NCBI RefSeq assembly: GCF_018448905.1
Contig: NZ_RCWA01000006.1
Span: 116,947-180,946, forward strand
Direction of reading: 5' to 3'
From: Photorhabdus heterorhabditis
Lineage (GTDB): Bacteria > Pseudomonadota > Gammaproteobacteria > Enterobacterales > Enterobacteriaceae
DNA: 64,000 nucleotides
The first letter of the stretch is position 1; every line of letters starts with the position of its first letter. A program made the position numbers and the translations under genes. The notes below the pieces were generated by a model. That model was given only the letters and a program-made list of their open reading frames with translations. It was not told where the DNA came from and did not search any database. This document shows, in pieces, positions 1-64,000 of this stretch.

Positions 1-82
1 TCGCCTTCAACAGCACAGCAACAATGTTTGACGAAGGGTCACTAGCCAGAGACTGTAACTCCAAAACAGGTGAGTTATCCAT
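1..82 (-). CDS. AbiTii-type protein, N-terminal fragment (runs off window)
   Basis: Only the first 27 codons are present; the gene continues past the left edge. The start ATG (reverse complement of 80-82) has a good ribosome binding site (AAGGAG) about 7 bases upstream. The peptide begins MDNSPVLELQSLASDPSSNI, which closely matches the start of the next upstream gene (MNNSPVLKLQDMASSSSTDI). It is therefore a tandem paralogue of that AbiTii-domain protein, probably with a related abortive-infection role. The assignment rests on this N-terminal similarity alone; the rest of the protein is unseen. Confidence 0.65.
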   Translation of the reverse strand, partial: MDNSPVLELQSLASDPSSNIVAVLLKA

Positions 83-132
83 ATAAATCTCCTTGAACTA
101 CCAACAGTTACACCTAAATCACATGCAAGGCT

Positions 133-1041
133 TTAGACTGGAATATTGTAGTAGTGGCACAGAGCATTTGTCAGCAATGCAGGTGCGGCTGAACCTGCAA
201 TTTTGAGGCTACCTGAGTAAGCTTTACCAATCATGTTACCAACCCACCCACCGATTTTGGCACCAAGATTACTTGATAATTTTGGTGAAGGAGACTCTTC
301 AACAACCTGTCTCAGTTCAGCGATATCTTTATCTTCAATACCGTATTCTTTAAGTTGACGTTTAAGGGAATTGAAGTCACCTGCCGTGATAGTGTTTTGC
401 TGGTGTATGTCACCGGTATTGCCTGCACCGATAGTGCCAGCGTTATTAACATTTCCATTAAAGTTATTAATATTATTTACAGTCATATCTGCAGCCTCTT
501 TCTTTTCCTCGTAAGAAAACAATAATCCTTCACCTAAAATTTTTTTACTTTCTAGCAATAACGCCCAATCGAGTATCCTTGACTTGGTGTTTGAGAGTAT
601 TTTAGTAATTTGAGTTGGGTTAATACTCCACGCCATACGGAAATTGCAATTACCAGCTTTCTGTAAGAAATCAGCCATAAGAACAGGCAAGTCACTATAT
701 AAGGTTGTATCGCTTTTGGCGTATTCTGCCAACATGGATACGGGGTTGTTAATATGAATCGTTGTCAGGGGGGCGTAAATTTCTTTGTTATAATTACTAA
801 GCTGATATGGAATCCATCCTATATATGGATTGAATGCCCTTATTGGAGCATCTTTTATTACTCTGTAATCAGGAAGAAGGTCTACGGATGGATATCCGTT
901 TAGCTCATGCTCAAGCCATTCTGAAATATCTTGCAAGCCAAGCTTCACCGATATCATCTTTGCTCTTGAGAGCAACTCTTCGATATCAGTTGAGCTTGAA
1001 CTTGCCATGTCCTGTAGCTTAAGAACGGGTGAATTGTTCAT
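133..1041 (-). CDS. AbiTii-domain abortive infection protein
   Basis: A 302-residue protein. Residues 18-60 carry the pattern typical of the AbiTii domain: a helical stretch with KLGLQDISEWLEHELNGYP, followed by a conserved-looking region to about 180. Residues about 190-225 are an Asn/Gly-rich low-complexity linker (NNINNFNGNVNNAGTIG), which is common in the middle of such proteins. The C-terminus (about 260-302) is Gly/Ala-rich and hydrophobic, so it could touch membranes. AbiTii proteins are associated with abortive phage infection; their biochemical activity is poorly known. The gene lies just upstream of a paralogue and just left of the pilus operon, so it is probably defence cargo of the element. 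The ribosome binding site is weak (GAGCG). The family call is fairly secure; the mode of action is not. Confidence 0.7.
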   Translation of the reverse strand: MNNSPVLKLQDMASSSSTDIEELLSRAKMISVKLGLQDISEWLEHELNGYPSVDLLPDYRVIKDAPIRAFNPYIGWIPYQLSNYNKEIYAPLTTIHINNPVSMLAEYAKSDTTLYSDLPVLMADFLQKAGNCNFRMAWSINPTQITKILSNTKSRILDWALLLESKKILGEGLLFSYEEKKEAADMTVNNINNFNGNVNNAGTIGAGNTGDIHQQNTITAGDFNSLKRQLKEYGIEDKDIAELRQVVEESPSPKLSSNLGAKIGGWVGNMIGKAYSGSLKIAGSAAPALLTNALCHYYNIPV

Positions 1042-1566
1042 CGGTCATCGCTCATTGTGTAGTTGAGAACCCATTTTATCCATTAGCGCCACTAACTGTA
1101 AGCAAAGTTTTCACAGAGTCTGATTAGACCGCTTTTCCGCTTCTCTTACACATTCCGGAGTTTGTTCTAAGGCTATATTCTGTCGTTGCCTCGTGAAGCC
1201 ATCTTAAATGACACAGAGGTGTCTACCAAACCTGTGGCGATTCAAAGCAACTAGTGCTTAGAAATTTTTATGTATCGATAAATTAGCTGGCTATAGCTCT
1301 GTTTTTGGAGACGGTAACCGATTGAGGCTAGACCTGTGTGAAAAGTGTGTAGAACTGTTCTGAGTGGACTGAAAAGCTGCTCAATACCTTGTGCAGGTGA
1401 AAATCTTGTCACAGTAATTTCAATGAAATGACTTATTTGACGCATTGCACTAACTTCCATTGGTGCGTTTTTTTTGATTTTGCAAAAAGAGTTCTACGTT
1501 GAGCTCAGTCCCGGATCCCCGCACAGTAAGTCGCATTTATTTAGGATCACTTGCATGGGAACGCTC
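1042..1566. other. Intergenic region upstream of the pil operon
   Basis: About 525 bases with no convincing gene. It must contain the promoters for the divergent AbiTii and pilus genes, but I cannot place -35/-10 boxes with confidence. A 69-codon reading frame on the minus strand (1251-1460) has no recognisable family or ribosome binding site. Near 1439-1478 a short imperfect hairpin (ACGCA paired with TGCGT) is followed by eight T residues on the plus strand, which looks like a weak rho-independent terminator. Confidence 0.4.
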
Positions 1567-2589
1567 ATGAAAAACCCTGTTTTTTTCTCACTCAGTTGGC
1601 TGTCCGTCATGGTATTGGCTGGGTGTGCCGGACAAACTCAGGAGGCTACCGCATCCGGTGTAAGTTTTCACCGTTCTCATCAGGCACGTCCCGCCGTATC
1701 CGATATCTATTCTTTGACACCACAAGTTACACGCCATGATCGCTATACTTTGGTGAGTGTAGGCAGCCAGGCTGCGCAGCGTGAACCCCTCAATCAAATC
1801 ATCAATATCACCATGCCAGTAGTACCATTGGTACAACGCATTGGTGATGGATTGCGCTATCTGCTTTTTGGAACCGGTTATTCGCTGTGTGATACCACCG
1901 CAACCCATTTCGTTAAATTGATAGGCAGGCCATTACCGGCTATTCAACGCAAAATGGGGCCGATACGGCTCAGTGAGGCGTTGCAGATTGTTGCCGGGCC
2001 AGCATGGCGTATCCGGGTAGATGAGGTGAACCGTGAAGTATGTTTTGTTTTACGTGATGAATATCGTCAATTTTCCGAGACAACTGTTAACCGGATGACA
2101 CCGCCAAAAATGCGGGTACCGGCACCTACATTGTCCAACAGCACATTAGCCACTCCGTTACCGGTGAAGCCTCCGATAGCTGAAAGACCAAAAACAGATA
2201 CCCCTAAAATTCCTGTGACAGAAGGGAAACCCACAACCATTTCTTCAGTATCACCTACTCAGCCCATTAAATCCCTGCTGAGCGGCAGTACACCCGTGAC
2301 AACGATACCGATAGGCAACATCTGGCGTGCGGAAACAGGAACCACTTTGCGTGGAACGTTGGAGCGGTGGGCTAATACAACGGATTGCCCGGTAGGGGGA
2401 CATTGGGTAGTGGTGTGGTCGTCACCGACGGATTACCGCATTGATGCGCCGTTGATGTTCAAAGGCAACTTTGAGTCCTTGTTGGTACAAGTGTTTGATC
2501 TTTATCGACAGGCTGAGAAGCCATTGTTTGCCGAAGTCAGCCGCCTTCAGTGCCTGATTTCAGTCAGTGATAAACCCGTGACCCGGTAA
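1567..2589 (+). CDS. pilL: PilL, thin-pilus outer-membrane lipoprotein
   Basis: First gene of an R64-type thin pilus operon. From the ATG at 1567 the protein starts MKNPVFFSLSWLSVMVLAGC, a lipoprotein signal with lipobox LAGC; an in-frame ATG at 1555 and a TTG at 1474 are less likely starts. Residues about 35-170 resemble the N-terminal domain of conjugative-transfer PilL proteins (YSLTPQVTRHDRYTLVSVG onward). A Pro/Thr-rich linker follows at about 175-250. The C-terminal part (IWRAETGTTLRGTLERWA) looks like a TcpQ/PilL secretin-assisting domain. PilL in R64 is an outer-membrane component of the pilus system. pilM follows after 6 bases. The family call relies on position and the whole operon as much as on the sequence. 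Confidence 0.82.
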   Translation: MKNPVFFSLSWLSVMVLAGCAGQTQEATASGVSFHRSHQARPAVSDIYSLTPQVTRHDRYTLVSVGSQAAQREPLNQIINITMPVVPLVQRIGDGLRYLLFGTGYSLCDTTATHFVKLIGRPLPAIQRKMGPIRLSEALQIVAGPAWRIRVDEVNREVCFVLRDEYRQFSETTVNRMTPPKMRVPAPTLSNSTLATPLPVKPPIAERPKTDTPKIPVTEGKPTTISSVSPTQPIKSLLSGSTPVTTIPIGNIWRAETGTTLRGTLERWANTTDCPVGGHWVVVWSSPTDYRIDAPLMFKGNFESLLVQVFDLYRQAEKPLFAEVSRLQCLISVSDKPVTR

Positions 2590-2595
2590 GCCGTC

Positions 2596-3033
2596 ATGGG
2601 ATACGTCATTAGTGCGTTTGCCTTGGTTTTTTTGCTGATTGCAGGTGGCATACAGCTGCGACAGGCAGAACAACTGCACGTCGATCGTGACAACACAACA
2701 GCTCAGATACTGGCAGATCAAATGTTGCTGTTAGCCAGTGCCATTAATCACTGGCGTGGCGGCTATGCATCTAAAAATGGCACGGTGGATCTCCGTAAGC
2801 TCATTCTGCCTTTTCAGCCTGATGCCCGTATCCGGCATGTTATCAGTCAAGGCCGGCTCTGGGTGTGGATGCCGGAAATACCCGGTCTTGTCACCGCTCT
2901 GCGCGAACGCACTAAGGGGTCCATGTTGATTGGTGAAGCCCGGCAGGGACGGTTGTATGGCTTATCTGGCCAAGCAATAGGATTCACTCTTCCTGACGGG
3001 ATTAGCGATGGTGATGTGGTGTATTTCAACTGA
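2596..3033 (+). CDS. pilM: PilM, thin-pilus biogenesis protein
   Basis: A 145-residue protein, the same length as R64 PilM. A single N-terminal membrane segment (VISAFALVFLLIAGGIQL) is followed by a soluble domain that would face the periplasm. It contains the motifs RGGYASKNGTVDL and a C-terminal GYVI-like beta segment ending GFTLPDGISDGDVVYFN. PilM proteins are required for thin-pilus assembly, but their molecular task is not established. It is 6 bases downstream of pilL and 18 bases upstream of pilN, so it is certainly in the same operon. Confidence 0.8.
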   Translation: MGYVISAFALVFLLIAGGIQLRQAEQLHVDRDNTTAQILADQMLLLASAINHWRGGYASKNGTVDLRKLILPFQPDARIRHVISQGRLWVWMPEIPGLVTALRERTKGSMLIGEARQGRLYGLSGQAIGFTLPDGISDGDVVYFN

Positions 3034-3051
3034 AAAAACGGACAGGATGTG

Positions 3052-4752
3052 ATGAAAAATAAACGGTGTTCACTCAGGCTTTGTACTTGCCTTGCTCCAC
3101 TGGCAGCGGTAATCGGCATGGCGTTGATGTCCGGTTGTACCTTGCCGGCAGTGGATAATATGGCGCATGAGGCCAGTGTGCAAAGTCGGGTAGCACAACA
3201 ACATTTGCATCAACAGCATAGCCTGAAACAACCGGGGGTAACCTGGGTAGATAAACCCTGGGTGAATCTGAAACCGGTAGTTCAGCCTGTCGCGTCGGTA
3301 AAGTTACCGTCCTGCCAGATAACGATTAACAGTAAAGTCGGGCTGACATTACCGGAACTGGGACAACGCATTACCCAACTTTGTGGTATTCGGGTCACGG
3401 TAGCGCCCGATGTTTTATCACGAGTATCAACCACGGCGGGTGGGTTGACGCGCCAGATGAGTAGGACATTACCGACAGCTGATGATAAAGGACGTATGCC
3501 ATTGGATTGGCTGGATGATCGAGATATACACTCAATTAACGCTGATGAGCGTCGAGAGCCAGAAGTCCTCACGGGTCTCAATTGGCAAGGGGAGCTGACG
3601 GGGCTTTTAGACAATATTGCCAGCCGGTTAGGGATTGCATGGAAGAGGGATAACAGGGCCGTCGTGTTTTATCGGTTTGAAACCCGGACATTTCAGTTGA
3701 ATGTTCTCAACACCCGTACCAGCAGTAATGCCAGTGTTGCCTCAGGTTCAACCAGTAGTATGGGGACATCAGGGGGCAGTGGTAATGTCAATAATTCTGT
3801 CTCTGGAGAGGCCAGCTCTTCACAGAAAACCACGGTTGATCTGAACAGTGATTTATACGAAGACATCCGTAAGACAGTCGAGAATATGTTGACGCCCGAG
3901 CGTGGTCGGTTCTGGTTGTCAAGCTCCAGTGGAACGCTGATGGTAACAGACACGCCGGCGGTACTGGATTCGGTATCCCGTTATGTGGAAGAACAAAATA
4001 CTGTTCTCAACCGTCAGGTTTTGTTGAATGTTCAGGTGCTGAGTGTCAGCACTACCCGTAAAGAGCAAATGGGGCTGGACTGGGGATTGGTTTATAACTC
4101 ATTGAATAGTCTGGGGGCTACGCTGTCTGGCAGTTTCGGTGGTATGGGCAGTGGGGCAACCTCTGCGGGGGTCAGTATTTTGGAAAGTGCAACAGGGAAG
4201 GCGGCAAAACTCTCGGGTTCCAGCCTGCTGATAAAGGCGTTGAGCGAGCAAGGTAATGTCAGTGTGGTGACCTCTCAAGGAAGTGCGACCACTAATTTGA
4301 CCCCGATTCCGATACAGATGGCTGATCAAACGGTGTATGTGGCTCAAAGCAGTACAACGACTGCCGCAGATGTGGGAGCCACCACAGCTCTGACACCCGG
4401 GATGATTACTACCGGGTTTAATATGACCTTATTGCCGTTGATACAGCGTAATGGTGATGTTCAGTTACAAGTGGCTTTTAACCTGTCTGATCCGCCGACT
4501 ATCCGTTCATTCACATCTAAAGAAGGCAATTCTTATATCGAGATGCCGTATACCCGGTTACGTTCACTGAGTCAGAAAGTGAATCTACGTGCCGGGCAGG
4601 CCCTGGTACTCACCGGATTTGAACAGGCTGATACTCGGGTGACTAAGACGGGAACCTTTACACCAGGTAATTTCCTGCTTGGGGGAGGACAGTCCGGAGA
4701 GAATCAGCGCAGCACGTTGGTTATTTTGATCACCCCCGTATTACTGGATTGA
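3052..4752 (+). CDS. pilN: PilN, outer-membrane lipoprotein secretin
   Basis: Secretin of the thin-pilus system, forming the outer-membrane ring through which the pilus exits. The N-terminus is a lipoprotein signal ending LMSGC. Domains in order: signal/lipobox 1-30; N-domains about 80-250, with the STN-like region ITINSKVGLTLPELGQRI; a Ser/Gly-rich loop near 225-255; and the C-terminal secretin beta-domain about 330-566, including VVTSQGSATTNLTPIPIQM and the typical end STLVILITPVLLD. The ATG at 3052 is chosen over the adjacent GTG at 3049; AGGA lies just upstream. At 566 residues it is normal for PilN. It ends within a few bases of pilO. Confidence 0.9.
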   Translation: MKNKRCSLRLCTCLAPLAAVIGMALMSGCTLPAVDNMAHEASVQSRVAQQHLHQQHSLKQPGVTWVDKPWVNLKPVVQPVASVKLPSCQITINSKVGLTLPELGQRITQLCGIRVTVAPDVLSRVSTTAGGLTRQMSRTLPTADDKGRMPLDWLDDRDIHSINADERREPEVLTGLNWQGELTGLLDNIASRLGIAWKRDNRAVVFYRFETRTFQLNVLNTRTSSNASVASGSTSSMGTSGGSGNVNNSVSGEASSSQKTTVDLNSDLYEDIRKTVENMLTPERGRFWLSSSSGTLMVTDTPAVLDSVSRYVEEQNTVLNRQVLLNVQVLSVSTTRKEQMGLDWGLVYNSLNSLGATLSGSFGGMGSGATSAGVSILESATGKAAKLSGSSLLIKALSEQGNVSVVTSQGSATTNLTPIPIQMADQTVYVAQSSTTTAADVGATTALTPGMITTGFNMTLLPLIQRNGDVQLQVAFNLSDPPTIRSFTSKEGNSYIEMPYTRLRSLSQKVNLRAGQALVLTGFEQADTRVTKTGTFTPGNFLLGGGQSGENQRSTLVILITPVLLD

Positions 4753-4775
4753 GGAATGAAAGGCTGCATGAATCA

Positions 4776-6092
4776 ATGAAAAGCATCGATTTAGAAATAC
4801 CCGGTGAGATACCCGAAGTCACGGTTGTAAAGGCCGAGCGCCATTGTTGGATCGGTGGCCTACGCTGGTCACCGTACATGAAGGTGAAACGGGGACACCG
4901 CAGAAGGCAACGTGTTCGTCCGGTAGTCAGTCGATCTCAATACGCCGATGTACATCTGGTCGTGGGCAATCGTTCGGGGAGACGTCAGCAGACTACACGC
5001 ATGATGGGAACGGGAATAATCAGGAAATTGTATTGCCGTCACACACCGTATTCTTTAGCCATCGCTTTTTTATCGCATTCCGGCCCAAACGGGTACGGGA
5101 TCTATGATTTGGGCGAAGGGCAATGGTTATTTTTGGCAACGCAGAAGGGTTTGCCGTCCGTGATGGCAGATATTGTCGGAACCCGCGAGAATGTCAATGC
5201 AGCACTGTCCCGTTTTTTAACGTTTAACCCGGCTCCAGATAAAAGCTGGCGGGTGGTATCTGACCCTGATAATCCGGCGCATTGGCGCTCAATAATTTCT
5301 GCTTTGTCGGCTCATCAGTATCGGATGTGTCGCCTGCAACGGCGGTGGCGGTCACCATTATTGTTGATGGCTGTATTCATCTCTTTGTTGATTGTCGTAT
5401 GGGTGTTATTGCAGTCAGGAAAATCTCCCGATGAGAGATTACCGATGACTGAAACCGTTCAAGTCAGGGCATCACGATTGTTTGAAGAAACGCCAAAACC
5501 GGTTGACTTACCTCATCCGTGGGCCGATAAGCCGTTGTTACCCGCGTTTTTGGCACGTTGTGTCATGACCAGTCGGACGATCCCGGTGTTATTGGCGGGT
5601 TGGCGCTTGACGGCAGGTTCATGCCGAAAAGATGGCGTCCGCCTTCACTACGAGATTATGCCTGGCGGTACAGCAGCGCATTTTGTTCAGCGTGTACAGA
5701 GTGTATTTAAGCAGTCACCGGTTTTTGACCTGGTTCAGGGCGCAAAAGAAGGCCGGGTATTCCTGCCGTGGAAACCTTTGCCGGTTCGCAATGAAACGGT
5801 GCCTGCTGTTTCAGTACAGTTGATAAAGATGGTTTCGAATTTCCAGCAATGGCAGATCCCTCTGACGTTAAATGAACTGACTCCCGCATCGGCATTACCG
5901 GGCGACGGGCAATCTATACCTTCCCAGGATTGGCGAGAATACCTGTTCAGCTTCAGTAGTCGGGTGATGCCAGCATGGCTATTTGCTGAACTGGATGATA
6001 CAGGGCTGCGAATGAACAGCCTCACGTTTACCCTGACCTCACAGGGACAGTTAACCTATCAGACTGAGGGATACATTTATGCCCGGAAATAA
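4776..6092 (+). CDS. pilO: PilO, inner-membrane pilus assembly protein
   Basis: PilO2-type protein of thin-pilus operons. The first about 190 residues form a cytoplasmic domain (actin-like/PilM-like character, with SLAIAFLSHSGPNGYGIYDLGEG). A single transmembrane segment follows (LLLMAVFISLLIVVWVLLQ), then a periplasmic C-terminal domain. In the related type IV pilus systems such proteins link the cytoplasmic motor to the periplasmic alignment complex. The ATG at 4776 is preferred; a TTG at 4749 overlapping the pilN stop would add nine residues. The gene overlaps pilP by 14 bases, indicating translational coupling. Confidence 0.83.
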   Translation: MKSIDLEIPGEIPEVTVVKAERHCWIGGLRWSPYMKVKRGHRRRQRVRPVVSRSQYADVHLVVGNRSGRRQQTTRMMGTGIIRKLYCRHTPYSLAIAFLSHSGPNGYGIYDLGEGQWLFLATQKGLPSVMADIVGTRENVNAALSRFLTFNPAPDKSWRVVSDPDNPAHWRSIISALSAHQYRMCRLQRRWRSPLLLMAVFISLLIVVWVLLQSGKSPDERLPMTETVQVRASRLFEETPKPVDLPHPWADKPLLPAFLARCVMTSRTIPVLLAGWRLTAGSCRKDGVRLHYEIMPGGTAAHFVQRVQSVFKQSPVFDLVQGAKEGRVFLPWKPLPVRNETVPAVSVQLIKMVSNFQQWQIPLTLNELTPASALPGDGQSIPSQDWREYLFSFSSRVMPAWLFAELDDTGLRMNSLTFTLTSQGQLTYQTEGYIYARK

Positions 6093-6564
6093 TACTGCCT
6101 TGTGGATCAGTGTGTTAAGTGGGCTAATTTTTATCAGTTCACCCGTATGGGCAACAGAAGATAGCGCTCTTTCGGTAATAGGGATTACAGAGGCATCTGC
6201 GGGTGTGACTGTGGGACAGTTAGAGCATTTACACGCGAAAAATCTGCTGCTGGAAGCAGAATTGCAGCGGGCTAAATTACAACGCCAACTGACAGAAAGT
6301 CAGCCTTTGGGGTTGACGGGCAATAATAATATCGATCTGCCGGTGACCGTATCGCCCGTGATAACGGCGGGACAACCTGTGACCCGTCCGGTGGTTCAGG
6401 AGATTTATGGTCGGGGGCATGCATTGCGGGCGAAAGTAAGCCTGCCGGGCCGCGGTGTGATGGAGTTAGCTGTCGGTGACGCAGTGCTTGGCACTCAGTT
6501 CAAAGTTAAGGTGATCACGCTTTCTGCGGTCACGCTAAGTGATGGTTCGGTACTCACGTTCTGA
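6079..6564 (+). CDS. pilP: PilP, periplasmic pilus assembly protein
   Basis: A 161-residue protein with an N-terminal Sec signal peptide (ALWISVLSGLIFISSPVWA). A short coiled-coil-like stretch follows (LEHLHAKNLLLEAELQRAKLQRQL). The C-terminal domain (about 105-160, VVQEIYGRGHALRAKVSLPG) matches the beta-rich domain of PilP/type IV pilus biogenesis stability proteins, which bridge the inner-membrane complex and the secretin. It overlaps pilO and lies 13 bases before pilQ. Confidence 0.82.
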   Translation: MPGNNTALWISVLSGLIFISSPVWATEDSALSVIGITEASAGVTVGQLEHLHAKNLLLEAELQRAKLQRQLTESQPLGLTGNNNIDLPVTVSPVITAGQPVTRPVVQEIYGRGHALRAKVSLPGRGVMELAVGDAVLGTQFKVKVITLSAVTLSDGSVLTF

Positions 6565-6577
6565 GGGAAGACAGGGA

Positions 6578-8131
6578 ATGAAAGAAAACATCCAGGTTAA
6601 TGATGCTGTGTTGCTGTTATGTGAAGAACAGCAGGCTACGGTATTAATTGACAACAATCGTCGGGGCGATCCACAGGTCCAGACTCGGGTCATGCAATTA
6701 CTTGAAGCCATACCAGAAGCAGAAATTCGCTTTGTCAATTTGTCAGAATTGCAGGCGAACCGCCAGAAACAAAATCAGCGGACGAATGAACAGGGCGTGT
6801 GTCTGTCGGACTTAACTGATGTGAGTGAACGCCAGAAGCAGGTACTGACCTGTTTTGAACTGGCAAAAAAACTGAATGCGTCAGATATTCACCTGACTAT
6901 CAGTCCAGGGTTAACCCGAATTGAAATGCGTATTCACGGTGAGCTGGAAGTCGTCAATGAACTGTCGGAAGAGGAGGGAATGGCACTCGCATCCACAATC
7001 ATCCTGTCGATGTGTGATGTCACTGAAACGCAATTTTTTCCCGGCCGTCAGCAGGACGGGAGGATTAAAGCGGATTTTCTGCGTCGGGTACATTTGTATG
7101 GTGCCCGGTACAGCCATACGCCAACCGCAGATGGTTTGTATGTTGTGATGCGTGTGATTGCTGATGATGGTGACAAAGTGCCTACACTGACACAATTAGG
7201 TTTTTTGCCGCAGCAAATCAAACTGGTTTCCCGTATTTTGCGACTGCCCGAGGGCCTGATTGTGTTATCGGGACCAACCGGTTCTGGGAAGTCCACGACA
7301 TTACGCACTTTTTGTCGCCAGTATCTTGACAGGACAAGAGGTAAAAAGCGGTTATTGACCGTTGAAGACCCTCCGGAGGGGAGGATTGCCGGTGCGATTC
7401 AAACGCCCATCGTGTGTGACAAAAGTGATGAAGAGGCGGTCAGGCTTGCCTGGCACCGGGCGCTCACCTCTGCGCTGCGTCTTGATCCTGATGCCGTTAT
7501 GCCAGGCGAAATGCGAGACCTGACTTCCATGCTAACGGCAATTTATGCTGCGCAAACGGGACATAGTGTCATGACGACGCTGCATACCAATAGCGCAGTC
7601 GGTATTCCTGAACGCATGATAACCATGGGGGTGAATGCGGGGTTGATTGCCGATGCACAGCTTTTGATTGCGTTGATTAGTCAGCGTTTAGTACAGACAT
7701 TATGTCCGTACTGTCGAGTACCTTGGGCACAGAAACAGGCGGTACTGGATGAGGAACAACGGGCTTATCTGATGCGTTATTGCCATGCTCCCGGTACCTG
7801 TTGCATAGAGAATTTGTATTTTCGTCATCCCGAAGGATGTGAACATTGTTGCCAGACGATTACCCTGAGCGGACGGATTGTTAACCGGGGAGTGACCGGT
7901 CGTAGCGTGGTGGCAGAAGTCATTAGGCCAGATGCCCGATTTTTTACCTTGTTGATGACTGAGGGCAAAGAGGCCGCGAGACAACACTGGGTATCGAATT
8001 TAAGTGGAATAACTCGTTGCCAGCATCTACTGCATAAGCTGAATGCCGGGCTGATTGATCCATTGGAAGCCGACTTAGTTTGTCCGCTGGATGAAGATGA
8101 TTATTTGCTGATGGAGCCGTGTGATGCGTGA
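6578..8131 (+). CDS. pilQ: PilQ, pilus assembly ATPase (GspE/PilB family)
   Basis: Cytoplasmic hexameric ATPase that powers thin-pilus extension. The start at 6578 is chosen because of the strong preceding GAGGGAAGACAGGG. An N-terminal domain to about residue 120 is followed by the secretion-ATPase core. Walker A is GPTGSGKSTT (near residue 230). The Asp-box/Walker B region includes LLTVEDP and LDPDAVMPGEMRD. The His box follows (HSVMTTLHTNSAVGIPERM). A four-Cys cluster further on (CPYC... CEHC) matches the zinc-binding region of the family. The second G of the canonical GEIRD region reads GEMRD, which is conservative. It overlaps pilR by 8 bases. Confidence 0.93.
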   Translation: MKENIQVNDAVLLLCEEQQATVLIDNNRRGDPQVQTRVMQLLEAIPEAEIRFVNLSELQANRQKQNQRTNEQGVCLSDLTDVSERQKQVLTCFELAKKLNASDIHLTISPGLTRIEMRIHGELEVVNELSEEEGMALASTIILSMCDVTETQFFPGRQQDGRIKADFLRRVHLYGARYSHTPTADGLYVVMRVIADDGDKVPTLTQLGFLPQQIKLVSRILRLPEGLIVLSGPTGSGKSTTLRTFCRQYLDRTRGKKRLLTVEDPPEGRIAGAIQTPIVCDKSDEEAVRLAWHRALTSALRLDPDAVMPGEMRDLTSMLTAIYAAQTGHSVMTTLHTNSAVGIPERMITMGVNAGLIADAQLLIALISQRLVQTLCPYCRVPWAQKQAVLDEEQRAYLMRYCHAPGTCCIENLYFRHPEGCEHCCQTITLSGRIVNRGVTGRSVVAEVIRPDARFFTLLMTEGKEAARQHWVSNLSGITRCQHLLHKLNAGLIDPLEADLVCPLDEDDYLLMEPCDA

Positions 8132-9209
8132 AATGTCATCGGGCAGGCGTCTGCGCTATGTGTTAGTTCGCCACACTTTCTTACCGAGTTATCGCATCAT
8201 TTTTTATGAGGCGTTGCGTTTTTTACTGGAAAACAAGATACCGTTATTGAAAGCGTTGCGGCAGATACGTGATGTGTATACTCATTTCGATACCCATTGG
8301 CATCCGTTTGCTGAACTCATTGACGATTGCATCTCGGCGCTCACTGATAACAGTCAAACGAATACTTTGGAACATGTGCTGGCTGTTTGGGGACCGGTAG
8401 AAGAGGCGGCGTTAATTAGTGCGGGTATGCGCAGCGGTCATTTGCCTGAAGCGTTGAGTCAGGCTATTACACTGATAGGTTGCCGTCAGCGTATTCTGAT
8501 GGTGTCACTCAGAATGATGGTTTATCCCTTGCTGTTGGTGCTACTGATGGCGGGATTACTGGTGATCACCGCAACAGAATTGGTACCAACGCTAAAAAAT
8601 ATTGCCGATCCGGAAAACTGGCAGGGTGTGCTGGCATGGCTGAACGGGGTGGCGACATTCTTTGAGCATGCTTTTCTGTGGTGTGGTGTCTTACTGCTCT
8701 CTTTTATTGTGGGCGTGGCGTATTCGCTACCGCGGTGGGTCAACCGTCTGCGCCGCATAGCGGATCATTTTATCCCCTGGTCGATCTATAGCGATATTCA
8801 GGGTGCCATTTTTTTACTGAACATGGCTTCCCTTTTGCGTGCCCAGGTTCAGACGCTGGATGCGTTAATTATCCTGCAACGCTTTGCATCTCCCTGGTTA
8901 CAGATTCGTCTGGAGTCTATTGCTGATTGTGTCCGCGAAGGGGATCACTTTGGCCGGGCATTGCATCACTGTGGCTATGACTTTCCGTCAAAGGAAGCGG
9001 TGAATTTTCTGTCATTATTGACGGAAGGTGATGGCACTCCTGACATGATTGGACGCTATGGTGAGCGGTGGCTGGACCAAACCATCGTTCGGGTGAACAG
9101 GCGGGCCAATTTGGTCATGTTGTGTTCACTGTTGCTGGTTGTCGGGGCATTTATGTTGATTTTGCTGGCCGTCATGGAAATACAGAATATGGCTAACATC
9201 ATGCCGTAA
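8124..9209 (+). CDS. pilR: PilR, inner-membrane platform protein (GspF/PilC family)
   Basis: Polytopic membrane platform that partners with the PilQ ATPase. A GspF-type domain with cytoplasmic part YRIIFYEALRFLLENKIPLLKALRQI leads to transmembrane segments at about 125-155 (VYPLLLVLLMAGLLVITATELVP), about 170-195 and about 330-355 (LCSLLLVVGAFMLILLAVM). The two-fold repeat of the GspF fold is visible: AALISAGMRSGHLPEAL in the first half and ESIADCVREGDHFGRAL in the second. The length (361) is normal. The ATG at 8124 overlaps the pilQ stop. Confidence 0.9.
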   Translation: MREMSSGRRLRYVLVRHTFLPSYRIIFYEALRFLLENKIPLLKALRQIRDVYTHFDTHWHPFAELIDDCISALTDNSQTNTLEHVLAVWGPVEEAALISAGMRSGHLPEALSQAITLIGCRQRILMVSLRMMVYPLLLVLLMAGLLVITATELVPTLKNIADPENWQGVLAWLNGVATFFEHAFLWCGVLLLSFIVGVAYSLPRWVNRLRRIADHFIPWSIYSDIQGAIFLLNMASLLRAQVQTLDALIILQRFASPWLQIRLESIADCVREGDHFGRALHHCGYDFPSKEAVNFLSLLTEGDGTPDMIGRYGERWLDQTIVRVNRRANLVMLCSLLLVVGAFMLILLAVMEIQNMANIMP

Positions 9210-9277
9210 TCCCTTTAAATTAAACCTCCTTTTAACGACTTTCTCCGTAAAGAACACTTCATATAAGGAATAAATCA

Positions 9278-9880
9278 ATGCAGTACATGGTGATACAGAA
9301 ACAAGACCGAATGGTCCGTTCCCCTGAACGGGGTTGGGCTATTTTGGAAAATGGTGCGGTGGCTCTGGTTGTGATTGCCGTGATTACTGTGGTTTTGGGG
9401 GGAATTTATATGTTGTATGACCGTAAGGATGCGGTTGTGGAAGCAACGAATCTGCAAACTATCATCTCCAGTACTCAGGGGTTAATGAAAGGCAGCGGCG
9501 GGTATGAATTTAGTCACGCAGACAAGATGACCGGTGTCCTGATTCAGTTGGGTGGCGTGCCGAAGAGTATGACGGTTCGCGGAGATACAACTGTCGGTAA
9601 TGCCACGCTGTGGAATACCTGGGGTGGTCAGGTTAAGGTCGGACCGAGCAGCACGGGGGGATTTAATAATGGGTTCACGGTAACTTACGAGAGAGTCCCG
9701 CAGTCTGCCTGTGTTTCATTAGCGACTGGGATGAGCCGGGGAGGAAGTGCGTCAGAGATTACTATTAATAATACTCATCACGCTGATGGCAAGGTGACAC
9801 TGGAAAGTGCCAGTACAGAATGCACAAGGAACAACGGTCGTACCGGTACCAATAAACTGATCTTTACGATTAATGGTTAA
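9278..9880 (+). CDS. pilS: PilS, major thin-pilus pilin precursor
   Basis: Type IVb-like prepilin with a long leader. The processing site is RG|WAILENGAVALVVIAVI: Gly at -1, a bulky Trp at +1 and Glu at +5 of the mature protein, followed by the hydrophobic assembly helix to about residue 45. The mature domain has Cys residues (SACVSLATG and STECTRNNG) placed to form the C-terminal disulfide loop of type IV pilins. The 68-base gap after pilR and a purine-rich leader (ATAAGGAATAAATC) suggest independent or boosted expression. The peptidase gene starts immediately after the stop. Confidence 0.92.
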   Translation: MQYMVIQKQDRMVRSPERGWAILENGAVALVVIAVITVVLGGIYMLYDRKDAVVEATNLQTIISSTQGLMKGSGGYEFSHADKMTGVLIQLGGVPKSMTVRGDTTVGNATLWNTWGGQVKVGPSSTGGFNNGFTVTYERVPQSACVSLATGMSRGGSASEITINNTHHADGKVTLESASTECTRNNGRTGTNKLIFTING

Positions 9881-10546
9881 ATGAAGACACTGATTGCGGT
9901 TAGCTTTCCTACAGAATATACCCCTCTGGTTATGATGACGTTATTTGTCATCGGATGCGTGCTGCTTAGTCCGGTGAGTAAATTTTTGCAGGAATACGGT
10001 CTGTTGATGTGTTCAGTGCATCCGGCACCACGAATAGCTATCTGTTTGTACGTGGTGTCGGGCACATTGATGTTGTTATCACCAGCGCCGCTGATGGAGC
10101 GGATAGCCGCACTGTTGCTGCTGAGTTTTTTGCTGCAATTATCGGTTATGGATGTTTTGAGTGGCTGGCTTCCTCGTCAGTTTACATTGGCTTGTCTGGT
10201 GTCCGGTGTCTTGGTCAATATTTCGTTGCCGTCAGTATCCATAACTCTTTTGGCTACGGTGCTTATGCTTGCTGGGATGGGAGTGTTACGCGAGCTGATG
10301 AACTGGCACTCTCAATGTGAAGTGCTGGGGATGGGGGATGTCTGGCTGATGGGAGCACTGTGTGCCTGGCTGACAGGGTTACCGGCACTAATAGGTTGCT
10401 TGATTGGTTTATCCGGTTTCGTGTTGTGGCATTTGGCACAATTACCTCATCAAGGTACGAAAGGCGGGCCACTGGGGCCTTGGCTTAGTTTGGGGAGTGT
10501 GGTCATGTTGTTGGAACGATTATATCAGCCAATATGGGTAATCTAA
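9881..10546 (+). CDS. pilU: Prepilin peptidase (PilU-type, A24 family)
   Basis: Integral-membrane aspartyl peptidase that would process PilS and PilV. Two catalytic Asp motifs are present: [13 protein letters not shown] (first Asp) and [15 protein letters not shown] (GxGD motif, second Asp). About seven hydrophobic segments span the 221 residues. No N-methyltransferase domain is evident, as in R64 PilU. The gene starts one base after the pilS stop and overlaps pilV by 13 bases. The symbol follows R64 nomenclature, where PilT is the transglycosylase; a transglycosylase occurs separately at 36319. Confidence 0.88.
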
Positions 10547-11781
10547 TAGTGACAGAAAAAGAGGGTTGTAGCGGGGGCAGAGGACCGGATAGGGGATATA
10601 TGATGCTGGGCACTGCTGCCGGACTTATGATATTGCTGGTACTGGCGGCGTTGGGAACCCGCATTTACAACGATTATCTGACAGAGAAGTCCTGGCAGGT
10701 CATGGCGGCGCAAAGCAGTCGTTTCAGTGCAGCGTCGAAAGCTTATATTGGCCGTTATTATGGTAGGTTGCGGAATTCAGCAACGACAACCCAACCGGTG
10801 ATGATCACCCCGGATATGTTGAGAAAAACCGGGCTGTTGCCATCCGGATTTAAAGACACCAACAGTTCAGGACAGCGCTATCAGACCGCTGTAGTGCGCA
10901 ATACCCAGGATCCGGCACTATTGCAGGCAATAGTAGTGACACAAGAAGGGAGTCCATTACCTTATAAAGCCCTGCGCCTGATATCGATGGATATCTCTAG
11001 CGGATTGGGGGGATATATTCGGGATGGCAAGACGGCTACTGGCGCAATGAGTACATGGACAGTGCCTTTAAAGGATTTTGGGATAAACAGTGGTGAAGGT
11101 CACCTGGCCGTGTTATTGAGCGCAGATGAGTTATCCACTGCTCGTGAGGAGAGTGACCGATTGTACCGTTTTGCTGTCCCCGGTCGTCCGGAGCTGAACA
11201 AAATGCATACTGACATTAATATGGGAGGCAACAACCTGAACAATACGGCTACCGTGAATGCACAGGCTGGTCATTTCAGTGGCGATATCCGGGCGAATGC
11301 CGGCCAGTTTCAGGGGGATATTCGTAGCCACGATGGCTGGATTGTGACGACAAAGAATAAAGGCTGGTTAAATGAAACTTATGGTGGTGGTTGGATGATG
11401 TCGGACAGTAATTGGCTTCGCAGCGTCAATAATAAAAGCATTTATACGCAGGGACAAATCAAAGGCGGCACCCTCCGGGCTGATGGTCGTCTGTCAACAG
11501 GGGAGTTTTTACAACTTGATAAAGTAGCTGTGGCGGGTACGGCCTGTTTACCCAACGGATTGATTAGCCGCGACAGCAAAGGCGCCATACTGTCCTGCCA
11601 GTCTGGTCTGTGGACAAAAGCAGAGGCTACTTTGCAGCAGAATCAATGTTATCAGGATGGAAACTGGGGGGGACGTGATTTCGCTGAACACCGATGTCAG
11701 CCCGGATATTATGCGGCGGGACTTAAATTTGTGGGTCACCAACGCAGCGAATCAGCCTATGTCATTACCTGCTGTAAATAG
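10534..11781 (+). CDS. pilV: PilV, minor pilin/adhesin
   Basis: A 415-residue pilin-like tip protein. The leader ends [22 protein letters not shown], a prepilin-type site with Gly at -1, but it lacks the Glu usually found at +5. Residues about 230-260 include a repeat-rich stretch ([20 protein letters not shown] / [20 protein letters not shown]) like the stem of shufflon pilins. The C-terminus (about 335-415) holds six Cys, ending SAYVITCCK. In R64, C-terminal variation by a shufflon sets recipient specificity. Here no invertible segments or rci recombinase follow, so the tip appears fixed. Confidence 0.85.
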
Positions 11782-11795
11782 CTTTAAAACGTAAC

Positions 11796-12251
11796 GTGTT
11801 AATATATTTGATTTTTATTTTAGGGGTTTTGTGTTGTCCTTGCTTTGCACTGGTGAGCGGATTAACGCCCTGGCGGGGATTTATCTGTTCGGGTTTCCGA
11901 CACAGGAAAAAACGGTATTACATCATTCATCTGTCCCCGACTGACAGGATAGGGCGTCTGACGCGAAGCCGAACCCGGTGTTTTCATGCGGCATTTGTTC
12001 GCGAACTTGAGGGGGCACTTTTGCGGGCAGACAGGGATATTCTGTTTCGTTCTCATTTGATGCGGCCTGCTCAGATACAGCTGGCCTATTCGGTTCTGGC
12101 ACGTTACCCGACATGGCGTTACCGGATGGTTAACGTAGTGATCCCTCGCTGGGAACGAACAGGAATTACATTACAAAACTTACTGTATGAGTGGCGTTAT
12201 GCTCCGACGGTTGCCTGTGGTGTTATGGTGGTGGTGAAACAGGAAAAATAA
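11796..12251 (+). CDS. Unknown protein at the end of the pil operon
   Basis: A 151-residue protein of unrecognised family. A GTG start (11796) lies 14 bases after pilV. The first about 28 residues are a hydrophobic segment (LIYLIFILGVLCCPCFALVSG) that could be a signal anchor. The remainder is Arg-rich and soluble-looking, with WRYRMVNVVIPRWERTG near residue 110. Its close spacing to pilV implies the same transcript. It may be a pilus accessory protein, but nothing in the sequence shows this directly. Confidence 0.6.
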   Translation: MLIYLIFILGVLCCPCFALVSGLTPWRGFICSGFRHRKKRYYIIHLSPTDRIGRLTRSRTRCFHAAFVRELEGALLRADRDILFRSHLMRPAQIQLAYSVLARYPTWRYRMVNVVIPRWERTGITLQNLLYEWRYAPTVACGVMVVVKQEK

Positions 12252-12260
12252 CACTTTATA

Positions 12261-12368
12261 TGGTGTGTAATTTTCATTTTTTCATGCTGAATTTTTTATC
12301 GTCATTCTTTCTGGTTTTGCCCAGTATGCTTTTCTGTATCGGGTAATCATATGATTAGACTCTAATCA
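12261..12368 (+). repeat. R1 direct repeat, left copy
   Basis: A 108-bp block that recurs at 34595-34702 in the same orientation with no gaps and about 10 differences (about 91% identity). It ends with the palindromes ATCATATGAT and TGATTAGACTCTAATCA (7-bp arms), possibly a protein-binding site. It starts just after the last pilus gene. The right copy lies just before the first conjugation gene, so the two copies bracket the whole biosynthetic insert plus an IS6 remnant. Confidence 0.85.
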
Positions 12369-12436
12369 TGATCTGAATAACGCTAACTCGGTTTAATGCT
12401 TTATCTGACATAATCACCAACATCCGAATGTCCTTC

Positions 12437-12471
12437 TTATGGCAATAAGGGTTTTATCCTTTATGCCATAA
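12437..12471. repeat. Imperfect inverted repeat between R1 and R2
   Basis: Arms TTATGGCAATAAGG and CCTTTATGCCATAA are near-complementary over 14 bases, with a 7-base loop. No T-run follows on either strand, so it is not a classic terminator. It could act as an operator or as an RNA processing site at the end of the biosynthetic transcript. The rest of 12369-12552 and 12651-12717 shows no gene. Confidence 0.45.
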
Positions 12472-12552
12472 AAAGTGACATTACTAAATTGGTTCTACAG
12501 ATTCATTATGTCGTTTCCATTTTATGTCAAATGGATAATATCAAATCATATT

Positions 12553-12650
12553 TATGGTTAGTTGGATATCTGATTGATGGATGTATTGCATTTTAGTTAC
12601 GGAAACATGCGATTTATATTCGAAAAATACACTTTCAGTGATCTTTCCCT
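12553..12650 (+). repeat. R2 direct repeat, left copy
   Basis: A 98-bp block matching 33651-33748 in the same orientation without gaps (about 86% identity). The copies lie inside the R1 pair and directly flank the biosynthetic operon on both sides. Its right end begins a short inverted repeat (AGTGATC at 12637-12643 with GATCACT at 12655-12661). I do not recognise it as a named IS end; it may be a dispersed genus-specific repeat. Confidence 0.75.
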
Positions 12651-12717
12651 GCATGATCACTTTCTTGGGGGAAATCAAGTATCTTCATTGAACACAGGTA
12701 TAGCTGATGATGGGATT

Positions 12718-13248
12718 CTAATTATTATTAAATATGACTTTGTCAGTTAAGATGACCGACGCAAATAGCGCACCAAGAATTTCATTATGATGAGCAACAA
12801 TTTGTTTAGCATCTAATACATCGCCATCACAAGTACTATGGGCATCCCCAACTAGCGTAACATTATAGCCTAATGAGTATGCTCGGCGGCAAGTAGAATC
12901 AATGCAATATTCAGTCTGCATTCCAACAAGTATAATGTTATTAATAGCTAACTCACTAAGAACGCTATGTAATTCTGTTGACTGGAAGGAATCCGGGTGT
13001 TTTTTTTGAATTATTATGTCATTGGGCGTTACGTTTATCTGATCAACAAATTGATAGCCAATATTATTTGTTTCCAACGGATGACATTCCCCTCCACAAT
13101 GTTGCATATATATAATTGGTATTCCAGCTTTTCTAGCCTGACTAATAAGAGAGCTTATATTTTTGATCAATCGTACTTCATCATAAATTGGCTTATCTAA
13201 CATAAACAATCCTTTTTGCATATCTATAATAAGCAAGCCTGATTTCAT
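12718..13248 (-). CDS. Isochorismatase-family cysteine hydrolase
   Basis: A 176-residue single-domain protein of the isochorismatase/nicotinamidase superfamily. The triad is visible: Asp in LLIIDMQKG (D9), Lys in IIQKKHPDSF, and the nucleophilic Cys in MQTEYCIDST. The family hydrolyses amides or vinyl ethers; the EYCIDST context is nearer to nicotinamidase-like amidases than to EntB. No aryl-carrier domain or dihydroxybenzoate genes are present, so a siderophore role is unlikely. As the last gene of the biosynthetic operon, 34 bases after the acylase, it may trim a small amide or remove a by-product. The substrate is unknown. Confidence 0.85.
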   Translation of the reverse strand: MKSGLLIIDMQKGLFMLDKPIYDEVRLIKNISSLISQARKAGIPIIYMQHCGGECHPLETNNIGYQFVDQINVTPNDIIIQKKHPDSFQSTELHSVLSELAINNIILVGMQTEYCIDSTCRRAYSLGYNVTLVGDAHSTCDGDVLDAKQIVAHHNEILGALFASVILTDKVIFNNN

Positions 13249-13282
13249 AATGTGAAATCCTTATATGGTTGTTAATAACAAT

Positions 13283-15616
13283 CTATTTAGATGATGGTTC
13301 AAAAGAAAGTTTTTTTATAAAATTATTATTGTATAATTTAATATAATCGCCCGTTTGCCATAATTGTAACATATCATCATAATTTTTATGTAAAGTATTT
13401 CCTGACTGACCTAGTGATAAAATAAACAGGCTATTATTATCTATATCTGCTAGGTCTATAATTTGTTTATAACCTGGACCAACGGTGTTTTTGAAGTCAT
13501 CATCATATATTCCAACATTTACTGTATACTTCCCGCCACTAGTGGCAATATTCCTGTTCCATAACCAACCTAGCCATGGCGATTCACCAATGACTAATCC
13601 TTTAAATTGGGCTTGGTGTACCCTTCCCCATTGCCATTTCGATAAATTATCTCCATTATCTGATTTAAGCCTAGTCATCGCCGCATGAAGTGATTTAGAT
13701 AAATAATCTGAACAATTTTGTGTAAATTCCGTAAGACAAAAAGAGCCTTCAGAGCTTAGCTGTTTTTTAAGGAATAATGATTCGGACCACTTAAAGGGCG
13801 TATCAATTATATTATTCATTTTGGATAATTCTTCGTACCAATATGACCAGATTGTAGGTTCAATTCTATCCCTAACCATTTCACCATCCCATTTTTGTAA
13901 TTTTTCAAGGGCGACTTCACTAAGATCGTCATTTGGTTTAGTTTTTTCCAATAAGATAGGCATAAAATCTAACCATAAATAACTTTTTACATCATTTTGA
14001 AGCTTCTTTGTATCTTCAATATTGATTTTTTGACTATTTATGATTGTATCGGTAATACGTTTTGCGCGGTAGGGGGGAACATTCCAGCTGCTGGTGAGTG
14101 AAAACGGATATTGTTCAGAAATAATTTTGTTATTTGCTGATATAATATAACCCTTTTCTGGATTTAAAACATGGGGCATCTCATTGAAGGGAATATATTC
14201 TGTCCAACTACCGCTATTTACTGGAAATCTCGGGTCGATATTGTTCCTAATTGGTATCCTTGCAGCCAGATAATACCCAATGTTACCTTTTATATCTGCA
14301 TAGAGAAAATTTTGTGCGGGTGCAACATATTCGCTTAAAGATAATTTAAATTCTTCCCAGTTATTTGCATACCCTAATGCTATTAGTGCTTGCACAGATT
14401 TATCACTAGGCATAAGCGCTGGCCACTTTATTGCAATATCTTTTCCAATCCTATTTATAGGTTCTATGCTACTAATAACAGGGCCTTCATCACTTAATTT
14501 TACAGAATAGAGTACGTCCTGTTTGTTTTTTACCTTGATTCTTTCTTCAATTATCACTTGGTTTGAAGGATTAATGAATAAATCTTGATTGTCAATGACT
14601 GCGGCAGTAACTCCCCAAGTAATATTTTTATTGTGTCCAATTACTATCGATGGGAAACCGGGAATTGTTGCTCCGGTTACGTTTAAATTAGGTCCTTGCA
14701 TGGTAGCTAAGTACCATAAATTAGGTGCAGAAAAAGATAAATGAGGATCGTTTGCTAATATTGGTTTCCCTGTTTCTGTATGTTGCCCAGAGATAACCCA
14801 AGCATTAGAACCAAGACCATAAGACTCCACGGATCTAATATAAGAACTAATTTTTCCATCAAACAGATCTTTCTTCTTAATATTCTTTATTGTAGATATA
14901 TTAGTACTAACACTATGATTTAACTTATTGCTTTCCCTTATAGAAGAAGTCCAATCACTATCAGAAAGTGTGATAGGCGCATCTTTGGGGTAGCTTATGC
15001 TTGCAAGATTAAATTTTTCTTGGCCAAGTTGTGTTATCACAAGATAGTTCTTTAATTTTTCCTCCCAGGCACGATCTAAGTTCCAAGCTAACATTTTTTG
15101 CCAGGATATAGTATCAATATTCGTCCAGGGTTCTGGCTCATATCCTAATAGTAAAATTTCGATAGGGTACTTTTTTAACTTTAAAAATTCATTAACGCCA
15201 GCAGTATAACTTTCTATAATTTTTTGAGTATTATCATTCAAAACATCGAGTGACGACTTGGCCGCTCGTTGAAATTGCCAGGTTCTAAGAATCTTGTCAT
15301 TATCAAGCGCTTCCTCCCCGAAGATTTCACTGAGCCTACCCTGAACGATACGCCGCTGGACCTCCATTTGCCAAAATCTATCTTGTGCATGAGTAAATCC
15401 TAAAGCGAAGTAGGCATCTAAATCGTTTGATTCGGCTTTTATGCGAGGAATACCTAGTTCATCGCGCGCAATAGTAACTTTTCCGTATAACCCTTTGAAT
15501 TTAATCTGCCCGTCATGTTTTGGACTGGTCGAGTTGTACAGATAGCCGACTAAGGCAATAAAACCGAAAGTTGAGAAACAGAACAGGAAAAAAAAATATT
15601 TAAACAATTTTTTCAT
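13283..15616 (-). CDS. Penicillin acylase-family Ntn hydrolase
   Basis: A 777-residue acylase precursor. An N-terminal hydrophobic segment (YFFFLFCFSTFGFIALVGYLY, residues about 7-27) acts as a signal anchor or Sec signal, so the enzyme works in the periplasm. The alpha-chain motif is residues 72-82 (LGFTHAQDRFW). Autoprocessing is expected at G269|S270 (YGLGSNAWVISG), giving Ser270 as N-terminal nucleophile of the beta chain. NDPHL follows and later NKNITWGVTAA. Members cleave N-acyl groups (penicillin G acylase, PvdQ). Lying inside an NRPS/PKS operon, it most likely removes an N-acyl cap from the exported product (prodrug activation); alternatively it could be a self-resistance acylase. The residue positions are direct; the role is inference. 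Confidence 0.88.
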   Translation of the reverse strand: MKKLFKYFFFLFCFSTFGFIALVGYLYNSTSPKHDGQIKFKGLYGKVTIARDELGIPRIKAESNDLDAYFALGFTHAQDRFWQMEVQRRIVQGRLSEIFGEEALDNDKILRTWQFQRAAKSSLDVLNDNTQKIIESYTAGVNEFLKLKKYPIEILLLGYEPEPWTNIDTISWQKMLAWNLDRAWEEKLKNYLVITQLGQEKFNLASISYPKDAPITLSDSDWTSSIRESNKLNHSVSTNISTIKNIKKKDLFDGKISSYIRSVESYGLGSNAWVISGQHTETGKPILANDPHLSFSAPNLWYLATMQGPNLNVTGATIPGFPSIVIGHNKNITWGVTAAVIDNQDLFINPSNQVIIEERIKVKNKQDVLYSVKLSDEGPVISSIEPINRIGKDIAIKWPALMPSDKSVQALIALGYANNWEEFKLSLSEYVAPAQNFLYADIKGNIGYYLAARIPIRNNIDPRFPVNSGSWTEYIPFNEMPHVLNPEKGYIISANNKIISEQYPFSLTSSWNVPPYRAKRITDTIINSQKINIEDTKKLQNDVKSYLWLDFMPILLEKTKPNDDLSEVALEKLQKWDGEMVRDRIEPTIWSYWYEELSKMNNIIDTPFKWSESLFLKKQLSSEGSFCLTEFTQNCSDYLSKSLHAAMTRLKSDNGDNLSKWQWGRVHQAQFKGLVIGESPWLGWLWNRNIATSGGKYTVNVGIYDDDFKNTVGPGYKQIIDLADIDNNSLFILSLGQSGNTLHKNYDDMLQLWQTGDYIKLYNNNFIKKLSFEPSSK

Positions 15617-15637
15617 AAAAGTCTATTTCCTGAATTA

Positions 15638-16798
15638 TTAGATAGGATTAATTTGGTATATTGGAAAATAAGTGTCTAAACTTTCATATAAACCGAGCTT
15701 AGAAAGATGGGGGATGTCATCCCACTGCCATATTTTATCGGTTATAGGGGGGAGCCAACTATTTGTTTCTGCAAAGGTAACAGCGTCTAGGCCTTCTTCA
15801 TAAGAAGCATAATGTGTGTGAACATGAGTGTGGCGCTTAATACACTCCACAGCCCGGGAAGAGGTCAGATGCATTCCTTTTTTCCAACCGGACGTTGTTA
15901 TTACGCCTGGAGAAGCTAATGCCTTTAATGTTGCCCTGAACACTGGAAAACCTACTAGATCCATGAAAATAGCAACGCCTTTTTCAGAAGTTTTTTCGTT
16001 AATAATATTTAAGAAGGTTTTTTCAGCTTGCCGATAATTTTTTTTGAAATTTTTATCCGTGTTATAAAGTTCCTCATTATAAGCCAGATCGCGGAATAAG
16101 TTCCTATCGATTGAGTCAAGACCGACATCTGTAATATATTTTAACATCGTTTTTTTCGATGAAATAAGTCCTGCATTAAAACCATGAATTTTTGCTAGAG
16201 TGACAAAGGCAAATGAAACTCCGCCTCCCCAAGCACATACATAGGCATCAGAATATGCAGCTTTATTGTTTTTAATGTTAGCCAGCCAACAGTTATAAGA
16301 TACTTGCCAGTTTGACCAGGCTGTAATATAACGTAAAGAAAAAGCAGCCCACTGTGGTAGCGTATATTTTGAGTTTTCAGGTATTGGAATAAGATATTTA
16401 TGATGTAACTTAACTTTTTTCGATAATAATCCTATTGTATTAGGTTGATCATAGGCATAAATTTTTTTCGGAAATTTATCATTTCTTGTATTTTCACCAC
16501 AAAATAAAATACAGATCATACCTTCTCGTAAATGTTTTATAGTATTACCAACCTTGAGAATGCGAACAACACCTGAATTACCAATAACAACTTTGTCCTC
16601 CTTTCTTTCTTTACAGATGTCAATTGGTTGGCGTTCTAAAGCGTGTTCCATATTACCTTCCCAGCATCCATAAAGAGGTTCAGCTAACACTTCCTCCGGC
16701 TCAATATCTTTAATATAGATCATTTCTCTTTCAAGATTTTTCCTTTCAAGCCCCTTGTATAACATCCATACTTCTACTTGTTCCATGTTATTCTCCAT
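15638..16798 (-). CDS. MDR-superfamily protein, crotonyl-CoA reductase-like
   Basis: A 386-residue protein. The N-terminal half (about 40-160) resembles the GroES-like domain of crotonyl-CoA carboxylase/reductase relatives: EPLYGCWEGNMEHALERQPI and NSGVVRILKVG. The second half shows a Rossmann-like entry (VCAWGGGVSFAFVTLAKIHGFNAG) and then a region with VAIFMDLVGFPVFRATLKAL. Zinc-ligand Cys clusters of alcohol dehydrogenases are absent. It could reduce an enoyl or similar intermediate in trans, or tailor the released product; no enoyl step is otherwise encoded. The start (16798 or the ATG at 16786) overlaps the upstream NRPS stop, so it is translationally coupled. The exact activity is unknown. 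Confidence 0.65.
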   Translation of the reverse strand: MENNMEQVEVWMLYKGLERKNLEREMIYIKDIEPEEVLAEPLYGCWEGNMEHALERQPIDICKERKEDKVVIGNSGVVRILKVGNTIKHLREGMICILFCGENTRNDKFPKKIYAYDQPNTIGLLSKKVKLHHKYLIPIPENSKYTLPQWAAFSLRYITAWSNWQVSYNCWLANIKNNKAAYSDAYVCAWGGGVSFAFVTLAKIHGFNAGLISSKKTMLKYITDVGLDSIDRNLFRDLAYNEELYNTDKNFKKNYRQAEKTFLNIINEKTSEKGVAIFMDLVGFPVFRATLKALASPGVITTSGWKKGMHLTSSRAVECIKRHTHVHTHYASYEEGLDAVTFAETNSWLPPITDKIWQWDDIPHLSKLGLYESLDTYFPIYQINPI

Positions 16799-19700
16799 TA
16801 GTAGCAGATGATATATTACTAGTACTCTCGATTAGAATACGGCTTAACTCTGTAACTTTATCTTTTAGGAAATAATGACCAGCATTTTCTATTACAACTA
16901 AATCAACTTGGTCACTAAAAGCGCTCCATTCTTTATATTTTTTCATATAATTTGGTGTCAATGGGTCATTTCCTCCAATAATACACGTAATTGGAGATTT
17001 TAATTTTTCCTTTGATTTAAGGTGATTATATATATAGTCTTCAGCCCAATTAGCATCACGAACAAATGCTTCTGTCACAAAAGATAATTTTGTTGGATCT
17101 CCTATCTCTTCAATTCCCCCTAACTTTTGTATGTAATTCAATATAGCTTGTTGGTTCCTAAATGGATTAACTAGTTGAATATTACCTATTGCTTTTAATA
17201 ATTTGTTTCTTGCCCATGGCAATGCGGCACCAATAAATGTTCTTTCAACCTTAAAACCATTTTTTTCCAATTGCTTAGCAATTTCAAGAGCCAAAGCAAC
17301 GCCAGCACAATGCCCGTAAAGATAAAGAGATATTGTTTCCCCAAAAACAGTTTTTAACTCATTTGTGCACTGTTCGGCGATGCTTTCTATAGACTTGTTG
17401 TTATTTTGAGTATCTGGAATTGCTACTGCGTATACATTAAACTTATGTTCGATTAACTTTGCTAAATATTGATAAATAACTGCACTCCCTCCGCCATAAG
17501 GTACACATACAATCGTTTTCTTTTCTTCAGCATGATTAGCATTGGTTGAGAACTGATATATGAGCTTTTCATTTTTTTGGCAAGAGCTATAATTATCAAT
17601 CTTAGTAGCTAGCTGAGAAATAGTTGGATTTCTCATTAAATCGATCACATTAATATTAATAGGTAGTTTTTGTATTACTCTGATTAATTTTAAAGAGTTG
17701 CCTCCTATCTCAAAAAAATCATCATCTATAGATATTGTTTCAACATCTAAGATTTCTTTCCAAATTGCGGTGAGCATTTTTTCTGTTTGAGTTATAGGAA
17801 GAGTAATGTCTTGACGTAATTCAATTTTTGAATAGCACCACTCTTGTAATTGCCGTCTATCAACCTTACCGTTAGGCGAAAGAGGGATTTTTTCGATAAA
17901 GACTATATGAGAAGGTACCATGAATGTAGGAAGGTAATCACTAATATGGCTTTTAATTTGTGTAACTGTAGTTTCCACTTTTGGAGCCATAATAATAAAT
18001 GCAGCTAAACTCTTCGAAGTATTCTCATTATTGAGAGTAATTACTAGCGAATCTAAAACACCAGGTATTTTTTTTATAACGTTGGCAATTTCTTCCAACT
18101 CAATTCTTAGGCCATGAATTTTTACTTGGCTGGTATCTATACGGCCAATTAATTCAATATTCCCATCTGGCATCCAACGAGCTAAATCTCCAGTTCTATA
18201 AAGTCGCTCTCCAGTAATGTTAGAAAAAGGATTAGGTATAAATTTCTCTGCTGTTAAAGAGGAGTTGTTTATGTATTCTTTGGCTAACCCTATTCCGCCT
18301 ATATATAGTTCACCTTGCATACCCATTGGTAGCGGCTGCAATGTTTTTGACAATATATAGGCCGTTTGATTTTTCATTGGATGTCCATAAGGGATACTCT
18401 TCCAGTGGTCTTGAATAGACTTCACTGGGTAGATTATGGAGTGGATAGAGGCTTCTGTAGCACCACCGAGGACTACGATCTCTGAGTTAGGTATCACCTC
18501 TTCTTTAATATTCTTTAACAATGGTATAGGGGCCCAATCACCACCTAAAATTATCAATCTAATTGATTGAATTTTATATCTATCTACGATTTTTATTGAT
18601 TCTATTAACAGAGACAATATTGCTGGAGCTGAATTCCAGACACTTATGTTAAATTTTTCAATTAGTTCAACCCAGTGACGCGGATCTTTATGTTTACTTC
18701 TTTCTGGTATAACTACAGCCGCACCGGCAGCTAGAGTACCAAAAATTTCATAGACAGACATATCGAAGCTTGTTGATGAAATTAATATTAGCCGATCGCT
18801 TGGTTTGAGAGAAAAATTTAAGTTTAAGTCGAGCAGGTTATTTACAATTCCTCGATGTTTGATTGCAATTCCTTTAGGTCTTCCTGTCGAACCTGATGTA
18901 TAAATTACATAGGCCAAACTTTCAGGATCCGCATGATAAGAGAGTTTAGAGTCGGTCGGTAGACTATTATTGTTTGCTTCTTCTACAATAAGTAATTGTC
19001 TATTATTTTCTTCGGTATTGATATTTTTAACATACTTTTTCTGAGTAACTATCGTTGCTACCTCTGCATTATCTAGCATGTATTGTAATCTTTCTTCAGG
19101 ATAACTAGAGTCTAGAGGAAGATAAGCAGCGCCTATTTTTAAAATAGCAAGCATATATTGAATTAATTCTGTGGAAGGATCTACACAGATTGCTACTATC
19201 GCTCCAGGCTTTACACCAAACTGATAAAGAGCTTGTACAGTCAGATTAACTTTATGAGACAGCTCAGAATAAGTTATAACCTGTTCCCCGTCATAAACGG
19301 CAACTGCTTGTGGGTTATTGGCTACCTGCCTTTCAAAAAGTTCATGCAGTTGAATATTTTCTATCGGTATTGTTGTATTATTGACTTTTGCTAGGAAATA
19401 CTCGTCACCTTGATTAAGTAAATTCAATCTATTGATATTTATTGCCGGATTTGTGATTATTTTTTCTAATAAAATATTAAAACGTTGGGTAATACTTCTT
19501 GCCGTTTCTTTTTTATAAAGATCAGTATTGTATTCTAATACAGCTTTAACGCCGTTATCTGATTTAATTAAATGTAATAACAAATCATATTGTGCAATGT
19601 TTTTTTCAGGTGAAATCATTTCTGAAAAAAGATTATTCATTGTATCAACTTCTAAGTCTGCATTGTGGAATACGATCATCATTTGTACTAAAGGGCTAAA

Positions 19701-20873
19701 ACTAGAATCACGTTTCGGTTGTAACTCTGAAACTAATAGTTCAAAAGGAAGATCTTGGTGTGAGAAAGCTTCACTTGTCTTATTACCTATTCTTCGGATT
19801 AGCTCAATAAATGTAGGATTGTTCGAAAGATCGCTACGTAATAGCAATATATTAATAAAACATCCTATTAGTGGTTCTATTTCCGCTCTATTACGATTAG
19901 CTATCCCTGTACTAATCGTAATATCTGTTTCTTCCGTATAAATATAAACTAGTAATTTAAAAACTGTTAATAGACCGACAAATAAGGTTACATGATTTTC
20001 CTGACAAATTTTGTCCAATATTTTAACTTTTTCTTGGGATATATCGAAAAATATAGAGGCTCCATTATACCTCTGAATAGAAGGTCTTGAATAGTCCCCA
20101 TCAATGGTTAAATTAGGGATAAAATTATTTAATTCTTTTTTCCAGTAGTTTAATAGTTTTTCTGAGTGTTCTTTTGTCGTTAATCGCTCCCTTTGCCAAA
20201 CAGAGAAATCCTTGTATTGTATTGATAATACATCCAAATTTGGCTTAACGCCTTCAAGGTAAGCATTATATGCAATAGTTAGTTCTCGCCCTAAAACAGG
20301 TACAGACCACCCATCAAATACCATATGGTGTGTTAAGAATATAAACCAATGTTCAACATTACTTAATTTAATTAGCTTGGTTTTAACTAATGGCCCTTTT
20401 TCTAAATTAAAGATATCCTGTACTGATTCATCTGTAATTTCGTGCGCTTTTGCTTCTCTGTCACCAATATCATCATAATTACTGAGATCAATGATAGGCA
20501 GCTTTATACTAAGAGATGGCATTATCTTTTGGAGTGGCATGTTATTTTCGGTAGGGAAAATGGTTCGTAATATTTCATGCCTATCAATAACCGTTTGTAC
20601 CGCCATTTCCAGTGCAGAATAATCCAGTTGTCCTTTTAATTTAATGACAAAAGGAGTGTTGTAAAATGCACTGTTAGGCTCTAATTGATGTAAAAACCAA
20701 ATCCTCTCTTGAGCAAGAGACAAAGGGATTTCACTTTGGGTCGTTGGTTGTATTTTTTCCTTTTCTGCCAGTTGAATGCCCTTTTTTTTAAGTAGTAGAT
20801 CAAACAGTTCTTTTTGCTGTTCAGAAAGAATGGGGAACCCTTTAGATAGTTTTACTGCCATAAATCGCTCCAA
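16788..20873 (-). CDS. NRPS, terminal module C-A-T-TE with Cys thioesterase
   Basis: A 1361-residue single-module synthetase. C domain about 45-490 (active-site HHMVFDG). A domain about 510-1010 (YTSGSTGRPKG, ERLYRTGDLA, NGKVDRRQL). T domain about 1040-1105 (FFEIGGNSL). TE about 1115-1355. The A pocket reads D-M-Y-N-I-G-L-I-H-K by eye; this is between Cys and Thr codes and I cannot assign it. The usual GPTE segment reads GGATEA, as in Cys/Ser-activating relatives. The TE nucleophile motif is GHCAG with Cys1189 (codon at 17307-17309), with Asp in GGNDPL and His in NAGHYF: a Cys-His-Asp triad. It would receive the PKS-bound intermediate, add one residue and release the product. An ATG four codons in is an alternative start. 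Confidence 0.93.
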   Translation of the reverse strand: MERFMAVKLSKGFPILSEQQKELFDLLLKKKGIQLAEKEKIQPTTQSEIPLSLAQERIWFLHQLEPNSAFYNTPFVIKLKGQLDYSALEMAVQTVIDRHEILRTIFPTENNMPLQKIMPSLSIKLPIIDLSNYDDIGDREAKAHEITDESVQDIFNLEKGPLVKTKLIKLSNVEHWFIFLTHHMVFDGWSVPVLGRELTIAYNAYLEGVKPNLDVLSIQYKDFSVWQRERLTTKEHSEKLLNYWKKELNNFIPNLTIDGDYSRPSIQRYNGASIFFDISQEKVKILDKICQENHVTLFVGLLTVFKLLVYIYTEETDITISTGIANRNRAEIEPLIGCFINILLLRSDLSNNPTFIELIRRIGNKTSEAFSHQDLPFELLVSELQPKRDSSFSPLVQMMIVFHNADLEVDTMNNLFSEMISPEKNIAQYDLLLHLIKSDNGVKAVLEYNTDLYKKETARSITQRFNILLEKIITNPAININRLNLLNQGDEYFLAKVNNTTIPIENIQLHELFERQVANNPQAVAVYDGEQVITYSELSHKVNLTVQALYQFGVKPGAIVAICVDPSTELIQYMLAILKIGAAYLPLDSSYPEERLQYMLDNAEVATIVTQKKYVKNINTEENNRQLLIVEEANNNSLPTDSKLSYHADPESLAYVIYTSGSTGRPKGIAIKHRGIVNNLLDLNLNFSLKPSDRLILISSTSFDMSVYEIFGTLAAGAAVVIPERSKHKDPRHWVELIEKFNISVWNSAPAILSLLIESIKIVDRYKIQSIRLIILGGDWAPIPLLKNIKEEVIPNSEIVVLGGATEASIHSIIYPVKSIQDHWKSIPYGHPMKNQTAYILSKTLQPLPMGMQGELYIGGIGLAKEYINNSSLTAEKFIPNPFSNITGERLYRTGDLARWMPDGNIELIGRIDTSQVKIHGLRIELEEIANVIKKIPGVLDSLVITLNNENTSKSLAAFIIMAPKVETTVTQIKSHISDYLPTFMVPSHIVFIEKIPLSPNGKVDRRQLQEWCYSKIELRQDITLPITQTEKMLTAIWKEILDVETISIDDDFFEIGGNSLKLIRVIQKLPININVIDLMRNPTISQLATKIDNYSSCQKNEKLIYQFSTNANHAEEKKTIVCVPYGGGSAVIYQYLAKLIEHKFNVYAVAIPDTQNNNKSIESIAEQCTNELKTVFGETISLYLYGHCAGVALALEIAKQLEKNGFKVERTFIGAALPWARNKLLKAIGNIQLVNPFRNQQAILNYIQKLGGIEEIGDPTKLSFVTEAFVRDANWAEDYIYNHLKSKEKLKSPITCIIGGNDPLTPNYMKKYKEWSAFSDQVDLVVIENAGHYFLKDKVTELSRILIESTSNISSATNGE

Positions 20874-20924
20874 ATATTATGATCTAAACATCATTTAACT
20901 CTAATTACTAAAATCAGCAACATG

Positions 20925-22247
20925 CTATACATGATATAGTGGAAATTGATCGCACAGAGCTTTTACTTGGTTAACAGCTTTGTTCTTTATATTTTCATCC
21001 AATCGGAATTGTGTATCGGATATTACGGTTGTGTGGGTTAGAATCTCATTAATAATTTCAGTGCATTGTTTTAATTCTGGTTGACCAAGTCCTCTAAAAG
21101 CTAAGGAATTTGTACCAAAACGTAACCCACTTGCTATCATTGATGATTTATTATCTCCGGCAATACGGTTTCTATTAACAATGATGTTACATTTTTCCAA
21201 TGATTTTTCTGCGCAATATCCTGTAATTCCTCTGTCAAGCAGATTAACTAAAACCATATGATTATCCGTGCCTTGAGTAATAACGTTGTACCCTAATTCG
21301 ATTAAATTATTGGCTAATGTATTAGAATGCAAGATAACGTTTTTCATTAACAAAGCGAATTCTTTACTATTAACAAAATCCAAAGCCCTTGCCTTTCCTG
21401 CAATAGCATTTAAGATCGGCGTCCCTTGATAAAACGGAAATACTGCTTTTTGCAGTTTTTGGGATAATGTGACGTTTTTTTCTACGCAGATATCATAATC
21501 TTTACCACATAAAATCAATCCTCCCCTAGGGCCGTATAATTGCTTATATGTACTAGTTGTTGTGATATGGGCATGGTCTATTGGACTCATGTGTAGCCCG
21601 GAAGCAACAAGGCCGGCTATATGAGAAATATCAGCTAATAAAAAGGCGTTGATCTTATCTGCTATCTTTCTGAATTTGGCAAAATCTATTTTCCTCGGAT
21701 ATGAGCTTGCACCACAAATAATAAGTTTTGGTTTGCAATGTAAAGCTATATCTTCTATTTGTTCATAGTCAATATATCCTTTTGGATCAACTCCATAAGA
21801 GTAGACTTCAAAATATTTAGCAATAGCAGAAACCGGAGCACCGTGAGTTAAGTGACCACCGCTACAAATATCCATCCCCAAAATGCGATCTCCTGGATTT
21901 AGCAAGCCAAAGATTACAATTTCATTACTGGAGGAACCTGAATGAGGTTGGACATTTGCATATTTGGCGCTAAATGCGCTTTTTGCTCTTTCAACAGCTA
22001 ATTCTTCAATTTGGTCAACAAACCTACAACCTCCATGATAACGTGAATTCGGATAACCTTCTGTTGTAACATTGATTAATGTCGTATTTTCACAAGCAAT
22101 AACGCTTGGTAGGGCAACACTTGCCGATGCTACCATTGATAGAGCATTTTTTTGGCGCTTAGATTCTTTGTTTATCAATGAACTTAATAAAGGATCTTCG
22201 CTTTCCAATAAACAAGATGATTGTTGTTGTGATATAGAGTTAATCAT
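20925..22247 (-). CDS. SHMT-like PLP enzyme with altered active site
   Basis: A 440-residue fold-type I PLP enzyme, clearly homologous to serine hydroxymethyltransferase along its length (EGYPNSRYHGGCRFVD, ANVQPHSGSSSN, GGHLTHGAPVS, GPRGGLILC). Retained, aligned to E. coli GlyA: PLP Lys (K235 = K229), Asp206 (D200), His132 (H126), Glu63 (E57) and the carboxylate Arg in SGLRFG. Changed: Y55 to Thr61, Y65 to His71, and H228 to Tyr234 (TTSTYK in place of TTTTHK). It is about 20-25 residues longer than GlyA. The operon context and these substitutions argue for a dedicated biosynthetic role, such as aldol or transaldol formation of a beta-hydroxy amino acid, rather than folate metabolism. It overlaps the PKS stop by 8 bases. 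Confidence 0.85.
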   Translation of the reverse strand: MINSISQQQSSCLLESEDPLLSSLINKESKRQKNALSMVASASVALPSVIACENTTLINVTTEGYPNSRYHGGCRFVDQIEELAVERAKSAFSAKYANVQPHSGSSSNEIVIFGLLNPGDRILGMDICSGGHLTHGAPVSAIAKYFEVYSYGVDPKGYIDYEQIEDIALHCKPKLIICGASSYPRKIDFAKFRKIADKINAFLLADISHIAGLVASGLHMSPIDHAHITTTSTYKQLYGPRGGLILCGKDYDICVEKNVTLSQKLQKAVFPFYQGTPILNAIAGKARALDFVNSKEFALLMKNVILHSNTLANNLIELGYNVITQGTDNHMVLVNLLDRGITGYCAEKSLEKCNIIVNRNRIAGDNKSSMIASGLRFGTNSLAFRGLGQPELKQCTEIINEILTHTTVISDTQFRLDENIKNKAVNQVKALCDQFPLYHV

Positions 22248-25200
22248 TTAATTCCTTCCATATTTCCTTTTTTACTTCATCTTCGGATAGGCCACTTATC
22301 CTAATTAAAAGATCTGAGATTTCATGAATATTAATACCATTTTTATGACCAATTTCTTCTAATTTTTCACTCATTGCTCTAACAGTCGGCTCTTTAAATA
22401 ATTCACGTAGTGGAAAGTCAATCTTAAGTACATCTCGAACTCGGGAAACTAGACGTACAGCTAATAAGGAATGTCCACCTATTTCAAAAAAATCTGTCTC
22501 TACACCAATCTCGGCTATACCAAATAATTCTTGCCATATATTGACGATAACAGTTTCTAGTGAATTGGCCGGGGTAACATATTGTGATGTATATTGAGGA
22601 TAAGTTGTTAGACAGGAAACATCATTTCCAGCTATTTTATCATGTAGTTGCAGACCTTCTCTATTTACCCACTGGTTGATACGAGAATTCAAATTACCGG
22701 TTGAAACTGCAATTTGAGAAAAGGTAACTAAGCCTGTAATTCTATGAAAAACTTCCGCCCCCTCAGAGGGAGACATAGGTAGTTTTGATAAACTTTTACC
22801 AAAAACCTTCCCATCATTTGTATCCCAAAGATCCCAGTTTATGCTAACCCACGGCCTACCCTTATTATGGCTATAAGCGTCCATGAAGGCATTGGCCGAG
22901 GCATATGCTGAATACCCTAATCCCCCTAAAATTGCGGATAGTGATGACATTAAAATACAAAAGTCTAATTCAACGTTATCCAAAGCATTGGCAAGCGCCA
23001 ACGTTCCATATATTTTTGTATTTAACTGTAATTCAAGATCATTCCTATTTAATTCAGTTACAGACCTAACCGCTCTTTCCCCCACCGTAGCTGCGCCATG
23101 GATAACACCATTAATTTTTCCAAATTTTGCTAAGGTTTGGTTGATCGCTTCACTCATTTGCTCTTTACTGGCAACATCTGCTTTTATTACCATTATTTCT
23201 GAGCCTAACTTTTTGAGTTGGGAAAGTTTATTTATGCAATTTATAATTTTTGGATTACTTTCTACTTGCGAAACAATACGATCCCATTCCTCTTCGGGAG
23301 GAAAGTCTGAATGAGTTAACAAGACTAATTTGGCATTAAAATGAGTAGCTAGATATTCAGCTAGGATTAAACCCACACGCCCTAAGCCACCGGTGATAAA
23401 ATAGACTCCTTTATATTTCAACGCAGAAGTGTTTTTTACAGCGTCTGTTGTCGGTAAAGTTATATAATTTTGTTTCCAACGTTTTCCTTGACGGTAAATA
23501 AAATTAGAGTTTTCTGGTTCAGAAAAAACCTCTTTAATTAAAGCATCTAAATAATATTGAGGATCTTCTGATTCAGTGGGTATATCTACGCATTGAACGG
23601 TAATGTTGGGATATTCTTGAGAGATTGATTTGCTCGGTCCAAGAATGAGTGACTTAAGAGCATTCGGGATATCATATATGTTAAAAGTAGCTAACTGGCA
23701 GGTGAAGTAATACAGCGCTATATCTTTACCAATCGCGTATTGTGACAAACATTTCGCTATATATAATATGCTATAAAAAGAATAATCAATAAGTACGGTA
23801 TCAACTTTTTCGTTAAATGTATAATTAGGTATGAGCCATAAATTAACTATGACGTCTGGAGTCTTCCCTTCTTTATCAAGCTCTGAAAAGAGTTTATCAT
23901 AGTGTGAGTGATCGCCAGGATTGATATAAAAAGTATTTTCTGCTTTTTCGTATGGTTCAGCTCCGGAATAAACAATAATAGTATTTTCAGCTATGCGCTG
24001 AATCTTGCTTAAAAGCTGGCAAGAGATGCTATCTTCCTTATGAAGGAAAACGAGTACACATTCAGGTTTTTTTTCTTGCGACAATAAAATAGCTTCTTTC
24101 CAAATTGGAATATTCAACCACCTATCAATATTTTTACTTTTTTCAATTGCAATTGATGAAGATAGTTGATCATTTAGTAGAGCCGGAAGCTCTGGCTTTC
24201 TTGCTCTTGAAAAATATTTTCTCTGAAATGGGTACTTAGGCAAGCTAACCCGACTAAATTTGTTTTCTTCATTAAACTTAGACCAGTCTACAGTAACGCC
24301 AGTCTCCCATAATTTTCCAACTGCATTTAATAAAATTGATGAGTCAGAATCATTACTTTTAGCTCGTTTCATACAATTTATTGCTAATATCGGGCTGATA
24401 GGATTATGGTCCTTGATAAGCGTTGTTAAAGCCCTACCCGGCCCTACTTCTAGAAATATTTGATAGTCATCTTTTAGTAGCTTACTTATCCCGGCACTGA
24501 AATTTACAGTATTTTTTAAATGCTCTAACCAATATTTTTTACTCTGTGCTTCTTCTTGTGTTATCCATGTACCGGTTACATTGGAAACGTATGGAATAGT
24601 TAGTAAACCAAACTTTATTGTTTGCAGAACCTCTTCAAATGATTTAAGGACAGGCTCAACGAGATGAGAGTGGCCAGCTGTATGGATAGGAATTTTGTAA
24701 TATGCGATTCTATTTTTATCTAAACGAGCTACAAGCTTTTGTACTTCTTCAGGATGGCCAGACACGACAGTTTGATTAGGACTATTGATAACAGCTAAAG
24801 ATAGCTCGGTTCCGTCTAGGTATTCTAATGTTTTTTCGGCACTACACATGATGCATAGCATAGCACCTTCACCTGAGATTTCTTCTAATAAGCGAGAACG
24901 ACATGCAACTAAATAAATTGCGTCTTCAAGTGAGAAAATACCTGAAATACATGCAGCTACATACTCTCCTAGGCTATGACCTATCATAGAATGCGGTTGA
25001 ATCCCCCAGTGCATTAATTGACAGGCCAAAGAGTATTCGATTGAAAAAATTAATGGCAATGAAATAGATGTTTTTTCTAGTAACGTTTCTATTTCTTCAG
25101 ATGGGAGGTCCCCTGAGTATAGTGCTGAACATAAATCTAATTTTAGTTGAGTTAATAATAGATCTGAACATTGTTTAAATGTTTTTTGAAATATGGGGAG

Positions 25201-26886
25201 AGTTTCAAACAGCTCTTGTCCGATTCTTAGATAATGTGTGCCACCACCAGGAAACATGAAAACCACTTTGTCGTTGTTAATTTCCTTTGTGGCAGATGTT
25301 GAATGAAGAAGTTCCTGCAAACGTTTAATGGCCTCGGTTTTATTATGACATACTAATGAAACTCTTGAGTCAAATTGACTCCGGCCAATTTGATAAGTAT
25401 AAGCAATATTTGCTAAGTTAGGAGAGTTCTCTTTTTCTAGAAAATGGCATAATTCTTGACACATTACAGCCAGATCGGTAGCACGTTTAGCAGACAAAAT
25501 AATTAGGTGTGGATTTTTTTTATTATTGGTTGAGTTTATATTATGGTCTTGGTACTCCTTTAGAACAATATGTGCATTAGTTCCACCTATGCCAAAAGCA
25601 CTAATGCCGGCATACTTTTCCCTAGCACAGATGGTATTCCATGATGTTAGCTTTGTATTGACATAAAATATATTTTCTTCAAGTCTTAATTTTGGATTTG
25701 GTTTATCAAAGTTAAGCGATGATGGTATTATTCCTTTATTTAGGGAAAGAGAAGTTTTAATTAAACCGGCTATTCCAGCGGCGATGCCAAGATGACCGAT
25801 ATTTGTTTTTACGGAACCGATCAGACAAGGAGAAATTCTATTCTTGCTTGCGTAAGCTCTTTTTAAGGCAGATAACTCAATTGGATCGCCTAATATTGTT
25901 CCTGTTCCATGCGTTTCGATATAAGTGACGTCTTCTGGGTTGACACCAGATATGTTCAATGCAGTATTAATTGCTGTAAATTGTCCTTCTTCACTTGGTG
26001 CAGTGTATCCAATTTTACCACTGCCATCATTATTGATACATGATCCTTTGATAATGCAATAGATATGATCTTTATCTTCAATTGCAGAAGCCAATCTTTT
26101 TAATACTACAATGCCTAACCCATTACCGTCAGTTGTCCCTTGGGCTTTTTCATCAAAAGCTCGGCAATGTCCATCAGGAGAGAAAAAACCGCCTTCTTGA
26201 TAGAGGTAACCGGTTTGTGAAGGGATAGAAATCGAAACACCACCTGCGAGAGCTATATCAGACTCTCCGCTTAGAACACTTTGACATGCCATATGGACAG
26301 CAACTAAAGAGGTCGAACAAGCTGTTTGAATATTAACACTTGGTCCAGTTAAATTGAGTTTATATGATACGCGAGTAGGTAAATAATCTTTATCGTTTGA
26401 CAACATTAGATGTAGACCGCCGACCGGGTCGATATCTCCTGGATTCGAATACAGATCTATTAAGTAAGTGTTCATTGCAGCACCAGCAAACACGCCAATA
26501 TTACCGTTGTATCTTAGAGTGTCATATCCGGCATCTTCTAATGCATGAAAGGCCGTTTCTAAAAATAACCGGTGTTGAGGATCGAGTAATTCGGCTTCAT
26601 AAGGAGTATACCCAAAAAATTCTGCATCAAAAAACTCAGAATTTTCAATACTACCTTTTGCAGGTACATAATTAGATTGCTTTATAACTTGTTTTTTAAC
26701 GCCGAGTGCCAATAATTCGTCTTCGGAAAAGAATTTTATAGACTCTTTCCCTTCACATAAATTAGACCAGAACTGATCGATATTGTCAGCTTCCGGAAAT
26801 CGTCCTGCCATTCCTATAATAGCTACATCATTAAGCATATCATCACACGTTAATTCATTTTCAATATTCATGTTGCCATGCTCCAA
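22240..26886 (-). CDS. Type I PKS module KS-AT-KR-ACP
   Basis: A 1548-residue single module. KS about 14-440 with Cys in TACSTSLVA, His in IETHGTGT and His in KTNIGHL. AT about 545-840 with GHSLGE; the specificity loop reads TAGHSH where HAFH or YASH usually stands, and I favour malonyl but not firmly. The structural plus catalytic KR spans about 870-1400, with TGGLGRVG, Ser in MSSLSAILG and Tyr in YSAYASAN. ACP about 1440-1510 (FFEIGGHSL). No dehydratase, enoylreductase or methyltransferase. It would extend the prolyl intermediate from the upstream NRPS by two carbons and reduce the keto group, giving a statine-like beta-hydroxy unit. The start directly follows the NRPS stop. Confidence 0.94.
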   Translation of the reverse strand: MEHGNMNIENELTCDDMLNDVAIIGMAGRFPEADNIDQFWSNLCEGKESIKFFSEDELLALGVKKQVIKQSNYVPAKGSIENSEFFDAEFFGYTPYEAELLDPQHRLFLETAFHALEDAGYDTLRYNGNIGVFAGAAMNTYLIDLYSNPGDIDPVGGLHLMLSNDKDYLPTRVSYKLNLTGPSVNIQTACSTSLVAVHMACQSVLSGESDIALAGGVSISIPSQTGYLYQEGGFFSPDGHCRAFDEKAQGTTDGNGLGIVVLKRLASAIEDKDHIYCIIKGSCINNDGSGKIGYTAPSEEGQFTAINTALNISGVNPEDVTYIETHGTGTILGDPIELSALKRAYASKNRISPCLIGSVKTNIGHLGIAAGIAGLIKTSLSLNKGIIPSSLNFDKPNPKLRLEENIFYVNTKLTSWNTICAREKYAGISAFGIGGTNAHIVLKEYQDHNINSTNNKKNPHLIILSAKRATDLAVMCQELCHFLEKENSPNLANIAYTYQIGRSQFDSRVSLVCHNKTEAIKRLQELLHSTSATKEINNDKVVFMFPGGGTHYLRIGQELFETLPIFQKTFKQCSDLLLTQLKLDLCSALYSGDLPSEEIETLLEKTSISLPLIFSIEYSLACQLMHWGIQPHSMIGHSLGEYVAACISGIFSLEDAIYLVACRSRLLEEISGEGAMLCIMCSAEKTLEYLDGTELSLAVINSPNQTVVSGHPEEVQKLVARLDKNRIAYYKIPIHTAGHSHLVEPVLKSFEEVLQTIKFGLLTIPYVSNVTGTWITQEEAQSKKYWLEHLKNTVNFSAGISKLLKDDYQIFLEVGPGRALTTLIKDHNPISPILAINCMKRAKSNDSDSSILLNAVGKLWETGVTVDWSKFNEENKFSRVSLPKYPFQRKYFSRARKPELPALLNDQLSSSIAIEKSKNIDRWLNIPIWKEAILLSQEKKPECVLVFLHKEDSISCQLLSKIQRIAENTIIVYSGAEPYEKAENTFYINPGDHSHYDKLFSELDKEGKTPDVIVNLWLIPNYTFNEKVDTVLIDYSFYSILYIAKCLSQYAIGKDIALYYFTCQLATFNIYDIPNALKSLILGPSKSISQEYPNITVQCVDIPTESEDPQYYLDALIKEVFSEPENSNFIYRQGKRWKQNYITLPTTDAVKNTSALKYKGVYFITGGLGRVGLILAEYLATHFNAKLVLLTHSDFPPEEEWDRIVSQVESNPKIINCINKLSQLKKLGSEIMVIKADVASKEQMSEAINQTLAKFGKINGVIHGAATVGERAVRSVTELNRNDLELQLNTKIYGTLALANALDNVELDFCILMSSLSAILGGLGYSAYASANAFMDAYSHNKGRPWVSINWDLWDTNDGKVFGKSLSKLPMSPSEGAEVFHRITGLVTFSQIAVSTGNLNSRINQWVNREGLQLHDKIAGNDVSCLTTYPQYTSQYVTPANSLETVIVNIWQELFGIAEIGVETDFFEIGGHSLLAVRLVSRVRDVLKIDFPLRELFKEPTVRAMSEKLEEIGHKNGINIHEISDLLIRISGLSEDEVKKEIWKELND

Positions 26887-29800
26887 TTAGGATTTATTCT
26901 TCTGCTTTCGCAGGAGAAACTGTTTACGTAATATTAATTTTTCACTTGCAATTCTTTGGTTTTTATTTGTTTCTATGTGTGGTGTGTTTAAATATTTACT
27001 TATTGAAGATACGGTTGTGTATTTGAACATTTCAATTAAGTTAATTTCTTTATTAAATTCTTTAGATAAAGCATTTTGTACTCGAACCATCGCTAGGGAG
27101 TTACCGCCAACATCAAAAAAATTATCGGTTATACTGAATTTATCATGACCTAATACTTCTTGCCAGATAAGAAATACTTTCCTTTCATACTCATTAAGGT
27201 TTTTGTTATTAACCTTTTTAACTTCATTTTCTTCTTTGACACTTAGTAGTTTTTTTCTGTTAACCTTACCATTGGCCGTGATTGGTAATTCTTTAACTAT
27301 AAATATTTTTGCCGGAAGCATATAATCGGGTAAGGATTCTTTTAAGTCGTTAAATATAATTTCTATATAATTTTCACTGGATAAATTAGTTTCATTCACT
27401 ATACAAAAAGCGACAATTCTTACTTCTTCCTGACCTAAAGGCTTATTAATAACCGCAGCTTTTTTTATATGCTTAGATTTATCTAATACTGATTCTATTT
27501 CCCCTAATTCAATTCTAAATCCTCTGTTCTTTATTTGATAATCCTGCCGACCGATATATTGAATATTACCGTCAAATCTCCAATATCCCATATCACCGGT
27601 GCGGTATAAATTAAAATCATCATTGGAATACGGATTAAAAAGGAATCTAGCAACGGTTTCATCTACTTTATTTATATAGCCAGGCGAAACAGGTATACCT
27701 CCAATAAAAATTTCACCGATTCCTCCTATAGGTAATGGCTGAAGATTTGAGTCTAAGATATATATCTCAGCATTTCTTATTGGCTGACCAATTGGCGGAG
27801 AATCAGGCCATGTTTCTGGCTGTCCGGTTAGGATAAATTCTGTTACAACATGCGTTTCTGCTGGACCGTAGTGGTTATGAAGGTTTGCACCTGGTAATTT
27901 AGAAAAGAAAGTCCTTATTGCTGGTGTGACGACTAATTTTTCACCTGCTGTAATGACATGCTTTAGCTGTTTAGGAAATATATTAATACTTGTTGCTGTT
28001 TCAGATAAAATATTTAGTGCTACATAAGGTAAGAAAATTCGCTCTATTTTTTTGTTATCAATATACGATGATAGCCATCTAAAATTACTTCTCTGATCTT
28101 CATGAATGATATGCAATGTACCACCACAAGATAAGGTGCTAAATAACTCTTGAAAAGAGACATCAAATGTTAGAGGTGAATAATAGAGTGTTGATATCGG
28201 TGTGTCTTGTTTCAAATCAGCAATATGATAATCAATTAAATTTGATAGACATCCTCTAGTTATGCCAACACCTTTAGGTTCGCCGGTCGATCCAGAAGTA
28301 TAAATAATATAGGCTAAATCAGTTGTATTAAAATTATTATTTCTTTCTATATAACCGTTACTTATATTAAGATTAAATGCACTGTGAAGAAGCTCGGCCA
28401 CTTGACAGCATTGTATATTAGAATAGTCATAACTCTCAATTTCGCCAATCTGTTCGCTAATAAGAATAGCAGGAGTGACATCATGTAAGATTGATAAAAT
28501 CCTATTTTTAGGCATGGCGTTATCAATAGGAACACATATAGCACCAATTTTTAATACAGCTAATATAATTTTAATTTGTGATTCAGAACGTTGAAGACAA
28601 ATTGCAATCTTGTCTTGCTTTTTTATTCCTAATGACTGTAAATATCTAGCTAATATTTCGACTTCTTTGGCTAATGTTTGATAATCAATTGAAGTGTGTG
28701 TCTTATTGTCAATAATTGCAGTATTGTTAGGGTATTGGGTAGCCTGCTCTTCAAATCTTTGAATAATATCTTTTTTAAGATTATATTTTTTATTGCTGCC
28801 GCTATATTCAGTTAATATATTACTTTTTTGTTTAGAACAAATAAAATCTATTGAACTTAGTTTTTTATCAATATTTTGAGTAAGTTTTTCCAATAAGTTT
28901 TTATAATTATCAATAATATTAATGATGCTTTTTTCAGTAAAAAGATCGGTACTATATTCAATGTATCCTCGTAACCCTTGTATTGTCGGATTTAATGAAA
29001 GCGTTAGATCATATTTTGCAACATTCAATTGAGGATCAATTAATTCTATTTTTAGGGGACTTAAATCTATGTTTCTTGGTAGTGTGTTTTGTAGAACAAA
29101 TAATACCTGAAATAAAGGAGTATAACTTAAAGAACGTGTCGGGTTGATAGCTTCAATAATAGATTCAAAAGGTACTTCTTGGTTTGAAAAATCTTTTAAT
29201 GTATTATTTTTAATAATGTTTAGAGTTTCATGGAAAGTAAATTTCTCGTCCAACTCTGTTCTAATAGCGAGCGTGTTAACAAAGAACCCAACAATATCTT
29301 CAAAATCTGGGTGACTTCTATTGGCAACAAGTGTTCCTACAACAATATCTTTTTGACCAGTATACCGGAACAGGAGGGTTTTTAGAGCCGCTAATAATAG
29401 CATAAATAATGTCACGTTATGTTCATTGCATAATAGATTTAATCTATCACTTAGCTGTTTGGATATGGATAAACTTGCTCTTTTACCCTGGTGACTGAAG
29501 ATGGGGGGTCTAGGATAATCTGTTGGTAATGAGAGAAGTGCAGGTGATCCTTCGAGGCGTTTTTTCCAATAATTAATTCCTTCTTTTATATATGATGAGT
29601 TTAATCTTTCATTTCGCCAAACAACATAATCGCTGAATTTATATTTCAAAGGCGGTAGGATTCCAGAATCTTGTACTACATAATTTTTATATAATATGGC
29701 AAATTCTTTTAAAAGAATTCCCATAGACCATCCGTCTGAAATGATATGGTGTAGAGAAACAACCAGTATATGTTTTTTTTTCTTGATACTAATTAATAAA

Positions 29801-32800
29801 GCTCTAAATGGAGATTCTTCTTCCAACTTGAAATATTTATTACTTTCATTAGAAATTATATCTGAAATACTCTCTCTCTTTAGGTTCTCTGAAGTAGAAA
29901 GGTCTATAACCTGGAAATTCAAATGGGGATCTTTATCATATTGCTGAATAGTTACTCCGTCAGTATCAATAAATCTTCCTTGTAGTGTTTCATGTCGTTT
30001 AGTCAGCTGTTCTAAAGCATATTTGATAGCAATAACGTTAACTTCTCCGTTAAGCATAAAGGCCTCAGAGATATTATAAACAGGGCTTTGCTTATTTAAC
30101 TTATATAGAAACCAAAGTCTTTTTTGGGCATCTGAGAGTGGGGATTTTAATGACAATAATTTAATATGTGATGGTGTTGGCTTAATACTTATAGCATGAG
30201 TATTTTTAATTATGTTATTATCAATAAATTCTGATAGGCTTTTTATTGTAGAGTGTTCAAAAATAGAACGAATTGATAGGGTGATTTTTAAACAGTCTTC
30301 TATACGATAAATAACTTTTGTTGCCGTTATAGAATCACCGCCTAGTTCGAAAAAAGTTTGTTCATGAGTTAGGCTGGATATGTCCAGTATATTCTTCCAA
30401 ATATTAGCTACTTGCTTTTCAGTTTCTGTGAAACTCTCTTCATCATATTTTTCAACAACCCCACTTTGGGGTTTCAATATTGATATTTTTTTTCTGTCTA
30501 TTTTTCCACTTGGTAATGTAGGAAATTGTTGTAAGGCAATAAAGTGTGTAGGTACCATATAATATGGAAGATGAAGCTGTACTTGCTGACGTATTATTGT
30601 TGGATCTACGATATTCTTATTTTTAGTTATATAATAGGCAAATAGTTGTTTCCCATTATTATTTTCAACCACAACAACGATTGCTTTAGCAATTTTCTCT
30701 TCAAGCTCAATCGCTTTTTCTATCTCACCTAACTCTATTCTATGCCCCCGGACTTTTACTTGAGAATCACAGCGACTTATATACTCTAGCACTCCATTTT
30801 TTCCTGATTTAACTAAATCACCGGTTTTATATATTATTGATGAGAGTTTATTGCTATAGTTTGAAAAAGGATTTTGTAGAAAATTTTTCTTCGTTAAAAT
30901 CCCCTGATTGAGATAACCTTGACCAACGCCTAGCCCTCCAATATATAACTCTCCTATAACGCCAGTGGGTAGGAGGTTAAGGTCTTTATTGAGGACGTAT
31001 AATTCAGTATTATTAAAAGGATAACCTATTTTAATTGCTTGATCGTTTGATAGTTTATAAACAGTAGACCAGATTGTAGTTTCTGTAGGGCCGTAAACAT
31101 TCCAAACATTTGGGCTGATGTTAAGCAAACCATTTTTCACACTTGTGGTAAGAGGTTCCCCACCGCATAAGATTTTTATTTTATTTTTGTAACCAGTTAG
31201 AAAAGTTAGAATGCTTTCCCAAAAGGTGGGCGTTGCTTGCACGAACGTAGGTTTCTTTTGCTTTATAAATTCACTTATTTTTTTAAAGTCATTTTTATCG
31301 GATTGGTCATAAAGTATGTATTTCCCTCCGGTCAATAAAGGTAATAATATTTCTAAAAGAAAAATATCAAAGCTCCAGGAAGTTATACCCAAGAAACTAT
31401 CTTCTTTTTGAAAATTAAATTCTATAATAGCACTGAGAACAAAGCTTATTATATTCGTTTGGGTGATTTTTACACCTTTTGGCTTCCCTGTAGAACCAGA
31501 TGTATAAATGACATATGCTAAATCGTCCGGTGATATTGGATAATTAATTACTGCATTTTTTACTTGGGATTTTATTGAATCCACACAAATTAAGTCACAG
31601 TTAATTGATTTTAGCGAATTATTATTATTAAACACGTTTGTATTTGTGAGAATCAATTCTAAATCAGCATCTTGGCTGATATATTTTAATCTTTCTTCTG
31701 GATATCCTGGATCAAGGGGTAAATATCCTATACCCAATCTTAATACTGTTAATATGGAAACAACCATGTAATAATTACGATCAAAGCATAATCCAATTAA
31801 CTTTTTATTTATATTGGATTTTATCAATTTTTCTTTTAAGAAATTTGTTAGGGAATTTATTTCTTGATTCAACTCTGCATAGGTTAATTTTATATGGCTT
31901 GTTTCTATCGCAACATGATTTGGTACCAACGACACTTGCTTATTAAATAGATCATAAATTGTTAAGTTAGGTAATCTATCTATCCTAGGCTCTATATTTA
32001 TTTGAATTTTTTCTTTTAATCTCTGATCTTCGAGAATTTGCATGTTTCTGATTTTACTATCTGGATTTTTGAGCATATTTTCGAGCAAAGTAGTGAAATT
32101 ATGTGCCATCTCAATAATATATTCGTCGCTAAATAGAGCGGTTTTATACTCAAATGCAAACTGAAGAGAATCACCTTCGTCATAGATGAAAGTAAGATCG
32201 TCCTTGGAGGTTTTTGTATCAATAAGAATAGACTCAGAACAGGCATTGGTGAAATTAAGGCCTGAAGTTACAAAATTTGTCCTTAAAATAGATACATTAT
32301 ATAATCTGAGTATGGAGGCATTTTCTTGTTTTCTAAGCGACCTTAGAATTATATTAGTAGGAACATTCTCATATTGACGAGCATTCTTACGGTTCTTTTT
32401 TATACGTTCAAGTAATTGTGAAAAAGTTAGATCACCATTGAGTTTTATACGCATTGGCAATTGGTTTAAAAGACAGGCAAATAGATTGCTAAACATTTTA
32501 TTTCTATTTGATTTTGTATAACCTAACGTTATGTTATCTTGCCCGGTATAGTAACGAATTAATATGCTAAAAAGACCAGTTAATAAAATAAAAGTAGTTA
32601 CTCCTACTTTTTTAGAAATAATTTTTATTCTATGGGTTAATTCGTCTGAAATATCAAAATAATATCTTTTCCCATTGAAATCATATGTTGTTTCTTCGGC
32701 AATTTTATCATGTAGATTGATAAGTAATTCAGTCCCTTTTAATTCAGAAAGCCAAAATTTGATTCCTTCTTTAAATCCTTCAGATTTATTAATAAGATTC

Positions 32801-33342
32801 TCTTCATAATCTAGGTAATCATTAATTGAGATATTTATATTTGGCAAAATGACACTATTTTTTATAATGAATTGATTATAATGGAAAGATAAATCTTGTA
32901 GAATAAAGTTTGCAGAATATCCATCGGTAATAATATGATGCAAGTTAAAAACTAAATAAAATTTTTCTGATGAGAGTTTAATTAGGCAAAATTTAAATAA
33001 GGGTGCTTTTGTTAAATCAAATGGTTTACTAATAATTTTATTTATGGTGTCTATTTTAACTTCGTTTTGTTTATATGAAGGAATGTCTGTTAAATCCACC
33101 AATTCCATTTCAGGAACTAAATCATCCAGAATCTTTTGAAAAACTTTATCATTGACTTCTATAAAAACTGTTCTCAATGTGTTGTGTCTTTTCACTACTG
33201 AAGCCAAAGCTGAATTTAATGCACTAACATTTATATTACCTTGTATTTTGAATACTAAAGGAGTATTAAATGCAGGGCTATTGGGAGTTAGTTTCCATTC
33301 AAAAAAAAATCGTTCTTGGGTATTTGATAATAACATTGGCAT
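26887..33342 (-). CDS. NRPS, C-A(Gly)-T-C-A(Pro)-T
   Basis: A 2151-residue bimodular synthetase and first gene of the operon. C1 about 1-440 (HHIITDG) is N-terminal, so it is a starter condensation domain that could load an acyl group. A1 about 455-960 has pocket residues D-I-L-Q-L-G-V-I-W-K read by eye, one change from the well-known Gly code. T1 FFELGGDSI. C2 about 1060-1500 (HHIISDG). A2 about 1515-2040 has pocket D-V-Q-F-I-A-H-V-V-K, matching Pro. T2 FFDVGGNSL, feeding the PKS. There is no epimerase or methyltransferase. Predicted chain: acyl?-Gly-Pro. Very AT-rich relative to the pil/tra genes. The start is at 33342 (MPMLLS); an ATG two codons later is possible. Confidence 0.94.
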   Translation of the reverse strand: MPMLLSNTQERFFFEWKLTPNSPAFNTPLVFKIQGNINVSALNSALASVVKRHNTLRTVFIEVNDKVFQKILDDLVPEMELVDLTDIPSYKQNEVKIDTINKIISKPFDLTKAPLFKFCLIKLSSEKFYLVFNLHHIITDGYSANFILQDLSFHYNQFIIKNSVILPNINISINDYLDYEENLINKSEGFKEGIKFWLSELKGTELLINLHDKIAEETTYDFNGKRYYFDISDELTHRIKIISKKVGVTTFILLTGLFSILIRYYTGQDNITLGYTKSNRNKMFSNLFACLLNQLPMRIKLNGDLTFSQLLERIKKNRKNARQYENVPTNIILRSLRKQENASILRLYNVSILRTNFVTSGLNFTNACSESILIDTKTSKDDLTFIYDEGDSLQFAFEYKTALFSDEYIIEMAHNFTTLLENMLKNPDSKIRNMQILEDQRLKEKIQINIEPRIDRLPNLTIYDLFNKQVSLVPNHVAIETSHIKLTYAELNQEINSLTNFLKEKLIKSNINKKLIGLCFDRNYYMVVSILTVLRLGIGYLPLDPGYPEERLKYISQDADLELILTNTNVFNNNNSLKSINCDLICVDSIKSQVKNAVINYPISPDDLAYVIYTSGSTGKPKGVKITQTNIISFVLSAIIEFNFQKEDSFLGITSWSFDIFLLEILLPLLTGGKYILYDQSDKNDFKKISEFIKQKKPTFVQATPTFWESILTFLTGYKNKIKILCGGEPLTTSVKNGLLNISPNVWNVYGPTETTIWSTVYKLSNDQAIKIGYPFNNTELYVLNKDLNLLPTGVIGELYIGGLGVGQGYLNQGILTKKNFLQNPFSNYSNKLSSIIYKTGDLVKSGKNGVLEYISRCDSQVKVRGHRIELGEIEKAIELEEKIAKAIVVVVENNNGKQLFAYYITKNKNIVDPTIIRQQVQLHLPYYMVPTHFIALQQFPTLPSGKIDRKKISILKPQSGVVEKYDEESFTETEKQVANIWKNILDISSLTHEQTFFELGGDSITATKVIYRIEDCLKITLSIRSIFEHSTIKSLSEFIDNNIIKNTHAISIKPTPSHIKLLSLKSPLSDAQKRLWFLYKLNKQSPVYNISEAFMLNGEVNVIAIKYALEQLTKRHETLQGRFIDTDGVTIQQYDKDPHLNFQVIDLSTSENLKRESISDIISNESNKYFKLEEESPFRALLISIKKKKHILVVSLHHIISDGWSMGILLKEFAILYKNYVVQDSGILPPLKYKFSDYVVWRNERLNSSYIKEGINYWKKRLEGSPALLSLPTDYPRPPIFSHQGKRASLSISKQLSDRLNLLCNEHNVTLFMLLLAALKTLLFRYTGQKDIVVGTLVANRSHPDFEDIVGFFVNTLAIRTELDEKFTFHETLNIIKNNTLKDFSNQEVPFESIIEAINPTRSLSYTPLFQVLFVLQNTLPRNIDLSPLKIELIDPQLNVAKYDLTLSLNPTIQGLRGYIEYSTDLFTEKSIINIIDNYKNLLEKLTQNIDKKLSSIDFICSKQKSNILTEYSGSNKKYNLKKDIIQRFEEQATQYPNNTAIIDNKTHTSIDYQTLAKEVEILARYLQSLGIKKQDKIAICLQRSESQIKIILAVLKIGAICVPIDNAMPKNRILSILHDVTPAILISEQIGEIESYDYSNIQCCQVAELLHSAFNLNISNGYIERNNNFNTTDLAYIIYTSGSTGEPKGVGITRGCLSNLIDYHIADLKQDTPISTLYYSPLTFDVSFQELFSTLSCGGTLHIIHEDQRSNFRWLSSYIDNKKIERIFLPYVALNILSETATSINIFPKQLKHVITAGEKLVVTPAIRTFFSKLPGANLHNHYGPAETHVVTEFILTGQPETWPDSPPIGQPIRNAEIYILDSNLQPLPIGGIGEIFIGGIPVSPGYINKVDETVARFLFNPYSNDDFNLYRTGDMGYWRFDGNIQYIGRQDYQIKNRGFRIELGEIESVLDKSKHIKKAAVINKPLGQEEVRIVAFCIVNETNLSSENYIEIIFNDLKESLPDYMLPAKIFIVKELPITANGKVNRKKLLSVKEENEVKKVNNKNLNEYERKVFLIWQEVLGHDKFSITDNFFDVGGNSLAMVRVQNALSKEFNKEINLIEMFKYTTVSSISKYLNTPHIETNKNQRIASEKLILRKQFLLRKQKNKS

Positions 33343-33650
33343 CGGAGGTATCCTTAAACATTAATATTAGATGTTCCAAGTTATAACCCGACATTCCGCA
33401 CCGCATTCATAATTTGTTGTTTTAATTAAGAATTAACAAATGCATAAATTTTATACAAACGATTTTAAATCAGTATATTACAGATATAGTTGCGGAATGA
33501 CAGATAACGCCTTGATACTTATTTACTACTAGTTAACAATTTGGGGTTCGTAACGTAGACTTGCTGATCACTTATACTTTGCCTTTTGGATGTTATACAT
33601 GGCAAAGATTGATGTAGCCTCTCCCCGGTATAATATTCCTTGTTCACTAC
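33343..33650 (-). promoter_or_regulatory. Upstream region of the biosynthetic operon
   Basis: About 310 very AT-rich bases that must hold the operon promoter (minus strand). AAGGA lies about 9 bases before the NRPS start. A perfect 9-bp inverted pair, CATTCCGCA (33392-33400) and TGCGGAATG (33492-33500), encloses an AT-rich core and could be a regulator site or a cruciform. I cannot fix -35/-10 boxes. No regulator gene adjoins it. The 69-codon minus-strand frame at 33519-33728 overlaps R2 and is doubtful as a gene. Confidence 0.4.
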
Positions 33651-33748
33651 TATGGTTAGTTGGATATCTACTTGATGGGTGTGTTGCATTTTCGTTAAGA
33701 AAATATGCGCTTTATGTTCGAAAAACATACTTTTAGTGATCTTTCCCT
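33651..33748 (+). repeat. R2 direct repeat, right copy
   Basis: Matches 12553-12650 in the same orientation over 98 bases with about 14 differences. It marks the outer edge of the AT-rich biosynthetic segment. The next about 235 bases (33749-33981) contain no gene I can recognise and have a higher GC content than the cluster, so they are probably remnant DNA. Confidence 0.75.
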
Positions 33749-33981
33749 AACCACCTGGCGCGATAAGACCGGAAGTGTTTCAGCCACTCAACATCTGAAA
33801 GCTGATTCAAACTGCTCCGGGCATATTAAGGCCGAAGAGGCGTCCGAATACGCTATGTGAAGGAATGTCGTTTTTCAGCGGCAAAATACGGCGGAACCCA
33901 ATAAGACAACTAATAAATAGACAGGCTACCGCCTTGAGAATTCGCTCCCAAAGTCTGATGCTAATAGCCCATAAAAAGCAC

Positions 33982-34006
33982 AAAAAAACGCAAATGTTTA
34001 TTTGCG
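33982..34006 (-). terminator. Rho-independent terminator, minus strand
   Basis: Stem CGCAAAT / ATTTGCG with a 4-base loop (33989-34006). It is preceded on the plus strand by seven A residues, i.e. followed by a T-run on the minus strand. It would stop transcription entering the biosynthetic operon from the right. Confidence 0.6.
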
Positions 34007-34128
34007 GCTGTAATTAAATCAATAATTGGTTAGTTTTCACACGATTAAAAAAGGATTAAAAAAGAATACGGAACATATAAGCAAATTGAATCTAATTAGT
34101 CAATCTAATGAATTGTAATTTAGACACT

Positions 34129-34590
34129 TGTTCTGTTGCATTAAGCGCTGTTTGGATAATATTGCATTTTTTTATTGGTTGAACTGACGATGTCCCTGAT
34201 TCGAGAAGCATTCAAACGTCTGCACTATTTTGTTGATATCATCGCTCAGTGTGTTCGCTGATATCTGGCCTATGCGCTGAGCCTGCAAGAAATGATGGCG
34301 GAGAGTGGGATTGCCGTTGATCATTCCCCGCTCTCTTGTTGGGTTCATTGTTTAGTTCCGTTGATGATTAAACGTTACCGGCGTAGTAAGCCCGCTGTTG
34401 GGCGTCGGTGGCGCATGGATGAAGCCTGTATCAAAATCAAAGGATAATGGCGTTACCTTTGCCGGGCAGTGGATTCGAGCTGATTTTTTGCTGACGGCTC
34501 ATCGGGATAAGAAGACCGCACTGCGTTTCTTTAAAAAGACGATGCATCAGTATGGGCAGCCTGACGTGGTGACCATAGATTTTATGCTCT
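34129..34590 (+). pseudogene. IS6/IS26-family transposase remnant
   Basis: A degenerate IS6-family transposase. The left end carries the GTTCTGTTGCATT motif typical of IS6-family termini (near 34131). From the ATG at 34190 one reads SLIREAFKRLHYFVDIIAQCVR, then a TGA where Trp is expected, then YLAYALSLQEMMAES and RRWRMDEACIKIKG, a second stop, WRYLCRAVDS, and a frameshift into DFLLTAHRDKKTALRFF and YGQPDVVTID. The first catalytic Asp (MDEACIKIKG) is present. The last third, with the second Asp and the Glu, is missing, cut where the R1 repeat starts. It cannot be active. Confidence 0.85.
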
Positions 34591-34594
34591 ATAT

Positions 34595-34702
34595 TGGAGT
34601 GTAATTTTCATTCTTTCATGTTGAATTTTTTATCGTCATCCTCTCTGGTTTTGCCCAGTATGCTTCCTGGTATCGGGTAATCATATGATTAGACTCTAAT
34701 CA
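34595..34702 (+). repeat. R1 direct repeat, right copy
   Basis: Second copy of the 108-bp R1 repeat. It lies directly upstream of the conjugation operon and ends in the dyads ATCATATGAT and TGATTAGACTCTAATCA. This copy probably keeps the original promoter/operator position of the tra operon, and the left copy is the duplicate produced by the cargo insertion. That polarity is inference. Confidence 0.85.
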
Positions 34703-34808
34703 CTACTGAATAAGTCGCATTTCTGTGTCTGTTGTTTTGTCAAGCAATTCGATAGTACTGAAAAGTGTGCCAGACACAGTGCTAAATAAAACAAGGATGT
34801 TGTGTGGT

Positions 34809-35600
34809 ATGACAACTGAAATCCCTCCTCTGTCTTCGACGTCTGAAGCTGAGATTGACAGCTTTCAGCAAGCGGTTTCTCAAAAGATCCAACCTAGATT
34901 GTTGTTAAAAAAATGTCTGGGGTATCTGTCAATATTGCTTGTTATTGTCAGCATCGCATTGCTGGCATTCGTGGTACGGCAGCAACATCATCAGTTAGTG
35001 GAATTTCAGTCATTGATGCGAAATGGATCATTCCAGCATTTGCCTGATGAGTTGCAAAAGCTGCACGAACGGCTTGATAAGGCAGATACCGGCTTTGTTT
35101 CCCGTCAGGACTGGCAAATGCAAAATGACCGGTTTCATCAGGCATTGATAGCGCAACAGGGATCCGTTAACGACCAACAGAAACCGCTGGTACAGTCAGT
35201 GGCTGATTTAAGCCGTGCGCATCAGGATCTTACCGAAGCAGTGAGTGTATTGAAAAATACCGTGAAACAGCAGGAAATGTGCGTTGACGCATTAATCGCG
35301 TGGAAATCTCAGCAGGAAAAGCATGCGGGTAAAAAAGCGGGCACACCTGATCGGGAAGTTCTTCGAACGAAGAAACGGATAGTGGCTCCTTTCCTACTTT
35401 CTGGTATTGAACGTCGGGGAGAACAAGTTTATGCCGTTATTATTCCACGAGACACCGCTCCTCATTCTCAAATATCTCAAATGCGCTTATTGACTCCGGG
35501 TGAAAGTGCATTTGAATGGACGTTGGTCAGTATCTCCGATCATCAGGCTTTGTTCCAGGTACAAGGGCACCGTCAAACCCTGTCAGTCAATGGAGGGTAA
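34809..35600 (+). CDS. Membrane-anchored coiled-coil protein of the conjugation operon
   Basis: A 263-residue protein from the ATG at 34809 (AAGGA upstream; a GTG at 34725 and an ATG at 34797 are longer alternatives). A cytoplasmic N-terminus is followed by one transmembrane helix (YLSILLVIVSIALLAFVVRQQ, residues about 37-57). A long predicted coiled coil (LPDELQKLHERLDKADTGF; VKQQEMCVDALIAWKSQQEKH) leads to a beta-rich C-terminal domain (FLLSGIERRGEQVYAVIIP). I do not recognise the family. It heads the tra cluster and may be a periplasmic scaffold or cell-wall-associated component. Confidence 0.65.
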   Translation: MTTEIPPLSSTSEAEIDSFQQAVSQKIQPRLLLKKCLGYLSILLVIVSIALLAFVVRQQHHQLVEFQSLMRNGSFQHLPDELQKLHERLDKADTGFVSRQDWQMQNDRFHQALIAQQGSVNDQQKPLVQSVADLSRAHQDLTEAVSVLKNTVKQQEMCVDALIAWKSQQEKHAGKKAGTPDREVLRTKKRIVAPFLLSGIERRGEQVYAVIIPRDTAPHSQISQMRLLTPGESAFEWTLVSISDHQALFQVQGHRQTLSVNGG

Positions 35601-36340
35601 TGATGAGAAAAGATTTTTTCAGCCAGAGGAAGGGGGTGGTGCTGATTGGCGTTGTTATGTCTCTGTCAGCTTCGGCGGCACAGGTTGCTATCTCTGAACA
35701 GACAGAGACGGGAATGAAAGCGACTCAGCAACAGGTCACGCAGGCTGAAAACCACCGTATTCAGGCGCAAATGTGGGGGCTGACAGAAGCAGAGTTTCAG
35801 CGTTATCAGCAATTGATGCAGGGGCAACGGGGCATTCAGTCTCCTGGGCTCGATCCGTTGAGTGCATTGGGCATTGAGGCAGAAACAGTACAGGAGCGTC
35901 AACGTTATGCCGAACTGTGGGTTAGGCAGGAATATGTTCGTACTGAAAAGGAACTGGCGTTCCAGCGGGCGGTGGATGCGGCCTGGAAGCGTCTGGCGCC
36001 GAATATTTTGCCGGTTAATTTAGGGAAGGGGGACGGAATCGCACAGGGTAATCAAGGGCGGCTGGCGTTATTTGTGAAAGAGGATTGCGCGGCTTGTGAT
36101 GCCCAGCTGGCTGCTGCCTTGTCCGCTGACCGTGAGGTGGATATTTACCTGGTAGATAGCGAAAGCAACGATGATGTTTTACGTACCTGGGCAGGTAAAC
36201 ATCATATTCCCTCAGAAAAAGTCCGTAGCCGAAAAATCACGCTTAATCATGACAAAGGGCGCTGGCGACAATTTGGTCAGGGGAAAATGCCGGTCGTACT
36301 ACAACATGAGAATGACGGATGGCGTGTGGTGGCATTTTGA
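35600..36340 (+). CDS. Integrating conjugative element protein (PFL_4693-like, TIGR03759)
   Basis: A 246-residue secreted protein. The start at 35600 overlaps the previous stop (TAATG) behind TGGAGGG. The signal peptide reads KGVVLIGVVMSLSASAA. The middle is Gln/Glu-rich and helical (AQMWGLTEAEFQRYQQLMQG). The C-terminal thioredoxin-like part contains KEDCAACDAQL, a CxxC motif, followed by a beta-alpha pattern (VDIYLVDSESND). The order and motifs match the TIGR03759 family of PFGI-1-type elements. A periplasmic disulfide or scaffold role is plausible but unproven. Confidence 0.78.
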   Translation: MMRKDFFSQRKGVVLIGVVMSLSASAAQVAISEQTETGMKATQQQVTQAENHRIQAQMWGLTEAEFQRYQQLMQGQRGIQSPGLDPLSALGIEAETVQERQRYAELWVRQEYVRTEKELAFQRAVDAAWKRLAPNILPVNLGKGDGIAQGNQGRLALFVKEDCAACDAQLAAALSADREVDIYLVDSESNDDVLRTWAGKHHIPSEKVRSRKITLNHDKGRWRQFGQGKMPVVLQHENDGWRVVAF

Positions 36341-36870
36341 GTCTCGTTGTGGCGGGCAGCCTCTTTTGGGTGACCGAAGGTATGGCCGCGGCGGTAAAAC
36401 AGGTCGTCCCACCTGGGTATCAGCAGATTGCGCGGGTGCATGGCGTACCTGCTGAAGTGCTTTATGCGTTGGCACTGGCTGAATCGGCAAAACGTTTGCC
36501 ACAGGAGAAACATGAACGCCCCTGGCCGTGGACGCTCAATGTGGCTGGAAAAAGTTATCGTTATGCAACCCGACAGGCGGTCTGGCAGGCGTTGCAGGGA
36601 TTTATGCGTAGCGTACCCCTCAAACGTATTGATGTGGGGATTACTCAAGTGAATTTAGGCTGGAACGGCCATTATTTTCGTTCTTATTGGGATGCCTTGG
36701 ACCCCTATACTAATCTTCATGTGGCAGCCCGTATTCTGAAAACCTGTTATCAATCCAATCCGGGTAGTTGGTTGAATGCGGCAGGCTGTTATCACCATCC
36801 CGCTGGCGGTCAACCCGCGAGTAAGTATCGGAAAATCGTCGCACGTAAACTGAGTACGCTGGAGACCTGA
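36319..36870 (+). CDS. Lytic transglycosylase (PilT/VirB1-like)
   Basis: A 183-residue periplasmic muramidase. The signal segment GILSLVVAGSLFWVTEGMA is followed by an SLT domain: VPAEVLYALALAES with the catalytic Glu, IDVGITQVNLGWNGHYF, NLHVAARILKTCY and AAGCYHHPAGG. It opens local gaps in peptidoglycan for the pilus or mating channel. It overlaps the upstream gene by 22 bases. R64 names the equivalent gene pilT, but here it sits in the tra cluster, as in PFGI-1/SPI-7-type elements. Confidence 0.86.
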   Translation: MACGGILSLVVAGSLFWVTEGMAAAVKQVVPPGYQQIARVHGVPAEVLYALALAESAKRLPQEKHERPWPWTLNVAGKSYRYATRQAVWQALQGFMRSVPLKRIDVGITQVNLGWNGHYFRSYWDALDPYTNLHVAARILKTCYQSNPGSWLNAAGCYHHPAGGQPASKYRKIVARKLSTLET

Positions 36871-36947
36871 TATCCTGTTTTGTCCACCAATATTGCTGTA
36901 GCTAATACGACACAGACCTGGATTGAACCGAAGGAAAAATAAAGAAG

Positions 36948-37484
36948 ATGTTAATCCATAACTTAATCCGTTATCGCTGCCGTTTATTTTTAATGATGAT
37001 GATATTGACGCCCTGTTCTCAGGCTGCACTGACTATTGTGGCTGATTTAGGTGGACAATCTACAGCAGCGTATTTTGATGCCATTAACGCTCAGGACAAT
37101 GAACCGACGACTTCTTCAAATACGGAGGCGACCCCGCCAGATTTAACCGAAGGGGGCATGTTACCGGTGGAAACGCCTGAATTGTCTCCCGGACCTGTTG
37201 ACGCTCGTCCGTTGCAATTGCCGGGAATGGGGGCGTTGTTCATGATTGGGGATGATGCCCTGTCAAAACAGTGGTTGAAGAAAAATTTGGTTGGCCTTCG
37301 GAAAAAGCAGGCGGTGGGATTGCTAGTTAGTGTGCGGGATAAAGCACAACTGGATGAACTGCGTCAGCTTGCAGAGGGATTGGTATTAGCCCCCGCTTCC
37401 GGCAGTGATTTGGCTCGTCGTTTGCGCTTACAGCATTATCCAGTGTTGATTACCGATACTGGCTTAACCCAGAAGGTGCGTTGA
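36948..37484 (+). CDS. Integrating conjugative element protein (PFL_4695-like, TIGR03765)
   Basis: A 178-residue protein with a Sec signal (FLMMMILTPCSQAA). The mature N-terminus LTIVADLGGQSTAAYFDAIN is characteristic of the family. A Pro-rich linker follows, then a C-terminal domain (ALFMIGDDALSKQWLKKNL ... VGLLVSVRDKAQLDELRQL) with an alternating beta-alpha look. It is invariably next to the coupling protein in this element class. Its function is unknown, presumably periplasmic support of the coupling complex. Confidence 0.8.
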   Translation: MLIHNLIRYRCRLFLMMMILTPCSQAALTIVADLGGQSTAAYFDAINAQDNEPTTSSNTEATPPDLTEGGMLPVETPELSPGPVDARPLQLPGMGALFMIGDDALSKQWLKKNLVGLRKKQAVGLLVSVRDKAQLDELRQLAEGLVLAPASGSDLARRLRLQHYPVLITDTGLTQKVR

Positions 37485-37591
37485 TGTGGCCCCGTCATCC
37501 TATATTATCCGAGCTGGTGTTACCACACAGTTTCCCGGTGCTTTTATTGGGATTGTTGTTGGCAATTGTGGTGTTATGGCGGGCTAGATGA
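37484..37591 (+). CDS. Small membrane peptide between TIGR03765 gene and traD
   Basis: A 35-codon gene whose ATG overlaps the previous stop (TGATG at 37482-37486) and whose stop overlaps the traD ATG (ATGA at 37588-37591). The peptide starts MWPRHPILSELV and ends in one hydrophobic helix (PVLLLGLLLAIVVLWRAR). The double overlap strongly suggests a real, translationally coupled gene. It may stabilise the coupling protein in the membrane; this is inference. Confidence 0.7.
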   Translation: MWPRHPILSELVLPHSFPVLLLGLLLAIVVLWRAR

Positions 37592-39663
37592 GCGATCGTT
37601 ATGTGATTGAAGCACGGTTACGTCCGGCTGTTGAGCTGAATACCGCTGTTGTTTCGGCGGTTGCCGCCGGTGTCTGTATCGCAGCGCCGTGGGCGGTGGC
37701 ATTGTCACCATCGGTCAGTGATGTCATGGCGGCAGGTTTTGGCGTGTTATCAGGTTTCCGATTCGGACAGGGGTTACGTATACTGAACTACCGGCGCAAT
37801 ATCCGACGATTGCCCCGTTATGTGATGGCCAGCCACCAGGTGCCCGTCAGTCATCAGAGATTGTTTCTGGGGAAAGGGTTTCTTTGGCAACAAAAACATA
37901 CACAACGATTTCTGGATACCCTGCGCCCGGAAGTCGAACGTTATGTTCAACCTTCCCGGTATTATCAATTAGCGAGGGCATTTGAGCAGCGGTTTGAGTA
38001 CCCATTGCCCTCTTTATGTCGTCTGACGCAACGTGATTCTCCGTGGAACCCGGTGAGGCCACTGCCGCCAGTAGGAGGCAATCCAGCATTGCATGGCATT
38101 GAACCGGATGAAGTCAATGTGTCAATGGATTTGCGTGAGCGGGTCGGGCACATGTTGGTCCTCGGTACAACCCGAGTTGGTAAGACCCGGCTGGCAGAGT
38201 TACTCATCACGCAGGATATCCGGCGGGGTAATATCACGATTGTGTTTGATCCGAAAGGGGATGCAGACCTGTTCAAACGCATGTGGGCGGAAGCACATCG
38301 TGCCGGGCGGGAAGATGAGTTCCAGGTGTTTCATCTGGGCTGGCCGGATATTAGTGCTCGCTACAATGCTGTTGGGCGTTTTGGTCGGGTTTCAGAAGTC
38401 GCTTCTCGTATAGCAGGACAATTGAGTGGGGCGGGTAACAGTGCCGCTTTTCGTGAGTTTGCCTGGCGTTTTGTCAATATCGTTACTCGTGCTTTGGTGG
38501 CTCTGGGGCAGCGACCTGATTACACCCTGATATTACGTTATGTCACCAATATTGGCGAACTGTATGAAACTTATGCTGAAAAAATTATCAGGCAATGCCT
38601 GCCTGTGTTATGGGAGCAGGTAGAGAAAAGTCTGGGTCTGCTGACGGAAGACGATTTGCCACGCAATATGCAGGGGCAGACGAATGCAGTGAAAATCTGG
38701 GCGATTGAAATGGCACTAAGCTCAGAAGCGGGGAAAAAACTCTACGATCCGATACTGGACGGGTTGCGCAGTGCGGTTCGCTATGATCGCACCTATTTTG
38801 ACAAAATTGTGGCATCCCTGTTGCCATTACTGGAAAAGCTGACCACGGGGAAAACAGCTGCTCTGTTGGCACCAGATTATACGGATATGAATGATCCGCG
38901 TCCCATCTTTGACTGGCAACAAGTGATACGTAAGAAAGGTATCGTCTATGTGGGGCTGGATGCTTTATCGGATGCCGAAGTGGCTTCGGCAGTGGGTAAT
39001 TCCATGTTCGCGGACCTAGTTTCTGTTGCGGGTCACATTTACAAATTTGGTCTGGATGACGGTTTACCAGAAGGCAAAACGAGAAAACTCCCCATTAGCT
39101 TACATTGTGATGAATTCAATGAGCTGATGGGCGATGAATTTATCCCGCTGATTAACAAAGGGGGTGGTGCCGGGATAGAGGTAACCGCTTACACCCAGAC
39201 TTTGTCTGATATTGAAGCACGTATTGGCAGCAGTGCTAAAGCGGCGCAGGTAACAGGAAATTTTAATACCTTAGTTATGTTGCGGGTCAGGGAAAACAAC
39301 ACTGCCGAACTGCTAACCCGCCAGTTGCCGGAGGTGGAAGTGTACACTAAAACTTTGGTCTCCGGGATTACCGATATTTCCAGTCCAGAGCAAGGCGGTC
39401 ATTTTACCTCTAATACCCAGGATCGGGTTAGCACGATCAGAACGCCGTTAATTACCCCCGCCGAGGTGATTAATCTGCCGAAAGGTCAGGCATTTGCTTT
39501 GCTTGAAGGGGGACGGTTATGGAAGATCCGCATGCCGTTGCCAGCAGCCGATGATGATGACCTGATGCCGGCAAGTCTGCAAAAAATCGCTGATGATATG
39601 CGTAAACATTACCGTACCAGTGAATCCTGGTGGTCGGGTAGTGCAATGCCAGATGACAGTTAG
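37588..39663 (+). CDS. traD: Type IV coupling protein TraD (SXT/TOL subfamily)
   Basis: A 691-residue VirD4/TraD ATPase that brings the relaxosome to the secretion channel. The N-terminal hydrophobic segment is about 22-60 (VCIAAPWAVALSPSVSDVMA). Walker A is LGTTRVGKTRLAELL near residue 195. Walker B is SLHCDEFNEL near 510, followed by the family's AYTQTLSDIEARIGSSAKAAQ region. The length and order fit the SXT/TOL-type TraD. Directly followed by its membrane partner gene. No relaxase gene lies nearby, which is usual for this layout. Confidence 0.93.
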   Translation: MSDRYVIEARLRPAVELNTAVVSAVAAGVCIAAPWAVALSPSVSDVMAAGFGVLSGFRFGQGLRILNYRRNIRRLPRYVMASHQVPVSHQRLFLGKGFLWQQKHTQRFLDTLRPEVERYVQPSRYYQLARAFEQRFEYPLPSLCRLTQRDSPWNPVRPLPPVGGNPALHGIEPDEVNVSMDLRERVGHMLVLGTTRVGKTRLAELLITQDIRRGNITIVFDPKGDADLFKRMWAEAHRAGREDEFQVFHLGWPDISARYNAVGRFGRVSEVASRIAGQLSGAGNSAAFREFAWRFVNIVTRALVALGQRPDYTLILRYVTNIGELYETYAEKIIRQCLPVLWEQVEKSLGLLTEDDLPRNMQGQTNAVKIWAIEMALSSEAGKKLYDPILDGLRSAVRYDRTYFDKIVASLLPLLEKLTTGKTAALLAPDYTDMNDPRPIFDWQQVIRKKGIVYVGLDALSDAEVASAVGNSMFADLVSVAGHIYKFGLDDGLPEGKTRKLPISLHCDEFNELMGDEFIPLINKGGGAGIEVTAYTQTLSDIEARIGSSAKAAQVTGNFNTLVMLRVRENNTAELLTRQLPEVEVYTKTLVSGITDISSPEQGGHFTSNTQDRVSTIRTPLITPAEVINLPKGQAFALLEGGRLWKIRMPLPAADDDDLMPASLQKIADDMRKHYRTSESWWSGSAMPDDS

Positions 39664-39721
39664 GTTGACTTCAATGTGATGTTAAATCCAGCGGTGCTGA
39701 CGCCTGATGAGGAAGCTGACG

Positions 39722-40474
39722 ATGACGCAGCAGAAAGCTAAATCGCCGCAGATGCCACCGAAAAAATCAGGCCCGTTAAAAACGGCCCTGTGGGAGCTGC
39801 CATGGATGCTCATTGGCTTTTTGCTGGTATCGTTGTTTTTTAGTTTGGTTGTTGAATACCTTGGGATAGCCTTTTTCTGGCCGGAACAGGGCGAAAGGCA
39901 TAGCCAACAAGTGATGCTCACGGAAAGCGGTTGGTTGTCTAAAGAATTTACCCGCAGCTTACTGTTATCAGAGCCTGCGACTACGCTCAGTATCGGGTTA
40001 AAATGGAGTTATCAGTGGGTGTTTGTAGACAGTGGTGCACTGGACTGGATTAACCAACAACATACAGTACAAGCTCGGAGCCACTATGAAATGGTGAGAG
40101 AGTTGAGCGATTGGAGTGTATTACTGGCGGAAAGTTTGCGGAAGTACCTGCTGGCAACGGTATATGTGACCGTAACCTTTATTATCCGGCTCACTATTCT
40201 GGTGTTGTCTTTGCCATTGTTTGTGATGGTTATAGGCGTTGCTGTCGTTGAAGGACTAAGCCGACGTGACTTGCGACGTTATGGTGCCGCTTATGAGTCG
40301 AGTTTTGTTTATCATCATGCCAAACGGTTTGTGAAACCGGCGTTTTGTGTACCCTGTCTGTTATATCTCTCCTGGCCATCGGCTGTGTATCCTAATTTAC
40401 TCTTGTTGCCTGCAGCTCTCCTATTAGGGATCGCTATTACCGTGATGATGAGTACTTTTAAGAAATATCTTTGA
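39722..40474 (+). CDS. Integrating conjugative element membrane protein (TIGR03747-like)
   Basis: A 250-residue polytopic membrane protein from the ATG at 39722, which has GAGGAAG at the right distance; an ATG at 39707 would add five residues. The first helix is near LPWMLIGFLLVSLFFSLVVEYLGI. More segments occur near 155-185 (LATVYVTVTFIIRLTILVLSLPLFVMVIGVAVV) and at the C-terminus, with the conserved-looking YHHAKRFVKPAF. It always accompanies TraD in this element class and is thought to be its membrane partner. End of the first tra block; cargo follows. Confidence 0.83.
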   Translation: MTQQKAKSPQMPPKKSGPLKTALWELPWMLIGFLLVSLFFSLVVEYLGIAFFWPEQGERHSQQVMLTESGWLSKEFTRSLLLSEPATTLSIGLKWSYQWVFVDSGALDWINQQHTVQARSHYEMVRELSDWSVLLAESLRKYLLATVYVTVTFIIRLTILVLSLPLFVMVIGVAVVEGLSRRDLRRYGAAYESSFVYHHAKRFVKPAFCVPCLLYLSWPSAVYPNLLLLPAALLLGIAITVMMSTFKKYL

Positions 40475-40666
40475 GGTAATAAATAGGTAAAATTTTTAAT
40501 GATTTTTGTTAGATTTTTCAGCGAAAAAGCCTAATTTGGCAGTAAAAAGAAAAAATAATGGCATTTACTCAGTTAACCATTTAGCATATTTTTGTACTGC
40601 CTTTTCGGCAGTTACCGTATAGGTGTTCTTAGTAACCTTTTATGTTATGAATTGGGAACAGATAAA

Positions 40667-41557
40667 ATGTTGCAACTTGATTTTGGATCTTCAGATTCCT
40701 TCGAACGAGCGATATCTCCATTTGAGGAGATGGCTGCATATGAAGCGCTGTGGACTGAGCAGGGCACCACATTTAAAACTATTGCTGATAAATTCCGGCA
40801 GGCACCTAATGGTACGATACCATCTGAACTTGTCCCCGAAGAAGAAAGAGAGTCTGTCAAAAAGTCACTGAAATATATTCTTAATAAATATTCTGTGGAG
40901 CATTTAGGTGTTAGAGTGCACGGAGCTAGTGAGTATCCTGATAAATTGAGGGATGCTCGTCACCCAATAGAATTATTTTATTATCAAGGTTGGTGGGATT
41001 TAGTTAATACTCGGTGTGTGGCTGTTGTCGGTTCACGAAAGATATCTGATGAAGGTCGCCGTAGAACAAGAAAGCTAGTTAAATGTCTTGTGAATGATGG
41101 ATTTACTATCATTTCTGGCTTGGCTGAGGGAGTCGATACGGTTGCTCATACGACTGCGTTGGAGTTGGGAGGTAACACAATAGCGGTTATTGGTACTCCA
41201 TTGTCTCATATTTACCCAAGACAGAATAGTGAGCTCCAAAAGGCAATTAGAGAAAGTTATTTGCTAATTAGCCAGGTACCATTTAAACGTTATATTGAGC
41301 AAGATTATCGTAGTAATCGTCTGTTTTTTCCTGAGCGCAATGTGACTATGTCAGCATTATCTGAAGCGACTATTATCGTTGAGGCATCTGATACCTCAGG
41401 AACGATGACGCAAGCTAGAGCGGCTTTGAATCAAGGCAGGAAATTATTTATATTAGAATCTTGTTTTAAGAATACTTCGATTAGCTGGCCGGAAAAATAT
41501 GAAGCGTTAGGGGCTATAAGGGTTAAAGACTATGAGGATATTAGGGAACATCTGTGA
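40667..41557 (+). CDS. DprA/Smf-like Rossmann protein
   Basis: A 296-residue protein from the ATG at 40667. An N-terminal helical part (1-95) precedes a DprA-type Rossmann/LOG domain: VAVVGSRKISDEGRRRT, IISGLAEGVDTVAHTTAL, GGNTIAVIGTPLSHIYP and PERNVTMSALSEATIIVEASDTSGTM. Housekeeping DprA loads RecA on incoming single-stranded DNA. Isolated mobile-element versions beside a phosphoribosyltransferase, as here, look like a defence or nucleic-acid-sensing pair instead. A hairpin (ACTGCC/GGCAGT, 40596-40612) lies in its leader. It overlaps the following pseudogene by 4 bases, so the two once formed an operon. Confidence 0.82.
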   Translation: MLQLDFGSSDSFERAISPFEEMAAYEALWTEQGTTFKTIADKFRQAPNGTIPSELVPEEERESVKKSLKYILNKYSVEHLGVRVHGASEYPDKLRDARHPIELFYYQGWWDLVNTRCVAVVGSRKISDEGRRRTRKLVKCLVNDGFTIISGLAEGVDTVAHTTALELGGNTIAVIGTPLSHIYPRQNSELQKAIRESYLLISQVPFKRYIEQDYRSNRLFFPERNVTMSALSEATIIVEASDTSGTMTQARAALNQGRKLFILESCFKNTSISWPEKYEALGAIRVKDYEDIREHL

Positions 41558-41868
41558 CTTACCGTCTTACAAAAATTGATGAATTGAGTCGTAGAGATCA
41601 CTACTATCTTGCAGAGGACGACATTTGTTAGTTTTATTGTTACTTTCATGGGGAATATACAGCCAGAAAAGGTTCTGCTTGCAGTGAAATGAATAGGTTA
41701 ATAATAAATCTAAAAAAGAGTGTATTACAGAGAACTGAAGAGCATTATAAATATAAGCAGCAGGCAATAAATAGAATAGCTGAAATGTTGTCTCATATCA
41801 TCAGCACCCTTCAACGTTTGACTTTTGTTCCAGTACCTCCATCAAAGTGCAAAACTGACATTAGTTAA
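41554..41868 (+). pseudogene. Truncated phosphoribosyltransferase-like partner of DprA
   Basis: From a GTG overlapping the DprA stop, the frame reads TYRLTKIDELSRRDHYYLAE and DDIC, meets a TAG, then continues in frame with YFHGEYTARKGSACSEMN, AINRIAEMLSHIISTL and TFVPVPPSKCKTD before a TAA. The FVPVPPSK motif is typical of ComF-like phosphoribosyltransferase-fold proteins, but the PRPP-binding second half is missing. The gene is broken by the internal stop and the truncation. The DprA gene may therefore be orphaned. Confidence 0.72.
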
Positions 41869-41982
41869 TCTCAACTTTGCTTAAGAAGAGCGAGTTCAGA
41901 ACCCCGTAAATTCAAACTCGGCTTTTTCGGTTGAAAAAAGAATATAAAATCGAGCTGCTATGGTTGAAATTATAGTGAATAC

Positions 41983-42002
41983 GTTATATTCTTGATTATA
42001 AC
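41983..42002. promoter_or_regulatory. Candidate operator of the toxin-antitoxin pair
   Basis: Perfect 6-bp inverted repeat GTTATA / TATAAC with an 8-base spacer, 20 bases upstream of the toxin start. It is AT-rich and overlaps a plausible -10 region, as expected for autoregulation by the HigA-type antitoxin. Confidence 0.5.
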
Positions 42003-42022
42003 AAATAGGCTATGGAGTCGAT

Positions 42023-42373
42023 ATGTGGGAAGTCATAACGACAGAGTGTTTTGATGAGTGGTTCCTGACTCAGGAAGATGCTCTAAGGGAGTCAGTCTAT
42101 GAAGCTATGGGGGTATTGGAAAAGTTCGGCCCAAAACTTGGCAGACCATATGTTGATACATTGAGTGGTTCTGATTTCCCCAATATGAAGGAACTGCGTG
42201 TACAACATGCTGGTAATCCTATCAGAGCGTTTTTTGCGTTTGATCCTACCCGCTGCGCAATTATTTTGTGTGCTGGCGATAAAACGGGATTAAATGAGAA
42301 ACGTTTCTATAAGGATATGATTCGGCTGGCTGATTCCGAGTACCATAAACATCTTGCGAAACTGGAGGAATAA
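42023..42373 (+). CDS. higB: HigB/RelE-type toxin
   Basis: A 116-residue toxin of the phage-derived Gp49-like/HigB group. The core reads FDEWFLTQEDALRESVYEAM at the start, LGRPYVDTLSGSDFPNMKEL, IRAFFAFDPTRCAIILCAGDKTG and a Lys/Arg-rich end. The family cleaves mRNA on the ribosome. GGAG precedes the ATG. The toxin precedes the antitoxin, the reverse order typical of higBA, with 2 bases between them. It may stabilise the element. Confidence 0.9.
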   Translation: MWEVITTECFDEWFLTQEDALRESVYEAMGVLEKFGPKLGRPYVDTLSGSDFPNMKELRVQHAGNPIRAFFAFDPTRCAIILCAGDKTGLNEKRFYKDMIRLADSEYHKHLAKLEE

Positions 42374-42375
42374 TC

Positions 42376-42675
42376 ATGGCTACTTACAGAGAACTGTTGG
42401 CTAAAGAAAGTCCTGAAATGCAGGCACGAGTCGCAGAACGGGTTGAAGAAGCCAGTATCCAGATCGCCCTTAGCCAATTGCGTGATGAGCTAAAAATTTC
42501 ACAAACAGAATTGGCCGCTGTTATGGGGGTCAAACAGCCTTCCGTTGCTCGAATGGAACAAGCTGACAATGATCCAAGGCTATCAACACTTAAGCGCTAT
42601 GTGAAAGCATTAGGCGGCGAATTAAGTCTTGATGTGACACTTCCAACGGGTAAGCGCGTAGTTTTCCATCTTTAA
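42376..42675 (+). CDS. higA: HigA-type antitoxin (XRE family)
   Basis: A 99-residue helix-turn-helix protein. The HTH is ISQTELAAVMGVKQPSVARM at about 48-67, followed by DPRLSTLKRYVKALGGEL and a short beta C-terminus (LPTGKRVVFHL). It neutralises the upstream toxin and probably represses the shared promoter through the palindrome at 41983. Confidence 0.9.
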   Translation: MATYRELLAKESPEMQARVAERVEEASIQIALSQLRDELKISQTELAAVMGVKQPSVARMEQADNDPRLSTLKRYVKALGGELSLDVTLPTGKRVVFHL

Positions 42676-42679
42676 GGGA

Positions 42680-42705
42680 GAAAGTCCGCAGAGCGGGCTT
42701 TCTTC
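42680..42705 (+). terminator. Rho-independent terminator after higBA
   Basis: Stem AAAGTCCGC / GCGGGCTTT (one G-T pair) with a 3-base loop, followed by CTTC; five bases after the antitoxin stop. Confidence 0.7.
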
Positions 42706-42751
42706 AGATTATTGACAAGGTATTGTTTTTTTATCCGGTACTTTGTTTTAA

Positions 42752-43320
42752 TTAACCTCGGTTTCGTTTAAAAATAGTGATATCATAATCCTGTAAATTC
42801 AAGCTTGATTTTTTAGGTTGGAATGTATAAGCAATTAGGCCAGCGACGATTTCCAATAAAAAACCGAGCTGACTGCGGTGTCTTGAATGCGCTATCTGAG
42901 AAATATTTTTGAGCTGATCCATGACCGTTTCTATCAAAAATTGCCTTCTTAACATCAGCTTATCCCAGAGAGATAATGCTTTTGCCTTCATATTATTACG
43001 GTGAGTGATTAACGTTATTCCTTCTGCTTTCAGCTCATCGCACAAGGTCTGTGATAAATACCCTTTATCGTCCATCCTGTTAATCCTTGTACCCGCGCTT
43101 TGATGGGATGGCAATCATCCTAATTTCCTGAGATCAACTTAACCGCCAAAAGTTTGCCACAATCATTGATAATCAGATGAAGTTTAAAGTTATAAAACGC
43201 CCGTACTCGTTTTCATTTGCTGTGAGACGCTCTCAAATACTTGATGACGGGGAAACGGAGGTGTAGCTGACCAATCCGGGAAAATCAGCCTTAAAATAGT
43301 GTCTTACATGTTCAATATAA
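42752..43320 (-). pseudogene. IS982-family transposase remnant
   Basis: The C-terminal third is still open (42752-43114): MDDKGYLSQTLCDELKAEG, LITHRNNMKAKAL, LLRRQFLIETVMDQLKNI and HSRHRSQLGFLLEIVAGLIAY, all typical of IS982. Further upstream on the minus strand, family motifs are recognisable in shifting frames with stops (FITLNFI, IVANFWRLS, CHPIKA-like). It is cut on the right by the IS1595-type element. Inactive. Confidence 0.82.
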
Positions 43321-43329
43321 AAAATGTTT

Positions 43330-44033
43330 GGGGCTGCCCTAGATCGCGATTATATTCTTCCTTTAACTATTTGTTTTAGAATGTGTAATTGGTCTTTTAC
43401 ACCCGGTGTATTAAACCTCCACTCACATTCCTTAAGAAAGAGCTCAAAATGCTCCTTTGGTATGCTTAAATCTACGCAAATGACGTTTGGCTTGGTTCCA
43501 AAAATTCTCTATTCCATCGATATGATTTTGACTATTTTTAGCGTCTACACACTCTGTACTATGGTTGATTCGATAGTGTTTAAAATCGGATACATCTAAC
43601 ACATCATAGCGGGCAAAATTGTCTGTGTAGACCAGGCTGTCAGGCTTAATCTTGGCAGTGATTATCGGCATTAAGGTATCAGATTTAGCGTTAGGTATTA
43701 GGCGGGTGTAAACCTTGTCACCTCGCTTGAGAAGTCCAAAAACAGGGACTTTCCCCGAGGAGCCTCGTCTGCGTTTGCCCTTACGTTTACCGCCGAAATA
43801 GCTTTCGTCTATCTCGACTTCACCGTCAAACATAGAATATTCATCGACATAACCTGCGATAAGGACTCTGAGGCGGTGAAAATAGTAAGCCGAAGTCGTT
43901 TTGTTGACACCGACTAACTCGAGTTGTAGCCCCGGCAACGAAGAGCCCATGAAGACGTTTTTGCTTGTATTGGCTAATCCGACTTTTTCTCATCTGGATA
44001 TCCTAGATAAAATAACTTATCTAGGACAGCCCC
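43330..44033 (-). mobile_element. IS1595-family (IS1016-like) element, 704 bp, degenerate
   Basis: Bounded by inverted repeats GGGGCTGCCCTAGAT (left) and the reverse complement of ATCTAGGACAGCCCC (right), with one mismatch. The length is normal for the IS1016 group. No obvious 8-bp target duplication: AAATGTTT on the left, TTAAGTTA on the right. It lies beside the IS982 remnant upstream of the second tra block. Transposase coding is disrupted (see pseudogene). Confidence 0.83.
43350..43993 (-). pseudogene. IS1595-family transposase, two frameshifts
   Basis: Starts MRKSRISQYKQKRLHGLFVAGATT, shifts frame, then runs ELVGVNKTTSAYYFHRLR, VEIDESYFGGKRKGKRRRG, VYTDNFARYDVLDV, INHSTECVDAKNSQNHIDGI and ENFWNQAKRHLRRF in one long frame (43444-43950). 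A probable extra T in GCATTTTGAG breaks it again. The last 30 residues, with KECEWRFNTPGVKDQLHILK, lie in another frame to the TAA at 43350-43352. The DDE motif region is otherwise preserved, so decay is recent. Confidence 0.82.
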
Positions 44034-44188
44034 TTAAGTTAAATACAAAGTGGAATCCCGCCTTGGTTTCAACCTTAAATTCAAGTACCCAAAATTTTCA
44101 AAATCAGATAAACAATTATTCACTGTAATCGTTACCCTTTTTCGTCACTCTGTTGATGTATATATCTACGCTGATTTAGGGTAATGCT

Positions 44189-44515
44189 ATGGTTTATTTC
44201 CGTTTATTTTCCCATAGTCTTTTTGTCCTGATGATACTAATGAGTTGGCCTGTGCTGGCCGGGGAAAAAGATGAGCTGGCCACCACACTCAAACAGCTTG
44301 ACCAGGTGCAGGCCAGTTTGGAACGTGCCCGGGTTTTGGCCGTTCAGGAGGGGCAGGCAGACCGTTTTTATTTTGATTATCTACGTGCTAACCGGGACCT
44401 CAATATTGTCCGTGAAGGCATTAACCGCTATCTGACCCCCTCCCGTGCCCAACCCGGGATTTCTGCGGTTGCGTTGGATGTGACCGGTCAGTATCGTCAG
44501 GAGCGAATCCGGTGA
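44189..44515 (+). CDS. RAQPRD-family conjugative element protein
   Basis: A 108-residue exported protein and first gene of the second tra block. Signal peptide SLFVLMILMSWPVLA. The family hallmark SRAQPGISAV near residue 90 matches the RAQPRD motif (here RAQPG). The middle is helical (LATTLKQLDQVQASLERARVL). The function is unknown; the family is found only in conjugative integrating elements. It overlaps the next gene by 4 bases (GTGA). Confidence 0.85.
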   Translation: MVYFRLFSHSLFVLMILMSWPVLAGEKDELATTLKQLDQVQASLERARVLAVQEGQADRFYFDYLRANRDLNIVREGINRYLTPSRAQPGISAVALDVTGQYRQERIR

Positions 44516-44748
44516 ACGAGGTACAACGTAATGCATTCAGGGCGGCTTCCGGCAATCTCGATCCTCATGTGATGCAATTTCTCTGTATCGGTTTACTGAT
44601 AGCGGTGTTATTTCTTTGGGCCGCATGGGGAATGGTGGACGTCTGGCAGGGCTGGGCCAATGAAAAGGTCCGTGAAGCGGCGATGAACCGTTTTGTCATT
44701 CGTGTGGCGTTGTTGCTGGTGATGGCTATCTGGATGTTTGCCAGCTAA
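44512..44748 (+). CDS. Small membrane protein of the mating apparatus (TIGR03758-like)
   Basis: A 78-residue protein with two transmembrane helices: FLCIGLLIAVLFLWAAWGMV and IRVALLLVMAIWMFAS. GTG start overlapping the RAQPRD gene stop. Its position between the RAQPRD and pilin-like genes is constant in PFGI-1-type elements. Probable inner-membrane component of the secretion channel. Confidence 0.8.
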   Translation: MNEVQRNAFRAASGNLDPHVMQFLCIGLLIAVLFLWAAWGMVDVWQGWANEKVREAAMNRFVIRVALLLVMAIWMFAS

Positions 44749-44788
44749 TCGGTTTTTTTAACCTGTAATGGAAAAAAGGGAAAATGAA

Positions 44789-45175
44789 ATGGATCTGTTA
44801 AACCGGGGATGTCAGTCACTGTTCCGCCTGTTTGCCTGTATCAATACCCGTGCAATGTCACTCAGTGTGCTGGCTTATCTGGTTTGTCAACCCGTGACAG
44901 CGGCATTGCCAACGGTTGAACCGCCTTCCAGCGGGAGTGGCGGTGGTATTTTTAATACCGTCAAAGGTTACTTGCAGGACGGCATCGTGATAGGCGGGCT
45001 GGTCGTTGCCGCGATCGCGTTTATCAATGTGGCGACCGCGGCAATCCATACTTTTTCTGAAGTTCGCAGTGACAGAGCCTCCTGGACTAAATTTGGTGCG
45101 ATTGTGGTGGTTGGCGTGGTGCTGTTAGTGGCGGTTATCTGGCTGCTGGGCAAATCGACGTCCATTCTCTTTTAA
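44789..45175 (+). CDS. Pilin-like/VirB2-like membrane protein (TIGR03745-like)
   Basis: About 128 residues from the ATG at 44789 (an ATG at 44768 gives 135). Long signal peptide (SLSVLAYLVCQPVTAALP), then a Gly/Ser-rich short loop (PPSSGSGGGIFNTVKGYLQDG). Two hydrophobic helices follow (VIGGLVVAAIAFINVATAAIHTF and FGAIVVVGVVLLVAVIWLLGK). This layout is that of VirB2/TraA-type conjugative pilins. The sequence match is to the family by layout and neighbours rather than by a unique motif. Confidence 0.78.
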   Translation: MDLLNRGCQSLFRLFACINTRAMSLSVLAYLVCQPVTAALPTVEPPSSGSGGGIFNTVKGYLQDGIVIGGLVVAAIAFINVATAAIHTFSEVRSDRASWTKFGAIVVVGVVLLVAVIWLLGKSTSILF

Positions 45176-45193
45176 CCCCAGGGAAGTGTCAGT

Positions 45194-45571
45194 ATGGTGC
45201 AGACTATTCGTTTTTTACCTGACCGTCTTAACGCTGAACCTGTCGTGTTCCGGGGATTTACTACCCCAGAGCTGGGCTGGACGGCATTAACGGGGCTGAT
45301 AGCTGGCACGGTCATTGGTTTGTTACTGACACCAGTAACGGGTTGGGTGATGATACCGACGGTGGCACTGATTGCGCCGTTGTTATTGATTGCCTTTGGC
45401 GGCAAATACCTGGCCCGGATGAAACGCGGTAAACCGGCGCATTATCTCTATCGACGGCTGGAGGTTAAAAAACGGCGCTGGGGTCTGGGTGACCCGTCAC
45501 TGATTATCACATCACAACGCTGGTCGTTGCGCCGCCGTCACCGGGTAATGACCCGAATGGGGCGGTTATGA
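45194..45571 (+). CDS. TraL/VirB3-like membrane protein (TIGR03750-like)
   Basis: A 125-residue protein. The N-terminus (VQTIRFLPDRLNAEPVVFRG) is typical of the family. A hairpin of two membrane segments follows (LTGLIAGTVIGLLLTPVTGW; MIPTVALIAPLLLIAFGGKYL), then a basic cytoplasmic tail (KRGKPAHYLYRRLEVKKRRW). Likely inner-membrane partner of the VirB4-like ATPase. It overlaps the next gene by 4 bases. Confidence 0.82.
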   Translation: MVQTIRFLPDRLNAEPVVFRGFTTPELGWTALTGLIAGTVIGLLLTPVTGWVMIPTVALIAPLLLIAFGGKYLARMKRGKPAHYLYRRLEVKKRRWGLGDPSLIITSQRWSLRRRHRVMTRMGRL

Positions 45572-46224
45572 GCCGTTTTCGTCATGCAATTCAAGATCGG
45601 GACCAGCATATCCTAACGTTACGCGCGGCCTGTGGTGTGCTGGTTTTGTTGTTGTTACTGAGTCTGAGTGGCTGGATGATGGCGCCGAGAGCGTTAACCA
45701 TTTATACGCCGCCGGATGTCCGTAGTGGTAGTACCCGCCCGTGGTGGCAAGTGCCTGTCTCCCAGGTCTATGCCTTTGGTTTTTATATTTTTCAGCAATT
45801 GAATGCTTGGCCGAAAGACGGGGAAGTCGATTATCCAGCGAAAATAGCGGCGCTTTCTCCTTATCTGACCCCCTCCTGTCAGGTATTTCTGGAACAGGAT
45901 GCTCAAAACCGCTCACAAGTGGGTGAGCTAAAAGATCGCGTGCGGGTGGTGTATGAAATTCCGGAACGGGGCTTTCGTGACAGCAATGTGATGGTAAAAG
46001 ACCGGGATAACTGGGTTATCCGGTTAGATTTAGTGGCCGATGAATATTTTCACGCTGAGCCGGTCAAACGGGCACTGGTACGTTACCCGCTTAAAGTCAC
46101 CCGTTGGCAAGGGGATGCAGAGCGTAACCCGTTTGGCCTGGCACTGGATTGTTATGACAGCACACCGCAACGGCTGGAAGCAGCATCGCAGCCGGCACCG
46201 GCGAAAAAGGGGATATTCCAGTGA
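45568..46224 (+). CDS. TraE/VirB8-like membrane protein (TIGR03746-like)
   Basis: A 218-residue protein. The N-terminal helix (LRAACGVLVLLLLLSLSGWMM) is followed by a periplasmic domain with PPDVRSGSTRPWWQVPVSQVYAF, YLTPSCQVFLEQD and WQGDAERNPFGLALDCYD. The single anchor plus periplasmic domain fits the VirB8/TraE class that links the inner-membrane and outer-membrane complexes. The short C-terminus is Ala/Pro/Lys-rich. Overlaps neighbours on both sides by 4 bases. Confidence 0.82.
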   Translation: MSRFRHAIQDRDQHILTLRAACGVLVLLLLLSLSGWMMAPRALTIYTPPDVRSGSTRPWWQVPVSQVYAFGFYIFQQLNAWPKDGEVDYPAKIAALSPYLTPSCQVFLEQDAQNRSQVGELKDRVRVVYEIPERGFRDSNVMVKDRDNWVIRLDLVADEYFHAEPVKRALVRYPLKVTRWQGDAERNPFGLALDCYDSTPQRLEAASQPAPAKKGIFQ

Positions 46225-47144
46225 AAAAACAGGTACTCGTCGAGTTATTGGCATTGACTGCATTATTATTCGCCGGGCTGGTGATGGTTTCACCCGTTGA
46301 GGCTGTGGAGTTGATGAAGTGGGAGCGTATCCCGCTGCCAGTTGCCCTGCATGTTGGACAGGAGCGGGTGGTTTTTGTGGATAAAAATGTTCGGGTTGGC
46401 TTTCCCGGGATGTTGAATGGCAAATTGCGGGTACAAAGCACCGGTGGTGCAGTGTATCTGTATCCGAGTGAAACGTTTACCCAGACCCGGCTACAACTTC
46501 AGGATGTGGAAAGTGGTGAAGTGATTTTGCTGGATGTGACAGCTACAAATGGAAAAGGTCCCCTTGAGCCGGTTCGTATGGTGTACCACGGGGACGTGAT
46601 TACGTTGACGGACAACCATCAGATTCATCATGGAGCCAAAGGGGATAATACGTCAGCAACGTCTCCCTCTCTTGCCGGTGAACGTCAGGCCGCCCGGCGT
46701 CAAAAACCGTCCTATACGGCTCCTCTGCCGGTGGTCCTGACCCGTTATGCTGCGCAGAGTCTGTATGCGCCGTTGCGTACAGTAGAAGCTGTTCCCGGCA
46801 TTCACCCGGTATCATTGGCATTGTCGCCCCGATTGACCACATTGTATCCCTCTGCGCCGGTAATAGTTTCCCCGTTAGGGGGCTGGGGGGTGGATAACCT
46901 CACTGTGGTGGCGCTGAAAGTGCGTAATACCCACCGTGAGAACGTGGTGCTTGATCCACGCAGGTTGCAGGGGCAATTCATAGCAGCGACCTTTCAGCAT
47001 CGTTGGTTGGGACCGTCAGGTACGCCGGAAGACACGACTACCGTTTATTTGGTGGTGAAAGGTCGGCCTGACCGTGCCTTTCTGCCTGAACCGGTGAGGT
47101 CAAAAACGCCCATGAAGCGACAAGGAAATCCCCATGCAAATTAA
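46221..47144 (+). CDS. TraK/VirB9-like periplasmic protein (TIGR03749-like)
   Basis: A 307-residue protein. Signal peptide VLVELLALTALLFAGLVMVSPVEA. The mature N-terminal beta-domain (MKWERIPLPVALHVGQERVVFVDKNVRVGFP) is like TraK/VirB9-type outer-membrane-complex subunits. A C-terminal domain with VVALKVRNTHRENVVLDPRRLQG and FIAATFQHRWLGPSGTPEDTTTVYLV is typical of this class. It overlaps the next gene by 11 bases. Confidence 0.82.
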   Translation: MKKQVLVELLALTALLFAGLVMVSPVEAVELMKWERIPLPVALHVGQERVVFVDKNVRVGFPGMLNGKLRVQSTGGAVYLYPSETFTQTRLQLQDVESGEVILLDVTATNGKGPLEPVRMVYHGDVITLTDNHQIHHGAKGDNTSATSPSLAGERQAARRQKPSYTAPLPVVLTRYAAQSLYAPLRTVEAVPGIHPVSLALSPRLTTLYPSAPVIVSPLGGWGVDNLTVVALKVRNTHRENVVLDPRRLQGQFIAATFQHRWLGPSGTPEDTTTVYLVVKGRPDRAFLPEPVRSKTPMKRQGNPHAN

Positions 47145-48612
47145 GTCAAACGGTCTGGTGAAGTGGGTCGTGCCTGCTTTTGTTATTGCGGGGCTGGTCG
47201 TGGGGATCAAGAGTTGTCGGCAATCAGAGACGCCCGTCAACCAGACAGTGAGTCATCAGGCTTTGGAGGAACTGTCTTCCGGGGAGCTGCGGGCATTGGG
47301 GATTGAGGGGGATACCCCGGAAGACACGTTGCGCACCCTGATTGGAGCTTTGCGCAGTATCCGTGTTCAGCAGGCGGCACTGGAAAAACAAAACGCACAA
47401 TTACTGGCGGACAATGAGAAATGGCGAAACGGCAGTCAGAGCATGACTGACCAGATTAACCAGGTGGTAGCGGGCAACCGCGAAGAAACAGAAAAGCAAC
47501 AGCAGGTGTTGAAGGCAGAGCAGCAAACGCTGTTCAGCCGACTTGACCAGTTGACCCGTCAGTTAGGCAATAAAAGCATAAGTACAAACTCTCCTTTGGT
47601 TGAGCGTGATATTCCGCTGGGATTAGGATTGGACGATACCGGCCAAAATACGACTTCAGACGGGGACAGGCTGGTCTGGATTACCCCACAGGACGTATTA
47701 TCGGCTGACTCACAGGTTGCAATGAGCGGTCAGCCAGCGACTCCCCGTTTTCCTGTGTCATTTCTGGAAGACAATGCATTGAGCCGTCAGAAAGTGGAAT
47801 ATGACGGTATGACTAAAAATCAGCGAGCCATTACCGAGGGTGATACAAACGAGGCTATCCGGCCCGTTTATACCCTGCCCGAAAATACGACGCTGGTCGG
47901 CAGCCAGGCGATGACCGCATTATTAGGCCGGGTGCCAGTGAATGACAAAGTCACTGACCCGTATCCTTTTAAGATACTGATAGGTAAAGATAACCTGACT
48001 GCCAACGGCATTGAACTGCCGGACGTGGAAGGAGCGATTATTTCGGGTACAGCTACCGGTGACTGGACCTTGTCTTGCGTGCGCGGCAATGTCACCTCTT
48101 TCACCTTTGTCTTTGCAGACGGCACCGTCAGAACCGTGCCGAAATCGGATAATCGCATCGATGGCAGTCATCACGTTCAGGATAATCATGGCGGCAGTAT
48201 CGGCTGGTTGTCTGACGATAACGGTATTCCGTGTATCAGCGGGACACGGAAATCCAATGCATCCAGCTACTTGCCAACTTTATTTGCGCTTTCTGGTGGT
48301 ACAGCAGCCGGTGATGTGCTGTCACAGAGCCAGCTTACCACCCAGACTAACGGTTATGGTGGCGCAACGTCATCACTGACCGGAGATGCCGGTAAAGCGG
48401 TTTTGGGACAAGCGGCTGCCGGAGGATTTAAAGCCGTGTCGAAATGGGTCAAAGCCCGTTACGGCCAAACCTTTGATGCCGTCTACGTGCCGCCGGGAGC
48501 CAGCGTGGCGGTACATATTACCCAACAAATCCCCATTGATTACGACACACAGGGGCGCAAGGTGAAATACCCCTTTAGCCTGGAACAGGAGAACAGCGAT
48601 GGGCTGGACTGA
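47134..48612 (+). CDS. traB: TraB/VirB10-like channel protein (TIGR03752-like)
   Basis: A 492-residue bitopic protein. Transmembrane segment VVPAFVIAGLVVGIKSC near residues 12-28. Coiled coil about 85-150 (LEKQNAQLLADNEKWRNGSQ; EKQQQVLKAEQQTLFSRLDQ). A C-terminal beta-barrel domain follows (about 250-470) with VGSQAMTALLGRVPV, YPFKILIGKDNLTANGIELP, GTATGDWTLSCVRG and VYVPPGASVAVHITQQIPID. It spans the envelope as the scaffold of the secretion channel. The symbol is by functional analogy with F-type TraB. Confidence 0.85.
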   Translation: MQIKSNGLVKWVVPAFVIAGLVVGIKSCRQSETPVNQTVSHQALEELSSGELRALGIEGDTPEDTLRTLIGALRSIRVQQAALEKQNAQLLADNEKWRNGSQSMTDQINQVVAGNREETEKQQQVLKAEQQTLFSRLDQLTRQLGNKSISTNSPLVERDIPLGLGLDDTGQNTTSDGDRLVWITPQDVLSADSQVAMSGQPATPRFPVSFLEDNALSRQKVEYDGMTKNQRAITEGDTNEAIRPVYTLPENTTLVGSQAMTALLGRVPVNDKVTDPYPFKILIGKDNLTANGIELPDVEGAIISGTATGDWTLSCVRGNVTSFTFVFADGTVRTVPKSDNRIDGSHHVQDNHGGSIGWLSDDNGIPCISGTRKSNASSYLPTLFALSGGTAAGDVLSQSQLTTQTNGYGGATSSLTGDAGKAVLGQAAAGGFKAVSKWVKARYGQTFDAVYVPPGASVAVHITQQIPIDYDTQGRKVKYPFSLEQENSDGLD

Positions 48613-49057
48613 GAAAGTGAATATCTGTGGAGCCGGTATGTGCAGCGTCAGATTGAAATCAGGTTGTTGGGTTTGCCTGATTGCAGTGACGACGCTCCTG
48701 ACCGGTTGCAGCACGTCCAAAGAGGACATGTTGCCATCGGGAGATCAGACTATGCTGGCATTGTGGCAGGGAAAGGCCGCGTCGTCACAGATCACACTGG
48801 AAGCCCGTCAGGTGCTGCGCCGGGGGCTCAATGAACAGGAGCAGCAAATTTCGACTGACTATGCTGAAAGTTATAGTCGTACACAGGAAAATGAAATCAG
48901 TCAAACCTTCCCACGGCTACCCAATCCGGACATGGTGATGTATCTCTTTCCCCATTTGGTTGCGGGAAATTCGCCTGTGCCGGGATACAGTACGGTGTTT
49001 TCGTTTTACAGTCAGGTGCAGTATGCCCTGCCGGGTGAGCGGACGGTGGCATTGTGA
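48599..49057 (+). CDS. TraV-like lipoprotein (TIGR03751-like)
   Basis: A 152-residue lipoprotein. Signal with lipobox (WVCLIAVTTLLTGC), so mature Cys near residue 37. The mature part is short with SKEDMLPSGDQTMLALW, a Gln/Glu-rich helix, and LPNPDMVMYLFPHL. The start is at 48599, overlapping the previous gene by 14 bases; an ATG at 48638 would shorten it by 13 residues. Probably the outer-membrane anchor of the channel. Confidence 0.83.
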   Translation: MGWTEKVNICGAGMCSVRLKSGCWVCLIAVTTLLTGCSTSKEDMLPSGDQTMLALWQGKAASSQITLEARQVLRRGLNEQEQQISTDYAESYSRTQENEISQTFPRLPNPDMVMYLFPHLVAGNSPVPGYSTVFSFYSQVQYALPGERTVAL

Positions 49058-51903
49058 TGTGGACGTGGTTCAATAAAGTCCGCCTGCGTAAAGCGGACAA
49101 CCTATCGCCTTCTTCCGGCGTGATCGGGCGTGAACCTGTAAAGCGGCCCGGCAAAATGACGCACGCTGATGAAGCGGCACTGTATAACCCTTCACCGTCT
49201 ATCATTGATTATTTGCCCTGGGCAGAATACCTGGACGAGGAAAAGTGTCTGTTGCTGGATGACGGTCTGTCAGTCGGGGCGGTTTATACCGTCTCTCCGG
49301 TCCAGACAGAAGGACGCCCTGCTGCCCGTCTGGAAGAGATCCGTGACCAGGTGGAGGATGCGTTGCAGGACAGCCTGGAGGAAGAGGATATTTCTCCCTG
49401 GGTGGTGCAGTTTTTTTGTCAGGATGAAGATGACTCGTCGTCATCGCTGACGCAGCTTCGTCAATATATCAAGCCCTGGGCACAGGGCACAGCCTTTACC
49501 GAAACGTGGCTGGCTGAGACTGAACGACATTTGCGGGGTATTGCCCGGCCTGAAGGGCTGTTTAACGACACATTGATCACCGGTCAACCTTGGAGAGGGC
49601 AGCAACGCCGTACCCGAATGGTCGTTTATCGCTGGGTCCCGGCAGGCCAGAAGGATGTTCTGTCACCAGCGGCGTTGCTTAATCAGGTCTGTAACCGACT
49701 GACGGCCTCGCTGGCCAGCGCTGGCATTTTGTGTGAACGACAAGATGGTGAACAGGTTCATCACTGGTTACTGCGGTTATTCAATCCCGCTCCAGATTGG
49801 ATAGATAAAACGACGTTGTATCAGGCGGCTAGTTATGCAACCCCACAGGCTGGTGAGTGGAAGCCAGATAATGATTTCACGGAAACCTTGTGGTTTACCC
49901 CGCCGCGTTCTGACGTGAAAAACGGTGTCTGGTGGTTTGATAATATTGCTCATCGGGCGGTACCGGTTGAACGGCTGCGTCGCCCTCCAGAACCGGGAAC
50001 GCTGACCGGTGAAATGGTCCGGGGTGAACATATCAATGCGCTGATGGATTTATTACCGTCAGGTACTCTTGTTTCATTGACCATTGTCATACAGGCGCAG
50101 GATACACTGGAGCGGGATTTCGACCGATTGTCAAAAAATGCAATGGGAGAAAATACTGAATCAGGGCGAGTGCGTGCAGACGTAAAAGAAGCTAAGGCGC
50201 ATCTGGGGTTGAGACATAAACTGTGCCGTTCTGCACTGACCTTTCTGTTACAGGGGGCTGATGTTGACGATTTGAACCGTCGGCATCAGCAACTGGCCGC
50301 CACCCTGTTGGTCTCGGGGTTGCAGCCGGTTAAACCCGAATGCGACGTCGCGCCGTTAAACGGTTATCTGCGTGCCTTACCGATGTGTTTTAACCCGCAA
50401 CGAGACAAGCATCACTGGTATACCCGGTTGACTTGGGTGCAGCATGTGGCTGGGTTGCTGCCAGTGACAGGGCGAGCAACCGGCACAGGTAACCCGGGTC
50501 TTAGCTTTTTTAACCGGGGCGGCGATGTGCTGACCTTTGATCCGCAAAATAAACATGACCGTACCCAGAATGCGCATCTGTTGCTGTTCGGGCCGACCGG
50601 CGCGGGGAAGTCGGCTACGCTTTGTGCGAGTTTATCGCAGTTGATGGCGGTGCACCGTCCCCGGTTATTTGTGGCGGAGGCGGGCAACAGTTTTGGGTTG
50701 TTTGCTGATTACTGTCAATGTCTGGGGCTGAGTGTCAACAAAATCAGCATTAAACCGGGCTGTGGTGTCAGTCTGGCGCTGTTTGCTGATGCCCACCAAT
50801 TGCTTCAAATGGCATCTTCTCAGCTGGATTTGGCGGGTGAAAAGTCGGCAGAGGAAATTGAAGACGACGGGGACGATGAGCAACGCGATATTCTGGGTGA
50901 AATGGAAATTGCGGCCCGCATGATGATCACCGGCGGGGAGAAGAAGGAGGAAGAGCGTCTGACACGGGCGGATCGGGGCATGATCCGCGAAGCTATCATG
51001 ATGGCGGCAAAAGCGAGCGCTGACGATGGCCGACAGATGATAGCAGAAGATTTGCAAAAGGCATTGTCTGTAATTGCCCGGGACTGCCGGCGGGATGAAC
51101 AGGGGCGATCATTACGTACCGAACAGCGTCGTGCCCGTGCCGAAGAGATGGCGGGGGCGATGTCAATGTTCACCAGTGGTTTTGAGGGGGAATTGTTTAA
51201 TTGTCCGGGAACTCCGTGGCCAGAAGCCGATGTGACGCTGATTGACCTCGGTACGTTGGCGCGCGAAGGGTATGGTGCCCAGATGTCGCTGGCGATGGTG
51301 TCTCTGGTCAATACCATCAACAATATGGCGGAGCGTGACCAGTTTGAGGACCGGGAAATTAATTTTGTGGTGGATGAGGCGCATATACTGACCACTAATC
51401 CGCTGTTGTCGCCCTATATGACCAAAGTCGTCAAGATGTGGCGCAAACTGGGCACCTGGTTGTGGCTGGCTACTCAGAATTTGGCGGACTATCCGGATAG
51501 TGCGGAGAAAATGCTGAATATGGCGGAATGGTGGTTGTGTCTGACAATGCCGCCGGATGAAGTCGAACAGATAGCGCGTTTTAAAAAGCTGTCTGAAGAA
51601 CAAAAATCGGTGTTGTTGTCAGCCAGCAAACTCCCGGGCTGTTACACCGAAGGCGTGGTGTTGTCGAAAAAAGTGGAGGCGTTGTTTCGGGTGGTGCCGC
51701 CCAGTGTGTATCTGGCGCTGGGTATGACGGAGAAAGAGGAAAAGGCAGAACGCAGGGCGATTATGAAAGTGCTTCATTGCAGCGAATTGGATGCCGCTTT
51801 TGTTGTGGCGCGCAGGCTGGACCGTGCCCGTGGTCTGATATCCGGGGAGGTGACAGATGTGCGTGATGAAGATCTCTTAGCCATGCAGGAGTATAGGCTA
51901 TGA
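49057..51903 (+). CDS. traC: VirB4/TraC-like conjugation ATPase (TIGR03744-like)
   Basis: A 948-residue ATPase driving channel and pilus assembly. The N-terminal domain (YLPWAEYLDEEKCLLLDDGLSVGAVY) is typical of TraC proteins. Walker A is LLLFGPTGAGKSATL near residue 515; Walker B is INFVVDEAHIL near residue 770, followed by KMWRKLGTWLWLATQNLADY. An acidic insert lies between the motifs (EEIEDDGDDEQRDIL). The ATG at 49057 overlaps the previous stop (TGATG). The length is normal. Confidence 0.93.
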   Translation: MWTWFNKVRLRKADNLSPSSGVIGREPVKRPGKMTHADEAALYNPSPSIIDYLPWAEYLDEEKCLLLDDGLSVGAVYTVSPVQTEGRPAARLEEIRDQVEDALQDSLEEEDISPWVVQFFCQDEDDSSSSLTQLRQYIKPWAQGTAFTETWLAETERHLRGIARPEGLFNDTLITGQPWRGQQRRTRMVVYRWVPAGQKDVLSPAALLNQVCNRLTASLASAGILCERQDGEQVHHWLLRLFNPAPDWIDKTTLYQAASYATPQAGEWKPDNDFTETLWFTPPRSDVKNGVWWFDNIAHRAVPVERLRRPPEPGTLTGEMVRGEHINALMDLLPSGTLVSLTIVIQAQDTLERDFDRLSKNAMGENTESGRVRADVKEAKAHLGLRHKLCRSALTFLLQGADVDDLNRRHQQLAATLLVSGLQPVKPECDVAPLNGYLRALPMCFNPQRDKHHWYTRLTWVQHVAGLLPVTGRATGTGNPGLSFFNRGGDVLTFDPQNKHDRTQNAHLLLFGPTGAGKSATLCASLSQLMAVHRPRLFVAEAGNSFGLFADYCQCLGLSVNKISIKPGCGVSLALFADAHQLLQMASSQLDLAGEKSAEEIEDDGDDEQRDILGEMEIAARMMITGGEKKEEERLTRADRGMIREAIMMAAKASADDGRQMIAEDLQKALSVIARDCRRDEQGRSLRTEQRRARAEEMAGAMSMFTSGFEGELFNCPGTPWPEADVTLIDLGTLAREGYGAQMSLAMVSLVNTINNMAERDQFEDREINFVVDEAHILTTNPLLSPYMTKVVKMWRKLGTWLWLATQNLADYPDSAEKMLNMAEWWLCLTMPPDEVEQIARFKKLSEEQKSVLLSASKLPGCYTEGVVLSKKVEALFRVVPPSVYLALGMTEKEEKAERRAIMKVLHCSELDAAFVVARRLDRARGLISGEVTDVRDEDLLAMQEYRL

Positions 51904-52310
51904 ATATCTGGGTATTTTGGATGCTTTTGCTGTTGTTAATGCCGGTATCCGTGTTTGCCAGCACAGTGATATATACCGACACAAGCCATCCACCGCTCAA
52001 TGCTGATCAAAACGTCCAAGTTGTGTACCTAGATAAGCCAGAGCAGTTGCAATCACAGTTATTCAGTAAGCTGTCTGCTGATCCTCAACAGGCAGTCAAG
52101 CAGGCCCGTCAGATTTTGCAGTCTCCATCGTGGCATCAACAGGAGCGACATATCGGTCAGGCTTATCAGGGGTTACTGAATGCCTGGACGTTGGGCCTTA
52201 AGAAGTTCCCGGCAGTGGTTTTTGATGATGATTATGTTGTGTACGGTACGACAGACGTCAGACAGGCCCGGTTACTTTGGGATACCTATCAGCAGGAAAA
52301 GCAGCCATGA
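51900..52310 (+). CDS. TIGR03757-like periplasmic conjugation protein (DUF1525)
   Basis: A 136-residue protein. Signal peptide IWVFWMLLLLLMPVSVFA. The mature thioredoxin-like domain starts STVIYTDTSHPPL and carries LKKFPAVVFDDDYVVYGTTD near the C-terminus; similar C-terminal segments occur in TrbC-like proteins. The usual Cys pair is absent. It overlaps both neighbours by 4 bases. Confidence 0.82.
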   Translation: MNIWVFWMLLLLLMPVSVFASTVIYTDTSHPPLNADQNVQVVYLDKPEQLQSQLFSKLSADPQQAVKQARQILQSPSWHQQERHIGQAYQGLLNAWTLGLKKFPAVVFDDDYVVYGTTDVRQARLLWDTYQQEKQP

Positions 52311-53305
52311 AATCTTCGGATTTATCGTCATTAACATGGTATTCCCGGCTGAAAAAGTTCGGTATGGCCCTGATACTAACGGTTGTTCTGGTGCCCGTGG
52401 CCGTTGCCAGTGTGAATACGGCCCAGATTGTGGTCAGTGCCGCGTCGGTATCGTGCATCAGTTGGCGGATAAAAGGTATTTGTTACTGGCTGCTGTGTTC
52501 TCCCTGGGGGTGCAAAGTGCGGACCTCGATAAAAGTTGCGCATTTTATTCCTCAGGCCGTGGTCTCCGTCTATAACGCGCCTGGCGGTAATCCCTGGAAA
52601 GAAATGTCGCAGGTCAGCCAGGCAGCCGGTGGGGTGGAAAATATGGTCACCGGTGCACTTTCCAGGATAGTCATGGGTGGCGGTAACAATCAGTTGAAAA
52701 TCCCAGGCAACCGAAAAAATAATCTGCATTTTAAATATGCCGATGCGATTGGGCATCCGGCAACTGCCATGATGGGCGGAAAAATTTCGGGGTATGCGTG
52801 TAAAAGTGCCGCCACGCCTTTTATGCCTTACTTTTTGAGTACGCTGGACAGCCTGGTTTGGCGGACCGGTGTGCCAGAGTCGTTTTATCCCGAGGCGCTT
52901 ATTCCAGGTAAACGTGAACTGGGTTATTCGTTTCGGGGCAATATGTGGGGCAATGTTTATCCGCGAAGCGGGTTTGTGACACAACAGGATGATAATAAAG
53001 CGGCTGCGGTAGTAGCACAACGGGTAGCAGACATCATCACCCGTACCGGGCAGGGGCATGTTTATCAACCCCTGAAAGGGAACCGCAAACAGGGTTACTG
53101 GCCACCGGGCGAAGTAGTTGAGAATACGGGTAGCCAAAATCATCAATGGCAACGTTTAGCGCCGAAAATGAGCGCATCTTGTGCTGTTTTTCCGGATAAC
53201 AGCGGGGAAGTGGCCAAGGACGGGAATTATGTCTTTGCATTGTGGCAACCCTACAGTTGTTGTCAGCGGCGTGGACAGACTTTTCTCTACAGTACCGATT
53301 TTTGA
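52307..53305 (+). CDS. traU: TraU-like mating-pair protein (TIGR03756-like)
   Basis: About 332 residues from the ATG at 52307 (ATGA overlap). Signal peptide KFGMALILTVVLVPVAVA. Cys-rich mature protein with CISWRIKGICYWLLCSPWGC, the signature of TraU-type proteins, then VRTSIKVAHFIPQAVVSVYN. The C-terminal VFALWQPYSCCQRRGQTFLY is also typical. A periplasmic factor for mating-pair stabilisation and DNA transfer. The symbol is by analogy with F/SXT TraU. Confidence 0.87.
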   Translation: MKSSDLSSLTWYSRLKKFGMALILTVVLVPVAVASVNTAQIVVSAASVSCISWRIKGICYWLLCSPWGCKVRTSIKVAHFIPQAVVSVYNAPGGNPWKEMSQVSQAAGGVENMVTGALSRIVMGGGNNQLKIPGNRKNNLHFKYADAIGHPATAMMGGKISGYACKSAATPFMPYFLSTLDSLVWRTGVPESFYPEALIPGKRELGYSFRGNMWGNVYPRSGFVTQQDDNKAAAVVAQRVADIITRTGQGHVYQPLKGNRKQGYWPPGEVVENTGSQNHQWQRLAPKMSASCAVFPDNSGEVAKDGNYVFALWQPYSCCQRRGQTFLYSTDF

Positions 53306-53320
53306 GACTGGGATCATGGG

Positions 53321-54748
53321 ATGAGACAACGATTATTTTTGCCTGTGTTGATAGCACTGGCGTTTATGCGTACTCCTGTTGTTCAGGCGGCAGGTTTTGC
53401 CATTGCTGACAGCCCGATAGGTTACGGGAAAAGCCTGAATGGGGCGGTATCAGACAAACTGTTTTACAACATAGGTGGCGGATCAGTGATATCGCAGCCG
53501 GCGACCCGCAGTCATCTGCAACATCTGGGCGGATTAAACCTCGGTTGGAGCAGTGACCTGATGTGCGGTCACTTTGATTTAAAAACGACGGTAGGGAATC
53601 AGCTTAATGGCCTGACTTCGGGGTTTAAAAACCTGATGGGGGAAGTAATACAGGGGGCTACCGGGGCCGTAGCCAGTTTGCCGGCAATGGTTATCCAGCG
53701 TGCTAATCCGGGATTATATGAAATGCTGACCAACGGGGTGTTACAGGCAGGTATCGCGTTTGACAAATCACAACTGAGTTGCCAGAACATGTCACAGCGT
53801 ATGATGGATTTCTCGGATAGCAGTAAATGGACTAAAGCGGCGTTGATGGAGGAATACAAAACGCTGGTGAATACTGGCAACGGTGATGCGGTTGGCACGA
53901 CACAAAAAATGGAGGTTGCGGACGGTACACAAGGTTCAAATTGGATTGGAGGTGAAAAACGGGGAGGAAAAGGACAGAAAGCGATTCAGCCTATCCGGGA
54001 TCTGGCAAAAGCCGGCTTCAATATGATGAACAACCTGCCAGCGAATAGCCATGCCAATGTCAGCCACACACAATGTAATGGCGCTGCTTGCCAGAAATTC
54101 AAGAACAGTGAAGAAGCCGCAGACGCGGTCGTCAGGGTGTTAGGTGATCGTTCGGTTCGTACCTGTACCGACAGCCGTCAGTGTACTAGTGGTAGTACCG
54201 AAGACCAGCCGGGTGCAAGTGTCGCTGGGACGGGGTTTGCGCCGATGCTGGAAGAGGCGACCAGAACCAACATTGAGCAATTGATGAAACTGGTCAGCGG
54301 GGAAAATGCGCTTACTGTAGTCAATCTGGCAAAACTCAAAACGGGTAGCCTGGTGGTGACTCGCGGGGTTGTCCAGGCCCTGAAACGTGATCCGGACAGT
54401 GGTGCGCTGGTGAGTCGGTTGGCCAGTGAGTTAGCGATGGCAGACACCATTGAGACTGCGCTCACTATGCGGCGAATGTTGATGACCGGGCAGGCAGAAC
54501 CGAATGCCGCTGCGCAGGCGCAGGCTATGGCAGAGAGTGATCGTCGTATTGCGACACTGGACAGAGAAATTACTGCCCTGAAGAATGAAATGGAGTTGCG
54601 CCGGGCGATTGCACAAAATACCGCACTGACCACGCTTGAGCGTGAACAACATCGGGTTGAAATGAATCTGCAACGGCAATCCACCGATAATACCGACAGT
54701 CGTATTCACACCTTGTCCGTGCCGCCGAAAGGGCGTGAAGGACAATAA
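53321..54748 (+). CDS. TIGR03755-like integrating conjugative element protein
   Basis: A 475-residue exported protein. Signal peptide LFLPVLIALAFMRTPVVQA. The N-terminal half is Gly-rich (FYNIGGGSVISQPATRS; LNLGWSSDLMCGHFDL) with several conserved Cys (CQNMSQRMMDF, CNGAACQKF, CTDSRQCTSG). The C-terminal 90 residues form a coiled coil (RRIATLDREITALKNEMELR). It occupies the TraH-like position between TraU and TraG proteins. Probably part of the pilus or mating-pair assembly. Confidence 0.84.
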   Translation: MRQRLFLPVLIALAFMRTPVVQAAGFAIADSPIGYGKSLNGAVSDKLFYNIGGGSVISQPATRSHLQHLGGLNLGWSSDLMCGHFDLKTTVGNQLNGLTSGFKNLMGEVIQGATGAVASLPAMVIQRANPGLYEMLTNGVLQAGIAFDKSQLSCQNMSQRMMDFSDSSKWTKAALMEEYKTLVNTGNGDAVGTTQKMEVADGTQGSNWIGGEKRGGKGQKAIQPIRDLAKAGFNMMNNLPANSHANVSHTQCNGAACQKFKNSEEAADAVVRVLGDRSVRTCTDSRQCTSGSTEDQPGASVAGTGFAPMLEEATRTNIEQLMKLVSGENALTVVNLAKLKTGSLVVTRGVVQALKRDPDSGALVSRLASELAMADTIETALTMRRMLMTGQAEPNAAAQAQAMAESDRRIATLDREITALKNEMELRRAIAQNTALTTLEREQHRVEMNLQRQSTDNTDSRIHTLSVPPKGREGQ

Positions 54749-55122
54749 TGATGTCTGAGCAAAGTGAAATTCGGGTACCTGCTGGCACTAAACAGAGGTT
54801 GATAGTGGGACTGAAACGGCATTTCAGGCGGGGGTTAATCGTCATGTTGATGATGGGGGGGATGTTACTTGTTGCCGCAGTTGGCTTGGCGTATCCGTCT
54901 CAGTTCAGTGCCTTACAACATTGGATGTACACGACCCGTTACGGCTGGCTGGCCTGGCGATTGGCCATGTACAGTGTGATTGCCTGTTTCATGTGGCAGC
55001 TTTGGCGATCCCCATTGCCGTTAACACAGAAAGCGGCTCTGAAACGGATGGCGCTCATTTCGCTGGGATTTGTGGGATGTTGTGAGTATGCCATGTTCTT
55101 CGTCTCCGGAGAGCAGTCATGA
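54748..55122 (+). CDS. Conserved tra-block membrane protein of unknown function
   Basis: A 124-residue protein with three hydrophobic segments (LIVMLMMGGMLLVAAVGLAY; LAWRLAMYSVIACFMWQLW; ALISLGFVGCCEYAMFFV) and a basic N-terminus. The ATG overlaps the preceding stop (TAATG). It sits between the TIGR03755 and TraG-like genes and overlaps the latter by 4 bases, so it is a real, coupled gene. I do not recognise a named family. Confidence 0.7.
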   Translation: MMSEQSEIRVPAGTKQRLIVGLKRHFRRGLIVMLMMGGMLLVAAVGLAYPSQFSALQHWMYTTRYGWLAWRLAMYSVIACFMWQLWRSPLPLTQKAALKRMALISLGFVGCCEYAMFFVSGEQS

Positions 55123-56633
55123 CAACTTACAGCTATCTGGAATATTTTCTGACCCTGCTGGGCTGGATAGTGAATAACGGCTTGTGGAATGTGCTGCTGG
55201 CCACAGGGTTATTTGTGCTGCCGTTGACATTCAAAATGATAGGTATCTGGCTGAAAGTCCGGGAAGAAGGGGAGGATGAAGGGAATAAGGGCATGCTCTC
55301 AGTAACCCGGATTGAAAACACTTTGTATGGCGCTTTTCTGGTCATGATTGCTTGCTGTGTGCCGTTGGTCAATGTGAGTCTGAGTACCATTACGTATGAT
55401 GACTCGCGGGCAAAAAGTTGTGGTACTTGGACACCGAAACTGGCTGAAACGGGTTATGCGTCCGTGATATCGTCGCTTGACGGTAAAACGGCGGCGGCTC
55501 CGGTTTGGTGGATACTGGTTCATCAGATTTCCAAAGGGGTCACTCAGGCTGCAATAGCTTCTCTTCCCTGCCGTCCCGACTTGAGGCAACTGCGTTTTGA
55601 GGTCCAGCATACGCGGATTAATAATCCGGCACTGGCTCAGATATTACAGGATTTCACCCATGACTGTTATGCGCTGGCATTGTATCAGTGGAAACGCCGG
55701 GACGAGGGAAGAACCCTAGATGAAGTGGTATTACGGGATATTGAATGGTTAGGGTCAAAAACGTTTCTGAATAGTGCGGGTTATTATGATGTGCTTCAGT
55801 CAAAAACGCCTCGTTCGGATTTTCCCTGGAAACCGCACCGTGATGATGGTTTTGCTAATACGGGACAGGGGGGATATCCGACCTGCAAAGAATGGTGGTC
55901 AGACAGTCAAGTAGGATTGGAAAAACGGGTGATGGCTCAGGTTGAGCCAGGCATGTGGTTTCGGCTCTCAGCAGCATTGAAACTGATGGGCAAAGAGACG
56001 TCAGAATACAAAGAAGCGGTGATACGGCGTCTGGTGAGTCCGGAAAGCCTGACAACATCTCAGGGGGGACATGTCTATGCAGGTTACGGGGGGAACGCGG
56101 ATTTTACCCTGATGAATTCAGTGGGCCGTCTGGCTTCATTGGGTGGGATGTCGTTGGGGAGTCTGGCGGCATTTCCGGCGTTTGATGCAATGCGCCAGGC
56201 TTTACCGATGGTGCAGGCTGTTATATTGATGGCGGTGACTATCATATTACCGTTGATTATAGTATTTGCGGTTTACGAATATAAGACGGTTATTACGCTG
56301 ACCTTTGTCGTGTTTGCGCTGAACTTTTTGACCTTCTGGTGGGAATTGGCACGTTGGTTGGACAGCTGGTTATTGGAGGCATTGTATGGTTCGGATACGC
56401 ACAGTCGCTGGAATATGGCCGGTTTTCAGAATAGCACAGACGATATCATTATGAGTTTTGTGATGGGGACGATGTTTATTGTGCTGCCGGCATTGTGGAT
56501 GAGTGCTTTGTCTTGGGCTGGTATCAGAGTTGGTGGTGCATTAGAAAATACAGCGTTGCGACATGGGACTTCTGAAACTCAATCTAGTGGTGCCAAAATA
56601 GGAGAGTCGGTGTCAAATAAAATTATGAAATAG
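55119..56633 (+). CDS. traG: TraG N-terminal-type mating-pair protein
   Basis: A 504-residue polytopic protein matching the N-terminal (TraG-N) domain of F TraG: SYLEYFLTLLGWIVNNGLWN, LLATGLFVLPLTFKMIGIWL, GAFLVMIACCVPLVNVSLS, a periplasmic loop (CKEWWSDSQVGLEKRVMAQV), then two to three helices (VQAVILMAVTIILPLIIVFAVYEY). The large C-terminal domain of F TraG is absent, as is normal for PFGI-1-like elements. It mediates mating-pair stabilisation. Last gene of the tra block, followed by a terminator. Confidence 0.88.
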   Translation: MTTYSYLEYFLTLLGWIVNNGLWNVLLATGLFVLPLTFKMIGIWLKVREEGEDEGNKGMLSVTRIENTLYGAFLVMIACCVPLVNVSLSTITYDDSRAKSCGTWTPKLAETGYASVISSLDGKTAAAPVWWILVHQISKGVTQAAIASLPCRPDLRQLRFEVQHTRINNPALAQILQDFTHDCYALALYQWKRRDEGRTLDEVVLRDIEWLGSKTFLNSAGYYDVLQSKTPRSDFPWKPHRDDGFANTGQGGYPTCKEWWSDSQVGLEKRVMAQVEPGMWFRLSAALKLMGKETSEYKEAVIRRLVSPESLTTSQGGHVYAGYGGNADFTLMNSVGRLASLGGMSLGSLAAFPAFDAMRQALPMVQAVILMAVTIILPLIIVFAVYEYKTVITLTFVVFALNFLTFWWELARWLDSWLLEALYGSDTHSRWNMAGFQNSTDDIIMSFVMGTMFIVLPALWMSALSWAGIRVGGALENTALRHGTSETQSSGAKIGESVSNKIMK

Positions 56634-56649
56634 TTTATATGATTATATT

Positions 56650-56685
56650 AAACAGTGATATAGATAATTTATTTCACTGTTTTTA
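56650..56685. terminator. Bidirectional terminator between convergent genes
   Basis: AAACAGTGA (56650-56658) and TCACTGTTT (56674-56682) form a perfect 9-bp stem, with T residues on the right and A residues on the left. It can therefore serve traG (plus) and the convergent DUF3742-like gene (minus). Confidence 0.72.
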
Positions 56686-57063
56686 ATCATCTAGTTTGCT
56701 GCCGTTGGAGTAAAAGCCATAACCTTCTGAACCATTCCGATACTTAGCTTTTAGAGATTCACTGTAGGTAGTATCTTGCTTGCTATCTTTAGCTAGTGAG
56801 AGTCCCAGTAGTAGTCCAAAGATCAGTATAATAACTCCTATTGCCATTAGTACTCCTATCAGCAAAGTAACCACTATACTGCTAACAAGTAAATAAATGG
56901 GCATGTGTTCCATCCAGCTAGGGAGATTGTATTTGCGGGCTTTAGTAACACAATTTGCATCCCAAGTATGTAAACGCTGGCATAAGTTGCGGTAAATGTT
57001 AGCGGCTTTTACTCCCCTAGTTTGAGCACGTATTATACGTTGTTTGTCATGATGATTAGTCAT
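56683..57063 (-). CDS. DUF3742-like membrane protein
   Basis: About 126 residues from the ATG at 57063, which has AGAGG 7 bases upstream; an ATG at 57126 would add 21 residues. A basic N-terminus (QRIIRAQTRGVKAANIYRNL) precedes a hydrophobic hairpin (MPIYLLVSSIVVTLLIGVLM / IGVIILIFGLLLGLSLA) and a polar tail ending YRNGSEGYGFYSNGSKLDD. This tail and the convergent position after TraG are typical of DUF3742 proteins of integrative elements. The function is unknown. Confidence 0.7.
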   Translation of the reverse strand: MTNHHDKQRIIRAQTRGVKAANIYRNLCQRLHTWDANCVTKARKYNLPSWMEHMPIYLLVSSIVVTLLIGVLMAIGVIILIFGLLLGLSLAKDSKQDTTYSESLKAKYRNGSEGYGFYSNGSKLDD

Positions 57064-57189
57064 TGGATAGCCTCTTGTGGAGATGATGTTTAGACAAATA
57101 GTATTATTTTCTATTAGGTTAGCCAAAAATTTGAGTGGCGTCTATGGTATGAATTGTAAAACGAGTTGTGTGTTATGCACATTTGCACG

Positions 57190-57275
57190 GCTGATAAAGC
57201 TCACTCACCTGACCCCATCAAAGGGTCGGGTGAATGGAAGCGGTTGGTGAGCTGGGGAGGCGAACCAATATCAGC
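57190..57275. repeat. Nested inverted repeats (structured DNA or RNA)
   Basis: Three concentric pairs: GCTGATA (57190) with TATCAGC (57269); AGCTCAC (57198) with GTGAGCT (57247); CACCTGACCC (57206) with GGGTCGGGTG (57223), the last enclosing a 7-base loop. All arms are in register for one long hairpin or cruciform, with about 16-22-base internal loops on the right side. GC-rich in AT-rich surroundings; a T-run follows at 57295. It could be an oriT, a single-strand origin or a small RNA. Confidence 0.6.
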
Positions 57276-57392
57276 GGTGTAACTGTGTATAACTCTTTTT
57301 TAACGAATAAGGTCAGTAATTATATTTTTAACCTTCTGGCGGGTTGATGCATCGGAAAGAGTATTCCTTTGCGAAATTATCTGGGACACCTG

Positions 57393-57963
57393 TCAGTATT
57401 TTTGTCTGGAATTTTGTAGGAAACAGGATATATTTAATTTAATAGAATAACCTTTATTACATTTTTCACTCAGCTTGTTGTAGCGCTCTATAAACTTGGA
57501 ATCATAAAAAGAAAGTTTGTTAATGGTTTTGATAAGGTTATTTTGTTATTGTTATTTAAAACAAAGTCCTTATCTTTAAATAATCTAGACTTCTCAGTTG
57601 CATATACTAGTACGAATCTAGGATCATGGTTTACAGTCGAATCAGGATTATCAATGAGGTCAGTTAATTTTATAGTTTTTGCTTTTGGTGCTGATTTAGA
57701 TGAATATAATAGATCATTATTCTTCTGGATAATTCTGTTATCACCATTATTATTACTAGAATCGTCAGCATTTCTATATATGTAGCTACTATATCACTAA
57801 ATTCTCGTTTGAGATTTTGAAGCATTATGCTTGTGTCCTCTACTGTATCATGTAGCTAAGCTGCGGCAAGTGTTTCTTCTGTATGTGGCGAAAAAATGGC
57901 CAGCCTAGCTACTTCAGTTAGATGTAAAATATAAAGTTTGTTAGTATATTTTTGCCTTTTTAC
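57393..57963 (-). pseudogene. Decayed HD-domain (SpoT/MESH1-like) hydrolase
   Basis: Reading the minus strand: LHLTEVARLAIFSPHTEETLAAA, a TAG where Trp is expected, LHDTVEDTSIMLQNLKREFSDI and VATYIEMLT. After a frameshift come NADDSSNNNGDNRIIQKNND, SAPKAKTIKLTDLIDNPDST and VNHDPRFVLVYATEKSRL, then a second shift and FYDSKFIERYNKLSEKCNKG to the stop. The LHDTVEDT motif and KTIKLTDLIDN are hallmarks of HD hydrolases related to (p)ppGpp hydrolases. One nonsense change and at least two frameshifts make it a pseudogene; no start codon is visible. Confidence 0.75.
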
Positions 57964-57983
57964 TTAGTGTTAAAAGGCCGTTA

Positions 57984-59018
57984 TTATTTTCTTCTAACAT
58001 TTTTTGCAACCCATGTGCTACTTGTATTGTCTGGCTCGAAATTCACGTTAATACCTATTTCGTGAGGTAAGTTCTTTTCATGATTTCCATGGGCATCGAG
58101 AACAAATAGATTACTTGGATGTTTAAATGCTTTTATTGAAACCACCTTACCTTCAACCTTTACAATTACACCATCCAATCTTGTTTCTGTAATGTTTGTA
58201 TTATACCAAGCCTCTATATCTACTGGATGTACTTGATCAAAATCTTTGGCTGCCTGTTTGAATCTCTCAATAGTTTCCTTTTTACACAGTTGTGTTATTT
58301 GCTCTATACTTTCCATAATAACAATTGTTTTGAGATTAGAGGGGTTAATATACTTAATTAAGTTCAAACACATCTTAAAACTATTGAGTACTGTATTAAT
58401 GTGACCTTCAACTGAAAAACTTTTCTTATTATGCCATATAGGCTCATGATGAGCGATTCTATTACGAAGAAAATTAAGTTTTTTTATGTCGTTGGTTATA
58501 TGCTTGAAAGTCACTTTTTCACCTGGGAATGAAAAATCTATCATTTCCGGCCATATTTTAAGGGACCCTTGTTTATCAGATTTATGATGATTGGAGCAAA
58601 TGTTACTCCATACACCAAATGTAAGCTTTGCAATCAATTCATCCGGAGTTACTTCTCTTTTTTCTTCTTGGATAGAAGAAAGGGCATTTTCCACTGCCTC
58701 ACGGCTTTTCATAAATTTGTTGTCTTCTGTATTTAAATAGAAATGTTGAATCCAGTTTCTGTCTATTGCCATTTCAGCGGCGGCAGGGGGAAGCCCACTA
58801 TCTATAAGTTTTTGCCGTTGATATGCTAAGTGACCATAGTATAAACTGTTTCTTAGCGAAACTTCTAAAAGTTGTAATACAGGAAAAAAAGTGGCGCAGA
58901 GCCTTTTATTCCATATATAGAGTCCTAAACATTCAGCTTCATCTTCTGTGTTAAAACCTCTTTTGTAAGTTGATATACGTCTTTCTGATATCGACATTAG
59001 AACACTTTTGACGGTCAT
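57984..59018 (-). CDS. Abi_2 / AbiD-AbiF family abortive infection protein
   Basis: A 344-residue protein. The N-terminal two-thirds match the Abi_2 family: ISERRISTYKRGFNTEDEAE, LYIWNKRLCATFFPVLQLLEVSLRN and LTFGVWSNICSN. The HEPN-like motif is LNFLRNRIAHHEPIWH (RxxxxH). HEPN proteins are usually RNases, and AbiD/F members block phage growth. The C-terminal about 90 residues (WYNTNITETRLDGVIVKVEG) form a small beta-rich extension that I do not recognise and that could be a regulatory or targeting domain. AAGGA lies 11 bases before the ATG at 59018. Stand-alone gene, probably defence cargo. Confidence 0.82.
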   Translation of the reverse strand: MTVKSVLMSISERRISTYKRGFNTEDEAECLGLYIWNKRLCATFFPVLQLLEVSLRNSLYYGHLAYQRQKLIDSGLPPAAAEMAIDRNWIQHFYLNTEDNKFMKSREAVENALSSIQEEKREVTPDELIAKLTFGVWSNICSNHHKSDKQGSLKIWPEMIDFSFPGEKVTFKHITNDIKKLNFLRNRIAHHEPIWHNKKSFSVEGHINTVLNSFKMCLNLIKYINPSNLKTIVIMESIEQITQLCKKETIERFKQAAKDFDQVHPVDIEAWYNTNITETRLDGVIVKVEGKVVSIKAFKHPSNLFVLDAHGNHEKNLPHEIGINVNFEPDNTSSTWVAKNVRRK

Positions 59019-59519
59019 TGTAATTCATATCCTTTTCTCACATGATTTAAAATAATATAATAATGATTATGGTATTTCATCTATACTTTTCACTTGCCTC
59101 TTTTCCATTCTTTGTGATTCATTACAGGCTGTTGTTTTAGCAGCAGGATGCTTGACGCTATCTGTTTGTTGCTGTAGTATTCCCTCTGCTGATCGCGGCT
59201 ATTGCCGCTAGCAACGTGCTAGGGTCACAGATGATGGAAATCATGCTGCTGATGCCGAAAGATATTCGGGATAAACCCCTGTTGAGAAATCAACAGGGGT
59301 TTTCTCGTTTTTTTAATTAGAAAGGCAAAAATTAATATACGGAAATCCTATTTACTGGTATTTGTTAGTACTATAAATTGCACATCTTTATTTGTCTCAA
59401 CAGAAGGTACATTCATAAGAAAGCTTTAAGTCATGCGGTTTCTCAGCATCGTGAGCATCAGAAAAACACAGATTTTTGATTTTTATAACTATAGTACTAA
59501 ATGATGATAGGGGAAGGTT
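59019..59519. other. Intergenic region with possible membrane-protein remnant
   Basis: About 500 bases without an intact gene. From 59156 to 59320 (plus) a frame without a start reads YLFVAVVFPLLIAAIAASNV, LGSQMMEIMLLMPKDI and RDKPLLRNQQ before a stop, and looks like the tail of a membrane protein; an adjoining frame upstream is also hydrophobic. The strong terminator at 59273 overlaps its end. The rest (59321-59519) shows nothing I can assign beyond the promoter needed for the 52-codon gene. Confidence 0.35.
59273..59318 (+). terminator. Strong rho-independent terminator
   Basis: Perfect 13-bp stem AAACCCCTGTTGA / TCAACAGGGGTTT with a GAAA loop (59273-59302), followed by a run of seven T residues. 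Confidence 0.85.
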
Positions 59520-59678
59520 ATGCAATCAAAACGCCGAATTTCTGAACTTAAGAAAATGTCCGTAAAAGAACGCAAAATTGAAGGCATGCGTCGAGCTAGG
59601 GCTGCTTTTGATCTGGCTGAACGTACAGGTACGTTAACAAAACGTCCTGTTATCGTTGAGTGCTGTTTTTTTCGTTAG
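59520..59678 (+). CDS. Small basic protein, 52 residues
   Basis: ATG preceded by a near-consensus AGGGGAAGG 3-11 bases upstream. The peptide begins MQSKRRISELKKMSVKERKI and continues EGMRRARAAFDLAERTGTL. It is rich in Arg/Lys and predicted helical, so it could bind nucleic acid. No family recognised. The ribosome binding site is the main reason to believe it. Confidence 0.5.
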   Translation: MQSKRRISELKKMSVKERKIEGMRRARAAFDLAERTGTLTKRPVIVECCFFR

Positions 59679-59921
59679 CTTGATAAAGCTTTGTCTGTGA
59701 CTTCCTTTTGAGTGGTGGTGAGCTTTTAGGTTGGTTTACCTAGTTCGTAATTATTCTTCGGGTGTTTTACACAATTGACCCACACACTCAGTTCTCCGTG
59801 CTGTTTCTCAATGTGATGCATTTTTATCTGGCTATTCGCCTGACTAAGTGAAAATTGAAAGGTATCGTCATTCTATACCTATGCTTAACTCTACGCTGTT
59901 ATGAGCATCAATCGGTTGTGT

Positions 59922-60482
59922 TTAATTTTTTTCTTGACTTATCAGGGTAGTAATACATTGCAAGATTTCTTTATCTGTTGATTCATCCCCAGCAAGAGCC
60001 ATTTTGATTGCTTGTTTCAAGCTTGATCTAATATGAAGCTTATCAATGGTATCCTTGATATCTTGTTTTTCATGAGCCATTGTTAATAGCCCTTCAATAC
60101 CTTTACGATGAATTAATTTTATAAGCTTATCTACTTCGCATAGATTTAGGGAGTTAAAAACCAAGTTCCAGGAATGTCGTAGCTCAATATCATCATAGTA
60201 TGCATCTGGTGTTTCAAATTTGAAATTTTTATCCCCATTTGCAAGCCAATCCAAGCTTACATTTTCCTTATTAGCAACAATTTGCATATATTTTAATGAT
60301 GGGCTTGTTCCTTTATTGATGTAGTTATTGAGAGTTGAGTAAGGCAAGCCCCAATCTTTTGCAGCAGTCCTAATGTTTCTTTGCCCTACAAGTTGTAATA
60401 ACCTACTGATAAAACCTTCTTTTTCTTCATCACTAAAAGAAGCACCTGATGCTTTTTTGTTTTTCATTTTCTCAATTTTCAT
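59922..60482 (-). CDS. Phage CI-like repressor, HTH protein
   Basis: A 186-residue regulator. After a Lys-rich start, residues about 18-85 are a CI-type helix-turn-helix: LVGQRNIRTAAKDWGLPYST, LNNYINKGTSPSLKYMQIVA, NKENVSLDWLANG. The C-terminal half is helical (LCEVDKLIKLIHRKGIEGLL) without an S24 peptidase Ser-Lys dyad, so it is not expected to self-cleave by the LexA mechanism. It is divergent from a Ner-like gene, like the c/ner switch of Mu-type phages. The likely operator is the perfect inverted repeat at 60510-60543. Confidence 0.8.
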   Translation of the reverse strand: MKIEKMKNKKASGASFSDEEKEGFISRLLQLVGQRNIRTAAKDWGLPYSTLNNYINKGTSPSLKYMQIVANKENVSLDWLANGDKNFKFETPDAYYDDIELRHSWNLVFNSLNLCEVDKLIKLIHRKGIEGLLTMAHEKQDIKDTIDKLHIRSSLKQAIKMALAGDESTDKEILQCITTLISQEKN

Positions 60483-60509
60483 TCAATTGGTTGATTTTTA
60501 ATAAAAATT

Positions 60510-60543
60510 ATTCCCTAAGGATAATATTTTTAAATTAGGGAAT
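60510..60543. promoter_or_regulatory. Candidate operator of the repressor/Ner switch
   Basis: Perfect inverted repeat ATTCCCTAA (60510-60518) and TTAGGGAAT (60535-60543) in AT-rich DNA, about 30 bases upstream of the repressor start. It probably contains repressor half-sites. The rest of 60483-60755 should hold both divergent promoters. Confidence 0.55.
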
Positions 60544-60755
60544 TTTTGGTTCTAATTTGCTTTACAGTTTTCAAATTTGGATCAATACTTGTGTTCCAGT
60601 GAATAATTTCTCAAAGATTATTTGCACTGACAATTGGTTAGAGTAATTGAAATATAGATTGAAGTAAAACGTACTACTAACAGAGTTTAAAGCAAAGAAT
60701 GTTACTCGTCGTTTTACAGTATTATTAGATAGTTATACCCGATTGGAGGATTATT

Positions 60756-60980
60756 GTGGAGAAAAAAGATTGGCATTCGGCAGATATTATCGCTGCGTTA
60801 AAAAAGAAAGGAACGTCATTGGCTGCCGTTTCTCGGGAAGCTGGACTGGCATCGTCAACATTATCCAATGCTTTACAGCGTCCCTGGCACAAAGGTGAGA
60901 CAATCATTGCGAATGCATTGGGACAGAAGCCTGATGAAATCTGGCCTTCCCGTTATCAGAAAAGAAGGAAGGGATATTGA
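60756..60980 (+). CDS. Ner/Nlp-family DNA-binding protein
   Basis: A 74-residue protein matching the Ner family over its whole length: DWHSADIIAALKKKGTSLAA, VSREAGLASSTLSNALQRPW, and GETIIANALGQKPDEIWPSR. Ner of Mu represses early transcription and the c gene. GGAGG precedes it. With the divergent CI-like gene it forms a Mu-like immunity switch, but no MuA/MuB transposase follows, only a small unknown gene and an IS. Confidence 0.88.
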   Translation: MEKKDWHSADIIAALKKKGTSLAAVSREAGLASSTLSNALQRPWHKGETIIANALGQKPDEIWPSRYQKRRKGY

Positions 60981-61234
60981 TCTCGAAGAGAAAAAATATG
61001 GTGGCTGCTATAGGAGCCATAAAAGCAACGCTCTGAAAGTGAGGCAACACAATCAGAGCGTCTAACCACAACATTACAAGAACTAATGTATGGCTAATAT
61101 GAATAGTAACATATCCTCATACTCAAAGCGTTATACATTTAACGCACAATCTAATGTAGAAATCAAAGTACACACCTTACTTGCGGATTTTTCTTTGGTT
61201 TTAATTTTTTGTAAACCAATTGGGAAGCAATATT

Positions 61235-61597
61235 ATGCACAGTAGCATCCCTGATACTCCCGACGACGGTGATATATCTGATGTGAATATCCTATGGTCT
61301 GGCATGTCGGATGCGATTACATCACTGGATCTCTCATGTGTTAGTGATACTGTACTGTGTCAGCTAATTGAATCATCCAAAGAAAATACTATGGGCATTT
61401 GTCATGGAGTAACTTTTCTTGGTGACTCAATGTTGTCGTTTGCCAGTAATAATATCCATGAATTTACTCCAGAGAGTTTGTGTCAGCTCGGGCATAGCCT
61501 ATCAGCGCTGAGTTCTCTATTACCGATGCTGTTTACCATGCATGAAAAAGCGAGTGGTGAATATCGTCGTAGAACTTCGAAAAACGAGATAAAATAG
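61235..61597 (+). CDS. Unknown protein, about 120 residues
   Basis: The ATG at 61235 is preferred because GGGAAG lies 8 bases upstream; a TTG at 61220 is possible. The protein is acidic at the start (SSIPDTPDDGDISDVNILW). Its middle reads LIESSKENTMGICHGVTFLG, and a helical C-terminus is LGHSLSALSSLLPMLFTMHE. No family recognised; similar small proteins occur beside phage regulators. Followed by a terminator. Confidence 0.6.
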   Translation: MHSSIPDTPDDGDISDVNILWSGMSDAITSLDLSCVSDTVLCQLIESSKENTMGICHGVTFLGDSMLSFASNNIHEFTPESLCQLGHSLSALSSLLPMLFTMHEKASGEYRRRTSKNEIK

Positions 61598-61609
61598 CTT
61601 TGTCAAATG

Positions 61610-61645
61610 AAACCGGAAAATTTTTGGATGGTTTTCCGGTTTAAA
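61610..61645 (+). terminator. Rho-independent terminator
   Basis: Near-perfect stem AAACCGGAAAA / TTTTCCGGTTT, 12 bases after the preceding stop. Confidence 0.72.
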
Positions 61646-62087
61646 GGCATAAACTATCGCCGACAGGGTGTTTGATACTCATCAGAGCTGATTTTTCCCT
61701 TTCACGAGGTTTGAACTGGCACCGAGATGTCGTCACCGTGCACTTTGTCCGGCATCAGCACGCACTAGACGTAGAATATTGAGGGCTGTTTCTGCCTCGA
61801 TCAGCACCTTCAAAAAAGTATTGAATGCCATCTGGTGTAGGGGCTTCTGTCCAGCTAGTTGCCAACCATTTTTTCGTTAACATTGCTGAGTAAGCCCCGG
61901 AGACAAGTGAGGCTGAGTTGTTGCGGCCTGGTAGGATGAAATAAAGGAGCCAGACAGGCATATGTTGGCTGGGTATGGCATATTGGGTACCTTTCCGTAT
62001 TTTGAGGAAAAGAAAACAATGCGTCATCATAACGTAACAGATATTACGGCTGTAGTACTAAGTTTCCACATAGCTTAAGTTGTATTA
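61646..62087. other. Region with no assignable gene
   Basis: About 440 bases. A minus-strand open frame (61755-62030) encodes 91 residues including MPVWLLYFILPGRNNSASLV and EAPTPDGIQYFFEG. A shifted frame continues plausibly (IEAETALNILRLVRADAG), so this could be a decayed gene, but I cannot name it. Confidence 0.3.
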
Positions 62088-62159
62088 GTGTGATTACCGA
62101 GGGAGACTGACGGACTAATTACCGAAGGACTTTGTCGTTTCAGTATACCTGCTCCCGGC

Positions 62160-63692
62160 TTAATTGCTCAACCGAAGATCACTCGATGTTCTGGCTTTCT
62201 CAACCCGCAGGGCACTGGTATTCATTTTTTCCCGTAGCCAGATATGTCTCACACCACTCGGACTGAGGGTTATCTGATATTTTTCTCGCATCTGGGCCGA
62301 TACCTGTACCTGACCCAGATGCGGATTTTCCAATGAAAAAGCCATCACCCTTTCCTCTATTTCCCGGGCCGTCCGATTTTTATGATGTAATGCCGGGTTA
62401 AAGGTGCGTTTGAGTGCTTCCGGCCCTTTTTCTTTGAGTAGTTTACGATGACGATAGAGCGTGTCACGGGAGCAACCACTCTGCCTTGCGGCTTCAGCGA
62501 CATTACCCAGTTTGTCCGCTAATTCCAGCGCATCCAGCTTTCTCTGGATTTCCAGGTCATACAGCGAAGGTTTAGTCGGCTCAATAACTTCAGAGACGCG
62601 TAATTTTCGGTCTGCAAAGTAGGCCGTAAAACGACCGTCATATTGCTTTCGGATCTCAATTTTCTGGTTGGCTATCGAATACCTGAGCGGGGAGTCGATC
62701 AGGTAAAACTGATTACCGTAGCTGAAGGTGTGATCCCGGCGGATTTTTCGATACGCTTTCTGGACACAGATATTCTCCAGACTGATATGAGCCGGAACCG
62801 GTTTAAATTCTGATTTGATGTTTTGCGCTTTCACGGCAATGTTTTTTTGCCAATAGTCGGGAATAAAGACTTCCTGAAGGTATTGGTTAGCGCTGGGCAT
62901 ATCCGTGATATTTCTCAGGCGTAGCTCAGGCACGAGACGGTCCTGGAACGTATCGAATGAACGTTCAATGCGCCCTTTGCCCTGAGGTGAATTGGCAAAA
63001 ATGATCTCAATACCCAGTTCTTCACAGGCTCTTTGTACTTGCGAGAAATTGCACCGCTTGGGACCACCGAAGATCCCGGCTTTATCCACATACAGAGCTT
63101 TAAATATTCCTCTCTTTGCAATGTAGTCACGCAGGACTTTTAAGCAACCTTCGGTGGTTTCGGACTCAAAAAACTCGGCATGAACTTCACTGGTGGCGTC
63201 ATCAATGAGCGCGATTAAACAGGATTTTCTGTCACCGAACCAGCGATGGGGGCTGCCATCCATTTGGAGCAGCAAGCCCGCTGATTCCATCCGTTCTCTT
63301 CGCTTACGAACCTGAGAACGTCTGCGTTTAGCCCGCTTAACATGGTGAATTTCGTGTGCCCAGCCACGTAGGGTTTCTCGTTTTACCCGAAGGCCTTCGT
63401 GCTTTTCCAGCAGTTCAGCAAGGTGCTGCAAATTCACATCGTAGTACTTTTCCTTGATAAGAGACTGCACTTGCCGCTTTAGCCTGTCCGGTATTTTATT
63501 GGCGGGAGTTCTGCCGGTATTACGGTGGATCACAAACTGGATACCGACTTTCTGATATTGTTGAAGATAACGTTCGATAGTCCGACGGGATTTACTGAGA
63601 AGCTTTGAGGCATTAATAATGCTGATTTTTCCTTGCGCCACCTTGGCAATCACATCCACGGTGAGTTGGGCTTTAGCATCCATAATAATCAT
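62160..63692 (-). CDS. ISNCY-family transposase
   Basis: A 510-residue full-length transposase. An N-terminal helix-turn-helix (INASKLLSKSRRTIERYLQQ) is followed by an rve/DDE core: LLQMDGSPHRWFGDRKSCLI (first Asp), FKALYVDKAGIFGG (second Asp) and NSPQGKGRIERSFDTFQDRL (Glu). A second HTH-like segment lies near 395-415 (NVAEAARQSGCSRDTLYRHR). No frameshift, so it is probably active. The start is at 63692; ATG codons two and three positions later are alternatives. Confidence 0.9.
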   Translation of the reverse strand: MIIMDAKAQLTVDVIAKVAQGKISIINASKLLSKSRRTIERYLQQYQKVGIQFVIHRNTGRTPANKIPDRLKRQVQSLIKEKYYDVNLQHLAELLEKHEGLRVKRETLRGWAHEIHHVKRAKRRRSQVRKRRERMESAGLLLQMDGSPHRWFGDRKSCLIALIDDATSEVHAEFFESETTEGCLKVLRDYIAKRGIFKALYVDKAGIFGGPKRCNFSQVQRACEELGIEIIFANSPQGKGRIERSFDTFQDRLVPELRLRNITDMPSANQYLQEVFIPDYWQKNIAVKAQNIKSEFKPVPAHISLENICVQKAYRKIRRDHTFSYGNQFYLIDSPLRYSIANQKIEIRKQYDGRFTAYFADRKLRVSEVIEPTKPSLYDLEIQRKLDALELADKLGNVAEAARQSGCSRDTLYRHRKLLKEKGPEALKRTFNPALHHKNRTAREIEERVMAFSLENPHLGQVQVSAQMREKYQITLSPSGVRHIWLREKMNTSALRVEKARTSSDLRLSN

Positions 63693-63754
63693 CCTTCGTG
63701 TCCCCTGAATACGTACACTGAAATATTCAGAAGATTCACAGATTAAATAGATCC

Positions 63755-63873
63755 GTCAATTTCCCTTGGTCATTATGTTAAAGCGACAAAATCGCTTGGT
63801 AGTTAAAATACGACAAAGTCCCTTGGTGTTCACAACAGGTAATTAGTCCGTCAGTTTCCCTCGGTAATCACAC
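63755..63873. repeat. Four imperfect boxes in the right end of the ISNCY-type element
   Basis: Boxes GTCAATTTCCCTTGGTCATT, GACAAAATCGCTTGGTAGTT, GACAAAGTCCCTTGGTGTTC and GTCAGTTTCCCTCGGTAATC are spaced by roughly 30 bases. The left end has at least two (62093-62145). They are probably transposase-binding sites; the arrangement is Tn7/Mu-like in that several sites lie at each end. Confidence 0.6.
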
Positions 63874-63886
63874 TAGGTAGTGTCCC

Positions 63887-64000
63887 TTAATTATATAATC
63901 TCCGGCAAAAGAGTCGAATACAGCCTAATTTCACCATCGACAGATAGTTTCGTGCTGTTTTTTCATAGCGTGTTGCAATACGTCGATTACCTTTCAAAAA
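63887..64000 (-). CDS. IS5-family transposase, C-terminal end (runs off window)
   Basis: The last 37 residues are visible: FLKGNRRIATRYEKTARNYL and SMVKLGCIRLFCRRLYN, then TAA. The RRIATRYEKTARNYLSM motif is the conserved C-terminus of IS5-family (IS427-like) transposases and includes the catalytic-Glu region's neighbour residues. The element end GGTAGTGTCCCTTAA begins near 63876, directly beside the ISNCY-type element. Whether the gene is whole cannot be seen. Confidence 0.85.
   Translation of the reverse strand, partial: FLKGNRRIATRYEKTARNYLSMVKLGCIRLFCRRLYN

What the first reader, a model, noticed from the sequence alone, without database searches (positions are those of the whole stretch)
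12718..33342. Possibly new NRPS-PKS pathway: (acyl)-Gly-Pro-C2(OH)-X with Cys thioesterase, SHMT homologue and acylase
Seven coupled genes define one assembly line. Pocket codes read by eye: D-I-L-Q-L-G-V-I-W-K (Gly) and D-V-Q-F-I-A-H-V-V-K (Pro). These are followed by KS-AT-KR-ACP (a statine-like prolyl unit), then an unassigned C-A-T-TE. Known principle: order of modules gives order of building blocks. I do not recognise this combination from any characterised Photorhabdus/Xenorhabdus product. The C domain at the very start and the periplasmic acylase together suggest an N-acylated prodrug that is deacylated on export.
Basis: partly seen in the sequence, partly recalled or inferred. Interest (0 to 1): 0.9.

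Follow-up and report, generated by a model that had tools for sequence, protein, structure and literature searches.

The report
Orphan Photorhabdus β-lactone-type peptide cluster
A mobile element in two Photorhabdus genomes carries seven genes that probably make a small peptide ending in a rare, doubly substituted serine closed into a reactive four-membered ring, perhaps masked by an acyl cap that a dedicated enzyme removes.

Summary
In detail: seven adjacent minus-strand genes (33342-12718) encode C-A-T-C-A-T / KS-AT-KR-ACP / SHMT / C-A-T-TE, a reductase-like protein, a penicillin-acylase-fold protein and an isochorismatase-fold hydrolase. Gly and Pro codes are as read.

The SHMT is PbzB-type (Thr/His where GlyA has Tyr55/Tyr65), the type that makes 2-hydroxymethylserine or alpha-methylserine, and not an ObaG-like transaldolase. 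The TE has Cys in GHCAG and its Asp in the ObiF1/SulM position. Best reading: N-acyl-Gly-Pro-C2(OH)-[alpha-methyl- or alpha-hydroxymethyl-Ser], released as an alpha-amino-beta-lactone, then deacylated. The acylase's best plasmid hit is RenL of the renieramycin plasmid, which favours the prodrug idea.

The cluster (GC 34%) is cargo between pil and tra genes (GC 49-50%) of an SPI-7-like conjugative element; the pilO marker is in 9 of 13 Photorhabdus genomes, the cluster's markers in 2 of 13, the window's own included. Azospirillum B510 has a like-ordered but divergent line. The papers seen describe no such cluster; MIBiG could not be run. All chemistry is inferred.

The parts
26887..33342 (-). 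P0001, NRPS C1-A1(Gly)-T1-C2-A2(Pro)-T2, 2151 aa
   Evidence: translation; Pfam; codes read by eye, meaning recalled
31993..33342 (-). N-terminal C1 domain, HHIITDG, proposed acyl-loading starter
   Evidence: starter role inferred from position only
22240..26886 (-). P0002, PKS KS-AT-KR-ACP
   Evidence: Pfam; KS ACSTS, AT GHSLG, ACP GGHS motifs
20925..22247 (-). P0003, PbzB-type serine hydroxymethyltransferase; Thr61, His71, Tyr234, Lys235
   Evidence: comparison with PbzB as described in PMC10098953
16788..20873 (-). P0004, NRPS C3-A3(DMYNIGLIHK)-T3-TE
   Evidence: Pfam; code
16833..17516 (-). TE domain; Cys1189 (17307-17309), Asp1303 (16965-16967), His1333 (16875-16877)
   Evidence: alignment to ObiF1 (6n8e, E 8.9e-27)
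15638..16798 (-). P0005, distant crotonyl-CoA-reductase-like protein, role open
   Evidence: 43 bits; no Pfam hit, no PDB sequence hit at 0.001
13283..15616 (-). P0006, penicillin-acylase-fold amidohydrolase, hydrophobic N-terminus, nucleophile Ser270 (14807-14809)
   Evidence: best plasmid hit RenL
12718..13248 (-). P0007, isochorismatase-fold cysteine hydrolase
   Evidence: IDMQ, KKHPDSF, CIDST motifs
1474..12251 (+). type IVb pilus (pil) part of the conjugative element
   Evidence: Pfam
34725..56633 (+). conjugative transfer (tra) part: TraD/G-like, DUF4400, DUF3438, TraC, TraG_N
   Evidence: Pfam (8 ORFs of this stretch scanned)
12261..12368 (+). direct repeat D1, left copy, at the cargo edge
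34595..34702 (+). direct repeat D1, right copy (92%)

Best explanation
[quoted passage not shown] P0001 C1 takes an acyl group (inferred), A1 loads Gly, A2 loads Pro. P0002 adds one malonyl unit (assumed) and reduces the ketone, giving a 3-hydroxy-3-(pyrrolidin-2-yl)propanoyl unit (inferred from domains). P0003 makes a doubly substituted serine, alpha-methylserine or 2-hydroxymethylserine, from Ala or Ser/Gly and methylene-tetrahydrofolate (inferred from its residue pattern). A3 loads it, C3 couples it, and the Cys/Asp/His TE closes its CH2OH on the acyl carbon, so the chain leaves as a four-membered lactone with a quaternary alpha carbon (inferred from TE type). The exported acylase P0006 then removes the acyl cap, freeing the glycyl amine outside the cytoplasm, so that the producer is not exposed to the active form (inferred). 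P0005 and P0007 are tailoring or protective enzymes of open role. The cluster travels as cargo of an SPI-7-like conjugative element. Rough odds for the steps: X doubly substituted Ser 0.75; beta-lactone release 0.6; acyl cap removed by P0006 0.55.
For: Domain order and gene order. SHMT: Thr and His at GlyA Tyr55 and Tyr65, with E57, Y64, H126, S175, D200, H203, K229, N347 and R363 kept. PMC10098953 (abstract, passages, parts 2 and 3 of 5 of section 3) reports PbzB T68/H78 at these sites, 2-hydroxymethylserine formation in vitro, no detectable activity of the T68Y/H78Y double mutant, and names FmoH, AsmD and XvbB as the same type. A Y55T change in another SHMT raises donor acceptance of D-Ser (PMC4761611, passages). 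A3: best PDB matches in the pocket region are BmdB, 6lta (recalled as FmoA3, alpha-methylserine) and PchE; PbzD-A2, which is proposed to load 2-hydroxymethylserine, likewise falls in the Cys clade. The code DMYN-x-G-x-IHK stands in the A domain that follows a Thr55-type SHMT in Streptomyces L010, L014, L039 and Pseudonocardia L012. TE: best PDB match ObiF1 (97 bits), then the SulM TE (62); Cys, His and the Asp at position II (D1303 over ObiF1 D1254), Ala at position I; PMC11298585 and PMC6668435 connect this arrangement with beta-lactam/beta-lactone closure (passages). The like-ordered Azospirillum line has a Thr55 SHMT followed by C-A-T-TE(Cys). Acylase relative RenL. Cargo: GC 0.338 vs 0.498 and 0.493, no counterpart in the same backbone in G203.
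Against: No product, no assay. A3 agrees with BmdB (DLYNLSLIWK, a Cys code by recall) at 6 of 10 places and with 6lta (DAYNVSSCWK) at 4 of 10, as I read them (the tenth letter assumed), so Cys or Ser is not excluded. Two relatives with a Thr55 SHMT carry other A codes (Azospirillum DICHVDAIDK; Staphylococcus about DMFAVACNWK, in an NRPS two genes on). Asp at position II is also found in type II editing TEs such as RifR and RedJ, and such TEs score only a little below SulM here (6vap 55, RifR 47 bits). In benzobactin the condensation is proposed to use the OH of 2-hydroxymethylserine, and the word lactone does not occur in the main text of that paper, so a PbzB-type SHMT beside a T-TE protein need not mean a beta-lactone. 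Cys TEs can close other rings (BulbE). No acylase homologue was seen in the 40.7 kb Azospirillum stretch. The starter role of C1 is unproven.
Confidence: 0.5

Rival explanations
1. Same line, but the TE hydrolyses or closes a larger ring, so the product is a linear acid or macrocycle with an alpha,alpha-disubstituted serine and no strained ring.
For: Benzobactin A from a PbzB-type pathway was isolated together with its methyl ester, not as a lactone (PMC9177418, passages); a Cys TE can make an indolylamide (PMC11536411, passages); type II editing TEs share the Asp position.
Against: Cys plus Asp at position II with Ala at position I matches ObiF1/SulM, while BulbE-TE uses Asp988, 27 residues after its Cys and so probably position I (my inference); the chain is short, as in obafluorin and sulfazecin.
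Confidence: 0.25
2. P0003 is an ordinary SHMT duplicate that only tops up glycine for A1; X is Cys or Ser.
For: 42% identity to GlyA with folate residues kept; A3 code nearest to a Cys code.
Against: Thr61/His71 replace both Tyr residues, residues reported as crucial in PbzB; the genome has a normal glyA; the gene sits directly before the module of X.
Confidence: 0.12
3. Obafluorin-like logic: P0003 is an L-threonine transaldolase that makes a long-chain beta-hydroxy amino acid, which the TE closes to a beta-lactone.
For: ObiF1-like TE.
Against: The SHMT-like protein near the ObiF-like TE in G833/L030 is only 21.8% identical to P0003, the fluorothreonine transaldolase model gives 80 bits against a cut-off of 650, and ObaG is reported 25% identical to true SHMTs whereas P0003 is 42% to GlyA.
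Confidence: 0.04
4. The acylase does not unmask the product but trims something else, for example a signal lactone. Not exclusive of the readings above.
For: The fold covers penicillin, cephalosporin, D-succinyl and homoserine-lactone acylases.
Against: It lies inside the operon with 21 and 34 base gaps, occurs in the same 2 of 13 Photorhabdus genomes as the cluster, and its best plasmid hit is RenL, last gene of a biosynthetic plasmid.
Confidence: 0.3

Closest known systems
Benzobactin (pbz/xvb) pathway, PbzB/XvbB SHMT
   Same: PbzB-type SHMT next to NRPS genes, A domain of the Cys clade; in the benzobactin-like Staphylococcus locus L011 a T-TE protein with Cys lies directly before the SHMT
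   Different: No benzoxazolinate genes here; Gly, Pro and a PKS module here; benzobactin is proposed to couple through OH and no lactone is mentioned in the main text
Obafluorin synthetase ObiF1/ObaI
   Same: TE with GHCAG and Asp at position II, N-acyl-alpha-amino acid release
   Different: Amino acid made by a transaldolase; aryl cap; no PKS module (recalled)
JBIR-34/35 (FmoH, FmoA3)
   Same: SHMT of the same type (per PMC10098953); 6lta among the best matches of A3
   Different: FmoA3 has a cyclisation domain and forms 4-methyloxazoline (recalled); here C3 carries the ordinary HHMVFDG
Azospirillum sp. B510 pAB510a, about 741.7-757.5 kb (no annotation held)
   Same: C-A(DLFNNALTYK, Gly by recall)-T-C-A-T / KS..T-T-C / Thr55 SHMT / C-A-T-TE(Cys)
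   Different: Second A code DAWTVAGVCK, no AT or KR in its KS protein (a KR lies in the next ORF), extra C domain, different last A code, no acylase in the stretch
Renieramycin plasmid, RenL
   Same: Acylase 44.6% identical over 93%
   Different: Otherwise another assembly line; P0001 C1 is 25% identical to RenE
Sulfazecin synthetase SulM TE
   Same: Cys nucleophile, Asp at position II
   Different: QCN motif, beta-lactam through an N-sulfonated amine; no gene for such a step seen among the seven

Membership tests
PbzB-type SHMT | SHMT fold and PLP lysine | tested here: met
   Pfam SHMT 1.3e-125, Lys235 aligned to K229
PbzB-type SHMT | Thr and His at GlyA Tyr55 and Tyr65 | tested here: met
   Thr61, His71; motif reads TTEG..RYH, the paper gives TAEG..RYH
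PbzB-type SHMT | Forms 2-hydroxymethylserine or alpha-methylserine | not testable with these tools
   needs enzyme assay
L-threonine transaldolase (ObaG type) | Sequence clade apart from SHMT, about 25% to SHMTs | tested here: not met
   42% to GlyA; 21.8% to the relative in L030; no tree was made
ObiF1/SulM-type four-membered-ring TE | Cys nucleophile (GXCXG in ObiF1) | tested here: met
   GHCAG, Cys1189
ObiF1/SulM-type four-membered-ring TE | Asp after strand 7 (position II), none at position I | tested here: met
   D1303 aligned to ObiF1 D1254, A1216 at position I; by sequence alignment, no structure made; also true of some type II TEs
ObiF1/SulM-type four-membered-ring TE | Forms beta-lactone or beta-lactam | not testable with these tools
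   needs assay
Benzobactin cluster | Three-gene benzoxazolinate cassette | tested here: not met
   none of the seven proteins matches an anthranilate synthase, Fe-S dehydrogenase or phenylacetate-CoA ligase family in the lists shown
N-acyl prodrug pathway with penicillin-type acylase | Exported Ntn-type acylase with intact nucleophile in the operon | tested here: inconclusive
   Ser270 and HNxxxxW present, gene in the operon; export judged by eye from the N-terminus only
N-acyl prodrug pathway with penicillin-type acylase | Starter C domain loading an acyl group | tested here: inconclusive
   C at the N terminus with HHIITDG; in a tree of 14 C domains, none a proven starter, it paired with C2 of the same protein (support 0.94)
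SPI-7-like conjugative element | pil operon and transfer genes with cargo between | tested here: met
   the name SPI-7-like is recalled
SPI-7-like conjugative element | Integrase and attachment ends | not tested
   element ends not located

The most novel reading that the evidence does not exclude
A new natural-product class: acylase-unmasked Gly-Pro-polyketide peptides ending in an alpha-quaternary (alpha-methyl or alpha-hydroxymethyl) serine beta-lactone, built by pairing a PbzB-type SHMT with an ObiF1-type TE, with a divergent counterpart in Azospirillum, and spread between Photorhabdus species on a conjugative element.
Probability: 0.4. Interest if true: 0.75.

Novelty: new variant of a known kind. 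Interest (0 to 1): 0.58.

Why it matters
In the papers seen, NRPS TE closure to a beta-lactone rests on obafluorin, and the SHMT route to doubly substituted serines on a few pathways (benzobactins, JBIR-34/35, perhaps ashimides). A cluster that joins both would give a testable route to quaternary amino-beta-lactones, a covalent warhead type, with a built-in unmasking step. The A-domain code DMYN-x-G-x-IHK after Thr55-type SHMTs in Photorhabdus and in Actinomycetota offers a genome-mining key for such residues.

Tried and rejected
Looked for more copies: P0005 in 198 family genomes (1 hit, own), 13 Photorhabdus (2, own included), 369 class genomes at 1e-30 (1, own); P0003 in 398 phylum genomes at 1e-112 (4: own and three with the GlyA motif YAEG..RYY), 13 Photorhabdus at 1e-108 (2), 392 family genomes at 1e-108 (2, both Photorhabdus). 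The sets overlap. No other copy appeared, but which species were drawn is not shown. The single genome-contig scan used short exact peptides of P0005 and so finds only close copies.

P0005 relatives in Burkholderia (L004, L005) sit in a locus that, where scanned (L004), holds a CoA transferase and MmgE/PrpD; in Embleya L006 and Azospirillum L007 they lie by PKS/A-domain genes. This did not fix its role. A supply of a dicarboxylic acyl unit was considered (the acylase's first PDB hit is D-succinylase) and left as speculation.

C-domain subtype by tree: uninformative. AT specificity: where I recall HAFH or YASH the sequence has TAGHS, so malonyl is assumed. KR stereochemistry: not assigned. Promoter/terminator scan of 12250-12760: one promoter-like site against 3.2 in shuffles, no terminator. 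7qcw, the best PDB match of P0003, which shows the same Thr/His pattern, could not be tied to a paper. The renieramycin paper is not held, so RenL's function is recalled.

Selection: of 242 plasmid records with an SHMT match (40 listed) I opened 7, the top six rows and H30; Thr55 in 6 of 6 where it could be read, His65 in 5 of those 6; in L013 the motif was not read. Of 90 records with a TE match (25 listed) I used 8, plus the 2 non-own genome hits. Rows annotated as stand-alone alpha/beta hydrolases, and the TE matches in L010, L014 and L039, were not checked for their nucleophile. L010 and L039 look like near relatives and may not be independent. The Staphylococcus T-TE protein has no Pfam thioesterase hit; its TE rests on tblastn (25%). 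No structure prediction was run.
Full report
What is there. The window lies in what is very likely a Photorhabdus genome: P0005 finds P. noenieputensis DSM 25462 at 99%, and window 1447-33535 aligns to that contig at 98.6% over 32,089 bases. Seven ORFs run on the minus strand from 33342 to 12718 with gaps of at most 51 bases.

Building blocks. A1 reads DILQLGVIWK and A2 DVQFIAHVVK (by eye; Gly and Pro by recall). A3 reads DMYNIGLIHK. In the pocket region its best PDB matches are BmdB (2.8e-47), 6lta (1.7e-38) and PchE (1.5e-37, where PchE is listed as dihydroaeruginoic acid synthetase). By my reading of those alignments BmdB is DLYNLSLIWK and 6lta DAYNVSSCWK, so A3 lies in a Cys-like group and is nearer to BmdB; PMC10098953 reports the same surprise for PbzD-A2, proposed to load 2-hydroxymethylserine.

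The SHMT. P0003 is 42% identical to the genome's own GlyA. It keeps E57, Y64, H126, S175, D200, H203, K229, N347 and R363 (GlyA numbering) but has Thr for Tyr55, His for Tyr65 and Tyr for His228. All 5 homologues aligned there have Thr at 55 and 4 of 5 His at 65, the Pseudonocardia one keeping Tyr; a sixth (L039) has both. PMC10098953 (abstract, passages and parts 2 and 3 of 5 of section 3) shows that PbzB, with T68/H78 at these places, makes 2-hydroxymethylserine in vitro and that the T68Y/H78Y mutant is inactive; it groups FmoH, AsmD and XvbB with PbzB. PMC4761611 (passages) reports that Y55T changes SHMT donor range. So X is most likely alpha-methylserine or 2-hydroxymethylserine; which of the two cannot be told.

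Link between SHMT and A3. In Streptomyces L010, L014, L039 and Pseudonocardia L012 the A domain after the Thr55-type SHMT reads DMYN-L/M-G-L/M-IHK. With the window that is 5 of 7 SHMT-A pairs read; Azospirillum and Staphylococcus differ, and L013 is degenerate and only partly readable.

The TE. By phmmer the best PDB match is ObiF1 (97 bits), then 8w2c and 8w2d (62, 57 bits), of which 8w2c is named in PMC11298585 on the SulM TE, then other thioesterases including RifR (55 bits and less). The alignment places P0004 C1189, D1303 and H1333 on ObiF1 C1146, D1254 and H1284 (paper numbering; the chain index is 20 higher at all three), and Ala at ObiF1 Gly1173. PMC11298585 (passages) says that among structurally known NRPS TEs only ObiF1 and SulM have the Asp at position II, that both use Cys, and that some type II TEs share the position; PMC6668435 (passages) ties the GXCXG motif to beta-lactone formation. 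All 11 TEs aligned, the window's included, have Cys and an Asp at that place, but they were picked from longer lists (see Tried and rejected). Three of the 11 loci carry a Thr55-type SHMT (window, Staphylococcus L011, Azospirillum L027), and one (L030) a distant SHMT-like protein beside what looks like an obafluorin line.

Azospirillum. On pAB510a, ORF 4992-11372 of L027 is C-A-T-C-A-T with codes DLFNNALTYK and DAWTVAGVCK, then a KS..T-T-C protein without AT or KR, a Thr55-type SHMT, and C-A-T-TE. The order resembles the window's; the sequences are far apart, 41% in the last A domain.

Acylase. P0006 aligns to penicillin-type acylases with residue 270, Ser, at the first residue of many mature beta chains. 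It occurs in the same 2 of 13 Photorhabdus genomes. Its best plasmid hits are four RenL records, 44.6% over 93%, the last gene of the 33 kb plasmid of Candidatus Endohaliclona renieramycinifaciens. I recall that pathway as using an N-acylated precursor; the paper is not held.

Mobile context. Left of the cluster stand pil genes, right of it tra genes. GC is 0.338 in the cluster, 0.498 and 0.493 beside it. PilO at 89% identity or more is in 9 of 13 Photorhabdus genomes, the cluster's markers in 2 of 13, own included. In G203 the backbone aligns at 89-97% on both sides but window 12381-34572 has no counterpart in the 39.9 kb compared; smaller stretches on the right (40480-44065, 57335-59925) are also missing. 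A 108-base direct repeat flanks the cargo and a second pair of 98 bases (87%) lies inside it. So the cluster looks like exchangeable cargo. The ends of the element were not located.

Print search. The listings show no paper on this cluster; apart from the papers named, only titles and abstract starts were seen, and searches listed 20 of 34 and 15 of 804. The 45-genome survey PMC9177418 (passages; section 14) does not name noenieputensis in its main text; its supplements were not searched. Subscription papers, MIBiG and preprints were not searched.

Judgement. The parts are each known; I know of no described pathway that combines them. It is best called a new variant of a known kind. The product, its ring, its cap and its target are all unproven.

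Noticed in passing
L011 (S. epidermidis FDAARGOS_1361 plasmid) 6114-21399: A benzobactin-like cluster (T-TE, SHMT, NRPS, phenylacetate-CoA ligase family, anthranilate synthase I and II) with a YcaQ-family DNA glycosylase; the word Staphylococcus does not occur in the main text of PMC10098953.
   Followed up: partly
L010, L012, L014, L039: Actinobacterial plasmid loci with a Thr55-type SHMT followed by a DMYN-x-G-x-IHK A domain; the two with annotation (L010, L012) also hold SidA-type monooxygenase genes, so perhaps hydroxamate products with a doubly substituted serine.
   Followed up: partly
L023, L024, L025, L026, L028, L029, L031: NRPS lines with TEs that carry Cys (GHC) and Asp at the ObiF1 position, with no match to P0003 in the stretch: Embleya, S. 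clavuligerus, Caballeronia, Streptomyces, Vibrio and an unnamed family member; a wider family of such TEs.
   Followed up: partly
L004 and L005 around 19300-21200: A P0007-like hydrolase next to a P0005-like reductase recurs in two Burkholderia; in L004 a CoA transferase and MmgE/PrpD follow.
   Followed up: partly
window 133-1041 and 57984-59018: AbiTii and Abi_2 domain proteins, likely phage-defence genes in the element.
   Followed up: no
window 10534-11781: Shufflon-type pilus protein (Shufflon_N) near the end of the pil operon; no recombinase looked for.
   Followed up: no
window 34292-34604: Short ORFs that look by eye like a broken IS transposase at the right edge of the cargo.
   Followed up: no
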